This document shows, in pieces, positions 1 to 64,000 of a DNA stretch of 64,000 nt; positions within the stretch are counted from its first letter, which is position 1; every line of letters begins with the position of its first letter. The DNA lies in assembly GCA_015143295.1 (NCBI GenBank), contig CM026562.1:868001-932000 (forward strand), read 5' to 3'. Source of the DNA: Tetracentron sinense (Eukaryota; Streptophyta; Magnoliopsida; Trochodendrales; Trochodendraceae). Both the position numbers and the translations under genes were made by a program. The notes under the pieces were generated by a model, which worked only from the letters and a program-made list of their open reading frames with translations, had not been told where the DNA came from and made no database searches.

Positions 1-811
1 AGATCTATTTGACAATCACAACCCAGAGCCATGAGTTGAAGATGAATACGTGGAAGAAAGAGAGTCGCCTATCCTGTTGCAGCCACAGGAAGATAATGAT
101 TTAGATGTGTGGCCCTATCTAGACTATTGCTGAGTAGAGTGATAGTGAGATTTCATTTTGTCTTTTGATAGGTGGGCATGTCTACCTTTACTTTGGTTAG
201 GCATGTATAAACTTGGAAATACAGATCATATATATTAAAAAAAAATTTAGTTTACGCTTCCGCTATGATTATCGTTACTATTATATTATGTCTTGGATAT
301 TTTACAGGATGAGTTGGTATCAAATATAGCACATCATGAGTCAAAGTGTCCCTAACTCTTAGGGTGTATTTTGGGTCACGACACTAATACTCAGCCAAAA
401 CTCCATGTAGAGACCCATAAGTATAAAGGTAAGTAATGTCAGAACCAGAACCTAACAGTTTCCAATAGCATCGAATTACCCAAAATATAGTACTTGAAAA
501 TGCGCTCATGCCATAATGCACCCAGACTCAGGAACTTCCCACTAGCTGCCGTGAAAACAAACCTCTTAAGATTTTCACTCTAGATACTCTTAGGAAAAAC
601 CTCCTTGGTGAACCATACTAACTAAAATGCACAACATACCAAATCCTTACATGCTTGAGAATGAAAGTGTCTTGTAGATTTGTCTACTATTTATAAGGGA
701 TTAGGGAGAAGGTAGACCAAGAGTTATAAAATTAGATGTTACAATTTTAATAAATTGCAATTAAATAATGAGAATGTGGAGGGAAGAAAGAAGAGACCCT
801 TAGGTTTCATA
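1..811. other. Left-edge intergenic DNA, no gene recognised
   Basis: AT-rich sequence with no long open frame. Positions about 34-131 read in one + frame as a short acidic stretch ending in a stop, which could be the tail of a transposon protein cut by the window edge, but no family motif is visible. The rest shows nothing I can name. Confidence 0.4.
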
Positions 812-1395
812 TCTCTACTATAATGATAGAAGCCTCCCTAATGATGGAAATTCCCAAACTACCCCCGTAGCCTATTTTTGTCAATTCCCAAACTATCTCT
901 ACTATAATGAGAGAAGCCTCCCTAATGATGGAAATTTCCAAACTATCCTCGTAGCCTAATTTTTGTCAATTCCCAAACTACCCTTATATACAAACCTTAC
1001 AAATTTTCCTTCATTTAATGTTTTACTTAATTTCCAAACTACCCATTTCTCATCTACAATCTACCAAACTACCCCTTCCTCAAACCATAGCCTGATTTTT
1101 GATAAATTCCCAAACTACCCTTAAGACAAAACCATGATTTAATGTTTTACTTAATTCCCAAACTACCATTTTCGCATCTACACCTTTTGACACTCCTTAT
1201 ATGTGGTTAAAATTCACCCACCTCAAACTACCCCTTTTTCATCAATTGCACCCACAGGTTATCACGTGTCTCTTTTGACACTCCTTAACTATGGTTAAAA
1301 TTCACTCACCTCTAGGGTTCCCCAATCGCTCTCCCCCACCCCTCTCTCATGTGCATCGGACTGTACACACGTGCAACGCGCGTGCCTTCCGCTAG
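812..1395 (+). mobile_element. Non-autonomous Helitron
   Basis: The left end is TCTCTACTATAATG, the 5' type known for plant Helitrons. The right end is CTAG, preceded by a 7-bp hairpin (CACGTGC, loop AAC, GCGCGTG, 1368-1384). The element lies between A (811) and T (1396) without a target duplication, as expected for Helitrons. The first 84 bp are repeated in tandem (812-895 and 896-979). The interior carries about eight copies of a short motif like TTCCCAAACTACCC. It has no coding capacity. Near its right end (about 1250-1330) it contains a sequence module also found in other repeats of this window. Confidence 0.75.
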
Positions 1396-1649
1396 TTTTT
1401 AATAATTTAAATGTTACAACTTAATTAGTTGTAATTAAAGAGTAGGATTAGAAGAAAGAACAAATATTTAATGTTACAATTTAATTAATTGTAATTAAAA
1501 AATAGAATTTCAATGGGTGAAGGTGAGCATTTAACTCATCACTTAATTAGGAAAGAAGAACAATAATTAAAAGGGTGACGTGTCATCTTCTTATTGAATC
1601 AATTAAAAGATATGCGGCATGAACCAAAATAGAGGCCAATAGGATATGT

Positions 1650-2015
1650 CTTACCAAAATAACTTTTTATTTTGATGAGCCAAAACACTACAAAATACCA
1701 AAAATGGGTCCTCAGTAGCCTCATCAAAATAAAGATTTTGGTTTAGTGAGTGTACAGTACTCACCAAACTAAATATTTCTCTCTCTTCCTTCAATGTGGT
1801 CTCACACAAATAATAAAATAATGTTTTTCTCCCCCTTCCTTTTTTGTTTTCCCATACAAATAATAAAATAATGTTTCTCTCTCTTGTTTTTTTTTTTGTT
1901 AAATTGGTGAGGCTACTGAGAGTGTTTTAAAAAAATGGATAGCTAAAGTAGAAAAAAGTGAGTTTTGGCTATTTTGGGAAGTAAAATTTGGTGAGGCTGC
2001 TAGGAATGCTCTTAG
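1650..2015. repeat. Probable MITE upstream of RRP1
   Basis: Sequences of the type CTCAGTAGCCTCA and its complement (TGAGGCTACTGAG) recur in inverted orientation at about 1711-1723 and 1908-1920, and a related GTGAGGCTGCTAGGAATGC lies at about 1991-2009. Inside, ACAAATAATAAAATAATGTTT is repeated at about 1805 and 1855. No clean target duplication was found, so the boundaries are approximate. The rest of 1396-2337 shows only AT-rich, duplicated short motifs. Confidence 0.4.
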
Positions 2016-2337
2016 GCGAGTTGGCTCCTTCCCATAATAGAGTTAAAACAATTCAAGTTCATATAATAAGTTAAAATAATTCAAGTTCATGTAATAAAAT
2101 ACTATGTAATATAGTTCCAATAATTAAAATGAAATTATCTATCAACGAACAAAAAGAACAAAAAAACTCGGGCCTTGCCACTCCATCTTAAAGGATGCGT
2201 CCATAACAACTGGACTCGTAAGTGGCAAGACACGGTGCACCGCAACCTTATTACGCGCCCAGTTCCTAGGGGTTTGTTGTTTTTGGGTTTTTGATAGCGA
2301 GAAAGCTTCATCCACAGCCGGGCGTGCGTTAGTTGCA

Positions 2338-2358
2338 CTCTCTCTCTCTCTCTCTCTC
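2338..2358. repeat. (CT)n microsatellite in the RRP1 5' leader
   Basis: A pure CT run of 21 bases lies about 160 bp upstream of the likely RRP1 start codon. CT-rich tracts are common in plant core promoters and 5' UTRs. Transcription probably starts nearby, but that is inference. Confidence 0.7.
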
Positions 2359-2518
2359 GCTCAGGCTAAGAAAGTTTTAGGGCAAATACCCAGATCGACC
2401 TGCAAGCTCGAGATCAAGAACTTTTTCATACTCAGATCGTTCAACGCATATGAAATTGAGGTGTTCTCTTAGGTCAGATCGATCGGAGCATCTCGAGATT
2501 AGGGTTTTCCCTCTGGCA

Positions 2519-4216
2519 ATGGAGGGAGCCCTAGCCGGCGCTTCCCTTTCAAAGCACCTCGCCTCCTGCAACAAGACCACCAGAGACAAAGCTCTCCGAC
2601 TCCTGAAAACATGGCTTCCGTCGCAGGACCAGATCTCCGATGAAGAGATGAAGAAGATCTGGAAAGGCTTGTTCTACTGCGTCTGGCACGCCGACAAGCA
2701 GCCCGTTCAGATCGAGCTCATCAATCGCCTCGCTTCGCTGCTTGTAAGCCTCTCTCTGCCGCTTTCTATTCAGTACTTTGATGGTTTCTTGTCCACTATG
2801 CGACGGGAATGGAGCGGAATCGATTTCTTGAGGTTAGACAAGTTTTATCTTTTGATTCGGAGATTTTTGCACCATTTTTTCCTTCTTTTGAAAATGAATT
2901 CGTGGGATTCTGAGCTCTCCAGTCGTCTAATGGGGGTTTTGGTGGAAAAAACCTTTTTGGCTGCTGATAAGTACCCTGCCCAGGGTGTTAATTACCATTT
3001 TGCCGAGGTTTTTCTTGAAGAACTTAAGCCATTTCTTCCTATTAAGGTTGAAACCACCCTGGATGGTCTCTTCAAACCCTTCCTTTCTGTGATGGGGAAA
3101 TCCCCAGATAGGGTTTTTCTTAATAAGATTAAGTCTAGTATATTTGATTGCTTGCTTAATAATGGGAACAAGCTTCTGGAGCTCAAGAAAGTCGGAGATT
3201 ATGTTGATTCTGGCGATGGTGTGGAGGTATTGGGGTCTATCGCATTGACATTGGGCCTTTCTGCCAAGTTCTTTAATTTGGGGTCGTCTTTGGATTGCCT
3301 TCAAGGCAATAGGAAAGTCCTGTTCAATTTGCACGAGGATTTTCTTAAGTTAGAGAAGGATTTAGAAACTGCAGGGATTGAGATTTCGGTTACCCAGGTT
3401 GGCGATGAAGATGCAGATGAGGTACCTGATTTGATCCCTATTCCTGAGCAGGAAGTTGGTGCAGCTGAAGTTTCCTTAGAACCAGTTGAGGGGGTAAAAG
3501 GAGTTGCGAAAGGGTCTGCTGGTAAGCTTTCTAAGAAAAGCAAGAAAACCAAAAAGGAAGCTAATGGGACTGGTAAAAAAGCTAGGAAGAATAAGAACGG
3601 GTTTCCTGAACTTCTTGTCTTGGAAAGTAATTCTACAGTTAAAGACAAGAATGAGAGTGTAATTACTTCAAATGGTGAGAATTCAAATGAGCCCGCAGAA
3701 AATAATGGGAATTTGATCATTTTCAATGAATCCGTGATTTCAAATCTGCAGATGCAGTTTGAGAAGGTTGCTGCTGAAGTTGGCATGGATATGGATGGAG
3801 CTAGCTCATGTGTTTTGCCTACAATGCCCGTTAATAGTACAGTGTCAAAGAAGAGAAAGAGAGCAAAGAGTAAAGATGTGCAGGTTTCTCATGGTAGTCA
3901 AGGGGCTACTGGAGGCAGTGCTACTGGAAAGAGTGGAGAGAAGAGCGCCAAGAAGGTGAGATTTTCCATGAAAAATAATTTGGTGTGGAAGCCCCACAGT
4001 CCGTTACCTCCCCAAAGTTTGAGATTACCACCATCTGCTACCCCTAGAGGTAGTGCTCTTAAGAAAGGGATACCTCCAGGTCCCATAAGGGAGACTCCCC
4101 CCACAGCACGAAAGGTGAAGCCGAGGGCTAGTTCTGTGAAGAAGGGGCGGAAGGGACCAAAGGGTGTATCCCCAGCCATCAAACGTCTGAGGAAGTTGCA
4201 TTCTCTTTCAGTTTAA
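2519..4216 (+). CDS. RRP1: Ribosomal RNA processing protein 1 (RRP1/NOP52 family)
   Basis: Predicted nucleolar protein of 565 residues for pre-60S ribosome assembly and 27S/28S rRNA processing. Residues about 6-220 form the NOP52 domain. It includes LASCNKTTRDKALRLLKTWL and a segment with WKGLFYCVWHADKQPVQ, both typical of the family's helical repeat fold. The middle is acidic (DEDADEVPD), followed by lysine-rich stretches (SKKSKKTKKEANGTGKKARK) that look like nuclear/nucleolar localisation signals. Near the C terminus, KVRF (residues 479-482) within KKVRFSMKNNLVWKP resembles a PP1-docking RVxF site. The gene has no introns. An in-frame ATG at 2450 would add 23 residues, but 2519 has the better context (G at -3 and +4) and starts exactly where family similarity begins. 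The product call is firm; the start is fairly sure. Confidence 0.9.
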   Translation: MEGALAGASLSKHLASCNKTTRDKALRLLKTWLPSQDQISDEEMKKIWKGLFYCVWHADKQPVQIELINRLASLLVSLSLPLSIQYFDGFLSTMRREWSGIDFLRLDKFYLLIRRFLHHFFLLLKMNSWDSELSSRLMGVLVEKTFLAADKYPAQGVNYHFAEVFLEELKPFLPIKVETTLDGLFKPFLSVMGKSPDRVFLNKIKSSIFDCLLNNGNKLLELKKVGDYVDSGDGVEVLGSIALTLGLSAKFFNLGSSLDCLQGNRKVLFNLHEDFLKLEKDLETAGIEISVTQVGDEDADEVPDLIPIPEQEVGAAEVSLEPVEGVKGVAKGSAGKLSKKSKKTKKEANGTGKKARKNKNGFPELLVLESNSTVKDKNESVITSNGENSNEPAENNGNLIIFNESVISNLQMQFEKVAAEVGMDMDGASSCVLPTMPVNSTVSKKRKRAKSKDVQVSHGSQGATGGSATGKSGEKSAKKVRFSMKNNLVWKPHSPLPPQSLRLPPSATPRGSALKKGIPPGPIRETPPTARKVKPRASSVKKGRKGPKGVSPAIKRLRKLHSLSV

Positions 4217-5315
4217 TGCATTTCAGATATGAGGAATATGTTTCCTGATGCTTTGGATTTCTTTTAGTTATGTCTTCATCCTCTCACATTTGAATGTTTC
4301 TTAAATCTGGTACTGTTTTTCTTTACCTAGTATGTTGGTGCAATTTCAAGTATGGTTTCATTCTTGAATCTGAAACCCATGATGCACTAAGCTTTATGCC
4401 TTTCAATGAACATTCATATTGAGTCTTTCCTTTTCCTTTTAATGGGATATTTGTTCTTCCTGTTGTTCTCTTAGTCTTATACCTTTCTTATAGCCTAGAA
4501 AATGTTATGATATTTACACTGTAATTCATTCATCTTTATTGCATTGTATGGTTCTATGATCTAAACATCTTTACTTTAAAGGCTTTAGTTTTTCTCCTTG
4601 CTGTACATTCCATTTGAAAAAGCTTCCTACATTATTTTAGAAAATAAATTGTTATGCTCAAGTACTAAATATTGAAATGGCGAAGAAAAAGCTTGCTACA
4701 TTATGTTACATCATAAAATTAAATTGTTGTGCTTTGGTACAATATTTTGAGAGGCGATCATGTGTTTTCAGATTAATTGTTTGGGCTCTTGAGCTCTTGA
4801 TCTGTATTTTGCTTTGGATTTTTAAAATTTCTTGTTGTTGTTGAAGCACTTCTATAGGAAACACTAAAGATTGCACGTAGACTTGGATAACTTGATTGTG
4901 TTGGACCTTGTCCGTTTACTGGTAATTGGATGACAATTTATATTAACAAATAATACAATACAATACAAACAAGACAATTGGGCATGGAGCTACAGGCACA
5001 CTGGGGAATGGAATAGTGCTTCATATCCTCTACCTATTGTTTGGGTAAGGACAACACTCATGAGTCATGAGCAGTGAGTATAAAGATGGATGATATATTT
5101 TGGCGGTGCTGGTATTTCCTTTGTTGACTGCTTGTAGAGCTGGCTTTGGACTAATTTGTTACTTTTGATGGTAGACATCATCTTCCTGTACAGTCAAAAT
5201 CTTGCCAAGTCAACAGCTTGCCTAATTAGGACTCCTAGTGCCTACGTCAGTGTCTAGGTGGGCGGTGGTTGGTTATGAAGCGACCTCCGAGGACTAATGC
5301 ACTAGGTGGCAGAAG
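4217..5315. other. RRP1 3' flank and intergenic DNA
   Basis: The first few hundred bases are T-rich, as in a plant 3' UTR. AATAAA-like words occur (for example near 4643), but the cleavage site cannot be chosen. About 5200-5315 holds CCTAGTGCC/TCTAGGTGGGCGG-type sequence resembling decayed hAT debris, into which the next element inserted. No gene is visible. Confidence 0.4.
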
Positions 5316-6330
5316 CAAGGTATTAAACTTCGGTTTTGGTATAAACTTCAGTCACTAAGGAAGTTGACACATTCGAGGAAGTTTAAAGAAGTCCAAGAAA
5401 GTTATGTAAAAATTAAAGAAGTCTAGGAAACTTTAAGAAATATTGAAAATTTAATATTAAACTTTAGAGATTCAATATTTAAGTATAATGCACATCTAGA
5501 ATTCATTATATTACTGATGCAATCATGTAATATCCAATTGTTAGAATCATATTAAGTGACATGCGTTGTCTGCTTGTCTAGTGGCATCTAGATATGTAAT
5601 ATGTAAGGTCATTTTATTCTCTTTATTTCTTCAATGATTGTATAAGGTAATTATTTTAGAAACCTGAAAAACTTATGAATGAATATTAAAGTTGATAAAT
5701 AATTTGAATTTAATTTAGTTTTTAAACCTATTTCAATCTGCAATTGATGAGCTCAAGGATTTTACAGAACTGAATCAATATGTCAAGAGGAGATGAGTTT
5801 TTAAATAATTTTTAATTTATGAAATACTATAAGAAAATTATTTAATTATTTAATATTATTGAAAAGCCTTGAAGGACATAATATACTAATAATAAGATTA
5901 TTAGAATAATAAATTTTAATTTTATAACAAGGTTAATGTTAACTACACTTTAATGATAAAATTATAATTTATAATAAGGTTAATGCTAGCAACTCTTTCA
6001 AAGCTTATTATAATTATAATAAGGTTAATGCTAGGGACATATGTCTTTCCTTATGAAGAAAGTAAGTTCAAAGCGAGTGGAATTAGCATTACCCTTTTAA
6101 GTTAAAACATAAAAGCCCTTTAATTTATAGACTTTTTATGTACTCTTCAGTTAACTTCTACTGAAGTTTTGTATTTTCCCAACACTTTTTTTCTATTTCA
6201 GTCGAAGTTTGCAGAAGTTTACTAGGAAGTCCAGTATTTTTAAAATACAAGTGTATTTTGCTTCGGACACCACGGAAGTTGACTCAATTCGGTCAATTTC
6301 GACGGAATTGAGTCGATTTTTAACACCATG
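5316..6330. mobile_element. hAT-like non-autonomous element (8-bp TSD GGCAGAAG)
   Basis: The ends are CAAGGTATTAAACTTCGG on the left and, read inward from the right, CATGGTGTTAAAAATCGAC. Exact 8-bp duplications GGCAGAAG flank them (5308-5315 and 6331-6338). Repeated GAAGTTNAC/ACTTCNG-type words crowd both subterminal regions. The AT-rich interior repeats AATAAGGTTAATGCTAG twice. There is no transposase frame. The 8-bp duplication and the CA..G terminus are hAT hallmarks. Confidence 0.8.
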
Positions 6331-6477
6331 GGCAGAAGTGGTCGCTTGGCTGACCTTATAAGGCAGTAAGGCAATATGAATTGAGAGGAGAAAATTGGAA
6401 CTTAAGGATAAGATTTCTAATTCCGGTGTTTGGACACCCCCCAAGTCTTTTATATTCCAATTCATGTGAGAATTGAA

Positions 6478-6901
6478 AAGGATTCAATTCCAAGATTTTG
6501 TGGGAGTAGCGTGGGTTGTCCCCTCCTCTTTTCGTAATCTCCTTGACTGTTGGCAGCGGGAAAGAAGAGCGGGAGTATGGAAGGAGATCTGGGGAGCCCT
6601 TCCTGAGGCTATTTATTGGGTGCTCTGGAAAGAGAGAAACCGTAGAGTTTTTGAAGATATCTCGTCTACAGTGCCCAGGTTGTGTGCTCGAATTCGATTG
6701 GCAAGTCTTGGAGTGGGTTGGATTATATAGTTCTAGGGAGGAAATCGAGGACATTCTGTATTAGTCATTGTAGTAGTCGGGGGGGGGGGGGGGAGGTTTA
6801 AGGTAATGTAGATGGCCGGGGTCGTGTTTACTTGCTTGTAAACTCAATGGTCTTTTGTATTCTTCTTTTTGTTTAATAAAATGAGATATTGATCGAAAAA
6901 A
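6478..6901 (+). mobile_element. 5'-truncated LINE, 3' end with RT-associated zinc-finger region
   Basis: A + frame (about 6478-6730) encodes a segment containing IYWVLWKERNRRVFED, the signature of the C-terminal zf-RVT region of plant L1-type LINE ORF2. A 15-base G run follows (6779-6793), then a 3' UTR ending in a short A-rich tail (6894-6901). The 11-mer CAATTCATGTG occurs before (6458-6468) and after (6948-6958) the fragment. It could be a target duplication, but the right copy lies about 47 bp beyond the tail, so this is unsure. Confidence 0.75.
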
Positions 6902-7380
6902 ATAGATTTTGTTGGATTTACAATATCCTACTAGAAGGTGGATGTTGCAATTCATGTGTGCATGGGAATTGATCTTTTGGCAATTTCACTCTCTCTTTCT
7001 CGAGCTTCTTAGATTATTTTATCTTTTAGTTTTTTAAATGATATTTTTATTTCCAATTGCTTGAAATAAATTTTTATTTTTTAAGACTTTTCATAAATAA
7101 AATTTAAATGTATTTTAATTTAATTTATTCTTATTCATTTCTATTTAATTAAACTTAACTAAGTTGTTCAAATAACTTTAATTGGAAATATTTATTTTTA
7201 AAATTTTTCCATGAATTCTTATTTGAACAAATATTTTTATATATATTTTCAAAAAAATGTATTATTCATTTATTCTGATGATTAATGATCAAATAGTAAA
7301 TATTTTGTCATTCAAATTTATGATTGTTTCCCTTTAGACATCTATGAAACGGAGTTTTTACAATGTATACTCTATTTTTA
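6902..7380. other. AT-rich intergenic DNA
   Basis: Very AT-rich with many TTTAATTT/AAATTT words. No frame, repeat boundary or motif could be supported. Confidence 0.4.
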
Positions 7381-8371
7381 CTTTACAAGAAAAAATTGCA
7401 AGGCCGATTTTGGAGTTCAGGGAAAGGGATAGATCAAGAAGTTGTAGATATTATTGTGGGTTGGGGTTCTCAGTCAACGGATGTCGTCTGACCAGCTTGT
7501 TTTGAAGAAGTTGTGCTGGGATCTAGTGTTACGACCGAGGTTCCTCCTATTGGGGGAAAGGAAGACTCTCTTGAGACCATCCTTGTAGCGAAGCCAAAGT
7601 TCAGTGCTGAGAAGATTATCTATTCTCCAATATCAGGTACGCTTTTTCCTTTGCCCCCTTCTATCCTTCCCAGTCCTAGCAGAAACTTAAATGGGGCAAA
7701 AGCTTTGAAGGTCGGTCTTTACATTTCAAAGATCCAGGTTCTATTATGATGTCCAAATCCATTTTGATACCAAAGTCTGATATGGAACCAAGTGAGAAAC
7801 TACGATCGCTAGAAGTTGAGCCTAGTGGGAAATTTGCTACGGATTTGTGTGGACCTGTGTCTAGGTCTCCAGTTCCACTTGGGTGGCCTTAGGTTTTGGG
7901 GGAGGGGTTCTTACATGTTGATTCAAGTTATAATGTTCAAATTGTGAGCTTGGAGGAGGGAGTTTTATCGGATGATTCAAGTTTGAGTTCAAAACAAGTA
8001 TCTTAGTGGGTGTTGAAGAAAATTGAAGATTTTGGGAAGTTCTTGGATTTGTCTTTTGTAGGCCATGAGGTTGAGGTTAAGGCTTTATTTCAGAGCCTAG
8101 AAAGCCGAAATGGTATCCCGGTCGTAGGGGTAGATAAGAGGGCAAATATCTTGGGGGCAAAGGAAGTTTGATATTGAATTTTTTAAAAAAATCAAGTGGG
8201 GTGAATTATGAAGGAAAATTGAGGAAAGGGGTGAGGAGTAGTAGTAGGAAATTGAGGGGAGTAGTTAGTGTTAAGTAATGGCGCTTCATAGTGTCTCGTG
8301 GAACATTAGAGGTATGGGTCATATGCATTAAAGGCTCGCTATCGAGGACTTGATTAGAAGTAGATGGCCAT
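7381..8371 (+). pseudogene. Decayed plant LINE, left part (ORF1 region and start of endonuclease)
   Basis: The part before about 8270 looks like degenerate LINE ORF1 sequence with several stops. At 8278 a + frame opens with MALHSVSWNIRGMGH, the conserved start of the plant LINE apurinic endonuclease domain. A stop follows, then IEDLIRSRWP up to the point where the LTR retrotransposon is inserted (8372). Removing that element and one GCCAT copy restores the frame into SVLCLQETK at 16746 onward, which proves that both halves are one LINE. Confidence 0.75.
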
Positions 8372-9906
8372 TGATCGTCAGTCAATCTTAAATTATTCCT
8401 TCTTAGTAATAATTCCGTAGAATAGTACTAGTAAGGGTATCGTTCCTCTGAGGGCTGCGCTGGTTTCGTTGCTTTTTATTCAGATTAATTTTAAACTAAT
8501 AATTGAGGCAATTGAATTTTGATTTGATTAAACTAAAACAATGAATTAAACTAATTTAAATGAAATTTCTAAATTAAACTAAAAACAATTGGGTTTTTAA
8601 ATCCTTTTGGAGAGAAAATCTAGGGTTTTCAAATCCACCACTAACCTAATAACTAATCCCTATTTTAAATTTATTATAACCTCTTAAATTGTAAACATTC
8701 CAGTTAGAGTGACAGCATGTCCCCTCTCAACTGCTCAAGAAAAGTTCAAGGGATTATATCCTTAGAATATCGTATCTTCGGTTAGCACGAATGATACACA
8801 CTAATCTACGGTTGTGTAATCACTCGTCTTCCCTTAGCATAAAATATCTTCAGATTTAATCTCTCGATATTTTAAAACCATTGCATAAAACCTATGTTTA
8901 AATTCTAACGAAAATTAACACAAGTGATTTTAATTCCAATTTCATAATACCTAAGACAAGGTTGAGAATTCCATTGAAATTAAATATAATTCAAATAAAT
9001 CCGGTTGTTTGAAAACAACTCTCTCATTATGCAATCAATGTTTTACAATGCAGAGAATTAAAATAAAAACAAAATAAAGGACACAGTTACTTGGCTAGGG
9101 TTTCATCGAAATCTTAGAGTGGAAATTAGTTCATCGCGAGGGAGGAATGCAACATCTTCATGGACAAAGTTGCAGCACTTCTCTTCATGACTTCCTTGAT
9201 CTCCAGAGCTTCTCTTCTTCAGATCCAAAATTTCTACAAATTTCTCTCTGATAATGGCTACGAATTCTCCTTTTTATAGAGAAAGATAGAAAGATAGAGT
9301 CCTTCTAGAATAAGGAGTTCTAATGAGGTACAACTCTTCTTTTTCTCTCTCTAAACTCTCTTAGGGTTGAATGAGGATTAAACCATCATTTAGGAAGACA
9401 ATAATAGAGTTGGAAAGTGTTTAGAAGTACTAAAACACTATTCACGAAACACTATTTCACGGAATATTATTTCACCCTATTTACAGTTTTGCCACTGAAC
9501 TTCAAATAATTCTAGAGAGCTCAATTTTAATCGGATTGACCCGAAATTTTAAACATAGCTCCTTTAGGTCATCTAGAATCTACCCAAAAAGTTTCATAAA
9601 TTTTGGATAAAGAAAAATTACCAAACTACCCCTCTATTGATAGAAGTGCGATTTTGGCCAATCGATTTATCAGGGTAGATTTCTGCGATTTCGCTCTCTT
9701 TTCTTCTTCTTTCTTTTACTCTTCTTTTTTTCTGAGATTTTTGGAGTCTTTGAAGCTTGTAAATCTTCCATTTTATCTTCTTTTCCTCATATGAACCTGA
9801 AATAAGAATAAACAACCAAGTAGCATAAAATAATATAAATAATTACTCTAAATGATTAGCAAGTTAAGTTTGAGGTGCTTTTATGTATAACATTTAGCAC
9901 CGATCA
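8372..9906 (-). repeat. 3' LTR of the Athila-like element
   Basis: 1535 bp with ends TGATCG...CGATCA on the + strand. It differs from the other LTR at 8454, 8610, 9694, 9721, 9789, 9823 and 9874, all transitions, and there are no indels. Short open frames inside it occur in both LTRs and carry no protein signature. Confidence 0.92.
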
Positions 9907-9920
9907 CAACCCCAAACTTA
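9907..9920 (-). other. Polypurine tract of the Athila-like element
   Basis: On the minus strand this reads TAAGTTTGGGGTTG directly before the 3' LTR. This is the expected place and composition for the plus-strand DNA primer of an LTR element. Confidence 0.65.
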
Positions 9921-11439
9921 GACATTGCTAGTCCTCGAGCAATGAAAAATATAATAAAACTTAACTAAACTAAACCTACATCCCCTTTCGTGGGATCCCC
10001 GGTTGCATTTTGCATATGCAACAAGCCTTTTAAACCCCTAGGTGGCCCTAGAGGACGAGTGAAGTCTCGTGAAGGTTTACAGTGATGATACCTACAAACA
10101 TCTGTACTACCCTGTAATTGTGCAATAGACTCAAGTAAAACATGCAAGATTCAAAACATTGATCGAACATATTTTAAAAAATTTTAAAATCACAATACAT
10201 ACAAGATAATCCAAAAATTATTCAAAATGTTGAATTTTCAATTCTCCACATTCTCAATTTCACACTATTCTTACCCAGTTTGAAAAATTAGCTCATAAAA
10301 TATTTGTCAGAATTTCTTTGATGTGTAATGTGACTAACAATCGAATGTGTGACATCAACCTTACTTTTCAACAGTTTTTCTGTCTTCTCATTTATCATTG
10401 AATTTCCTTTTAATTTAAACTACCAACCCCAAGGCTTTCATTCAATACTTTTTCTTTTATAAGTGTGACTGTGCAGAATCTAAGTCCATTAAGCATTCTA
10501 TATAACCCATGTAGCGAGTGTTAGGCCGGTAACTCCCAAACCAGATGGTTTAGGGTACCAGGTGTTAAGACACCTCTAAGGGCTTATTAATTCAAGTTAA
10601 ATTGGCTACGAACTTAAACTAGTCACACTAGGTTATTTTATCCATTCCAAAAATCACACGGTTTGACGCGAACTCTCTATGCTTAGTGAGGCAAGAGGCC
10701 CGGTTACTAAGTGTAAAACTTTGTTCAGGTAACCCATTCTTCTATCAATTTTTTTTTTTTTTTTTGCCAAGGTTAGTGTTCAATTTCTAGGTTATTCAAT
10801 TTTCTATGAGTTAACAAAATCACTAATCAATTAGTTTGGTTTCAAATCCCACTAGACAATGTATTAGAGTGCTTGTGCAAATTTCAAAGTGTATTCATGA
10901 CATAAAAATAATTTCAGCTCTTATAATTCAATCAATGGTTAAAAACAGTGTCTATTTGGGATTATGTGATCTCAAATTCAGCCCTATCAATAAGATTTGG
11001 ATTACCCTAAATGCATCACAATTTTTCAAATTTAAGAATAGAACAATCAAAAAAAATTTCAGTGTATTTGCATGTTCTACCCTATTCATGGTTGCACAAT
11101 CACCCAAGATTAGTAAATAAAATAATAGTCTGACCTATTATTTCCCAACCCCAAACTTAAAGTTTACATTGTCCCCAATGTAAAAATAGAAATAGAGAAC
11201 AAAAGGGATTAGAAAATTAATACCTGACTCGTGAAAAACAAATCACGGGGAAAGGGGTGAAAATAATTCAAGAATGTATACAAACCACCCCAAACTTCGT
11301 CCAAACAATACCTACAGGATTAGTACAAAAGAAGAAATATCCACACAAAAATAGATGCAATGAGATAATATGTCATAATGAAATCAAGTAGCATCACAAG
11401 TCATAATAGTGGATAACAGTAGGACAGACTGACTCAAAA

Positions 11440-11471
<32 letters not shown>

Positions 11472-12246
11472 ATAATAATAATAATAATAATAGAGCGAAG
11501 CTCCATACAACTGACTCAATAAAATAAAAATCCTACTAAGGACTAGAAGTACAAATTCAACAATCTTTTCCCAAATTCAATAATCCACCACTACACCTTT
11601 CAATCTAGACAATGTAGCATACACTCAGCCCACCCGACCTCCCATATTCATAAAATATACAAAATCAACTCGCAGGTCTTTTGAACTAGTGAGAGGATTT
11701 CACAGTTTGTAAAAAGTATAGGAAGTTTAGGCTTTAAAAAAATAGTGATTTGACTCGTCCTCAAGTGGGAGAGTTTCACGGGTTGCAAAAGGTGCAGGAT
11801 GTTTAGGCTTAAAAAAAAACTGTGATTTGACTCGTGGGTTAGACTTTTTTATAAAAAGAAAACGGGAAGTTTGAAAGGTCGTAAGTGGGGCGATCGATCC
11901 ACTAGGGCCGATCGGTCGCCCAAAACGTCGACCCACTCTTCTAATTTGATTTTTTTTTTTTTTTTTTTTTTTTAAGAGACTCAAAAAAAATTGGAGATCC
12001 CGAATTGACTCTATAAAAAAAATAGGGATGATTAAAAAGACTCAAAAAAAAAATTAAAAAAATAGGGGAATCCCAAACTGACTCTCTAAAAAGAGTAGGG
12101 GTGATTAAAAATACTCAAAAAAGGTAAGGGAACCCCAAATTTAGAATCTAACTCTAAAAATAAAATAAAAGACACTACAAAATCAATGAGTTGCCTCCCA
12201 CAAGCGCTAAGTTTTACGTCTTCAGCCAGACAATCTCAAAAATCAT
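9921..12246 (-). other. Non-coding 3' region of the Athila-like element
   Basis: Where an autonomous element would carry pol, this 2.3-kb stretch has only short frames. It holds a T run (10748-10765), a (TA)n-(AAT)n microsatellite (about 11441-11491), a long T run (11950-11973), and GCGATCGATC/GATCGGTCGCCC words near 11891-11920. The words GTTGCCTCCCACAAGCGCT near 12190, just after the gag stop, resemble a stretch I associate with Athila-type elements. Confidence 0.6.
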
Positions 12247-14931
12247 TCAACCGTCTAAGTAGACGGAATATTGGGCCTTAGCCTTGAGCACGCGCCCATC
12301 CGAGTCAGAAAATAGAGATTTTCTACGCCTTTGCAAGTTTGCAATTTTATGCTTGACTCTCATTTTATATTTTTCCAAGGGAAAACCTTTTAGATGAGTG
12401 AAATTAAGCAAAGAATAACCATACCCTATGGATTTTTCTATGATGGGATCCGGGAGTTTAAGATGAGTGAATGATGCCTCTAAAGGATTATCAATTAAAA
12501 CATAAGGAGGGACATCCTCAAATATCTTATCAAGTTTATCAACTAGGAAGCAATCTTCCCATTTCGATTGTTGTTCGGGAGTAGTGAAGACATTCAACCG
12601 AACTTTCATGTTACCAAATGACACTTTCATCACCCCAGTCCTACAGTTTATACATGCATTGGCAGTAGCCAGGAAGGGACGACCAAGGATGATTGGAATT
12701 TGGTTTTTTGAATTGCATACAGGTTCCATGTCAAGGACAAGAAAGTCGACAGGAAAGAAAAATTTATCAACTTTAATCAAAACATCTTCAACTATCCCAC
12801 GAGGTTTTTTTATGGATCTATCCGCTAATTGTAATACAACGGATGTGGGGCGAAGCTCTCCTAAGCCAAGTTTCTCATACACCGAGAAAGGTAAAATATT
12901 AACACTAGCTCCTAAATCAAGGAGTGCCCGGTCAATGGAGTGATCTCCAATGATACACGAAATAGTAGGAGCACCGGGGTCCTTAAATTTTGGAGGAGTG
13001 TTGTGTTGGATAATGGAGCTCACTTGCTCGGTCAGAAGGATTTTCTTGGACACATGAGTCCTTGATTTCCGCTTTTGAGTGCATAAATCCTTCAAAAATT
13101 TTGAATAAGCCGGAATTTGCTTGATTGCATCAAGCAGAGAAAGATTTATCTTGACTTGTTTGAACACCTCAATCATGTCTTCCATTTTTGCTCCATTTTT
13201 ATCAAAGGGTGAGGAATCATTCAAACAAGTAGGATAAGGGGCTTTAGGCATGTAGGGTGCCTCAGGAATAAGAATTGGAGTGGAAGAAGGACCTTGATCC
13301 TTTTCATTTGTATCTTTTCCCTCGCCCTCAATTTCAGAAGATTCTACAATGGGCTGATTTTTCTTACCCTGATTTTCCCTAACATTATCTTTAACTACCT
13401 TCCCACTCCGTAAGGTTGTCACAGCCTGAACTTGTTCATGATTTATTTCATTAACTTGATTGACACCTTTAGGATTACTCACAGGTTGACTTGGAAGTGT
13501 TCCATCAACTCTCCTATTTATAGCATTAGCAAGTTGTCCCATTTGGGACTCAAGCTTTTGAATAGATTGAGAGTGTGAGTGAAGCAATTGTGTATTACTT
13601 TCCAAGCCTTTTAAAGCATTCAACACCTTCTCCTCAAAAGATGGATTTCTTTGGTTAAAATGTGGAGGAGTTGGTTGCTGAAATTGTTGGGGTTGGTAGT
13701 TGGATTGACCTTGAAAAGGCCGATTGAATGGCCTTTGAGGTGGTGGAAAATTATTCCCTTGAGTTTGTGGCTGCCATGAAAAATTTGGATGATTTCTCCA
13801 ATCCGGATTATAGGTATTTGAATAAGGATCATTACCCGGACGGATATAGGCAGCATTAACAAACTCTTGGACAAGATCCGGAAATTGGGCAGCAGATAGA
13901 CACTCATGCACAAAATGTGCAGGGCTAGAACAAATAGGACACACCTCCTGCTGATTAGGATTTGGTTGAGGAGGTGTGTAGGAAGGTGACCCTGAAGTCA
14001 TTAGTTTATCCAATTTTTGAGACAATTCATCTACTTTAGATGAAACATCTATTGAATTGCCAACTTCATAGATGCCTCTCTTAGGATTTGCTGAAGATGA
14101 AAGTCTCTCAGAACGACTGTTTGAAGCATGGTGGAGAGAGTTTTCACTAAGATTTTCAAAAAGCTCCCATGCCTGATTCTCATTTTTCATCATAAATGTT
14201 CCTCCACAAGAAACATCAACCAATTGACGGTTGAGTGCAGACAATCCATCATAGAAAGATTGGACTAACTGCCACTTTGGAATTTGGTGGTAGGGACACT
14301 TACGGAGAAGATCTTTGAATCTCTCCCAAGTTTCATGAAATAGCTCACCATCAACAGGAGCAAAGCTTGTGATGGTTCGCCTCATTAAATTTGTTTTTCC
14401 TATGGGAAATAATTTCATAAGAAATTCTTGCTGCATTTGTGCCCAAGTGGTAATAGAATTTGGCTCTAAAGAATTAAGCCAATATTTGGCTTTGTCTTTC
14501 AAAGAAAATGGGAAGAGCCGCAATCTAAGGGCATCATCAGAAAATCCTTGCAACTTGAAAGTTGTGCAAATCTTGTGAAATTCATCAAGATGTTTGTAGG
14601 GATCTTCATTATTAAGTCCGTGAAAAGATGGTATCATCTGAATAATACTGGACTTAATTTCATAATGGGCTGCTGTAGTATCCGGCAACCGGATGCATGA
14701 AGGGGATGAATATGTAGAAGGAGTAAAATACTCCTTCAAGGATTTCATTGGGTCATGTTCTTCCGCCATGATAGGGAAAGGAATAACTTCTAGGTTTGCT
14801 TTAGGGATGGTAGAAGCTTTCGCTTCAGAATTAGATTCGAATAAGGCAGAAGCCTTGAGAAACCTAGCAGTACGCTCTAACTCAGAATCAAGAGGGAATA
14901 AATCTGGATTACAAGACCTCCTACCGTGCAT
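12247..14931 (-). CDS. Retrotransposon Gag-protease polyprotein (Athila-like)
   Basis: 894 residues, intact. The N-terminal MHGRRSCNPDLFPLDSELER resembles Athila gag starts. A retrotransposon gag domain covers roughly residues 90-260 (KYWLNSLEPNSITTWAQMQQ, then ETWERFKDLLRKCPYHQ). A zinc knuckle CPICSSPAHFVHEC (CX2CX4HX4C) lies near residue 330, after a proline/glutamine-rich linker. A second Q/P/F-rich region follows. An aspartic protease with active site DLGASVN lies near residue 670 and ILGRPFLAT further on. Gag builds the particle and the protease cleaves it. The frame stays open upstream to about 14970 without another ATG, so the ATG at 14931 was chosen. No RT follows. A compact frame without stops agrees with a recent insertion. 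Confidence 0.88.
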   Translation of the reverse strand: MHGRRSCNPDLFPLDSELERTARFLKASALFESNSEAKASTIPKANLEVIPFPIMAEEHDPMKSLKEYFTPSTYSSPSCIRLPDTTAAHYEIKSSIIQMIPSFHGLNNEDPYKHLDEFHKICTTFKLQGFSDDALRLRLFPFSLKDKAKYWLNSLEPNSITTWAQMQQEFLMKLFPIGKTNLMRRTITSFAPVDGELFHETWERFKDLLRKCPYHQIPKWQLVQSFYDGLSALNRQLVDVSCGGTFMMKNENQAWELFENLSENSLHHASNSRSERLSSSANPKRGIYEVGNSIDVSSKVDELSQKLDKLMTSGSPSYTPPQPNPNQQEVCPICSSPAHFVHECLSAAQFPDLVQEFVNAAYIRPGNDPYSNTYNPDWRNHPNFSWQPQTQGNNFPPPQRPFNRPFQGQSNYQPQQFQQPTPPHFNQRNPSFEEKVLNALKGLESNTQLLHSHSQSIQKLESQMGQLANAINRRVDGTLPSQPVSNPKGVNQVNEINHEQVQAVTTLRSGKVVKDNVRENQGKKNQPIVESSEIEGEGKDTNEKDQGPSSTPILIPEAPYMPKAPYPTCLNDSSPFDKNGAKMEDMIEVFKQVKINLSLLDAIKQIPAYSKFLKDLCTQKRKSRTHVSKKILLTEQVSSIIQHNTPPKFKDPGAPTISCIIGDHSIDRALLDLGASVNILPFSVYEKLGLGELRPTSVVLQLADRSIKKPRGIVEDVLIKVDKFFFPVDFLVLDMEPVCNSKNQIPIILGRPFLATANACINCRTGVMKVSFGNMKVRLNVFTTPEQQSKWEDCFLVDKLDKIFEDVPPYVLIDNPLEASFTHLKLPDPIIEKSIGYGYSLLNFTHLKGFPLEKYKMRVKHKIANLQRRRKSLFSDSDGRVLKAKAQYSVYLDG

Positions 14932-15187
14932 ACACCCTAAAAGAAAAACTCTATGTTTGACAGACACCAAATTAAAATAAAATATCTACTTAAAAAGTAA
15001 ATACTCACAGAACTCTCCTGCTTTCCACGATGTTGAATAATCTTTTTCAATCCCTGCAGTTTGAGCGATTTGGTACCTGAAAACACAAATATTTTCAATT
15101 AAATAAAAAGAAAAATATTTTTGAATTTTTTTTTTATGATTAATTTAAATTTAATCTTTCAAATTAACAACTAGACCGTTCCAGCAA

Positions 15188-15205
15188 TCCCCGGCAACGG
15201 CGCCA
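15188..15205 (-). other. Primer binding site (tRNA-Asp)
   Basis: The + strand reads TCCCCGGCAACGGCGCCA. This is identical to the 3' end including CCA of plant tRNA-Asp(GUC) as I know it, so the element's RNA is complementary to that tRNA. It lies 5 bp from the 5' LTR edge at 15211. It is a primer site, not a tRNA gene, because the rest of a tRNA is absent. Confidence 0.9.
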
Positions 15206-15210
15206 AAAAT

Positions 15211-16745
15211 TGATCGTCAGTCAATCTTAAATTATTCCTTCTTAGTAATAATTCCGTAGAATAGTACTAGTAAGGGTATCGTTCCTCTGAGGACTGCGCT
15301 GGTTTCGTTGCTTTTTATTCAGATTAATTTTAAACTAATAATTGAGGCAATTGAATTTTGATTTGATTAAACTAAAACAATGAATTAAACTAATTTAAAT
15401 GAAATTTCTAAATTAAACTAAAAACAATTGGGTTTTTAAATCCTTTTGAAGAGAAAATCTAGGGTTTTCAAATCCACCACTAACCTAATAACTAATCCCT
15501 ATTTTAAATTTATTATAACCTCTTAAATTGTAAACATTCCAGTTAGAGTGACAGCATGTCCCCTCTCAACTGCTCAAGAAAAGTTCAAGGGATTATATCC
15601 TTAGAATATCGTATCTTCGGTTAGCACGAATGATACACACTAATCTACGGTTGTGTAATCACTCGTCTTCCCTTAGCATAAAATATCTTCAGATTTAATC
15701 TCTCGATATTTTAAAACCATTGCATAAAACCTATGTTTAAATTCTAACGAAAATTAACACAAGTGATTTTAATTCCAATTTCATAATACCTAAGACAAGG
15801 TTGAGAATTCCATTGAAATTAAATATAATTCAAATAAATCCGGTTGTTTGAAAACAACTCTCTCATTATGCAATCAATGTTTTACAATGCAGAGAATTAA
15901 AATAAAAACAAAATAAAGGACACAGTTACTTGGCTAGGGTTTCATCGAAATCTTAGAGTGGAAATTAGTTCATCGCGAGGGAGGAATGCAACATCTTCAT
16001 GGACAAAGTTGCAGCACTTCTCTTCATGACTTCCTTGATCTCCAGAGCTTCTCTTCTTCAGATCCAAAATTTCTACAAATTTCTCTCTGATAATGGCTAC
16101 GAATTCTCCTTTTTATAGAGAAAGATAGAAAGATAGAGTCCTTCTAGAATAAGGAGTTCTAATGAGGTACAACTCTTCTTTTTCTCTCTCTAAACTCTCT
16201 TAGGGTTGAATGAGGATTAAACCATCATTTAGGAAGACAATAATAGAGTTGGAAAGTGTTTAGAAGTACTAAAACACTATTCACGAAACACTATTTCACG
16301 GAATATTATTTCACCCTATTTACAGTTTTGCCACTGAACTTCAAATAATTCTAGAGAGCTCAATTTTAATCGGATTGACCCGAAATTTTAAACATAGCTC
16401 CTTTAGGTCATCTAGAATCTACCCAAAAAGTTTCATAAATTTTGGATAAAGAAAAATTACCAAACTACCCCTCTATTGATAGAAGTGCGATTTTGGCCAA
16501 TCGATTTATCAGGGTAGATTTCTGCGATTTCGTTCTCTTTTCTTCTTCTTTCTTTTACTTTTCTTTTTTTCTGAGATTTTTGGAGTCTTTGAAGCTTGTA
16601 AATCTTCCATTTTATCTTCTTTTCCTCGTATGAACCTGAAATAAGAATAAACAACCAAGTAACATAAAATAATATAAATAATTACTCTAAATGATTAGCA
16701 AGTTAAGTTTGAAGTGCTTTTATGTATAACATTTAGCACCGATCA
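15211..16745 (-). repeat. 5' LTR of the Athila-like element
   Basis: 1535 bp, the partner of 8372-9906 at a constant offset of 6839. It should contain the promoter for minus-strand transcription of the element. At six of the seven differing sites it has A or T where the other LTR has G or C. Confidence 0.92.
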
Positions 16746-18470
16746 GCCATCAGTCCTTTGTTTGCAGGAAACAAAAATTGAGTCCATGAATGTTGGGTTG
16801 GTGAAGGAGCTATGGGGCTCCTTGTGCTTTGATTGGTTGGTGATCCCTTCTCTAGGGGTTTTTTTTTTTTGGGGGGGGGGGGGGTATTATGGAGCTTTCT
16901 CGCTCTCTATTTTCTGAAGATCAGTCCTTGATGGTTTTGTTTGGGTCTTCTTTGGGGTCTATGGTTCGGTGGATCCTTTAGACTTTGGAGATTTCATGGA
17001 AGAGTTAGACAATTTGAGTGTTAGGTGGAAGGTCCCTTGGTGTATAGAGGGGGATTTTAATTGTGTAAGTTTGAAAATTTAGGGCAGGATCAATATCCCG
17101 TAACATGAGAGAGTATGGGTGGTTTATCATTCGTCATGACCTTGTTGATTGTCCCCTCAGTTCTACATTCACTTGGTCTAATTTTCAGGGATCATCTGTC
17201 TTGAGTAAGTTAAATCATTTTTTTGATTTTTATCCTTTGGGAAGATCGTTTCCCTAAAGCCAATCTCATAGCATTACTAAGTCCCACTTCAAAACATATT
17301 CCCCAATCTTGTTGGAGACGGATAGTCAGGGGGGAACACCCGGATTTCTTATAAGTGATGGAGAAGGTTTGGCAAGAATCCAAATTCTGGGGTTGAGCCA
17401 ATAACATCTTCGGCCTCAAATTAAAAGTTGCAAAAGCTAGGCTGAAATCATGGAGTAAAGAAGTCTTTGGTAGCATCAAGGAGAATAAGAAGAGGATTCT
17501 TGAGGCTATCAAAGGTCTTGACATGATTGAAGAAGAGGGTTGTCTATCAAGGTTAGAGATAGTCTGAAAAAAGATCTTCAATGTCTTTTGAAATGTGGAG
17601 ATTAGTTAGAAGTAAAAATCAAGAATCCAATAGCTTAAGGAAGGAAACCGGTATAAAAGCTTCTTTTGTAGGGTTGTGAATCATAGAAGCAAAGTCAATC
17701 ATATCCAAGGATAAAGTAGGTGGCGTATGGAAGGATAGTGAAAGGAAATTAGGGAGTCAATTGTAAATTTTTACAATTATTTGTAGAAGGAAGATCAGGG
17801 ATATATACGAAATTTGGATGGGATTTCTTTTGATGGCATCCCTGAGGAATTTAGAGATGGCATTGAAAGCCCTTTTGTGGAAGAAGAAATTTGGAGGGTG
17901 ATTAATGGTATGGAGGGAGTCAAAGCTCTAGGGTCGGGTGGATTTCAATTGAATTCCATAAAACATTTTGGGACTTTATCAAATCTGATCTTAGATTTTT
18001 TAGGAATTTCACTTGTTGGGCAAGTTTAATAGGGTCTTGAATAGTAGTTTCGTTTTTCTTATCCCTAAAATCCCTAGTGCTCATGAATTGAAAGATTTCA
18101 GTCCTATTAGTCTGTAGGGAATTGCCTATAAGATTTTTTCTAAGGTTTTGCCGACTAGGCTGAAGCCTGAGCCCTGAAGCTGGTTATGGGTTCTATAACC
18201 TCTCCTCCTCAAGGAGCTTTTGTGGGTAGGAGACAAATCTTTGATAAGATCTTAATTGCCAATAAATATGTGGAGGATAAAATTAGATCTGTCTACCGAG
18301 CATTTTGTGCAAGATTGACATAGAAAAGACCTATGATCATGTAATTTGAGATTTTCTTGACTATATCCTAGGCAAGATGAGGTTCAGAGTCAAGTGGAGG
18401 AGTTGGATTGGAACTTGTTCGGGTGGTTTGTCCTATTGATTTGTCTCGGTCTATTTGTATGATTATTTTT
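16746..18470 (+). pseudogene. Decayed plant LINE, right part (endonuclease and reverse transcriptase)
   Basis: It continues from the left half with SVLCLQETKIESMNVG (endonuclease). Later degenerate pieces are recognisable: an FTWSN-like motif near 17170, KDFSPISL near 18090, QGAFVGRRQIFDKILIANKY near 18210-18270, and KIDIEKTYDH near 18310, which are the fingers and palm motifs of LINE reverse transcriptase. Many stops and frameshifts make it non-functional. A T/G homopolymer pair lies at 16860-16884. Similarity fades near 18470. Confidence 0.75.
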
Positions 18471-19120
18471 TGAAATAATTATTTATCCCTAATATGTTAA
18501 TAAACAAATATATTAAGTGGATTTTATATTTATCCAAGCATATTGAACCTGACAGTTAGAGCGGAATCCAGAAATTCCAGTTTCAACAAAGAGCCGAATC
18601 CAGAAATTCCAGTTTCAACAAAAAGGTAGAATTTCAATACATAAACTTTTTAATTTATTGATATTGCAAAGTGTATGTTTTGAAATTTTTATCTTATGTT
18701 TCAAATCCTGCAATCCGAACGGACAAAGGGTTTTACTCATCGTAACAAAGTTCTTCGATTTTTTTTAAAATTCACAAATAATACATAACTTTTTCGTTGA
18801 ACAATTACTTCCCCAACTATTCATGACTTTCTGAAGAAAAGAAATCACATTTTTTCAGTAAGTTGCGAATTTTACGAATTAAACACAAATTATTCATGAC
18901 TTTTTGAAAAAAGTCCCGAATGAATATCTAATTTATAAATATGTTTGTTTATAATTCAATAATCAATAATTTTCTTTAATATTTCCACATCTTATTAGAT
19001 GTCTTACCAAAAAAAATTTCGAATTTTGCTAATTTTTTCAAAAAAAATCCTAGACGAATAATTCTCGAACTTCGGTTGGTATCATGTTACTTTCTCATTA
19101 TAATTTCTAAATTTATTTTT
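18471..19120. other. AT-rich intergenic DNA with a short tandem repeat
   Basis: A 32-bp unit of the type GAATCCAGAAATTCCAGTTT is present twice in tandem (18562-18590 and 18594-18622). TTCATGACTTT-type words recur near 18820 and 18894. No gene. Confidence 0.5.
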
Positions 19121-19895
19121 GGGCGGTGCTAGGCGCACCCCAAAATCTACTCATATACACCAATCTTAAAAAATTCTATATAAACACCGAATCAGAAGAT
19201 TAAAAGGACAAAAAAGCCCCCTTAAAGCTTAAACCTTCTACCTACTATTGTATCCCCCAAAAAAAACTTCTATCGCATGAACAAATTCCAAAGGTTCTCC
19301 GATTTAGACGATGTTAGTGATTTCTCTGCCAAAAGCTTTGCTTCTCAAATGACAATAATGTTATTAAATGGTATTGGAGTATGATTCTAAGTTAAACTTG
19401 TGATGAGGTAATTTTGAGAGTGAATTCTTCAACTGCAGTTACATGAAAGAAAAAAAAACAATCTCAAAAGAATGAGAGAGAGAGGTTTTGTTCGTCCCTT
19501 TATCTTGTTTGTTTGTTGGGATACCTCATCTGCGGTGAGAGAGATACGAGTGGTCTCTGCCAAATGATGCAAATATGGGGGAGGAAGAGCAGAGCGAGTT
19601 TATGGGGCTTTTGAACAACAAAAATTTTTGGTACCCCAAGAAAATTGTTTTCTGTATAATCTCTCTCGGTTACTCTCTCGCCGGATTTTTGAAATCTTGA
19701 CGAAAATGATGTTTTTCAACATGTTATTTCACGAAATCTAATGCAGTTTTGGCAAACCCTCAAATGACCTGCAGTAGGGACGAAGGTTGAAGAAGAGGGC
19801 TTTTTTTGTCCTTTTCATCTTCTTTTTAGTGTTTAAGTTAGAGGTTACTAAGATTGGTGTTATCAGTAAACATTGGGGTGTGCGTAGCACCACCC
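19121..19895. mobile_element. MITE with GGGYGGTG ends and 8-bp TSD
   Basis: The left end is GGGCGGTGCTAGGCGCACCC. The right end read inward is GGGTGGTGCTACGCACACCC, and similarity continues for about 45 bp to ACACCAATC. The flanks carry TTATTTTT on both sides (19113-19120 and 19896-19903). There is no transposase frame in the 775 bp. The ends resemble those of the element at 26146-26672. Confidence 0.7.
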
Positions 19896-22777
19896 TTATT
19901 TTTTTACTGTTTTCTTTTTTTCTCCGAAGTTTTCCTGACTTTGCCATTTTTTTTCCGAATTAGACCCCTACCGAATTATCACCGATTTTGTTACTATGGT
20001 TTTACTTGATTATAAAATTGTTTTCTAGTAGAAATGAAATAAAAGAGAAAAGAAGAGACCTAAAATATATGGTTTGTTTCTCTCTTTCTAATGCTGACGT
20101 GAATCCTCTGAATTTTTTTCGTTCGGTAAGACTCAAATAACAGGTGGCTGGATTGTTTGGTGAGACTCCACATAAACCTGTCTCTTTGGTTTTGCAACTA
20201 AGCTCTGCTATTCTCTTCTCCCTGTTAAACTGGTAAGCCACCTTTCCTTGCTCTGTTTCCAGACTCATTGGTTCTATTTTCATTCTCTGTGAATTTCTGG
20301 TCTCCTCCAAACTCATCCATTCTCCATCCAACTGCACACCCTATTACCCTTCTGATTACCATATAGCCTTACGTCTAGTTACTTCTTTGTAATTCCCTAA
20401 AACCTAGTTAAAGAACCCCCATTTGAAAATTGAAACCGTGGTAAGCCCTAACACTATTCATAACTTGACCCCAGAATCTCTGCGTGTCAAGTTCTCATAT
20501 CTGTTTTCATCTTTCTCTCTCTCTCGGTATTCCCTTTTTTTTAATTCTTTTTTTAGTGATAGAGTTTGATTTGGCAGTATCCCTTTTTTCTTTGAGAATT
20601 CATGGTTTGCTCTCTTCTTATTGTCTCTCAGTCTGGTTATTTTCTTTAAGTTCTCTCTTCTCTTCTTTTCTCTCAGTTACTCTCTCTTCCACTCTGATAG
20701 GCCTGGTTTTGAAGAAGCTTTTGTGTGTTACATATGCTTTATTTTCTTGTTCAAATGAATCAAATCTTTGTTTGTAATAATATTTGAATATTTTTACTTA
20801 TAAAATAACAAATAAAATTCAGTTTCAAACACTTGGTCATGCCTTGCCTTGCTTAGCTTATTGAGCCTTACTGTTAGACTTTAAAAAAAAAAAAAAATCA
20901 GTTTCAAACACTTGGTCATGTCTTGCCTAGTTTATTGAGCCCTACTGCTAGACTTCACCAGATGCTTTGACTACGCTTTACACACCATGGCTAATGCTTT
21001 CCAGGGGGAAGTTCTTTTACTCGATTTTAGTTAAATCCATGCATCCTCCAGTTTAAACAGGTCCCAGGAAGAAAAGGGAACAATGATGAAACCAGATCAA
21101 TGCTTTGCATATAAAGATAAACCACAAGATGAGAAGTGCCTAATAGTGTCATATGTTCACATTATAATACCCATTAAAAGACGATGATAGAAGACATTCC
21201 AAACTTGTTCAATGACAGCATCTCCGGAAAATCCAAACAAAATATGACAGGAGATTGACTGACAAGTTTGAGTTGCTCGTTTGAGTTGCTCCTCCTGGAG
21301 AGTCTCCATTTTTTCCGAGGTCCCTGAGAGTTTTGAAGAATTTCATCATCTGAATTTGCAGGTACCCTCTTTTTTTTTCCCCTATATAAGGACACTTTAC
21401 AGTTGAAGAGAGCTTCAGCCTTCTATACAGTAGTATATCTTCTACCTTTCTGTTCTTCATACAATTGCCACCAGTCAGGCAAATAGAGCATAGATTATGG
21501 AATATGGTGGGATCGATTTAACGTTATGTTTCCTGTTTTATTCACAATAATGGGAATGGTATACTCCATAGTTAAATGCTTATGCATGTGCAAGAAAGAG
21601 AAGATTTTGTGCGCAGGCCCTAGCTTCTGCAAATTGAATCTAAGATTTTGTTGCCCAAACCCAGTAACTAGGCCCAGGTTCAAGCTAATACTGCGCACCT
21701 GCCCTTTATATCTGTTGCAACAAAATTGTTTTCTCGTTAGGAAGTCATCTTCTTTATTAGCATGTTTATTTTCATTTGCCTTCCAAAAAAAAAAAATGTT
21801 TATTTTCATTTAACTGTGAAGACTAAAGATATATATTCCATAACTTGTGTAGTTAGAATAGTGATTTTTATCGTCTTCCCCCATTTTTCCAGCATGGATT
21901 GAATGTTTTTTGTGTGGGTTTATGTGTGTATATATATGTTTACCTCCGAAAATGGAGGTAAATTCTTCCAACAATGTGCTCAATGTTAGTTCTCTTGGTT
22001 TTCTAGCCACCAGGCTTCCGACCTCTTTAGCTCTGCAAAAAGTGTAGTTGCAACAATCAAAGAAGGGGGTGAAATCAATTTATGCTCACTAAAGGCTTCA
22101 AGTTGGAGGGATAGTATCCCTGGTACTGAAGGTGCTAGAGATTTGGAGTTGGTGGGGATGGGATGGGATGGGATGGGACTATAACACCAAACTCTTCTGG
22201 AAGGGTGTGGTATGGAGAAAGGGGTTTCATCAACTGCCATAACTAAGAACTCCGAATTCAAGTAATGAAATCATTGAATCATCAAAACTACTTTGAAATT
22301 TTGTTTTTAGTTCCTATAACGGAGTCTTTGTCAATCCATACGGCTCTAGTTCTTCCCTTTGTTCTAGTTCCAACCCATTCTAGTTGCATGCTTGAATTCA
22401 TTTGACGACGCAATTATGGTGGCAGTCCCTCTGTAGTTTTGTCCTTGAGGATGGATTCCAAGCACTGCAAATATCTGCTTATAGAACTTCAACCTGTAGG
22501 AACTGACCCTTCCATGTGTACTCACTGTTGGCCCAACACTAGTGTTTAAGAAAGCCCTTATGTTTATCACTTGAAAATTGACCTCTTACATGACAAGCTC
22601 AACTCTTAGTGTTATGATCGTTGTCCTGAATTTTGCAGAGCAGTACTTGGGACCGGGGAAATCCCCCGGTGTGGCTCCTGCTTCGTAGACATAAGCGCAA
22701 TGACGAATCACGTCAATCTATTGTGTTTTGTATGTGTTTGTTTTCTTTGTTGCTTTAATTTTTCACAATTACGTCCC
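19896..22777. other. Gene-free intergenic DNA
   Basis: A direct duplication lies at 20819-20881 and 20898-20956 (period 79, containing TTTCAAACACTTGGTCATG), separated by an A run. A GGATG run lies near 22156-22176. Several frames of 60-110 codons exist on both strands, but none shows a domain, compositional signal or splice context worth calling. Confidence 0.4.
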
Positions 22778-22991
22778 CCTGAATTTTTCTTTGTTGAGTT
22801 ATCAAATGTTTGGATCGTCTTAGTCTCATCTTTATATTTGTTAAAGTTAAGTGTAACCTTTAATGGATAACTCTATTAAATGTGCCTGAATTTTTCTTTG
22901 TTGAGTTATCAAATGTTTTGATCGTCTTAGTCTCATCTTTATGTTTGTTAAAGTTAAATGTAACCTTTAATGGATAACTCCATTAAATGTG
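22778..22991. repeat. Tandem duplication of a 107-bp unit
   Basis: Two adjacent copies (22778-22884 and 22885-22991), both beginning CCTGAATTTTTCTTTGTTGA and ending ATTAAATGTG. They differ at only a few positions, so the duplication is recent. A Helitron-type end begins 25 bp downstream. Confidence 0.85.
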
Positions 22992-23015
22992 TAGAATGGT
23001 TTGCGTTTATTGGTA

Positions 23016-23100
23016 CTAATGGGCCGCATGTGCGATGCACGTGAGAGAGAGGGAGGGGGAGAGAGACATGGAAGATGAACCCTAGTAAGGGGTATTTTGG
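23016..23100 (-). mobile_element. Helitron-type 3' terminus, minus orientation
   Basis: On the minus strand this ends in a hairpin (CACGTGC, loop ATC, GCACATG) followed by a terminal TTAG, one base away from the canonical CTAG. The adjoining GAGAGAGAGGGAGGGGGAGAG and ACCCTAG words match the right end of the Helitron at 812-1395. The matching 5' end could not be located, so only the terminus is claimed. Confidence 0.5.
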
Positions 23101-26100
23101 AAAAAAATTAAAGAATATTTTGAGTATAAAAACTTGAGTTACATTTTAGGTAAAAAAAAAAAAAGTGAAGGACACGTTGGGCATAGAAACATGACGTAGG
23201 GACATTTTGAGAACCCAAAGGCTTTAGGGGTTTTTTGGATATAGAAAAATTGAGGGTATTTTAGGTATAGAAAAAATTGAGGGACATTATAGAAATAAAG
23301 AAAATGAAATAGAGCTAAACTTGAAGAGCATTTTGGGTTAAAAATTTTGTTAGATGCATTTTGGGCATAAAAATTTGACTTATGGACATTTTGGGAACTA
23401 AAAAATATTCAAGACATTCTTACTAAATGACAGTTTTAAGATTATATTAAATTTCAATCAACTTTTTAAGTCCCTTATATTTTTGCTGAAAAAGTCATCT
23501 ATATTAATAAAGGAAATTACTTAACGGACTCGGGGTTTCCATTATGTAACGAAATGGTTGGTCCTCATAGGTCCACGCCTCACTTTAAACAAACACCAAT
23601 TGTGGTTAAGATTCACTCATTCCTAGGGTTAAGCAATCCAATCTTGGTTTTTTTTTTTTAAAACCCCAAATATTAACTTTGTTTTTCTTAAGCTTAACTA
23701 GGGTTAAAGGAGTGTTAAAAGGGATACAAGGACACGTGGTAAGAATCGCTGCTCATTAATAAAAGCTCAAAGCAAATGGTAATTTTGAAATTAAGTAAAA
23801 TTTAGTCAACGTTTTGAACCCATACGTAAGCGTAGTTTTGAAATTAACTAAAATTCAATCCATGTGTAAGGATAGTTTTGGAATTAATTAAAATTCAACC
23901 CATATATGTAAGAGAAATTTCGGAATTAACTAAAATTCAATCAAACTTTGAATCAAGAAATTGTAGTTTTGGAATTAATAAAACTTCAATCAAACATTTT
24001 GAACCATGTGTTGAACCATGTGTAAGGACAATTTTGAAATTAACTAAAATTCAACTCATATGTATAAGGGTAGTTTTTGAATTAACTAAAATTCAACTCA
24101 GTCACATCACCTACTAAAGAATGGAGGACAATCGAAGGGAAATAAAGGTTGAATGTACATGTATATGCATATGGTATGTGGCCTGTGGGAGTATGGCTTA
24201 GGATGTATTTAGGTGTTTGGAGGGAAAGAATATGTCTTTTTAACCTCTTTTAATTATGGTTAAGTTTAATTAAATTATAAATAATATTTATTTAAAAAAA
24301 AAACTAAGGTTGGATGGATGAACCCTAGAGGTGAGTGAATCTTAACGACAGTTCGTGGGTGTTAAAAAAGAGAAGTGCAATCGGTTTCTCTTTTCTAATT
24401 ATTCTTTAAAGAAGGTCGACACATTTTGGCTAAAAACTTTAGAGATATTTTTGATTTTTAAAAAAAGGAAATTTTGGTCGGAAAATTACAAGGCAATTAG
24501 GTCATTTAACAAAAGAGTATTTTGATCATTTTAAAAGTGAGTATTTTGATAAATTTAAAAATGAGTATTTTGGAAAGTTTCTCTCTAAGCACAAAGGGAT
24601 CTTGTAGGCCAAGCAGGGTGTGAAATTAGATACTTACAAAATATGTAAAATAGCAATAAACAAAAAATAAAAACAAATAACAAAATGAAACTAACGTAAG
24701 ATTTCTACCTAGGACAATTGAACCCGTCTGAGTTGTCTACATATCCAACAAATCTAACAAAGTTATGGTATGAGCAAGCAAGTATTTTATTTTTTACTTT
24801 TTTAAATATATTTTCGTATTTTTTATATTTTTTAGATAACATGAAACAATTTAGGCTCATGCAGTTAAAGAAGTATTTTGTTATGCACTAAATTGTTGGT
24901 AGTAAAATGCTCAGAGCCACACTCCCACGAGAGTCCCTTTCGAAGAAGGTGCCTGCCCCGAGCAACGGGCAGGAGTTGCTGTATTTGCCCACCGCTACAA
25001 GTTAACGTGCGTAAGCAAGCAGTAAAAAAAAAGATAAAATTGCAGCAGATATGAATAAGCTGAGTCTTAAGAGTCCTTCTGAGGAGCATAGTTCCTGAAA
25101 AATATGATTTTTCTAAGCAAGAAAAGGGGCCGTTATTATGAGAAGATGCTCTAAGTCTGGTTCCAGGGCAACAACCTATTGTTTGGCCTATTTCTAGTCC
25201 AAATCTTGAAATGGTTATAACCTGACCTACAGAACTCAAAATTAGGTAAGTTTTTTGAGTGTGTGCGCAAAATATTTTAAGGGAAATTAGCATATAAAAT
25301 TTTAGCCCTATATTTTACTATATATGTATGTAGACTCAACCAAAATTTTGAGTTATTTTATAAAAATCTGAGTTCGTGAGAGTGTTTAGCACATGGAAAT
25401 ATCTTACGATACTGAAATTCATGGTTTTGTTGATGTGTTTAGTGGCATGATCATACCACTTCATCTTATTAGTCAAATTGGGTAAGATCAATGGTAAAGC
25501 TTAACCTAATCTCACATTGTGACATAGTTACCTTTAGAGAAAAATAAAATAAAATATTAATTATTTCAAAGATTATATCCTCCATATTAACACGCAAGAA
25601 ACATGCTAATATGAGAAATATGGAGTGGCCATCAACCATAAAAGCTAAGGTGTGGTTGGTCACCATGAAAATAATTTTAATTTAAAAAAAAAATAAATGA
25701 GACTACGATCAGTGAAACCAATAAGGATTTTGGATAAGAAGGTTCGGTTATGACTTGAAAAGATATGAAGCAACCCCATTACATTCGTCCCAATGATGAT
25801 ATAGCATATGCTTTAAGAGTTCCCTTGAAATTAATCTATTTAAAATTTTGGCTTTAAAATGCATGAAATACATATCAATTTTATTTTTACCACTATGGAA
25901 ATGCAAGTTTAAAAATTGATATTCTTCTCCTATGACGGTGTTCTTCCCTTTACCATTTTCATAAAGAGTTTTATAAGGAGCCCCAATTCAATATAAGGAG
26001 CCCCTTTACCATTTTCATAATGTGTGTGTGTGCGCGCATGTGTAGTCTTCCTTCAAATGCCTGTAGCTTCACCTAGTGGTGTTGTTACCTTCAACCGAAA

Positions 26101-26145
26101 AAACAAATCAATATAACGCGGTTAATTAAAGGGGTACAAAATGAA
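23101..26145. other. Gene-free DNA with degenerate repeats
   Basis: About 23101-23410 is built from loose copies of GGACATTTTGGGNATAAAAA. A Helitron-like 5' start (TCTATATTAATAAAGG) appears at 23498, but no 3' end was found. Between 23800 and 24100 TTTTGGAATTAACTAAAATTCAA recurs five to six times. The widespread GGTTAAGATTCACTC module occurs at about 23595 (+) and 24306-24360 (-). Nothing codes convincingly. Confidence 0.45.
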
Positions 26146-26672
26146 GGGTGGTGTTTGGTGCATACCAATATTTGATGACTACACCCCATTTTTAAAAATT
26201 GATGACTATATACCATTAATTTCTTAAAATTTTAAATACACACCATATTAAAAAAAATTATTTATAAATTTTATAATTACACACTAACTTCAAATTTATT
26301 ACCAATAAGAATAGAAAGTAATTCTAGTCTCACTCTCTTTTATGGGTCATTTTATCCAATAATATATAATGCAATCACCACTTATTAAATTAAAAAAATA
26401 GAGATTTTCTCATCCAATATTTATGGGTAGTGTACTATTTAGAGGTGACCCATTGATGTATAATGGCAGCACACTATGGTGGTGTGCACAAATTTGGATA
26501 CCATTAATATATCTCTTATTTTTAGAATGAAGAAAACCTCAAATAATCAGAAATTGGTAAACAAATAATTTAATTTTTAACGGCTATTGATCAAATAAAG
26601 AACCTTAAAATATAAGATATATTATTAGTGGAGTGTAGTCATCAAATATTGGAGTGTACATAACATCACCCC
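26146..26672. mobile_element. MITE with GGGTGGTG ends and 8-bp TSD AAAATGAA
   Basis: The left end is GGGTGGTGTTTGGTGCATAC and the right end read inward is GGGGTGATGTTATGTACACT. Both continue into CAATATTTGATGACTACAC. An exact AAAATGAA duplication flanks the 527-bp element (26138-26145 and 26673-26680). It has no coding capacity. Confidence 0.8.
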
Positions 26673-28826
26673 AAAATGAATTAGGTAAGAGTCACCATTT
26701 AACCTAGTCAGGCTCATACAAAAGAAACTAAAATAAAATAGCTCTACCTAAGGGTTCCTTTCCTTCGCCCTTTTATGAGGAGCCCCCAAATTAATGAAAT
26801 GCATCAAAGGGAAGGATCGTTTTTTTTTTTTCCTAGATAAAGGCCTATTACAAAAGAAATTTTTTTTTGTAGAAATAAAGAGTGCTTAATTGAAAAGACT
26901 AAGTTAGGTGAGACTTACTTATTGGTGTTGACTTTCTCATCTTTGTTCTTTCTTTTTCTCTTCCTTATTTTTCCCACTTGATCTCTAGCCAATGAGGCTC
27001 TTAGAGGATTCCTAGGGCTAAAGGCTAAAAAAGATGATAAGGATCTAGGGGTGATAAAGGTTAAGGCAATGGAGGCCTAAAGGAATTAAGGGTGTCATAA
27101 GGGATTAGACTAAGGGGCTAGGGTTAGAAGGAGGTTTAAAAAAGTAGAAGAGAATCCAGCCCTACCTGCCCATCTTCTAGAGGAACAAAACGATGGTGCC
27201 AAATGTTGGAAGTGGACCTATTTGTTTCTTATGCAACAACACGATTCTGCCAAATGTCAGAGAAATTTCTGCAATGTTAATTTTTCAGTAGCGATAGACA
27301 TACCCATAAATTCAATTTCCAAACCTAATGCACCATCTCATTGATGGATGCCCCCCTTTTAAATACTCACCAACTGTGGTGAGTATTTAAGAGAGGGGCA
27401 TCCACCAATGAGGTGGTGCCTTAGGTTTGGGTATTCCGTATTTAAGAAGGGAGGCATCCACCGATGAGGTGGTGCCTTAGGTTTGGAAATTGAATTCATG
27501 GGTACGTTAACTATTTCCCTTAATTTTTAAAAAGAAGTAATCTCTCGATCTCCGAGATTTTAGAATTTTGGTAAAAATAAATTAATTTTTTTAAATATAT
27601 TTACATATTTTATATAAAATTGATTAGATACAAATCACTTATCTAATTAATAAAATAAGTTAGATAGACTGGTATGCTAGTTTAAATATGTTAGTAGAAT
27701 AGCTTAAGGTTTTAAGTATCCTATATTATAAATGTAACATTTTAGATTAGAAATGAAGATTTAACTTTATAAAAATTAACTAATTATAATTATTAAGTAT
27801 CCTAATATTTATGTTTTCTAATTTAAATAGGTTAATGGACAAACATCTAATTAACCTTATAATCTAGTACTAACCAAAAGTGTTATTATTTATATTAAAA
27901 TAAAATACTAAAATTTCACAAAATTTGGACAAATATATGAAAATATCCTTTATATATTGGTAATTTTTATTAACATTTAAAATAATTTAAATAATAATGA
28001 GCAAAATTTTTGTTGAAATTTCGAAATTCTAAAATTTTGACCGAAATAGTGCAGACCGAAATAATAGTCCTATAGATTTAGGAGGGGGACGAGACGGAAA
28101 TTTTGTGAAATTAGAATCCATGCCATTAACAACCATGATGGAAAAAGTAGAAGCGAATTTAGCCCTATCTGTCCTTCCACTAGGGGAACAAAATGATGGT
28201 GTGCGCAAATGTTGGTCCTTATGGAGCTGTTTGGCGACAAACATTTTCCATGATGAACCATGAATTCAAAAAAAAGCGGGTCAAAGGTAGAACTAAACAG
28301 CCCTTGAAGACCAGACAACCATTTTCACGTGTGCCATAGAAAAACCACCCCTTACAGGCAGTGCCAGTGAAAACCAGGTCTTGGTGGGTTTTTGCATTAG
28401 ACACGGATCCTTTCCAATAGTAGCTGGCGAGGGCTTCTTACGCCATTCACGTACCTATGTGCACGAAGCCCAACACAACTCGGCATCGCTCCCAATGTTG
28501 AGAAACAAGAAAAGATATCACTGTCTTTTAAAAATACCCTCAAAATTTTGAAGCTGGCGGTGCCATCCCGAGTCCTTTCACTAATCAAGATAAGAGGCGT
28601 GCTATCCCTACTCTTAGCCAAAAAAACCAACACATGTTAAAGCCTTGACAGGTATTAGTTTCTGACTGAGAGTAGGGAATGTCTTGAGAGTATGGCTAGC
28701 ATTTGAAAGCGCATATGGGATACCTTGAACTTAGTCTATGAACATGAAATAAACATACTTATAACAGTCACCACCTATTCTAACATACATCTAGACCCAC
28801 CAAACACATCACTACGTTCAATCTGC
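26673..28826. other. Gene-free DNA with a spaced direct repeat
   Basis: Sequences starting AAAAAGTAGAAG and running through GGAACAAAA-GATGGTG occur at about 27134-27216 and 28136-28218 in the same orientation, about 1 kb apart. The interval contains the foldback element listed separately and AT-rich DNA. A short inverted pair (GAGCTGTTTGG near 28222 and CTAAACAGCCC near 28295) is also seen. No gene. Confidence 0.4.
27298..27507. repeat. Foldback (palindromic) element
   Basis: The left arm (ACATACCCATAAATTCAATT onward) pairs with the right arm ending GAATTCATGGGTACGT over about 75 bp. The GGCATCCACC-GATGAGGTGGTGCC segment of the right arm is duplicated in tandem. No clear target duplication was found. 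Confidence 0.65.
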
Positions 28827-29217
28827 TCAAATTCCGGCGTAGCACTCAGGTGGTGGAACTGGGTTTCTCGACTTGTCGGTGCAGTAATTGTAGACCATGT
28901 GGTTCACTCTGACCCACCTGTATTTTTTAGCCTGAACAGGGTCAAGCTGCTGGTACGAGTGTGCGTCCCACCAATTGTTGAACTTCTTGGCACAGCCAGT
29001 GAGGCTAGTTACGGTGCAACCTTCGATATCAAAGTCCTTGTAGTAGGCGTAGAAGGGAGCCTTGTTCCAATCAATCTTCTCCAATCCTCCATGTGTCACC
29101 CAGTTGTCAGCTTCCCAGAGTGTCGAGTATCTCCCCATTGGCTGCATGTTAGGATATGATACGCCTTTGGCTTCATTGTTCTTGTAGACCCTAATTAGAA
29201 CATCATCCACGTAAAAC
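28827..29217 (-). CDS. Xyloglucan endotransglucosylase/hydrolase, last exon (fragment or gene with remote exons)
   Basis: Reading from an AG splice acceptor (minus strand, just before 29217), an open 129-codon exon encodes FYVDDVLIRVYKNNEAKG and QPMGRYSTLWEADNWVTHGG, followed by the XTH C-terminal domain YRWVRVNHMVYNYCTDKSR and a terminal PPPECYAGI. The four C-terminal cysteines expected for the family are present. XTHs cut and rejoin xyloglucan in the cell wall. The catalytic exon with the HEIDFEFLG-type motif and the signal-peptide exon are not visible in the next several kb. This is therefore either a duplicated exon fragment that is still intact, or the end of a gene with a very large intron. 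Family assignment is firm; function is doubtful. Confidence 0.75.
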
Positions 29218-30199
29218 CTGTATGTTTCAAGGAATTAACTAAAAGTTAGCACCATAATATCCTTATTAACATCTGATGACCATAAATGGCTTATGGCTAC
29301 AACCAGCTGCGGAGCTGGGGGAGGGGTAGCTGCACCGAACTTTTGGCCAAAAAAAAATTTATACAATATTATATTATTTAATAGGGCATATTTATGGGAC
29401 AATAAGGGTAGCTATCTCTGAACTTTTGAAAAAAAAAATTGTATTATTTGTTTTTTAATTATTTAACGGGCAATAATATCTATAGGACAAGGGATCAACT
29501 GCCACCTAAACAATTTTGAAAAAAAATTCTTTAATACTTTGTTTTTGAATTATTTAACATATAACATATCATATAATAAAAGAATTATATACATATGAAA
29601 CTCACCATATAAACAAATGAATATTTATCAATAATATTCATGATGAAGGGGAAGTCTTTTTCAGTTTTAAGAAAAGAAAAATATCATTTACCGAATCATT
29701 ATACATATCCATTTTACTCAGGGATTGCACGTACAAATACAAGAGGTCCTTAATGAGAAATAATCCATGATAAAAACATCTCCGTAGCACATGTGATAAG
29801 TACTCTATGATTCAGGTCTTTAGCAGGTCTATTAATAGAGATCAATCGTTTATCCTCATATGTATTAGCATTCCATTTTTTTTAATTATTACCGACAATA
29901 TCTATAAGGACAAGGGGTCAACTGCCCCCTAATCAATGAGAAATAATCCATGTAGGATATGTACATTAAAATGTACAAACGAGATAGCCCTAAACTTAGG
30001 GCTGTACATTGGGTCGGCTTGGCCCGTGGCCCGCACAGCCCAGCCCAAAGTATGGGTGGGTCAGACTAAGGTTACATGGGTTTGGGTCTAGTTTCACAAA
30101 GTGTTTGGGTGTCGGTGTCGGTAAACCTTAATAAAGCCCGGTTAACTCAGCCCGGCCATAGGTTGTAGAGAAAAAAATAACCATAGGTTGATTAAGCTT
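29218..30199. other. Gene-free DNA upstream of the XTH exon
   Basis: Contains GAACTTTTGGCCAAAAA- and ACTTTTGAAAAAAAA-type words repeated near 29340, 29425 and 29510, each followed by similar ATTATTTAA(C/T) and GGGCA words. This is degenerate repeat DNA. No XTH exon could be recognised here. Confidence 0.4.
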
Positions 30200-30614
30200 A
30201 ATCATAATTAAAAGGGGACTCTACAAGCCACCACGTGTTCCTTTTAATATCCACTAATTGTGGTTAAGATTCACTCACACCTAGGGTTCATCCATCTACC
30301 TTAGTTTTTATAATAAAAACATCAAATAAATATTATCCTTAAGTTGATTGTGCTTAACCACAGTTAAAGAGGCCTATATAAGCCGTCACGTATCCCTTTT
30401 AACACCCACTAATTGTGGTTAAGATTTACTCACACCTAGAGTTCATCCATCTCATCTTGGTCTTTAGAAAAAATATTAACCTTAGGTTGATTATGCTTAA
30501 CCACAGTTAAAGGAAGCTTTACAAGCTGCCATGTATCCATTTTCATACCTACTAAATGTGGTTAAGATTCACTCACCCCTAGGGTTCATCCATCTAACCT
30601 TAGTTTTTAGAAAA

Positions 30615-30670
<56 letters not shown>

Positions 30671-30870
30671 CCTTAGATTGATTATGCTTAACCATAATTA
30701 AAAGGGGTTTTACAAGCCATCACGTGTCCCTTTTAACACACACTAATTGTGATTAAGCTTTACTCACCCCTAAGGTTCATCCATCTAACCTTGATTTTAG
30801 AAAAAATAAAAATAAACCTTAAGTTAATTATACTTAACCACATTTAAAGGGGATGAATAGCTCACATGGC
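30200..30870 (+). repeat. Tandem array, four units of 130-200 bp
   Basis: Each unit contains a CACGT-type word, CCTTTTAACACCCACTAATT, then GTGGTTAAGATTCACTCAC, CCTAGGGTTCATCCATCTAA, and TTGATTATGCTTAACCACA. Units start near 30215, 30391, 30530 and 30722. The third unit is lengthened by an A run plus a (TA)n tract at 30609-30667. Single copies of the same module occur elsewhere in the window inside other transposon types. Confidence 0.8.
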
Positions 30871-31072
30871 CGGTTGAATTGTGAAGTCCAAACCCCAAAC
30901 AAAATTTCTTAAACAAAAAGACTAATGTTAAATTACTTACTTACCCTTTATATGAATAAATCCCATTAACTAAAAAAGTGAATAGAAGCCCAATGGTTTC
31001 ATTTCTCCATGAATTTAATAATACATCCAAATGATAGAATTCTGAATTTCGTAGAATTTAATTCTATGTTAT

Positions 31073-31490
31073 GTGCTTTTAATAAGTAAATGGATCTTCT
31101 ACACCTCATCAGGTTGGTATTTTGAGGAGTATTGGTCAAGATACTTATCAATGCTATTAGAGTCAAGCACCACGTCATGAGTTCGAATCAAGGAAAATGA
31201 TACTTGGGGAGGGCTACGAAAAAAAAAAGCCGGAGAAGTGCCCCGCCCTAGAATGAAAGCTACCGCGGAAAGGGATACCTACGGAGGGCTATGGAAAAAA
31301 ATCCGAAGAAGTGCCCTGCCTTAGAGTGAGAGCCGCTGAGGACGTCGATTACGGAAGCGTGGTGGTATGTTACGTGCCTTTAATAAGTAAAATTGATCTT
31401 GCACACCTCATCATGCCGGTCTTTAGAGGAGTATTGGCCAAGGCACTTATCAACCGGCCTGATGAGGTGCGGAAGATCAATCCATGGAAT
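31073..31490. repeat. Repeat with direct and inverted copies
   Basis: TTTAATAAGTAAA..GATCTT.. to GAGGAGTATTGG is present at about 31077-31138 and 31378-31432 (offset 301). The right end carries the inverted form CCTGATGAGGTGCGGAAGATC. AGTGCCC(C/T)GCC and GGGCTA(C/T)G also recur inside. GAGTTCGAATCAAGG near 31191 looks like an RNA polymerase III box B, so a SINE origin is possible but unproven. Confidence 0.5.
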
Positions 31491-34068
31491 TCAATTCTTT
31501 GACTCAATTTCAAATCCATAAATCCAAACACACCCTAATAGTAACTTAAAATAACTCTTCACTATATAGGTGAAAGAGATTAATATACTCTACATTCCGT
31601 ATACCAATCCTTAATACTTTCTCCGCTGCTCCCAGATTCACTTATGATTCCTTAACTTGACACGCATGTCTTGATCTTAGACTTGTTTGTTCAGGTCAAG
31701 TACAAAACTCAACATGCGATTTCACACACTTTGCTTATTTCTGATTATTCGTGTTCGTGCTCTTATCATGATTATACATTTATCATAATAGTGAGTGAAA
31801 GGATGATATACTTGCCGATTAAATAATACTTTAAATTACTAATCTCGGTACCTTCGGTGATCTATCATGTGTCTCATTCTATCATGATAAAAGATTAAGG
31901 CTCGGGTGGGAGGTTGCCAGACTCCTACCTATTTATTAATAATTGGAAAATGAGGGGGGGGGGGGGGGGGGGGGATAAACCTTACCCCTATAGATCTGAA
32001 AATGGATCACAACATGTAAATGTAATTTTACCTTCTTACATTATTCAACATTTAACATCATTCTTATATTTGCGTAACATAGCATGTAAATCATAATAGA
32101 ATAATTTAGCATATGAGATTATATTTGCATAATCTAACATGTGGAATCATCTTCGCATAATTTAGTATGTGAAGACATAATCGCATAGTTTAGCATGTGA
32201 AAATATAATTACATAATAGTCATCTATAACATTCAAATCAAACATCACCTATCATTTAAATTCGTACACACATGACATTTCTAACACTAGATTCATTCAT
32301 TTGCATGCACAACCATCATTCCACACAAAACCCTAAATCCATTCATCCAAGGCTCCACAATACAACTCATCCACCATTTCAAACACAAACATACATCCCA
32401 TCCTCCTATTTTCACAACACAATTTCAATCATTCTATTTTTCCAAATTTAATCAAATACACTCACTTCAACATAACGCAACCTTGAACTAAAACATAAAC
32501 AGACAAACATGTCTACAACAAATCTTACTTAATCTCATTCTAACATAAAATCTTAATTTCTAAACTTAAAAACATTAATGGTTCATGACATTAATAGTGA
32601 GGGGTTTATATTTACCTTACTAAAACTTTTTTCCATCAATCTAAAAGCTTAAGAACCTTCCTCAGAGAGATTTCCAAGCTCCTATCCTTCTTCTCCAAGC
32701 AAATCTTACTTTCCCTAACAAAACCCCTTAGAATCCCAAGTTTTCCGATCTTTCTCCCCAAAAATAGGTTTAAAACCTTAATACCCTAAAAGAACTCGAG
32801 TTGGAGGTGTGGAGGGGGGTTAAAACCCTAAATCCGTGCATTTTAAAAAGCAATAGTGTGGGCTGCAATCGATCGCCCCCACAGTGTGATCGATCGCCCA
32901 TACAGTAGCTCCATAAATCTTCCAGGTTTTGGGCGATTGATCATCTCCACAGTGCGATTGATCGCTGCACTGATTTTTCCATGATTCCATCATGTTTAAG
33001 CATTTTAAAACCCCTTTTATTATTTAGTTATACTTAAGCACACATAATAGTATATTATTGACTATTTAAACCATATTAAACAAGGTAATAAGATGAAAAT
33101 AATTCTGGGTCTCTACACATACGGGTACAATCGATCACCCAAGGTTCAGGGACAACCCCTGGTGTTCTGCATGTTTGCAATCGATCATCCATATAGGGTG
33201 ATCGATCGCCGAGCCGAAATTCCGAGCTATTTAGCCCGAAAACGAGGTCTACGTATCTCTGCTCATTTTCCACACATCTCAACCCATTCACCACACTTCG
33301 TTCTGGGTCTCCGACCCTTATTTATCCACATCCATCGCTTACAAACCATTCCACATACAAATAGTGTAAATAACATGAAAAATAGAAGAGAGGGAAAATG
33401 ATTTTACCCACTATGCATGCGAGGAGTCTCCGGATGGTGATGGGAGTGGGGCGTTGAAAAACCCCACCTTAGAACCATCTCTCCCTTTTCTTTAAGTATT
33501 TAGATGTTATTTGAAAATGTGTGTTCGACTTTCCATGACAAATAGTAACTTCTCAATTATAACAATTAAGAAAATTAAATTATTTTAACTGTGGTTAAGA
33601 TTCCTTTAACCTTGTGGATTATATTTTTAATCATAATTTGTCAAACTGTATATATATTGACAAATGTATATGTGAGATTATAAAGGAATGATGCAAATTC
33701 AATCATATAAGTATAAAATTAGTTTTTTTTTCTCCTCAAAAGTTCATGGGGGGCTATAGCCCCTTGCAGCCTCAGCTACGCCCACTGTATGATATTACAT
33801 AATATAACTTTTTTTCAAAAGTTGAGTGGTGCTTCAGCCCCCTTGGGCCCCATGTGGATCCACCCATGGAAGTGGTGAATCCTGTGAGTTGATAGATTTT
33901 GTTTAAAATATAAAGGTTTAGATTCGTGGATATATAAGGCCTACAGACTGGTTTTCGATGGATATTTATTAATATGATCAAACTACTTTTGTTTAGAATT
34001 TGAAGATTTGGATTCCTAAATAAAACCTACAGACTAAGGTTTTCTATGGGACTCCCAAATTTTCCTTA
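31491..34068. other. Gene-free DNA, possible old LTR sequence
   Basis: A pure run of 21 G lies at 31954-31974. About 32070-32220 repeats TAATTTAGCATGTGAA-like words. About 32860-33215 contains several CAATCGATCGCCC/GTGATCGATCGCC words. AGCCCCTTGCAGCCTCAGC and CTTCAGCCCCCTTGGGCC occur near 33760 and 33830. It may be remains of an LTR element, but I could not define its ends. No gene. Confidence 0.35.
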
Positions 34069-34423
34069 GGGTGTGTTCGGTTGAGGGGAATGTGAAGGAA
34101 AATGGGTGAATGTGGGAGTTTGAGGGATTTTGAGGTAAAGTAAAACTTAAACTTTTTCAATAATGTACAACTTTCTCTCACTTTCACCCATACCTTATTC
34201 CATCAAAAAGCTGGAATTGTGAAAGAAAGTAAAGTACAAACTTTCAATTCCAAACCTACCCTTTTGTTGAATAATATTCCTAAAGAGAGCAAAGGGTAAT
34301 TTTGGAAAAATTTATACTTTCTCCTAAACTTTTCTCTCAAACCAAACACACAAGAGAATTTATACAATTCTTTCACTTGACTTTACTTTCTCCCACCCAT
34401 TTACCCCTCAACCGAACACACCC
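34069..34423. mobile_element. Tourist-like MITE (PIF/Harbinger), TSD TTA
   Basis: Inverted ends GGGTGTGTTCGGTTGAGGGG flank 355 bp, with TTA on both sides (34066-34068 and 34424-34426). That end sequence and the TTA target are typical of Tourist MITEs of the PIF/Harbinger superfamily. Internal arms also pair (GTGAAGGAAAATGGGTGAA with complementary CCCACCCATTT words). Non-coding. Confidence 0.85.
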
Positions 34424-34895
34424 TTAGACGCAAGATGGGGCTTAAGACGTGGAGATCTTTCATTATTTTAAATGTTTAAAAAGTAGAAGTCAGAACATAT
34501 TAGACATTTGTAGTTCCCCAGTTGCGTCATTGGAAAATTTGCAACTAGGGCCAGCAAAATCCATTTATTAATATGACCAAACTACGAATCTTCACTTTAG
34601 ACTTAGAGGAGCAGGGTCTGGCTTGCTATTATCATTAAAGACCTATTAGCAAAAGGGGTGAGAAACGCTAAAATTGTATCTCCTTTTCCAATATTTATTA
34701 TTGTTTTACTTATTTGGTATCCTTAAAGAATTGATAACAGGGTCTTCTCTTTGGCTGTTCGACTGGTGGATTGACCTCCATCATGCACTATGATAGATTA
34801 TGCGCTCTCCTATCTAAGTATGAAGTACCCATGGATTGACCTCCAAATCTCGAATACATAAGCTCATAATGAGTACCTTTTCTCCTTATCTTGAA

Positions 34896-35192
34896 CTAGC
34901 GGATAGCACATGCGATGCATGTGAGAGCGAGGGGAAGGAGTTAACCACAATTAATAGGAGTTAAAAAGGACACGTGTTAATCCGTAGGTGTGATTGAACG
35001 CTCCCCAAGTTCAAATGTGATTGGCTGTGATTCTATTATTTAAATAGATAGATGAGCAAGGGATAGTTTGGAAATTACAATAAAACATTAAATCAAAGTT
35101 TTTTTTTATGTGAGAGTAGATTGAGAATTTCGGGAAAATCAGGCTACGCCTGGCTCTTGCATTATCATAATAAAAAAATATTAAATTGTAGA
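34896..35192 (-). mobile_element. Short Helitron remnant, minus orientation, near the NOT3 promoter
   Basis: On the minus strand it ends with a perfect 7-bp hairpin (34907-34923, CACATGC, loop ATC, GCATGTG) and a terminal CTAG at 34896-34899, with T as the next base. The 5' end is taken at 35192 (TCTACAATTT) after an A, but this end is less sure. The interior words TTAACCACAATTAATAGG, GACACGTGTTAAT and AGGCTACG match the Helitron at 812-1395. It lies about 670 bp upstream of the NOT3 start codon. Confidence 0.6.
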
Positions 35193-35648
35193 TCAGCTTG
35201 TTGCTGGACCTTTCATTATTCTTCATCTTCTAGGATTTCAGAGTTTGCGCCAGTGATAGTCAGATTTTCCATCCCAATCTCAGCTTCCTTCCCTTTCTCC
35301 CTCTCAACCACATCAACGCTTGACCGATTCTTGGACTAGGTTCACCGTGTAAGCATCAAACCTTTTAATGACGTTTTTCATACAAAGCACAATCCCATCT
35401 CCAGTGGTCTTAGAACTAGGAATTTATAAATAACTTTTTGACCTTGGTGTGCTCCTAGAATATAACACCATGTTTTTTAGTGGTGTATAATCAGTGAACT
35501 ATAAACAAACAAAAATAAAAAAATAAAAAAAATCAGTGAATTATAAGGTTGGTGTATAGTAAGAAAAGTTGGTGTGGTTATAGCCTCGTCCTCAAAAAAA
35601 GAAAAAAAAAAAGAAAAAAAAAAGGGGCAAAGAAAGATCAATAAAACC

Positions 35649-35906
35649 ATGAGGGAAGGGCCGCCCGATGAACCCAGAGAGACTCACGAACAATCATCTC
35701 TATCCGTTGGCAGCTTCGAAAGCTCTGACAACAAAAACCCTAGAGAATCAATAGAGCATTTCTACCAAAATCGCATCCAGAAATCCCACAACTCCATCGA
35801 AACCCTCGGGGTTTGGATGATCGGATCGTTGCATTTGCTCTTCTGTTCTTCAACTTCACCATGGGAGCTAGCCGAAAACTCCAGGGCGAGATCGATCGTG
35901 TTCTGA
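35649..35906 (+). other. Upstream open reading frame overlapping the NOT3 start
   Basis: A frame of 85 codons begins at an ATG with context ACCATGAGG and runs out of frame past the NOT3 ATG at 35861 to a stop at 35904-35906. If transcription starts before 35649, this would reduce NOT3 translation unless ribosomes scan past it. If transcription starts later, it is irrelevant. The sequence is hydrophilic at first and shows no family signature. Confidence 0.35.
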
Positions 35907-38900
35907 AGAAGGTCCAGGAAGGCGTTGATGTATTTGACAGCATATGGAACAAGGTTTTGCATAAAATTGTGTTGTCCTTTCAGTCATCTGCAATGATTCC
36001 TGAGAAATTTTGTTTCTTCCAACTTAATTTTTTTTTTGGATTCCTTGATTACTCTCATTGTTGTTGGTTTTTAGGTCTATGACACTGAAAACGCGAATCA
36101 GAAAGAGAAATTTGAGGCAGATTTGAAGAAGGAGATCAAGAAACTGCAGAGGTACAGAGATCAGATCAAGACATGGATACAGTCGAGCGAGATAAAGGAC
36201 AAGAAGGTTTGTATCCGGTCTATCTTCACCTGTTTTCATTTTCTAGCATTTGAATTTTTCAGGCTTTAGAACTTACTTGGAGGCTTGCCAACATACCATT
36301 CACAATTTCGAGAGTTAAGTACATTACATTACTTGGAAATTGTTAATACGTAGCAATTTTGATTTATTGAAGTTAGTGCACTAAGTCAAAATGCTTTGAT
36401 ATTAAGCTAATCACCGTGTCACTATTTTTTAACCAATTGAAGGCTGCACTAGACAAATATTGATGCAGATTTTGCACATTTCCACATAAGCTCCAACTTG
36501 ACGCAGCATCGCATTGTACCCCTTTCATCTTGTTGGTGCCATAACTTTCATATTGAGTATTTTTGGAGTGTCCTTGCTCTGTTATTCTGGCATTTCATAG
36601 TTGCTTGCGTAGCTAGATCTATGGCACCTGAGCCATTAGCATTCATGGTACTGGCACTATCATCCTCCATGGCGCCGGTGCCTCGAGCTCAATGGCAGTG
36701 GTGTCAGTAGTTCTGGCGGGAGTGTTTTGGGGGTTGATTAAGGACTTGTACTTTGTTGGGTAAATAAGAGGTATGTTGACTTAGGTGGACGCCATCACCA
36801 AGGGACTGACTCTCGTTTTCCCTGACTTCGTCTAAGCACCGTCCTTGTCTGCCCATGTAGAAGATTGGGAGTACGAGGGGAGGACCCTAGCGGATAACTG
36901 GATAAGGCATATTCACTTGGAACTCTAATGTGACACATTTTTATTTATTTTTGGTAATACTAGTGTGACACATTTTGATAGTACACGTTTCCACACAAAG
37001 TAAATTGTAGCGGACTATCTCTGGGTTTAAACATATCGATGCATGACACATGTCCTATTAATTATTTTGGTGATAATGGCAAACCCGTTGGAATGTGAGT
37101 ATAGTTCACTTCTTGGAAGTCTATAAAAGAGGACCCTTACCCCTTCACTTGGACTAACATACCACCATGTCTTATTTTAGGCCACATTAGGGTTTTGATC
37201 ATTTTTTTCTCATCCTTTTTTAGTGGCTCTTCCATCTCCCATGGGAACCATTTCCATTTTTCTTCCAATTCTCTTCTCCATTTCCGATGAGACATAGCGC
37301 CGCATGATGGCTGGCCATCGGTTTAGGCATGCGATTTAGATGATCTCCACTCTCCACCCATAGAAAAACGAAATCTACATTTTAATGACTCCACTGGGGA
37401 ATTGTCCAAACAATGTCGTCACCGGATTTCTTACCAACATTATCATGTAATTTTCCTTGTTGACGGTTTAGGATGCTCCCGGAAATCTCTAGTTTCTCTA
37501 TCAGGAAGTGCTGTAGAGGGTTGGCTGTCACTGTATTTTTATTTGTTTACCTTTTGCGGGTTGCATCTGTCCACGTTGGTCTGTCCAATTCTTTAGGAAA
37601 TTAGGGTTTAAAGATTTCAAACTTCCTGATCCAAGGTCACTGAATCAAAGCATGAACCCTAGATTGAATATGATTATGTTAAATGTTTTTCTTCAAGTTT
37701 TATAAGAAAAAAAAAAGTCAGCCTTTTCTATTCCCTTGGGTTTCTGGTTCGTGTATCCTTGAAACAGTCCGTTTGTTTTCCTTTGTGTTTCTTCAGTAGT
37801 AGGATTTCTATGCCATCCTTGATGGGGGGATAAGGTCTCATGGGCCCATGACAACCTTGGTTCTTAAGAGTCGAGACAAAAGTGAGAAATTGAATGAGTT
37901 TTATACAGTCAATGCAAGTTGGATCTTTGCTTGACTGCGGAGATGGAGAATAAAACCCTAACAAACAGAGCTAGAGAATGGTTTGTCGGTGTTCCACCAT
38001 ATTCAAATCAATCTATTGGATCGAACGATCAATCTGTGCCATGTCTCGGTATTCTCATCAATCTAACACATGGTATATGAGTTGTTAGACAACGAGGAGT
38101 GATGATGCTGAAGGGTATGTTTGTCTTAGAGCCATTGGCAATTTCTATTACTGCCAAGTGCCAAAGAATGAAAAGATGAAACAAATAATATGAGGTTTGA
38201 CTTTTGAGGTAGGAAGAGTGGTTGGCAAAGAAATGTAGTGGCAGAGATTGAAGATAGCAAGTCTCATGGGTGGAGTTTTGGTGTTAATTGATTTGCGTCA
38301 ACCAAAATAGCCTTAAGACACATGTAGTTCAGACCATGAAAATTGCAGCCTTTAGGCATGAGGGGTTTTAAAATGATTTTTGCTTATATGTGCCAAATAG
38401 GTTGGTGGATGGCAGAGGGGTGTGCTTAAGGAAGAGTGCGCTAAAGAGGTGGCAGCAGAGCTGTGTGCCTAATAAGTGTACTATGCCAAGGATGTGGGTG
38501 CCACAGGGATGCGTCTAAGTGCATCCCATAGGGCTATTATACGCCATATTTGATAGAGATTGTCTGTTCAAGATGACATTTCTGACATTCTAAGGTGTGA
38601 CGCCAACTTCCAATATGTGTATGTACAGTGTTTGCTACTTTGTACCAGTGCAAAGTTTTTTGTGATTGCTTAATGTTACGTGCATCCCCAACACTTGCCT
38701 GTTGCGTGGCGCCAACATTTAGTCAATAACACTTAGTCGCTTTGTTAACATTGATGCGTATGCTATGAACCTATGAGTCACGACATGTAATTCAACAACC
38801 TATTGCGTGGCGTCAACATCCAAAGCCACGCCTTAATACCTCAAGCCGCCTTGCCTACATGGAATATCAATATGTGTCACATCGTACATCATGGTTGTTA

Positions 38901-41900
38901 AATCCTTGTGATTTACGATTCAAATCCTACGATTTGATTCGAATCCCAAGCAAAACGATTGAAATTGGAGGTGAAAATCTTAATTGGATAAATTTCATTT
39001 GATTTACGATTCATATTACAATTTGCGATTCAAATCGTACGATTCGAGCACGAAACCCTTTTTACGGATCAATACTTAAAAAATATTTTTTATTATTTTG
39101 ATTTTCTAAAGGTACTTTATGATTTTTAAGAACCTGTTACGAACATGCCAAAACCCCTATTTGGGTTGTCTCTGTTGCTGTGAAACGAAAAAAAAGAAAG
39201 ATGAAAGAATGAAGAAGAAAGATGATGGAGTTGGATTTTGGAAAAACTTGATAGTTTATTTTATTAGTCTTTTTAATTGTACAAGTCTTCTTTTGATACT
39301 TGATCTCATACAACATGATTATATGAGTTTACTTTTGTTGATTTATCTTTAATGATATTGGTTTTTTTTTTTTAATTTTAGGGAGATCATTTGCGTTTTT
39401 TATAGTGTTTGCAATGGAATATTCATTACTTTATTTTATCAATAAATATGAATGAAATCTTTTAGATAATAGATTATTCTATTTTTCTGATTTATTATAT
39501 AATTTTTTGTATTTTTTAAAAAATGGATTGAATTTTACGATTTACGATTTGAATCCCGATTTAAATCGAATCGGTCCTAAAACGATTTTATGATTCGATT
39601 ACGATTTAACAACCTTGTCGTACATCACTGATTGGTTTGAGCCGATGGATTTGATATCAAATATCATATCGAGCGAGCAAGTGCTCCCAACTGATGGAGA
39701 TTAACACATGTGTACGGTTTTCTTGACATACATAGTGCAGTATCAACATGCAAGATCACTTATGTCAGCTAAATGCTGCCTTACCAACCACGTAACTGGG
39801 AAAAAGACAATCAGCTGGTCGTTTTTCTTCTTCTACGAGCTCGGTGGATCAAGACACAACTCTATAGTCTAATATGGATCCTCCGAAATCGAGATTTAGA
39901 AGTCCTTCAAACAGCTTGCCTTGCAGCGAGAGAAATGACTATCATGAGCATGGAAATAAAAATCACCGAAACCGATACGAAACGGTCGATAAGTATAGGT
40001 TTTGGTAGCCCGTAGCCCCCTATACGATATTTATACTGATACGAAACGGACAATGCATATTGTTTTATTAGTTATTTATGTTTTCATTCCTTAAGTAATT
40101 GTAATTTTGTTTGTTACTTTGTCTTTGAATCGCTTCCCATGACTTATATTTGGTTCTTCTAATTCATTTGATTTTTTTATGAATTTACTTTGATTTTTTT
40201 AAAACAAGGAAAAAATTATATGTATCGTCCGAAACCGCTACCGAAACTGATACTTATAGGTTTCGGTTGGGACCGATACATCCCCCGAAACAGTATTTTT
40301 AATCCTTGATCATGAGCGTGGGTGGTGGGCACAAACCCTACCTATTGCGCCAAGAGAAGTTTGCCATGTGGATGTAGGCCATAGTGATGTATGCCAGAGC
40401 TATGGATGAATGGCAGAGGTGTGTGTCGTAATGGATGTACACCAATCGATGGAGTTCAGCCAACCACCGCACAATAATGATGCTTAGTGCACATATGGTG
40501 TACTGTCAAGATTGGTCGTTGTGTCAATCTATCACCTACATGCCTTGCGCAACACCAACATGCAAATTACGCTGTATCACCTCAAATGTCGCCTTGCTTG
40601 TATGGAGCCTTGTAATAGAATCTACCTACACATCTAGGTACGTGTCGGCCATAACATCAAACATAACGCTTTAGTGATTGATGGCGCATGTGACACTCAT
40701 AGTTTCTAAAATTGCCCGATACATATGATAAGTGATGTCCATGAACATCCATATTTTTTGTTGTATGCATGGTGATTAGATGGCATGAACCCATGGTGCC
40801 CATGTATCGGCTGCCCCAAAATCCATGTTGACAGTCATGGCATATGGTACTGAATTTTGAACTGTTCGTCATCTATGTCATATGGCGCCTATTGCTTGGT
40901 TTTAACCAATATTGAGCACCCACATAAACAACATCAAAAGAGCATGCTTGTTAGGAGTAGTATTGAATATCTGGATTGTAGGGACTTGGACAAGGTTTTG
41001 AATGTCGATATCACATGACATGTCGAGCCGTGAAAAAAAGATATATCGGGGATACGATATCGCAAGAACAATATCGCACGTGGAGGGAAAAATTGAAAAA
41101 AATAATGAAAAACATAAAAATTTTCAATACAACTTCAGGAAATGTTAAAATAGATGTTAATACACATCTGAGAATAAAAAAAAAAAAATGTATATAAGAG
41201 ATGCAGTGAGAAAGGGCCCAAAGATGTGCGTTGATGCTAACGATAATGTATGATTCACTAATATTGATGTAGCTTACACAAAAAGTTTCATTCATTTCTC
41301 AATCAAGCATTACAATTCTCAATCTAGCATAACAATTAATTAAAATACAATCAGTTTCATACATAATAGTTTATACATTAATAATGGTATCTCCAAGTAT
41401 CCAACCTCACTACTACAACCACAAGCTCACATCCACATGGAGTTACGTAGAGGGTCAAAGTCATCTCCGTCATGACTAGGCTGTCGATAGTATTGGTTCT
41501 TCACATATCATCGCATTATGGTACAATGATGTATACTTATGTATATAACGTTGATAGTCATATGGTCCAAGATGTAGCAACACTCCCATCGATGGAGTAG
41601 ATACTCTGGGTACTGATGCACAATTGTCTTTGATACTGCCACATAAGGTTGTGCACCTCCATAGTCATCCATACGGCTCATACCCGGAAACATATTCATA
41701 TGATTCTTTTGGAATTTAAATTTAGGACTATTTTAAATAGAGGGTACCCATAATATGCTTAAATGTTTTGTAAAGCTTGAATGTAATTATTTTTTTGCTA
41801 AATTGTTAGTTGACTTTTGACCCTGTAGATAAGAATATTTTTGAAGACTAAAATATGAGACTTTTTTCACCGGACATTTGGGTTTTACTAATGTTTTGAT

Positions 41901-44900
41901 ATGATAGAATTTATGAAAATTTAATATTTGAGAAATACCTTAGCATTTGAAAGTTGAATTTTGAAAAAGATGCTAAAAAGCGGCTTGAACTGGAAAGTTG
42001 GCTTTTTATTCTTTAGAAATTTGGATCAGATAATTTTTATTGAATTCAAATGGGGGTATAACTTTATTTACATATAAATATCTTAAGTAAATGGAAAACC
42101 ATTTATAGCTTAAAAACCGACATTTACTGAAACACCCCACGATATCGACGATATATCGTGCGATATTCTGTAAAATCTATATTACCCCATATAGATATGT
42201 CGGTACGCATCGAAATCGAGAAATATCGTTGATATTTCGTCGATTTTTCAAACCATGTCACTTGGGGCCTATGCTATTTGACATTAGGGTGTCAAATGCT
42301 TAGTACATTTAAATTGGAGTAGCGTTCGTGGCTCCAATAGAATGGAATATATGTTAGATGGTGCCCATGGCACAATCATATGTGTTTGATATCTCAATAG
42401 TATATAATTGTTGTATAATTTGATTAAGATTTGCATGAGCCTAGGTCTTTGGAGCCTAATTCAATGGCATCCATGATACTTGGTGCCTATAACCCATATC
42501 ACTTACTTGCCGCATGGGCTTGATGCCAAAATTGTGCATTTATTAGACTTCTTGCCATACAAATGGTATGGGCCTAGTGCTTTGGGCTTGGCTGGTTGCC
42601 CATGGGGCCTTGATGCTTAACCTAATACATTTAATAATCAATACTTGATCATGCCCATGGCCCCTATGAACGAAACGTAATGGATGGCATGCCCAAGGTG
42701 AGCAACGCACTTGGCGTCCGTCAGAAACTAAATGATGTAATGGTACTAGTTGGGCCAACACCCATATAATACTTTACATCTATACCTCACGACAATGATT
42801 CCACATGGGCTTTATATCTCAAAAGTGTTTAGTTATTATATGCTGTGATAAATATTGCACGAGCCTAGTTCTTTGGGTCTAGTCAATCACTTACGCAGTT
42901 TGATGCCCCTATGTTGAGTAGCACTCATCGCTCCAATCAACTAGATTATGTAAATTTATGTTCTTATCAGTTATCATAACTCGTTCTCTATTTTGGGTGC
43001 TGTATGAGGCGTCCTAAGCCCTATGCGTATACAGGCAACGGGTTTTCTATATATCTATACATGTACAAATGTACAATTAATAACCTTATTCGGGCATTGT
43101 TGAATCATGGGTCACCCAAGATACTCATTTATAGCTAATTGAGCATTTTTATTATTTTCTGCTATGTGATAGCTTTCTTTGATTCAATCCAAGCTGGCCA
43201 TTGTGCTGTTGTGAGCACTTCTTGCTAGCACCACGTGTCTTGCCACATCATCCTGAAGCACCATACTGCACCCTTGGTGAGCAGCATATATCTTTGTCTT
43301 GTTGGTGCCACGTGTCTTACCACGTTGTCCTGAAGTGCCACATTGCACCCTCAGTGAGCAGCATACATTGCCCTCTTGCTGGCACCGCATGCCTTGCCAT
43401 GACATCCTCGAGCGCCATACTGCACCCTCAGTGAGCAGTATACATGGCCATCTTATTGCCTCCATGTGCTTTGCCATGTACTCTTAAAGCACCCATACTG
43501 CGTTTTAGCAGTCATCTCTTCCTCACAGGTGAGTTAATGGTGCCTGATGCCATACTTGGGATGTTTTTCCCCAGACATCAACTCAAAACGCGGAACCTTG
43601 CTCTTGCCGCCTGCGAAGGCGGACCCTTGTACTGAGCGCCAAGTTTGGCTGTGACTGTGAGGATTTTTGGTGGGCTTGGCCTAGGTGATGTGATGTTTCC
43701 AATTAGTAATTGAGGTTCCACATGAGAGCACATCCACTTTGGGGGATAATAGGGCTCTCAGGTCTAGTGGCATGGAAGAGTATTGTTAGTCCTTGTGGTG
43801 CCATAATCCATTTCACACAACAACTACCCTACTTTAGGACTGTAACATAAAGATGAGGACACCAACATCCTTAGCATCCTAAATAACGATGCATCCGCGT
43901 GGTAATGAGCATTCTTCCTCATCCCGTTTGTCATTAGGCACCCATCTCACATACCCCCTTTGCATCCCTCAGGAGATTGGCTTGAGGTTGTAGTTACTAA
44001 AGCAAGCTCTATTCCATCCTAGACCTAACCCTCTTACTCCCTCATCATCTCGCTCCGACAATGACTTGGCATTGTTGATTCTCAGTCCCTCACATTTCCA
44101 CAATCACTTACATAATTCCCTTCGCAATTCGCATCCCTCGAATATTGGCCCGATATGGTAGTCTCTAAACCTAAAGTGTGCGCTACACTTGGCATAGAGG
44201 GACTAACCACCTTTAAATGGTTAATTTGTTTTGGTATGGGCTAAACACCTGAAGATGGTCAATTCGTTTTGGTATGTGTTAACCACCCCGAGAGGGTCAA
44301 ATTCGTCATTTGCTAATCACCCTGAGATGGTCAATGTTTATTCCATGGGCTTACCACCCCAAGACAGTCGATTTGTATTGTTGCGGGCTTGCGGGCCCAT
44401 CTACCCTAAGATGGTTAATTCTCTTGCGTGGGCTCATCCACCCTAAGATGGTTAATTCTCTTGTGTGGACTCATCAGCCTAAGACGGCCAATTTGCTAGC
44501 ATCTATTCTTCGTGATGAATTTGCAAATGTGTGTGTTTCATGCTAGTTTATGTTGGATGTGTTATATATCTTCGTTGATTACCTGCATTCATGATTGTGA
44601 TATCTTGTGATAGACGCCATCCGCAGGTGCCAGATAAGAGCATCATATTTGGGCGCTGCACACAATGTCACATAAACTCCACCTTGTCACGAGTAGGCAT
44701 TGCATTGTACCACTTTTGTCTTGTGGGGCCCTAACACCATATTGAGTATTTTTAGCACGTCCTTAGTTTGTTATTTTGGGCATTTCGTAGTTGCCAACGG
44801 AGCCACATCTACAGTGCCGGTGCCTTAGTCTCCATGTCAGTCTCAACCTATCAACCCGTGACATGTGTCCTCTTAATTATTTTGCTGATAGTGGCATACC

Positions 44901-47900
44901 TGTTGGAATATCACTAGGTGTCATTTTAGGCCACATTATGGTTTTGAGCCTTTTCTCTCATCTTCCTCTAATGGATTTTCCCTCTCCCATGGGCCATGGA
45001 CGCTTTTCCTTTCTCTTGTTCACTTCTGGCTAGACGTAGCACCGCCCGACAGCCGGCCACCGGTTTAGGTGGGGGGTTGGGATGATCTTCACCTAAGAAA
45101 AAGAGCATCTACTACAAGTCTACAACCCATAGCATTTGAAACTAAGTAAAACTGTCAAATAACAAATTGCAGTCCAAAGTATATCCCGCATTATGATAAT
45201 GTTCATTAGTTGCATGAAGCAGTCATGGGATTATGAATCCTTATCATCAGTGTTCGTCACTTCATGTTCTATTATTTTCTCTTTCTAACTTGGTATATAA
45301 AAGTTTCTTTTTCTTATTGCCTGTGAACTTTTGTTAAGTTTCTCTTAATGATTACTCCATATTGTAATTGAAATGAGATTCTCCATTAATTTTCATTTCT
45401 TTATCTAGTGCTTTGTAGATACACTGTGACTAAGAGTAATTAAAATATCTACTATAAACTATTAATATGAATTATTGATTCCGAAGTTGACAATGAATTT
45501 TCTTGATATATGTTGACATAGGTTAGTGCCTCTTATGAGCAGGCTCTGCTGGATGCTCGCAAGCTTATTGAGCGTGAAATGGAAAGATTTAAGATTTGTG
45601 AGAAGGAAACTAAAACAAAAGCCTTCTCCAAAGAGGGACTGGGTCAACAACCCAAAACTGTAAGTGCTATGATGCCCCTATTTTCTGCCATGAATGCAAA
45701 CCCTCCAGCCATTTTATTTGTGTGAATTGCTGATAGTAAACACCTCAGTACATGACATGTTATTAGTCGCGAACTTGTAACGAGCTTCTGTTCATGGCAA
45801 TGCTTAGTCATGACATAATTGCCTCACTTTCTCTCAGCAGTTCATTTCCAATCTACTACTGTATGTTCATCTTATGCTCATTATCTTACGAGGGAGATTC
45901 AAAAGGTTCATCCTATTTTCTTATTGCAAGAAACTAGGGATCTTTGAAAGTTTTTTTTATTGTTCATGCATTTAATTTATTTCATGATTTTTATCCTAAT
46001 TTTTCCTGTGCGTGGCACAAAAAAATAATCTTCTGTATATAATTAAAATATTTCTCATTTGGTTATTTTCTTGTATCATTCTGACCATTTATGATAGGAT
46101 CCAAAAGAGAAGGCTAAATCAGAGACAAGGGATTGGTTGAACAATGTGGTATGGAACCAAGCCATTTGCTTATTTTATCTTTATCGTTGCTTACTTTCTG
46201 GGCATGAGAAAGGCTAGGGCCAGTATGGTTTTCAAATGAATGTCTTCAAATTCAGAGTTTTTGCCAATATTGATTCTGCAGTTCTGTTCCATCATAGTCT
46301 ATTGAGTAGCTGATGTGCATGTCCACTTGCTTGTATGCGTTGTTGCATGCATGCGGTTGTGGATGTATAGACGTGTGCGTGAAGTCTGGACTCTGGATGC
46401 TCTTATTTGCTTATTTTTGTTCAGTGTTTGCAATAGTTTAAAATTCAACCAATAGGCTGCTGACCTAAAACACATGGACTCCAGTTCTGGGACTTCACTG
46501 GTCATTTTGTTTTCCTTACATTGAATGTGTAGTCTCTCATTTTTATTCCCCTAGGATGTGTTAAATCGTCTTTGGTTGTATTTAGTTGTATTTTGACATT
46601 TTATTTTGCTCTGATATGACCGAATTATCATCCTTTTCTTGCTTCTAATCATCTATTGTGTCATTCTAAAGGTGGCTCTTTAACATATCCTTTATGTCTT
46701 TAAAAGGTGAGTGAGCTGGAATCTCAGGTTGATTATTTTGAAGCTGAGATTGAGGGCCTTTCTGTAAGGAAAGGAAAAACAAGGCCACCCAGACTGGTAA
46801 GATAAGAAGGAAAGCAACCACACTCAGATGATCTTTTATCTTCTCTGTTTTCTTTTTTGATGAATAATGTTTGTTTTGTAGACACATTTAGAGGCATCAA
46901 TTACTCGGCATAAAGCTCATATAATGAAGTTAGAATTGATTTTGAGACTGCTGGATAACGATGAATTGAGTCCTGAGCTGGTCAATGACGTTAGAGATTT
47001 CTTAGAAGATTATGTCGAACGCAATCAGGTTTGCATTTCCCAAAAATCTATTTTCCTTTCATTTCTTTGATCACATATTCTCACACTTTGTGTTACATAC
47101 ATATGAAAGAAATTGCCCTTCTTTGATTTCAATTTTCTTTCCAGATCCCCATGCAAATGCCAGCTTTTGGAAAACCTGTTACCATGGTTAATACTCTTCT
47201 CCTTTCAATTTTCTTCTGTAGGAGGATTTTGAAGATTTTAGTGATGTTGATGACCTTTACAACTCTTTACCATTAGACAAGGTGGAGTCACTTGAAGATT
47301 TGGTTGCAATCGGTCCTCCTGCCCTTGTTAAGGTGAGCTCTTTCAACCATGGTCCAATATGCATTTATTGATTCTTAATTTTCATTTGGAAACCTTTTTG
47401 AGTTTTTGAAAGGTAGTTGTATTGGCAAGGTTGGAAAAACTCGAGTATGGCTTGCAGAGTTGCCAAATTAAATAATATACTGGAGAGAGTCTACCCAAGT
47501 CCCAACCAGACTTTAGAAAATGCTTCCAGTCTGACTTAATTATTTCTGATTGCAATGTGAAATGATGACATGACAGAAAACTCAGACACTGAAATGAAAG
47601 TTATATATAATTATACATATATATAACCTCTATGAAAGAGGCAGTCACCTGCTTGTGGTACAGCACCTCTCGACCAACAGCCCTTCGGAAGCTATTAATC
47701 CTGCTATAGCAGCTATCCAACAACTGAGGTGGCCACATTCCTATTATTACTTCTGGTATAACAGGTTCTGAAAAAGTCCTCTAGCTTGCTGTCATTACAC
47801 TTTGTTACTAAAATAACGTGGAAACACATTTCATCACCTGAAATTTTCTGTGGTGAACCAAACTAATGATGTTCTTCTTCTCTTCCTTCCTGGTTTCTTC

Positions 47901-50900
47901 ATCCTCTGGAATAGCATCAAGTGTCCCATGCCTAGGATGCTCATTTTCTGTTCCTTCCCAGCTTCTTCATCCTCTGGAATAGAATCAAGTGCCCCATGCC
48001 TAGGATGTTTCTGTCGAAGTGTTCTCGTCAGCATCAGAGGGACACCAGAGCAGCACCCGGCAACAACAACCTCAATCGACGGCAATGAAATTCCAAGCTT
48101 AGACCGGAAAAAAGGCAGACGACCCAGTTGCAATTGAGGCCACTGTATAGCAATCCATAATCCAGCCTGTCCTGTAATCATTCTCCAACCCCTGATGGTG
48201 TCATGGTGATCGAACCTGATACTGCCATCACTCCAAGGAGACTCCATCTGTTCGGACCGTTCCGGTCTTCCAGGTAACCACACAAAATCATATCTTCCCT
48301 CTCAGACATCTCAAATTCCGTAGCGCCCTGTACGCTATCGGTGCTAACATACATAACCTTCAACGACTCCTTATCCAACTGATCACAACGAAATGTGGGC
48401 GATGCGATATTAGAAACTGGTATGCAGGAGCAATTCCTGCTGTTCTTCTTCCTTGTGTTTTCTCTAAACCTCCCTTTTTTACAACTCCGCACGTGCTGCC
48501 TGACAAGTATGTATATAATAGCACTCATAAAAAAACATATCAGAAACCCTCAACTCAACTAAACCTCTCTGCCCCTCTCTTAAAGCCTTCCTATGACCAG
48601 CAACAATTTCTCTGGCAACCTTTGACCATTTTCAACGACCTTTTCCCAATTCTAGCCTGCCTTCAGTCATCTTTCACCTCTAAAAGACTCCCCAAGGAGA
48701 TGTTTTATTATTATTATTTTGTTAGAATTATCCATACCTATATATGAGGCATGGCTTGTTCTCCTCTCTTTCCCCTTCTCACTCCTTTTATTGAGGGCAA
48801 TGAGATGAAAAGCGGTAATTGTTTTAGAAAAAGTGAGATTCTTTTCCGTCTGATTGGACCAAATACAGGTCTTCCGGTAGAGATGAAAAGATAGGAAAGA
48901 AATCAAATAGGAGACACTTTTTTGATATAGGAATCAGTATCTAATGAATTCAATGGTTCCCACATAAGTGGGAGAAAGAAGGGGATGCCATCTCTCTTTT
49001 CTTTTGTCAATCGACGTTTCTTTATATCTGAATAATATGCATTACTTGGAGATCAAATCACAGCCAATTGCGATTGAACTTGGGGAGAGTTCAATCGCAC
49101 CCACAAGTCAACACGTGTCCCTGTTAACCCGTATTAGCTGTGGTTAAGGTTCACTAACCTTTAGGGTTCAACAATTTAACCTTGGTTTTTAGGAAAAAAA
49201 ATATTAACTCTTAAGGGTTAAAAATTCTTAACTAGAGTTAAAAGTTGTTTTAATAATTTTTCTAAAAACCAAGGTTAGATTATTGAACCCTAAGGGATAA
49301 TGAATCTTAGCCATAGTTAATAGGGTTAAAAGGGACACATGTTGACTTGTGGGTGCAATTGAACTCCCCCAAGTTTAATCACAGTTGGCTGTGATTCGAT
49401 CTCCATTACTTGAAGAGGCTCTTGAATTGATGTAGTTTTATGCTTCAGCTTCTTTAGATATCAAAATCAAGGTTGTTAAATCGTAAAATCGTTTTAGGAC
49501 CGATTCGATTTAAATCGGGATTCAAATCGTAAATTGTAAGATTCAATCCATTTTTTTTAAAATACAAAAAATTATTTAATAAATCAGAAAAATAGAATAA
49601 TCTATTATTCAAAAGATTTCATTCATATCTATTGATAAAATAAAGTAATGAATATTTCATTGCAAACACTATAAAAAACGCAAATGATCTCCCTAAAATG
49701 AAAAAAAAAACTAATATCATTAAAGATAAATCAACAAGAGTAAACTCATTTAATCATGTTGTATGAGATCAAGTATCAAAAACTTGAACAATTAAAAAGA
49801 CTAATAAAATAAACTATCAAGTTTTCCCAAAATCCAACTCCATCATCTTTCTCCTTTATTCTTTCATTTTTTTTTTTTTTCGTTTCACAACAACAGAGAG
49901 ACAACCCAAAAAGGGGTTTTAGCATGTTCGTAGTAGGGGTTTTCTTGTTTCTTCGCTCTTCTTAAAAACCATAAAGTACTTTTAGAAAATCAAAAGAAAA
50001 AAAAATATTTTTCAAGTATTGGTCCGTAAAAAGGGTTTCGTGTTCGAATCGTATGAATTGCACGATTTGAATCGCAAATCAAATGAAATTTACCCAATTA
50101 AGATTTTCACCTCCGATTTGAATCGTTTTTCTTGGGATTCGAATCAAATCGTAGGATTTGAATCGTAAATTACAAGGATTTAACAACCATGATCAAAATC
50201 GGAATAGTTAGTTCCTGTTTCTTGTCTCTCATCTATTTTACTCTCTAAGACTTTTATTTGAGCTAGAATATTTCTACTTCCTTGCCAATTGAATCCTAAC
50301 TATTTCATTTATGCAATTTTCTTTTAATTTTCATGCTTTTATGTGTTTTCCTGATTGTTTGCGGAACTTATTTTTGTTTTTGGTGATACAAATTCCTGTT
50401 TTCTTTTTTACATTCATATCCCACAATTTATATCTTTTTTTTTTGTGGGTAACGAAGATCAATATTTAAAGAACCAAAACAAAAGATAGTACTTTCATAT
50501 CCCACAATTTCTCTAATTCTTCCTTGATTTTATTTTGTCATTTATGTATTTCTTAGAAATATTTGAGTTGCCAACTTGCCATGATTCCTGCGCCCACTTG
50601 CCAGTGTCATGTTTTGGGGGTCAGGAAAGTTGAACCTTGAGTCCTAGGCTTTACGACATTATGCATAGAGATAACCCACTGTCTTATTTTGCCTGTGATT
50701 CTTCTTTGTAGATAACAATTAGACATTGCATTAGTATGTAAAAGGAGATAATGTACAACACTGGAAATAATGGATTCTTAATGAAAAAATAACTTTATGT
50801 TCAAAGGAAAGGGCTGAAGCAAAGACATGAGTCAAGGCCAACAAAAGAGAAAAAAGCAACCCTCTTGCTAAATAGTGTTGATGATGATTAAGTTTTTCCT

Positions 50901-53724
50901 GTTGCCCAGTAGATGGACCCTAGAGGGGGGTGGTTAGGGTTTATGGCAAAATAAAAAATTCTACTCCAATTCCCTAAGCAGAATTTTAACTTTTAACAAG
51001 TTAAAAGGAAATAGAAGTTAAGCAATTCTAAACATACATTCAAACAAGAATTAAAAGATAGAGTTAGAGAAAATACAAACACAAGTTGACACGCGATGTT
51101 TGTTCACAAGGTTCGGCAATTCCCGCCTATGTCCCCGCCTCAAGCTACCCGCTAGAGGATTCATCACGATTTATTCCCAATCGTCAATCTCTCTTCTAGG
51201 TTGAGATTAAAACCTTGCTAGGGAACAATCCTCCCTAAACTTAGTCCACTTTTCGGGTTGGGACCTAACCTTTTACAAAGCTCTCCGGCTTCACGAACAA
51301 GAATCCACTGATTCTTGATTTCACAACACTCTTTGATAAGAAGTGTTTTACAATTACTTTTTGCTCCTTAACCGAGTTGGATGATCTTTCTTTGGCTCAC
51401 TTGAAATCTCCTAAAGTGTGGAGTTGAATAGCTCAAGAACTTGGATTTGGGGATTCTAGGTTCAACTTGATAGATTTGGAAATCAAAGCTTAGAGTGAAT
51501 GATTTTAAAGATTGGAAGTATTGAAGTTCTTTTTTCATTCATAATTCAATCCTATTTATAGCCTTTGAGAAAATATAGCCGTTGGAGGCTTCATGAGAAC
51601 TCAAAGAGCTGTTAAAAAACTAGCCATTGGAGTTTATTGCGCATTTCCTGCAACTTGTCGTCGACGACATCACCTGGGTGTATCTTCGACGTCAATGGCA
51701 TATAGCAAAAAATATTTTCTGAGCTACTGTCCATTACGGACGTCGACGACAGAGGTCTTGCTTTTCCAGACGTCAACAACACCTATGTATTTTCACATTT
51801 TTCTCATCTTTTTAAGACCTTTGATGGGAATGAATTCCTAGGTCTTTGGCTTTTTCATTACCATGTTTTTAGTCATGTTTTAAGATGTCCTAGAGCCTTA
51901 GAATATTATCCAAATGGGTCAAGGCTTCCTAAGGTCAATCTAGGTCACTTGAGCATTTCAACCGACCAATTTTGAGGACTTCTTACAAAAGTCATTCTTG
52001 ACTCTACTAATATAAACATTAAACCTTCTTGAGTCTTGTTCTTCATTTTGGATTTGATTTGACTTTGGATCAAGTAGGTACCATCTTTTGAAAGGGTTTA
52101 AGCTGATCCCACTCAGGTCTGGATGCCCTACAGGAGAGGGATGGAGTAGCTCGACTGACAAGGGGAGGAGATCTTTGATACACCGGCAAAGGCAAACCAG
52201 TGCGTGCCCCATATTCCAATGGATAAGCAGCTTATCTGCGCCTTTAATTAAAAAGGCACACTCATTTTGAGGCTTTGAGATCTTCTTGGACTTTGGTATT
52301 GATTATGATCTTCTTTAATCTTTAAGACTTTAACAACTTCATAGCTTGATTTTGATCTTCAATATGATCCATTGTATTGCTTGACTTGATTGATGAATCT
52401 TCTTCAAGGATGACTCTTTTTCATGCTTTTTCTCTGAATGGTATTGCTAATGCACTTGGTATTCTGTTTTTCATATAAACTCAAGTAAGACATTAGTAAC
52501 TCAAATTTCATTTCATTGTTGAGTTATCATAAAAAATAATGATGTTACCTTAGGTAAAAACCTAAAGGCTAACATTCCCAACTGCTAGGGATATTCATAT
52601 TCCATAGCCTCGACACTGCATACTTCTTTCAACAGGATCACTCACTCTATTAAAAGAACTGTATAATGTTGCATACATTCATTGAATAGAGCGGTTATTG
52701 TCTTGGAGGAGTCTTTCAAAGAATATTTCCTATATAACTTGATGCGTGGCCTGCGATTTTGATGGGTGGATATTAAAAATGTTTGTGGAACATGTCAACT
52801 TGTTTTGTTTGCTTGAGAATAACTTGCTAGCTATGGCCCTATGGAGGTTTATAAATTTTCTTCATGTTATAAAAATGAGCTCATTGTGCTCAAACTCAAA
52901 GGGACCAATATATCTGCCACTTCTAATGTTTATTCTTTCTGGTTCAGGGGATTAGCTCTACAATATTCTCTTGTACATAAATTGCTTTGAAATTTTTTAT
53001 CAAGTTACATATTATTTTTTGACAGGGTGTAAGTGCTGCTAGTGCAGTTTTAAGCTTGAAGACTTCTGTGGTGGCTTCACCAACTCAAATGCCGGTATGT
53101 CTTCTTTCAGAGTTGGGAAAAGAATTTAATTTGGGAATTGACATGGATGAAATAAAGATCTATTTGTTCAGTCTTCTAAATATTTAGGAACATGTGACAA
53201 GAAAAAGGAAGTTGTGGTGTTAGTATACTTTTTTCTTGATTCAGCAGCTTCTGACAAGTTTCATAAGTATTTCCTGTGGAAATAGAATAGGAAATTGTGG
53301 TGTTAGTATACTTCTTTCTTGATTCAGCAGCTTCTGACAAGTTTCATAAGTATTTCCTGTGGTGTAGTCAAAATGTCGCCTAGGTGACTGCCTCACTTAG
53401 TTAGGGCCCTAGAAGCCTGCATTGGGTCTAGGTGGTCCCTAATTAAGACACAGTTGCCTAGTGCCCCCTTTGCATCATCGCTTTGGTACTTGACATCGCT
53501 CGACTCGGTAAAAGGACTTAATTTACACAATAAATAAATAAAGTGAAATAGATTTACATTTTTTGGAGGAAATCTTTAGTTGATAGGGGAAAAAATAAAA
53601 ATAAGTGTCAAGTGCTATGGAGAACTTTGTGTAGCCCATCCGGATCTTTCTTGTGGTGGATAAGGACAAGGTCAAATACTCTCTCTCTCTCTCTGTATAT
53701 ATATATATAAACACACACACACAT

Positions 53725-53789
<65 letters not shown>

Positions 53790-55928
53790 TAGTAAAAATG
53801 TCGCCTTGGCGTCTTGCCTAGCCAGGACCCTATTGCGTAGACAGGGTCTAGGTGGGGACTCGTTAAGATGAGGTGGCCTAATAGTGCCTAGACCTCGTCT
53901 ACCAGGTACTAAAGCGCTGATTACAATGGAGCATGAGACCCATGTAAAGTTAGATGTTATTGACAAAAACATCTCACACAGACTCGCGTGCGCGTGTGTA
54001 TAGACACACTTAGAATATAAAACTTTTTTACCTAATAGATTTTTCTAGGATTTTTGCATGTGGTTCTCTTCTCATTTCTCCAAACTTTGTTTTTTTTTTT
54101 CCTTCTTTCTTGGTAGTGTCCTTTTAGTCTTGTATATGCTTTATTTCTGATCTTTAATCTTTATTTTCAACAATATATGAATGTCTTATTTTTTTATATT
54201 GTTGATAAACAAAGTAAATTTTGTTCGCTTGGGCAATTCCTCAGTAATGCCCAGGCAACGCCTCGCCTGGACGCATTGACTACATTCGTATGTATCTCAA
54301 TGTCTCTTTGTATCTTTGGTTTTCTTTCTTTATCAGTAAGGCCTAGGCAATGCCATGCCTAGGGAACCCCTATCACCTGCTGTTGCCTGGACGCATTGAC
54401 TACAGTACACTGGTATATATCTCAATGTCTCTTTATATCCCTGATTTTTTTCCCACCAATTAAAAAAACCATTTTTAATGTTTATTTCACTTTCATTACT
54501 TCACTAGTTGCTACAAAACTATGCTCTTTATTTTTTGCAGTGATATATATTCTGGTCTTATCTATTATAATTAATAGTATATTAATATCTTTAGTTTTTA
54601 TAAGTTTAGCAGATAAAATAAGTTTCGGTCTTCTAGGAATCACCTTGATGCTTTGAGTACACTGGAAATATCTTGCAAAAGCTTTGTTCAACATAGAATA
54701 CATCCTCTCCTGCTTCAGTTCACAAAAAAACAACAAATAGTGTATCCCCGATTCTTATTGAGCCATAACTAAATATGAATGCTTGTTAAATGCTATTATC
54801 AGCTCATCTCATTGTAGCAAAAGAACAGAAAATGTATGATTGTCGTGTACGTGTCTGTGTGTGCTTGTGCATGAAAGAATAACCTATGTTTGAACTTCTA
54901 TTGATCGTGGATCCTCCTTTAAATTTATTTTGAGTGCATTTATTTTCTACCTTGCTTTATAAGACTGAAAATTTTATGCCTCTGTAAATTTTTATGAACT
55001 TCTATATTTACCTCTTATTTTTTTGCCCAAATAATTAAAAGCCACTGTCAAATGTTTTTCCTTAATTTTTTTTGGATTTCCCATAATTACCTGCAACAGT
55101 GATGTTTACTTGCATTTAATAAATGCTTATTAGCTCATGTAATGTATGGTAGTTATTGATGGTTTTTTTTTTCAGGCCACCTTAGCATCTACTGTCCAAC
55201 AAGGTACTTCCATTCAGGACCCAGTTGAAGATACAGCTTCCCAGGACAGTAATTCTGATATTGCTCCAAGAACCCCCCCTTCCAAAAACAGTGCAATGGG
55301 TTCTTCAGCTTTATCGACACCAGCAGGGAGTCATGCAGCTGCTATTACTGGCAATGTTCCAGCACGTAATTTGGCTGGTACGCCAACTGCTTCAGCAATC
55401 CTTTCAGGTCCGGGATCTATTCGAGGTGTCCTGGATAACTCAGCTGCTTCTCTTTCATCATCCCCAGTAAATCTCTCTAGTTCTGCAAAGGAGGAAGAGA
55501 ACACAAGCTTCCCTGGCTCTCGACCATCTCTGGCTCTTGCTGAAATTGGATTAGGAAGAGGCATTAGTAGAGGGTCTGTAGTTGGAGGTATATCCAGCCA
55601 ACCATCGAATAGTATTCCTCTAAGTTCTGGTAGTGCAATCCCTAGCAATGGAGCCCTTGGTGCAGTGCCTACTGCCCCTGACATGGCAAAGAAAAGCATT
55701 TTAGGGACTGACGAGAGACTTGGAAGCAGTGGTATAGTGCAACCAATGGTTTCCCCTCTTAGTAATAGAATGATCTTGCCACAGGCTTCCAAGGCTGATG
55801 GAGCTGTCTCAGCTGATTCTAATAGTGTCAGTGAGGCTGCAGTTGTGGGTAGCAGAGTTTTCTCCCCTTCAGTGGTTCCTGGTGTACAATGGAGACCTGG
55901 AAGTTCATTTCAGAATCAGAATGAAGCG
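35861..55928 (+). CDS. NOT3: CCR4-NOT complex subunit 3 (NOT3), exons 1-9, 3' part beyond the window
   Basis: Subunit of the cytoplasmic/nuclear CCR4-NOT deadenylase that shortens mRNA poly(A) tails and links to translation. Exons: 35861-35953, 36075-36206, 45522-45659, 46098-46148, 46707-46796, 46882-47028, 47222-47332, 53026-53094 and 55176-55928. All introns are GT-AG and phase 0, and the exons join without a stop into 528 codons. The N terminus [20 protein letters not shown] opens the conserved coiled-coil NOT3/NOT5 N-terminal domain (residues about 3-230; [40 protein letters not shown]). An acidic segment follows ([20 protein letters not shown]), then a Ser/Pro/Thr-rich linker with [10 protein letters not shown]. 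The C-terminal NOT box is not found before 64000, so intron 9 exceeds 8 kb. Introns 2 (9315 bp), 7 (5693), 8 (2081) and 9 are enlarged by transposons. Identification is firm. Confidence 0.93.
36440..37379 (+). repeat. 5' LTR (degenerate) of the intron-2 element
   Basis: Direct repeat partner of 44613-45116, ending CTACA before the putative primer site. The left edge is uncertain by some tens of bases. Confidence 0.55.
37381..37400 (+). other. Putative primer binding site (tRNA-Arg type)
   Basis: TTTAATGACTCCACTGGGGA lies one base after the LTR-like repeat. The TGACTCCACTGGGG core is complementary to the 3' part of a plant tRNA-Arg as used by Ogre-type elements, with changes in the first bases. 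This is recognition from memory, not an alignment. Confidence 0.45.
38890..39617. mobile_element. hAT-like element, copy A (TSD TCGTACAT)
   Basis: The left end is CATGGTTGTTAAATCC and the right end read inward is CAAGGTTGTTAAATCG. Exact 8-bp duplications TCGTACAT flank it (38882-38889 and 39618-39625). ACGATTCRAATC-type words crowd both subterminal 150 bp. The 728-bp element is closely related to 49468-50191, which lies in opposite orientation. A small frame inside (39119-39352) is not a transposase. Confidence 0.9.
39949..40308. mobile_element. hAT-like MITE (TSD ATCATGAG)
   Basis: The ends are CATGGAAATAAAAATC and, inward from the right, CAAGGATTAAAAATAC, with exact ATCATGAG duplications (39941-39948 and 40309-40316). 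The subterminal words are CCGAAACCGATAC and close variants. 360 bp, non-coding. Confidence 0.85.
40991..42257. mobile_element. hAT-like element with GATATCG subterminal repeats
   Basis: The ends are CAAGGTTTTGAATGTCGATA and, inward from the right, CATGGTTTGAAAAATCGACG. GATATCG, CGATATATCG and ATATCGTTGATA words fill both ends. The flanks share only ACTTGG with a small shift, so the 8-bp duplication is imperfect or edited. 1267 bp without a transposase frame. Confidence 0.7.
43203..43510 (+). repeat. Minisatellite, about four units of 77-78 bp
   Basis: The recurring words are CACCACGTGTCTTGCCAC, CCATACTGCACCCT and GTGAGCAGCATA. The last word falls at 43277, 43354 and 43431. Units have diverged. 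It lies inside the intron-2 LTR element. Confidence 0.75.
44165..44505 (+). repeat. Minisatellite, about eight units of 40-55 bp
   Basis: Units of the type CACCCTAAGATGGTTAATTC then TTTTGGTATGGGCT or CTTGCGTGGGCTCAT repeat with variation. In one frame they spell [12 protein letters not shown]-like peptides, but the frame is short and interrupted, so a protein product is unlikely. It lies just before the 3' LTR-like repeat of the intron-2 element. Confidence 0.75.
44613..45116 (+). repeat. 3' LTR (degenerate) of the intron-2 element
   Basis: Shorter partner of the repeat at 36440-37379 because of internal deletions; it ends CTACA at 45116. The rest of intron 2 to 45521 is ordinary AT-rich intron sequence ending in a TAG acceptor. 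Confidence 0.55.
47333..49039. other. NOT3 intron 7, left part, unrecognised sequence
   Basis: Two overlapping minus-strand frames (about 47834-48283 and 48178-48528) have relatively GC-rich, gene-like composition. They contain [20 protein letters not shown] and [10 protein letters not shown], but I recognise no family. A segment with TTCTTCATCCTCTGGAATAG and CCATGCCTAGGATG is duplicated in tandem (about 47895-47940 and 47960-48008). It may be a captured gene piece or an old transposon. Confidence 0.3.
49049..49403. mobile_element. Foldback MULE-like MITE (9-bp TSD CATTACTTG)
   Basis: Long arms pair over most of the 355 bp, starting GAGATCAAATCACAGCCAA on the left and GAGATCGAATCACAGCCAA read inward from the right. 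Exact 9-bp duplications CATTACTTG flank it (49040-49048 and 49404-49412). GAG-type ends plus a 9-bp duplication are typical of Mutator-like elements. Both arms contain the module with GTGGTTAAGGTTCACT and TTAGGGTTCA seen elsewhere in the window. Confidence 0.88.
49468..50191. mobile_element. hAT-like element, copy B (TSD ATCAAAAT)
   Basis: The ends are CAAGGTTGTTAAATCG and, inward from the right, CATGGTTGTTAAATCC, with exact 8-bp duplications ATCAAAAT (49460-49467 and 50192-50199). It is the reverse-oriented near-copy of 38890-39617 (724 versus 728 bp), including the GTGTTTGCAATG- and CAAAACCCC-type interior words. Non-coding. Confidence 0.9.
50430..50493 (-). mobile_element. Very short 5'-truncated LINE or SINE insertion
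   Basis: A 64-bp insert lies between two perfect 17-bp copies of TTCATATCCCACAATTT (50413-50429 and 50494-50510). It starts with a T run on the + strand, so its poly(A) tail is on the minus strand. This is the footprint of target-primed reverse transcription. Confidence 0.85.
50890..52590. repeat. Possible solo LTR or LTR-element remnant
   Basis: Low-AT text with many plant-LTR-like phrases, such as GATGGACCCTAGAGGGGGGT at the left and GACGTCGACGACAGAGG-type words near 51640-51780. The ends could not be proven and no target duplication was found. A domain-less frame of 60-84 codons occurs on each strand. Confidence 0.35.
53207..53361. repeat. Tandem duplication (period 83) in NOT3 intron 8
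   Basis: GGAARTTGTGGTGTTAGTAT to AAGTATTTCCTGTGG occurs at 53207-53279 and 53290-53361 with very few differences. It is directly followed by the hAT-type debris. Confidence 0.8.
53363..54415. mobile_element. Nested hAT-type MITE remnants (CGCCTAGG family)
   Basis: TGTAGTCAAAATGTCGCC at 53363 and GATGTAGTAAAAATGTCGCC near 53785 are left-type ends. GCCTGGACGCATTGACTACA near 54256 and 54387 are right-type ends, the last followed by GTACACTG. GGCAACGCCT/GCCTAGG words fill the ends. The segment from GCCTGGACGC to ATCTCAATGTCTCTT is present twice. Target duplications are unclear because one copy sits in a TA microsatellite. Confidence 0.55.
53681..53784. repeat. Compound microsatellite (CT)n(TA)n(CA)n(TA)n
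   Basis: Consecutive CT, TA, CA and long TA runs within intron 8. Some short frames here arise only from the repeat. Confidence 0.9.
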
Positions 55929-56739
55929 GTACGTTGCTTTGTCATCCCATTTTCATGCTTCAACATATAATTGCCCTTATAAGCTCTTAGCACAAACTGT
56001 GAATTGTTTGGCAATAGTAAAATTCTGAAATGGAAATATTCTCAGTTTCTTTATATGCTCCGACATCATTCCACTCAATCTTTATTGGTGGTATACGATC
56101 GCTTTAAATTGGTTTTCAGTTGTTCATCTCTTTCATTTTTCAAGAGAAAAGCACTTCCCTATGCCATGATCTACTTAGGAGTGGTGGCTGGCCGGGTTGA
56201 GCACCTATCCAATGAGCAGACCCTCAACACGAACACAACCCATTTATATAACCCAGCCAATAAGGAATTCTTAAAGACCCTAAAATTTTTAAAATAAATA
56301 AATAATAACTAATATATTGCAAAATATAATAACATTAGAAGTTAAAGCTAATAGTTAATATATATATATAAATTTATTAAGTATATAAGTGTTGATAAAC
56401 ATACTATGTGTTGCCCGTCTGGTCCGGGGAGCTTAATCAAGATGTTACCCTTTTATAATTGGGTTGAGAAGACAATTCGAATTCGATCCTTAGGGGGTAT
56501 ATGGGTCTTCTTTGTACTTCAGAGAATCTATCCTTCGATTTTATTTTTTGCTCTCCCTTAATAAGTCTATTAATTGTTGAAAAGAGAAGGTAGTTAGCAT
56601 ACACTATGGGTCTGCCAGTTAAAAAATGTTTTATCTCAGATTATAAGTGTAGTGCTCATGGAAGTAAGCATATTTAACTTGCACAATTTGATTCAGAGAT
56701 CACCTTTTCAGGGGTATTATTTGGGTCGGTAGCACCAAA

Positions 56740-57170
56740 ATCCTGTTTTGTCTATTCAATTAAAATCCATATATTCGGTTTAGTCATGCATTGTCAAAGT
56801 TTTCCTTACTAACTCAATCCACATCATTTTGGCCTTCCCCTCATCTTCTAGAGCCTTCAACTTACAATTCACTTCTTCTTATTGGAGCCGTTAGTGGTCT
56901 TGCTAAATGTGTTCAAAGTTCAAACCACCTGAATCACTCTCCCTTATTTTATCACCTATTGGAGTCACTCTCAGATCTTATCAAATGCTTTTATTTATGC
57001 TCTTATCTTTCCTGTCTTTCTACTCATCCATCTCAACATCCTCCTCTCGGCTACACTCAAGAAACAACTATTAGTTTGTTGTCTGCTCTTAGAGCCTTCA
57101 CTAATTTGGTTCACTTATCCCTAATCTCAGTAATTCAATGCTTATAAAATCCTACATTTATGTTTTGAAC
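56740..57170 (-). pseudogene. RTE-type LINE 3' remnant, antisense in NOT3 intron 9
   Basis: On the minus strand degenerate pieces read like the conserved C-terminal tail of plant RTE LINEs, for example KAKMMWIELVRKTLTMHD near 56780-56830, corresponding to the family's RGRPKMTWIELVRKDL-type segment. Stops and frameshifts are frequent. A plus-strand frame over the same DNA (56791-57147) is a shadow. No boundaries or target duplication were found. Confidence 0.55.
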
Positions 57171-57723
57171 CGAATTGTAGGGATAAGTGAACCAAATTCC
57201 TCGGCTGAAATATGGGTCGAATGACTCAAATCTAATAATTTCATGATAATAAATCTCTCAAGCCGTTATGTAAAGGCCGCTTTGTAAAGGTTTCTATATT
57301 TAAACCAATACAAGCCACGTTACATTACGTAGTGGCCGTCACATATAGTTTGACGTTATCTCCCATACCGTGAGTTTTAGAAACCCAACTCACTTCAAAA
57401 TTTTCACTTTCTGTCCCCTTTCGAGCCAAATATGCCACACCATCATTTTTTTCACTAACAATTAGATCTACACTAAGAAAGTAAGAATTGGCGATTTGAA
57501 TAGTTAAATATACAATTACAATTGAAATAGGTGTAGAGTCCCCAGTTGTAAAAGAAAACTTAGAAATCCCTTCTTTAGCCGATAATTTTCCATCTTGTTT
57601 GCATCATTTCCAATTGGGGTGAATGTGATGGTGTGATGTAGGCAAAAACATTTTGGCTGTAATGATTTTGGAGGTTGCCTTACCACATCTCAGTATTCCC
57701 CATCTTCATTAATTTGATATAGG
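57171..57723. other. Intron 9 DNA without recognisable features
   Basis: Mixed AT-rich sequence. No exon with NOT3 C-terminal motifs (NOT box) and no repeat boundary is seen. Confidence 0.35.
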
Positions 57724-58511
57724 CAGGGTTTTAAAAAGGCATGAGAGGCTTATGCCTTGAGGCGAAGCAAGGAAAACCCCTTGAGGCTCAAACATTAAAT
57801 TATTAGGTGTGTGCCTTGTAATTTATTTTATCGACAGAAAACATTAAAATTTTCTTTTTTCATTTTGTTATTAGTCTAAATTAACACTAAATTTATTATG
57901 TCTAATGCATTGAGGCTTTTTAAAACCTTGTTTTTTTTTTTTATCGGTAAATATCAAGTTTATTCATAAATCAAAAAAGGGGAAGCAACAGTTTACAGGA
58001 AGATAAACCAAAGGGAAAAACAGAAACAAAAAAGAAGAGCAAAGAAACATAAATGATAACAAGGGGAAAGTATAGGGGTTGTCCTTCTCACGACAAACCT
58101 TGTTGAGTATATTTCATTCTAATTTTTATAGTAGACATTGCAAAGATTTAGAGCCATTGTCTAACATATATAGTTTGTGATTAATTTATAATTGTTTGTT
58201 GGAAACCAAAATCAACCATATGATTGAACACTATCCATCTTTCAATATGTATATAAACAAAAAAAATAAATCTAAATTTTAGTTTTTCTTGCCTCTTAAA
58301 TTTATTTTTTTACGGCTGAACAATTTATGTGGTATTACATATGTGCACACACACACACACATATATATTTATTACCTTTAATTAATTTTTTGAATCTTTT
58401 TGCAATATTCTAATTAACTATTTATTTATTTTGTTAAAATGAAGTAACATAAGGCTTTCATGTGAGGCTTACACCTCACACATCCCCACACCTTCGTGTT
58501 TTAAAACACTG
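57724..58511. mobile_element. hAT-like element (TSD GATATAGG) with nested LINE insert
   Basis: The left end is CAGGGTTTTAAAAAGGC and the right end read inward is CAGTGTTTTAAAACACG. Exact 8-bp duplications GATATAGG flank it (57716-57723 and 58512-58519). The subterminal words are GAGGCTTA and CACCTCAC/GAGGCTT. A second inverted end, GGCTTTTTAAAACCTTG, lies inside at 57914-57930, suggesting a composite or rearranged copy. A (CA)n-(TA)n tract lies near 58346-58368. Confidence 0.82.
57933..58094 (-). mobile_element. 5'-truncated LINE insert inside the hAT-like element
   Basis: It begins with a T run on the + strand (poly(A) on minus), followed by ATCGGTAAATATCAAGTTTA, of the same kind as the LINE 3' end at 59525. 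The flanking words AAACCTTGTT (57923-57932 and 58095-58104) are identical and fit a target duplication. Confidence 0.7.
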
Positions 58512-58887
58512 GATATAGGTATATACAGCCCAAAAGAAAGCATTTCAAAGGAGATTCCATTTACTCTGTCCCTGTAGGGGAGGTCATCACTGAATCTCTT
58601 CCATTAGAATACAGCCAAACTTATCAATATCATGCCATTTCTTCCATTCGGCAAGCTTCTTGAAAGAAGGCTTCGGTATTAATACTGTTGATTCACCCCA
58701 AAAACCTTGTTTCCCTTGAGAACACAAGTTCTATGAAGCAGTAGTCCACTGATTGCCAGATTTAAAGGATAATTTTAACAGAGCGAGGATATGGTTTATT
58801 GGTTTATCATGAAGGCTGTGGAGCAGTATAGTTGAATATTTCTGGTAAGCAATAGCAAATTACTTGTAAGTTGTAAAAGCATGACTT

Positions 58888-59169
58888 GTTCTTGATTCTG
58901 GTTAGTGATAACTTTATAAGAGCTGGTTTGAATAGATTAGGTTTTAGGGTTTAGATTTAAGGAATCAGTGTCTAGGGTCTTAGAGGAAGAGAAGAGGAAG
59001 AAGGAGAATGTATTAGGGAAAGATTGGAGAGAGTAATTGTCTTTCTCCTATTCCTTTATTATATATCCTCCACTAATGGTATACTATTAGTATATAAGAG
59101 ATGCTAATAGTATACCATTGTTATAATGTATTAGACATAAAAGATATAAAATAAAGAGAGTATTCTACA
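58888..59169 (-). repeat. 3' LTR of the intron-9 copia element
   Basis: On the minus strand the LTR starts TGTAGAATACTC directly after a polypurine tract (TTGAAGGGGAG, 59170-59180) that overlaps the pol stop codon. The far end, placed at a TGT near 58888, is uncertain. The inside has a duplicated ATGGTATACTATTAG motif (59078-59120). Confidence 0.6.
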
Positions 59170-59524
59170 CTCCCCTTCAAGTTGGTTCGTAGATATCACT
59201 CATGCCTAACTTGCCAACAATGTTACGAAACTGAGAATCACTAAGACCTTTAGTTAGCACATCAGCCAACTGATCTTCAGATTTCAAGAATGGAGTACTA
59301 ATGTATACTGCCTTCAACTTTTCCTTGATAAAGTGATGATCAACCTCAATATGTATAGGTTTGTCATTCTGCACTAGGTTGTGGGCAATACTGATCGTTG
59401 CATTATTATCTCAATACAAACTTATAGGATAGTGGGAAGTCCGTTCTCACTTAGAAGCAGTCGAAGCCAAAGCAACTCACATACCCCATGTGCCATAGCT
59501 TTAAATTATGCTTCTGTACTGGAT

Positions 59525-59860
59525 TTGGATTTATTTTATTTTATCAGTAATCAAGAGAAATATATTGAAAAATAAATAAGAGGAACTACAAGCAGAACCG
59601 GGAGGTTATTGAGAAGTAACCGTCCGAGCTGAAACCAGACTACTATATGGCTACACAAAGAAACAACTAGAAAACTACTAAAAGAAAACTACATTTCTAA
59701 GAGTTGGGCTCCCAACCTTTCGCAGTCATGCGGCATATTGACAACCAATCCGAAATAGAATGTCTTATGCGCGCACATATGTGAGGAATTGAAGAAGGGA
59801 ATTCTCGAAGACTCTAGAATTCCTCTCCTTCCAAATGGCTAATGCTATAGCCCCGGGCCC
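59525..59860 (-). mobile_element. 5'-truncated LINE inserted in the copia RNase H region
   Basis: The minus strand encodes AIWKERNSRVFEN, the plant LINE zf-RVT signature, and ends in an A-rich tail (a T-rich run on + at about 59525-59545). ATGCTTCTGNNCTGGAT flanks it on both sides (59508-59524 and 59861-59877, 15 of 17 identical), and the copia RNase H reading continues across (GNLVTWRSKK to AMAHGVCELLWLR). Clear nested insertion. Confidence 0.88.
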
Positions 59861-60524
59861 ATGCTTCTGCCCTGGATCTTGCAACCACATGTTTTTTACT
59901 TCTCCATGTTACAAGGTTGCCTCTTAACTATAGTGCAATACCCTAAAGTAGATCGCTTGTTTGAAATTGAGCCAGTCCAATCTACATCAGTGTAGGCTTC
60001 AACTCTTGAGTTCTCATGACATGTATACATCACATATTTCCCAGGAGATGACTTTAAGTAGTAGAGAATTCTGTTAACTGCATCTCAATGTTAAGTGGTG
60101 GGAGCATGCAGAAACTGACTAACCCACTAAATGCATAAGCAATGTCTGGTTTGGTGAAAGATAGATAGATGAGTTCACCAACAGGTCTCTGATATCTTCC
60201 TGCATTAGGCAGACGATCCTCACTACTTTCACCGAGTTTGTGGTTTATGTCAATAGGAGTATCACTAGGTTTACAACCCATCATACTTATCTCCTCTAGA
60301 AGATCAAGTACATACCTGCGTTGAAAAATGAAAATACCTTTCTTAGACCTGACAACCTCAATCCCAAGGAAGTACTTCAACTGACCAGCAACCAAGATCC
60401 TTGATCTCAAACTCCTCTACCAACTTGCTCTTTTGTAACTTGATCTTAGTCCTATTATTGTTTGCTACTACATTATCAACCACATAAACAATCAGAAGAG
60501 TCACCTTTTGATGAGAGTTGAGAC

Positions 60525-60954
60525 CATAGTTGCAGGGAAGCTATGTACAGGGTGGGAAGCTCGCTTCCCAAGAAGCTTGTTTCCCAACCTCGCTTCCTCA
60601 GACAAACGCGCTTCCTAGGACAGACTCGGTTCCTAGGAAGCTTGCTTTCATCACGTTTCATTTAGTAGTCAAAGGGATATGATGTGTGAAGTGATGTGGT
60701 AGACCACAATCTATAACCTAGGCTGTAGACTCTAAGCAAGTATCGTCAGTTTGAAACCTAAAACACTTACTTTTCCACAAAAATCTCATGTAAGATAAAA
60801 TCAAAGGTATAACTACTCATAAATAACATAATGGGAATGTAGAGCCTATATCTCATTTCTCGCGTCTCGTTTCCGAAGGTTTTTTTTAAGTCTCACTTCC
60901 CGCTTCTCACATTAGCTTTGCTTCTCGTTTTCGCTTCTCGCTCTAGTAATTATG
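60525..60954. mobile_element. hAT-like MITE in the copia RT region (TSD GTTGAGAC)
   Basis: The ends are CATAGTTGCAGGGAAGC and, inward from the right, CATAATTACTAGAGCGAGA, with exact 8-bp duplications GTTGAGAC (60517-60524 and 60955-60962). GCTTCCY and GCTTCTCG words repeat many times near both ends. 430 bp, non-coding. Confidence 0.85.
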
Positions 60955-61744
60955 GTTGAGACTGTTTGATAAACAGTGTATGGTCTGCTTGTAACCCCTT
61001 TTCACCATAGACCGCCTTCTTCAGTTTGCACACCTTCTCTTCACTTGAGGGACATGTAAATGCATGAGGAGGTACCATGTATGCCATGCAAAAATGCATT
61101 GTTCATATCAAGCTGGAACAAAGGCCAATCTTGGTTAACTACAAGTAACAAGAGGATTCTCACTGATTTAATTTTAGCAACTGAAGTGAACGTCTCTTGA
61201 TAGTTATCCTATAAGTCTTTGTATACCCCTTTGTGACCAGACGTGCCTTGTATCTTTCAACTGATCCATCAGAGCGGTGTTTCACTATGAAAATCCATCT
61301 ACAAATAACAGGCCTCTTTCCTTTTTGGTAAGTTAACAATATCCCAAGTACTATTCTTTTCAAGAGCAAACATCTCTTCTTTCATGGCTTTTCTCCACTT
61401 TGGTTGTGAAAGTGCATCTGCTATACTTAGAGAAACAGACACAAAAGACAAAGCCAAGGTCAAAGAACGATACAAGAAAGACAAGGTATGATAAGAAACA
61501 AAATTGGAGATGAGATGTTGAGTACAAAACTTAATTAATTTCCTAAGAGCAATGAGTAAATCAAAATCAACAACGTCCAAACTAGGGAGAAGATGTTACC
61601 CGGATCCGAAGATGATTCTTGGTGGGGCTCATGAGGATCTTCTTTGTCTTTTTTCCTTCTTAGATACACTTGTAATTTTTTCTCATTCTCAATAGGGGTG
61701 TCACACTCCTTGTGTCTACCATAGTGAAAGTCGGGGTTCAGGAA

Positions 61745-62025
61745 TAATTCGGCAAGGGTCAATTCGAAAAAATTTGGAAAAATCCGAGAAAAAATCAGAA
61801 AAATTCGGGAAATAAATAAAAATTATGAAAAGATATCCAACAATTTGATTAGATAATATACAAAATAAGCAGTTTACTTTGTCATAGCAAATTAATTATT
61901 GTAAAATTTGCAAATAATTCGGGAATAATTCGCAAATTCCCCGAATTCGGCAAACCTAAAATACGTGAATAATTCGGTACCTCTAAAGTTCATGACTAAT
62001 TCGTCAATTTTTCAAAACTTGAGAG
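61745..62025. repeat. AATTCGG-rich insert in the copia remnant
   Basis: AATAATTCGG, AAATTCGG and CGAATTC-type words recur about ten times. The copia reading stops on both sides. CAAGGGTCAATTCG and, inward from the right, CAAGTTTTGAAAAATTGACG could be inverted ends of another hAT-like copy, but no target duplication is seen. Confidence 0.45.
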
Positions 62026-63650
62026 AATTTTGTTACCATGGTGTCTCCTCCCACCACCTTCCATTTTGTGACCATTGTTAGAGGAATAAGAAGGAACAAG
62101 AATAGGAGATGACATCTCTTCACTTGCACTCCCCCTGAAGAGATGCTTTCCTGATAGAGAAATAAGGAGTTGACTCAAAGAAAGTCACATCCATAGAAAG
62201 AAAGAACTTTCAAGGAGGATGTTAGCAATAATACGTTTCTGATTAGGGGCATAACCAAGAAATATGCACTTAAGAAATTTAGGATCAAGCTTAGTCGTGT
62301 CAAAATGAGCAATATGAATAAAACAAATACAAACAAAAAGACGCAGGGGCAACGAAAACAAAGAAGTTGAAGGAGACACCAAGGTAATAGGAGATTGGAA
62401 ATCCAAAATTTTGGAAGGCATACGATTAATTGAGAAGGTAGCATCAGACAGAAAGGTTTGAGCACATTCATAGCAAACATAATAGAATGAGTAATTCTAA
62501 TAGATGCTGATTTTTTGCTCATATTTTGCTAAGGGGTACCAACACAAGAAGTTTGATGAACAATGCTATGAGAATCATAGTAAGTGGCTAAACTACCAGA
62601 CATATATTTCCCCCATTATCAGAACGAAACACTTTAAATGTGAGCATTAAATTGAGTAGCAATCATTTTATGGATCAATTGAAGAACATGCAAATCTCTT
62701 TTTTAGATTTCAGCATATAAACCCATGTAGCATGAGAGAAATTGTCAACAAATGTAATAAAATAGCAAAAACCACAAAGAGAAGTAACCGAGGATGGACC
62801 CCACACATTAGAATGCACAAGGGAAAAAAAGGAGAATCACATTTATTGCCACTATAAAGATAAGAAGTTCGACAATGTTTAACAGATTCACATGTTTCAC
62901 ATTGAAGGAGAACAATAGAAGTAGAAAATGACAACTTAAGAAATAAACACCTAAGAAGGGAAAAAGAAGGGTGCCTAAGACGCTTGTGCCACTGTAACAA
63001 CTACTGCGGACTACGAATATCCCGATCACGGTAGGCAATTTGTTGGACGGAGGATGCATGGTAAATAGTCTATCAAATACAACCCCCTTTCCTCATGGCC
63101 CATATCAATCGTCCTCCTCGTTTCTAAGTCCTGAAAACATAGTGAGAAGGAAAAAGGTGACATTACAGTTCAATGCTTTGGTGATATGACTAACATATTG
63201 AAGATTCAAAGTGAAGTTAGGAACATGAAGGACAGAGGGCAATGATATTGATGGAGTAATAGAAACACTACATTTGCCTTCAATGAACGAGAAAGATCCA
63301 TCAATGATTTTGACCTTATCTCGACCTGACTCAATAAAGTAAGAGAAAAAAGAGACATATTGGTCATATGGTCGGAGGTTCCTGAATCAATAATCCATGA
63401 GCGACTAAGATCGGAAACAGATTCACTAAGAGCCGAGGTTGAAGTACCTAAACTAAGGAATTGAAGAGGCGGAGGCTGTAGTAGGAGAATCCAGCTGACA
63501 TAAAACGACATAAGGCTTCTATCTCGTCTCTGGAAAGGCTAGGATTATCAGAAGAATGCACTGGCGAAGGTGTAGGAGACGACTCCCTTCCCTGCAACTT
63601 GTGGGCTATGTAGAGAAAGATTACTCGTCCAATCACTAGGATAAGATCGA

Positions 63651-64000
63651 AGAGAAGGAACTATAAACATCAACAACAACAATCGGGTATATCATGGGGA
63701 ATAAACCGATATCAATGTCAGGTATCTCAATAATGGGACTCTTCCAACAGTGATAGATAGACCGAGCAGATTTGATGCGGAAGGAAGTCGCATGTGCTGT
63801 GCCAGACAAGCTCTATATTCTTTCCCTTATCGCTGACCGGCTAGTTGATCTTAGCAAATCGAAGCTGCTCCTCTTTCTGTCCCTTCTCCGATAACTTCTA
63901 ACCGGGGAGGGAAATAGACTGAAAAGAATTTTACGTCTTTCATCTGGTCTATACCATTTTTTGTTTGGATTTTTAGTTACCGGTCTCAATGATGGGTTGT
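63651..64000. other. Right edge, unrecognised
   Basis: May be the gag part of the copia element (minus) or unrelated intron 9 DNA. No motif could be supported. Confidence 0.3.

Follow-up and report, generated by a model that had tools for sequence, protein, structure and literature searches.

The elements described here, in a 64,000-nt window of the Tetracentron sinense genome (assembly GCA_015143295.1, contig CM026562.1, positions 868,001 to 932,000 of the forward strand), are best read as ordinary non-autonomous hAT MITEs of several families, in which cleavage at a tip of shared kind is combined with putative recognition repeats particular to each family, a reading to which we give a probability of roughly 0.7. 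They are short (360–1267 bp) and non-coding: no open reading frame of at least 120 aa, counted stop to stop, lies inside any of them, and an Rfam scan of the window gave no match.

Target duplications and terminal repeats in the window

A sequence-only reading had claimed exact 8-bp target duplications (TSDs) at six intervals, and all six are present, with bounds exactly as it gave them. E1 (5316–6330, + strand) is flanked by GGCAGAAG and has the tips CAAGGTATTAAA and CATGGTGTTAAA, with the subterminal word AACTTC (GAAGTT). E2 (38890–39617, TSD TCGTACAT, tips CATGGTTGTTAAATC and CAAGGTTGTTAAATC, word ATCGTA (ACGATT)) lies on the minus strand, in reverse orientation to E5 (49468–50191, + strand, TSD ATCAAAAT, tips CAAGGTTGTTAAATC and CATGGTTGTTAAATC, word ATCGTA). 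E3 (39949–40308, + strand, TSD ATCATGAG, tips CATGGAAATAAAAATC and CAAGGATTAAAAATAC) carries two words, CGAAAC and GTATCGG, and E6 (57724–58511, + strand, TSD GATATAGG, tips CAGGGTTTTAAAA and CAGTGTTTTAAAA) carries AGGCTT/AGGCG. E7 (60525–60954, + strand, TSD GTTGAGAC, tips CATAGTTGC and CATAATTAC) has the word CGCTTC.

Two further intervals had been proposed as like elements. E4 (40991–42257, + strand, tips CAAGGTTTTGAA and CATGGTTTGAAA, word GATATCG), an old hAT-type element, has no exact TSD of its own, but three of nine related copies with ends read do have an exact 8-bp one. For E8 the proposed bounds, 61745–62025, were wrong: the true ends are at 61720 and 62040 (+ strand, tips CATAGTGAAA and CATGGTAACAAA, word AATTCG), with a TSD agreeing at 7/8 positions, GTGTCTAC/GTGTCTCC. 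The TSD is thus exact in six of the eight elements. E8 groups in one family with an element that had been overlooked, at 18738–19998 (+ strand, TSD GTTTTACT, tips CATCGTAACAAA and CATAGTAACAAA), which has E8-type ends and four copies of AATTCG in them.

An unbiased scan of the window for an exact 8-bp TSD together with ends from a list of CA..G tips returned six pairs, five of them with terminal repeats (TIRs) agreeing at 9 or more of 14 positions; 60 Markov resamples gave a mean of 0.22 pairs, and none with TIR agreement that high. The exact 8-bp duplications of the six elements are beyond chance. E7 is missing from the scan output because its right tip, CATAA, is outside the tip list; otherwise the TIRs are short, imperfect and begin with CANNG. 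The TSDs have the hAT preference nTnnnnAn, with T at position 2 and A at position 7 in 44/82 (0.318 expected per site, p = 3.5e-5), and in 42/78 (p = 4.6e-5) when two miscalled TSDs are set aside.

Two of the elements have a more complex setting. Within E6 lies a retroposon-like insert (57933–58094, minus strand, its T run leading on the + strand) with AAACCTTGTT on either side of it, starting at 57923 and at 58095. The tip-like CAAGGTTTTAAAA in E6 (57918–57930, minus strand) was rejected as an element end since the 8 bases outside it mismatch the E6 TSD and the site is the target duplication of this insert. E7 has Copia-type RVT_2 pieces on either side which, scanned separately, match model positions 96–124 and 162–200, both below the Pfam cut-off. 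Because both flanks match RVT_2, and in order, E7 is, on its sequence context, within a decayed Copia-type gene, which is not a precise empty site.

Subterminal words and tips

Counts over the window show that each element has its words concentrated in its outermost 200 bp: 8/14 window occurrences of AATCGTA are within E2 ends, 5 of 7 of CGATATC within E4 ends, and 5 of 6 of CCGAAAC within E3 ends. Enrichment is weakest in E6 (AGCCTC, 4/23), where a CA-repeat ranks higher. The words are almost confined to their own family. The earlier view that each element has a different subterminal repeat stands at the level of families but not of elements, as E2 and E5 are one family, so that the six TSD-bearing elements make up five families.

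The proposed common end CAAGG(N)TT(N)TTAAA is likewise only partly general: CAAGG/CATGG tips are found in E1–E5, but E6 (CAGGG/CAGTG), E7 (CATAG/CATAA) and E8 (CATAG/CATGG) differ. Positions 3 and 4 of the tip vary (CAAGG, CATGG, CAGTG, CAATG, CATAG), and two MITEs outside the window, L021 and L056, have the word ACTCG in common but not the tip. In four families the ends are polar, with CAAGG at one end and CATGG at the other in 35/49 copies, and never CAAGG at both. Judged from these letters, the statement that tips stay fixed is only approximate.

Copies elsewhere in the genome

The elements had been described as a local set; their families are in fact genome-wide. With five window elements as queries, covering the families of E1, E2/E5, E3, E4 and E7, each family has many related copies at other sites. 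The possibility raised beforehand, that the ends would prove unrelated across the genome, fails for these five, since the related copies carry their own 8-bp duplications. First-look candidates numbered 1774–6265 across the five queries, as expected of high-copy MITEs, although with 40 scored per query these figures do not prove copy number.

Autonomous elements and the search for partners

The same genome holds transposase genes beside ends of this kind; a first look for DUF659 gave 1783 candidate loci. Among six sampled sets of DUF659-type hAT transposases, five have a tip of the form CANNGTT..AAAA followed by a word cluster, the clusters lying at the right ends, and the transposase-linked words fall into three classes (AGGCG, ACTCG and GTATCGG); set D has a tip-like match alone, with none of the three words tested. 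Element A, the only autonomous element bounded at both ends, has an exact TSD, CCCCGGAC, and AGGCG clusters at both ends, and the domains read between its TIRs are a BED domain above the cut-off and DUF659. Set E, followed as far as its right end, has DUF659, the hAT dimerisation domain and a BED domain just under the Pfam cut-off. The class-defining combination of BED, DUF659 and hAT dimerisation domains between TIRs with a TSD is hence drawn from A and E together. Of 40 matches to the end of A, 7 are downstream of a listed DUF659 domain with constant spacing from it, as are 11 of 40 matches to the end of E.

We compared MITE ends, tips removed, with six autonomous ends by local alignment, scoring every comparison relative to 60 block shuffles. 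The autonomous ends strongly match MITEs outside the window (L021 to set B, L018 to set E and L056 to set C). E6 has a modest likeness to the ends of element A (z of 9, 4, 3 and 0), and the remaining window families reach a z of 3 or less, except for one E1 end to B (z of 6). These alignments to six autonomous ends gave no convincing partner for E1, E2/E5, E3, E4, E7 and E8 (six of the seven window families), and a single autonomous partner for all of them was rejected, none being found. E3 and set E share the word GTATCGG, a pairing rejected at an alignment z of 1 or less. Also rejected as partners were the PF05699 hAT loci, because their ends are TAGGG-type (one end TAGAG) and not CANNGTT: of 18 loci read, six had ends, four with an exact TSD and two with 7/8. 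The proposed matching of word clusters to autonomous transposases thus succeeds for five of six DUF659 sets but leaves most window families without a partner.

Interpretation

Three words behind a tip of the same kind in the DUF659 elements support, at the level of sequence, a lineage in which the tip recurs while the subterminal code changes. The claim of one lineage with fixed tips and changing repeats is upheld to this extent; against it, the tips vary, L021 and L056 share a word without the tip, and six families found no partner among the autonomous ends compared. For these six (E1, E2/E5, E3, E4, E7 and E8), mobilisation by transposases of the DUF659/BED lineage is therefore only inferred.

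Under the MITE reading, the families would have inserted independently of one another. The cleavage end, cut by a common catalytic core, would be the extreme tip, which stays recognisable across families as CANNGT..., in most cases with a T-rich run and then AAA behind it, while the short-repeat cluster in the outer 100–200 bp would be a recognition code particular to the family, probably read by the BED finger.

Other explanations can be weighed against this. The families could come from several unrelated hAT clades, their tip likeness reflecting a general hAT consensus of CANNG plus an A/T-rich stretch; the six families for which no partner was found and the CATAG tips of E7 and E8, which differ from CAWGG, fit such an origin, but we hold it unlikely, since a different hAT group of the genome has TAGGG-type tips in 6/18 PF05699 loci read, and CANNGTT..AAAA recurs in five of six DUF659 sets. 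Much less credible is slippage, by which the words would be simple low-order repeat arrays and not recognition sites. Tandem Repeats Finder does report short arrays in E7 (60556–60638) and E8 (61761–61817), yet the words are present at each end of the elements, face either way and are unevenly spaced. Autonomous element A likewise carries them at its two ends, and repeats of this sort are bound by BED fingers in Hermes (PMC10368747). Chance matches in A/T-rich DNA, which the imperfect TSD or ends of E4 and E8 might recall, deserve next to no weight, being already contradicted by the Markov control and by the related copies with their own TSDs.

Beyond the MITE reading, we tentatively entertain, at rather less than even odds, that one DUF659/BED hAT lineage radiated into many families in a single genome, the BED-finger/word pair changing and the tip and CAAGG/CATGG polarity being kept. 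If so, the genome would hold a matched set of zinc fingers and DNA words for reading the BED recognition code, with a natural BED/word pair from every autonomous family, and families could escape cross-mobilisation with catalysis unchanged. The three word classes with transposase genes make the DNA choice of BED fingers testable in one genome. The window elements are of a well-known kind; jointly they may show change of a recognition code with the cutting tip kept.

Comparison with known systems

Our literature search found no paper linking CAAGGTT to 8-bp inverted-repeat elements of the hAT superfamily, and none joining DUF659, hAT transposase and MITE, which does not imply absence from print. 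The PF05699 elements of the same genome, which have TAGGG ends and which we class as Ac-type, share the 8-bp TSD and possess the hAT dimerisation domain, but differ in tip from CANNGTT..AAA. Among plant hAT MITEs, BniHAT-1 and BniHAT-2 are non-coding, 666–673 bp long, with 8-bp TSDs, short TIRs and hundreds of intact copies (PMC7385995). The window MITEs resemble them as high-copy non-coding plant elements with the same TSD length and short TIRs; subterminal words are not discussed in the part of that paper available to us. Hermes, a hAT element of the house fly, differs in host and in its repeat words (AAGT/AAGC), but is alike in its 8-bp TSD with nTnnnnAn preference, in imperfect TIRs that are unlike between the two ends, and in having subterminal repeats; these are bound by BED fingers in Hermes, where the contact of BED with the word has been solved (PMC10368747), and would be so bound in the Tetracentron sinense elements.

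Elements in the window and their subterminal words

The six intervals for which a sequence-only reading had claimed a target duplication, all of them hAT-type elements (E1, 5316–6330; E2, 38890–39617; E3, 39949–40308; E5, 49468–50191; E6, 57724–58511; E7, 60525–60954), each carry an exact 8-bp duplication (TSD) at precisely the claimed bounds. When the window was scanned for exact TSDs with the listed CA..G ends, six pairs emerged, five with TIR agreement of at least 9/14, against a mean of 0.22 pairs, none reaching 9/14, in 60 Markov resamples. Two looser proposals stand in part: E4 (40991–42257), put forward as a look-alike, has no exact TSD in its window copy and an exact one in 3/9 related copies, and the possible element at 61745–62025 is present with different bounds (E8, 61720–62040; TSD 7/8).

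The outer 200 bp of these elements are enriched in short subterminal words, the enrichment being weakest in E6, whose top-ranked word is a CA-repeat. Across 11 words and 18 elements or ends, the word that prevails in each family is its own, on a background of 0.03–0.28 per 300 bp: AACTTC in E1 (7), ATCGTA in E2 and E5 (7 and 5), CGAAAC in E3 (7), GATATCG in E4 (5), AGGCTT in E6 (3), CGCTTC in E7 (5) and AATTCG in E8 (9), counts which are descriptive rather than a test because the words were picked once the elements were known. E2 and E5, previously given as separate elements, are one family in opposite orientation. An overlooked E8-type element lies at 18738–19998 (exact TSD GTTTTACT, end CATAGTAACAAA, word AATTCG), and shares its end type and word with L050:1992–2281, a slice from another locus. 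The scan that gave these two covered 59 records (298 kb, without a shuffled control) and, in flanks obtained for other purposes, added L014:157–337 with CTAGGC, L021:3207–3660 with ACTCG, L056:188–705 with ACTCG and a different tip, and a weak pair in L027.

Within E6 sits a retroposon-like insert (57923–58104) made up of a T run and some 150 bp after it, with a 10-bp word, AAACCTTGTT, on either side (57923 and 58095). E7 lies between minus-strand remnants of decayed Copia-type (RVT_2) coding sequence (60054–61381), and a 912-aa open frame at 12247–14985 (minus) resembles, by eye, a retrotransposon gag/protease.

Genome-wide families, target sites and end polarity

The assembly (1.16 Gb, 1479 contigs, with the window at G000:C12:868001-932000) was searched with E1, E3, E4, E5 and E7, and the best 40 candidates per search were scored, out of 2448, 2702, 6265, 1774 and 3579 first-look candidates, respectively, the unscored ones being unproven copies. 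Among copies with ends read, an exact TSD was called in 6/10 for E1, 5/10 for E3, 3/9 for E4, 22/31 for E5 and 5/9 for E7, window copies being included for all but E4; among the E5 calls are some boundary errors within the element (4/27 copies with a TSD of 7–8 have non-CA tips; L011, for example), and shared TSDs mark probable duplicates of one locus (E1, C852 and the window copy; E5, L026/L032 and L013/L016). E1-family matches adjoin head to tail, tandem-like, at G000:C1:34634909-34637008 and G000:C601:1256267-1257933. Among the 41 different exact TSDs, position 2 is preferentially T and position 7 preferentially A (44/82, p 3.5e-5; 42/78, p 4.6e-5, after dropping two miscalled TSDs).

Polarity was counted over the 49 copies of E1, E3, E4 and E5 with a TSD of 7 or 8 matches. 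One tip is CAAGG and the other CATGG in 35/49 (E1 6/9, E3 6/9, E4 3/4, E5 20/27); CATGG stands at both ends in four, CAAGG at both in none, and the remaining ten are variants or boundary errors. The CAAGG end is the one continuing as TATTAAA in E1, and in the listed E5 copies as TTAAATCGTAA or, in a few, TTAGATCG or small variants. The natural reading is a left/right distinction retained across families, its role being inferred.

Transposase sets and their ends

Profile matches to PF05699 (best 150 of 1709 candidates scored) gave 18 longer loci that were read, six of them with ends, all TAGGG-type (exact TSD in four, 7/8 in two). From the matches to PF04937 (DUF659; best 150 of 1783 candidates scored), six transposase sets, A–F, were picked by long frames and repeated scores, and the adjoining slices were read. 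Set A (C13:39873820-39878288, 4469 bp) is bounded at both ends, with TSD CCCCGGAC, tips CAGTGTTTTAAAA and CAATGTTTTAAAA, and 11 AGGCG within the two outer 150-bp ends. For sets B–F the ends come from right-hand slices only: CAGTGTTTTAAAACCCG in B (ACTCG ×9), CAGTGTTCAAAAACTCG in C (ACTCG ×9), CATGGTTCAAAATATCGG in E (GTATCGG ×4) and CAGTGTTTTAAAACACG in F (ACTCG ×7). The slice of set D has a single tip-like match, accompanied by none of AGGCG, ACTCG or GTATCGG, so that a tip with a word cluster is found in 5/6 sets. Downstream slices totalling 6,809 bases contain the strict tip CANNGTT(N1-2)AAAA 8 times, where the rate in flank sequence (11 in 117,600 bases, both strands) predicts 0.32. Three of these 8, at 410 in E, 173 in C and 485 in D, were left out of the count of ends, none being accompanied by more than a single copy from among the three words. 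CATGGTTYAAAA tips also occur in the flanks of L018 and L029 and in L121 at 410, that of L018 nearly identical to the set E end and the other two with related words.

A BED finger is recognised in set A (1.1e-5, passing the Pfam cut-off) and, slightly below the cut-off, in set E (7.1e-4), which also has a hAT dimerisation domain (1e-11); a downstream piece of set A matched no family in the domain search.

Of the best 40 matches to the 141-bp right end of A, 7 are correctly oriented and lie 1.8–2.2 kb downstream of a listed DUF659 domain; among the best 40 to the end of E, 11 do so at 2.6–2.9 kb, all in the top 13 rows. The chance expectation for such pairs is about 0.03 by our own arithmetic, pairing being computed on 9/40, 13/40 and 19/150 rows and the others compared by eye, yielding no more pairs. 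Other matches (96–97% identity for E) have no listed DUF659 nearby among the best 150 of 1783 candidates; these may be non-autonomous or, since only those 150 were scored, their DUF659 may simply be unlisted. Set E ends are 96–98% alike across 141 bp in 40/40 of the best 40 scored (including G000:C8:16924173, C19:28289038, C18:7925172 and C12:19924082), and many of the DUF659 frames are open, which suggests recent activity.

Matching MITEs to autonomous elements by their words, as had been proposed, succeeds outside the window, is plausible for E6 and is unproven for the rest, judging by local alignment with tips removed against 60 block shuffles: z is 84 for the L021 right end against B, 80 for the L018 tip against E, 32 for the L056 right end against C, and 9, 4, 3 and 0 for E6 against A. 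The remaining window ends give z of at most 3 against the autonomous ends, bar one E1 end against B (z 6, no word in common).

Comparison with known hAT systems

The elements are ordinary in kind; their interest is that a single genome combines one type of tip with several pairings of word and transposase, and shows a CAAGG/CATGG polarity in four families. The idea that tips stay fixed is only approximately right, because positions 3 and 4 vary between families and L021 and L056 have a word in common, ACTCG, with differing tips.

According to the Hermes paper (PMC10368747), the BED fingers of Hermes read its subterminal repeats, and its introduction states that Tol2, Tag1 and Ac require 100–200 bp of end sequence. 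We propose likewise for the family words here: a common core would cut at the tip, and a family-specific BED finger would locate the word, a division of labour by analogy with Hermes that we consider the best reading. The paper also describes two Hermes TIRs unlike each other, with two base pairs swapped, comparable to the unequal CAAGG/CATGG ends, and a TSD preference of the Hermes transposase, nTnnnnAn, which the T2/A7 bias in this genome's elements resembles.
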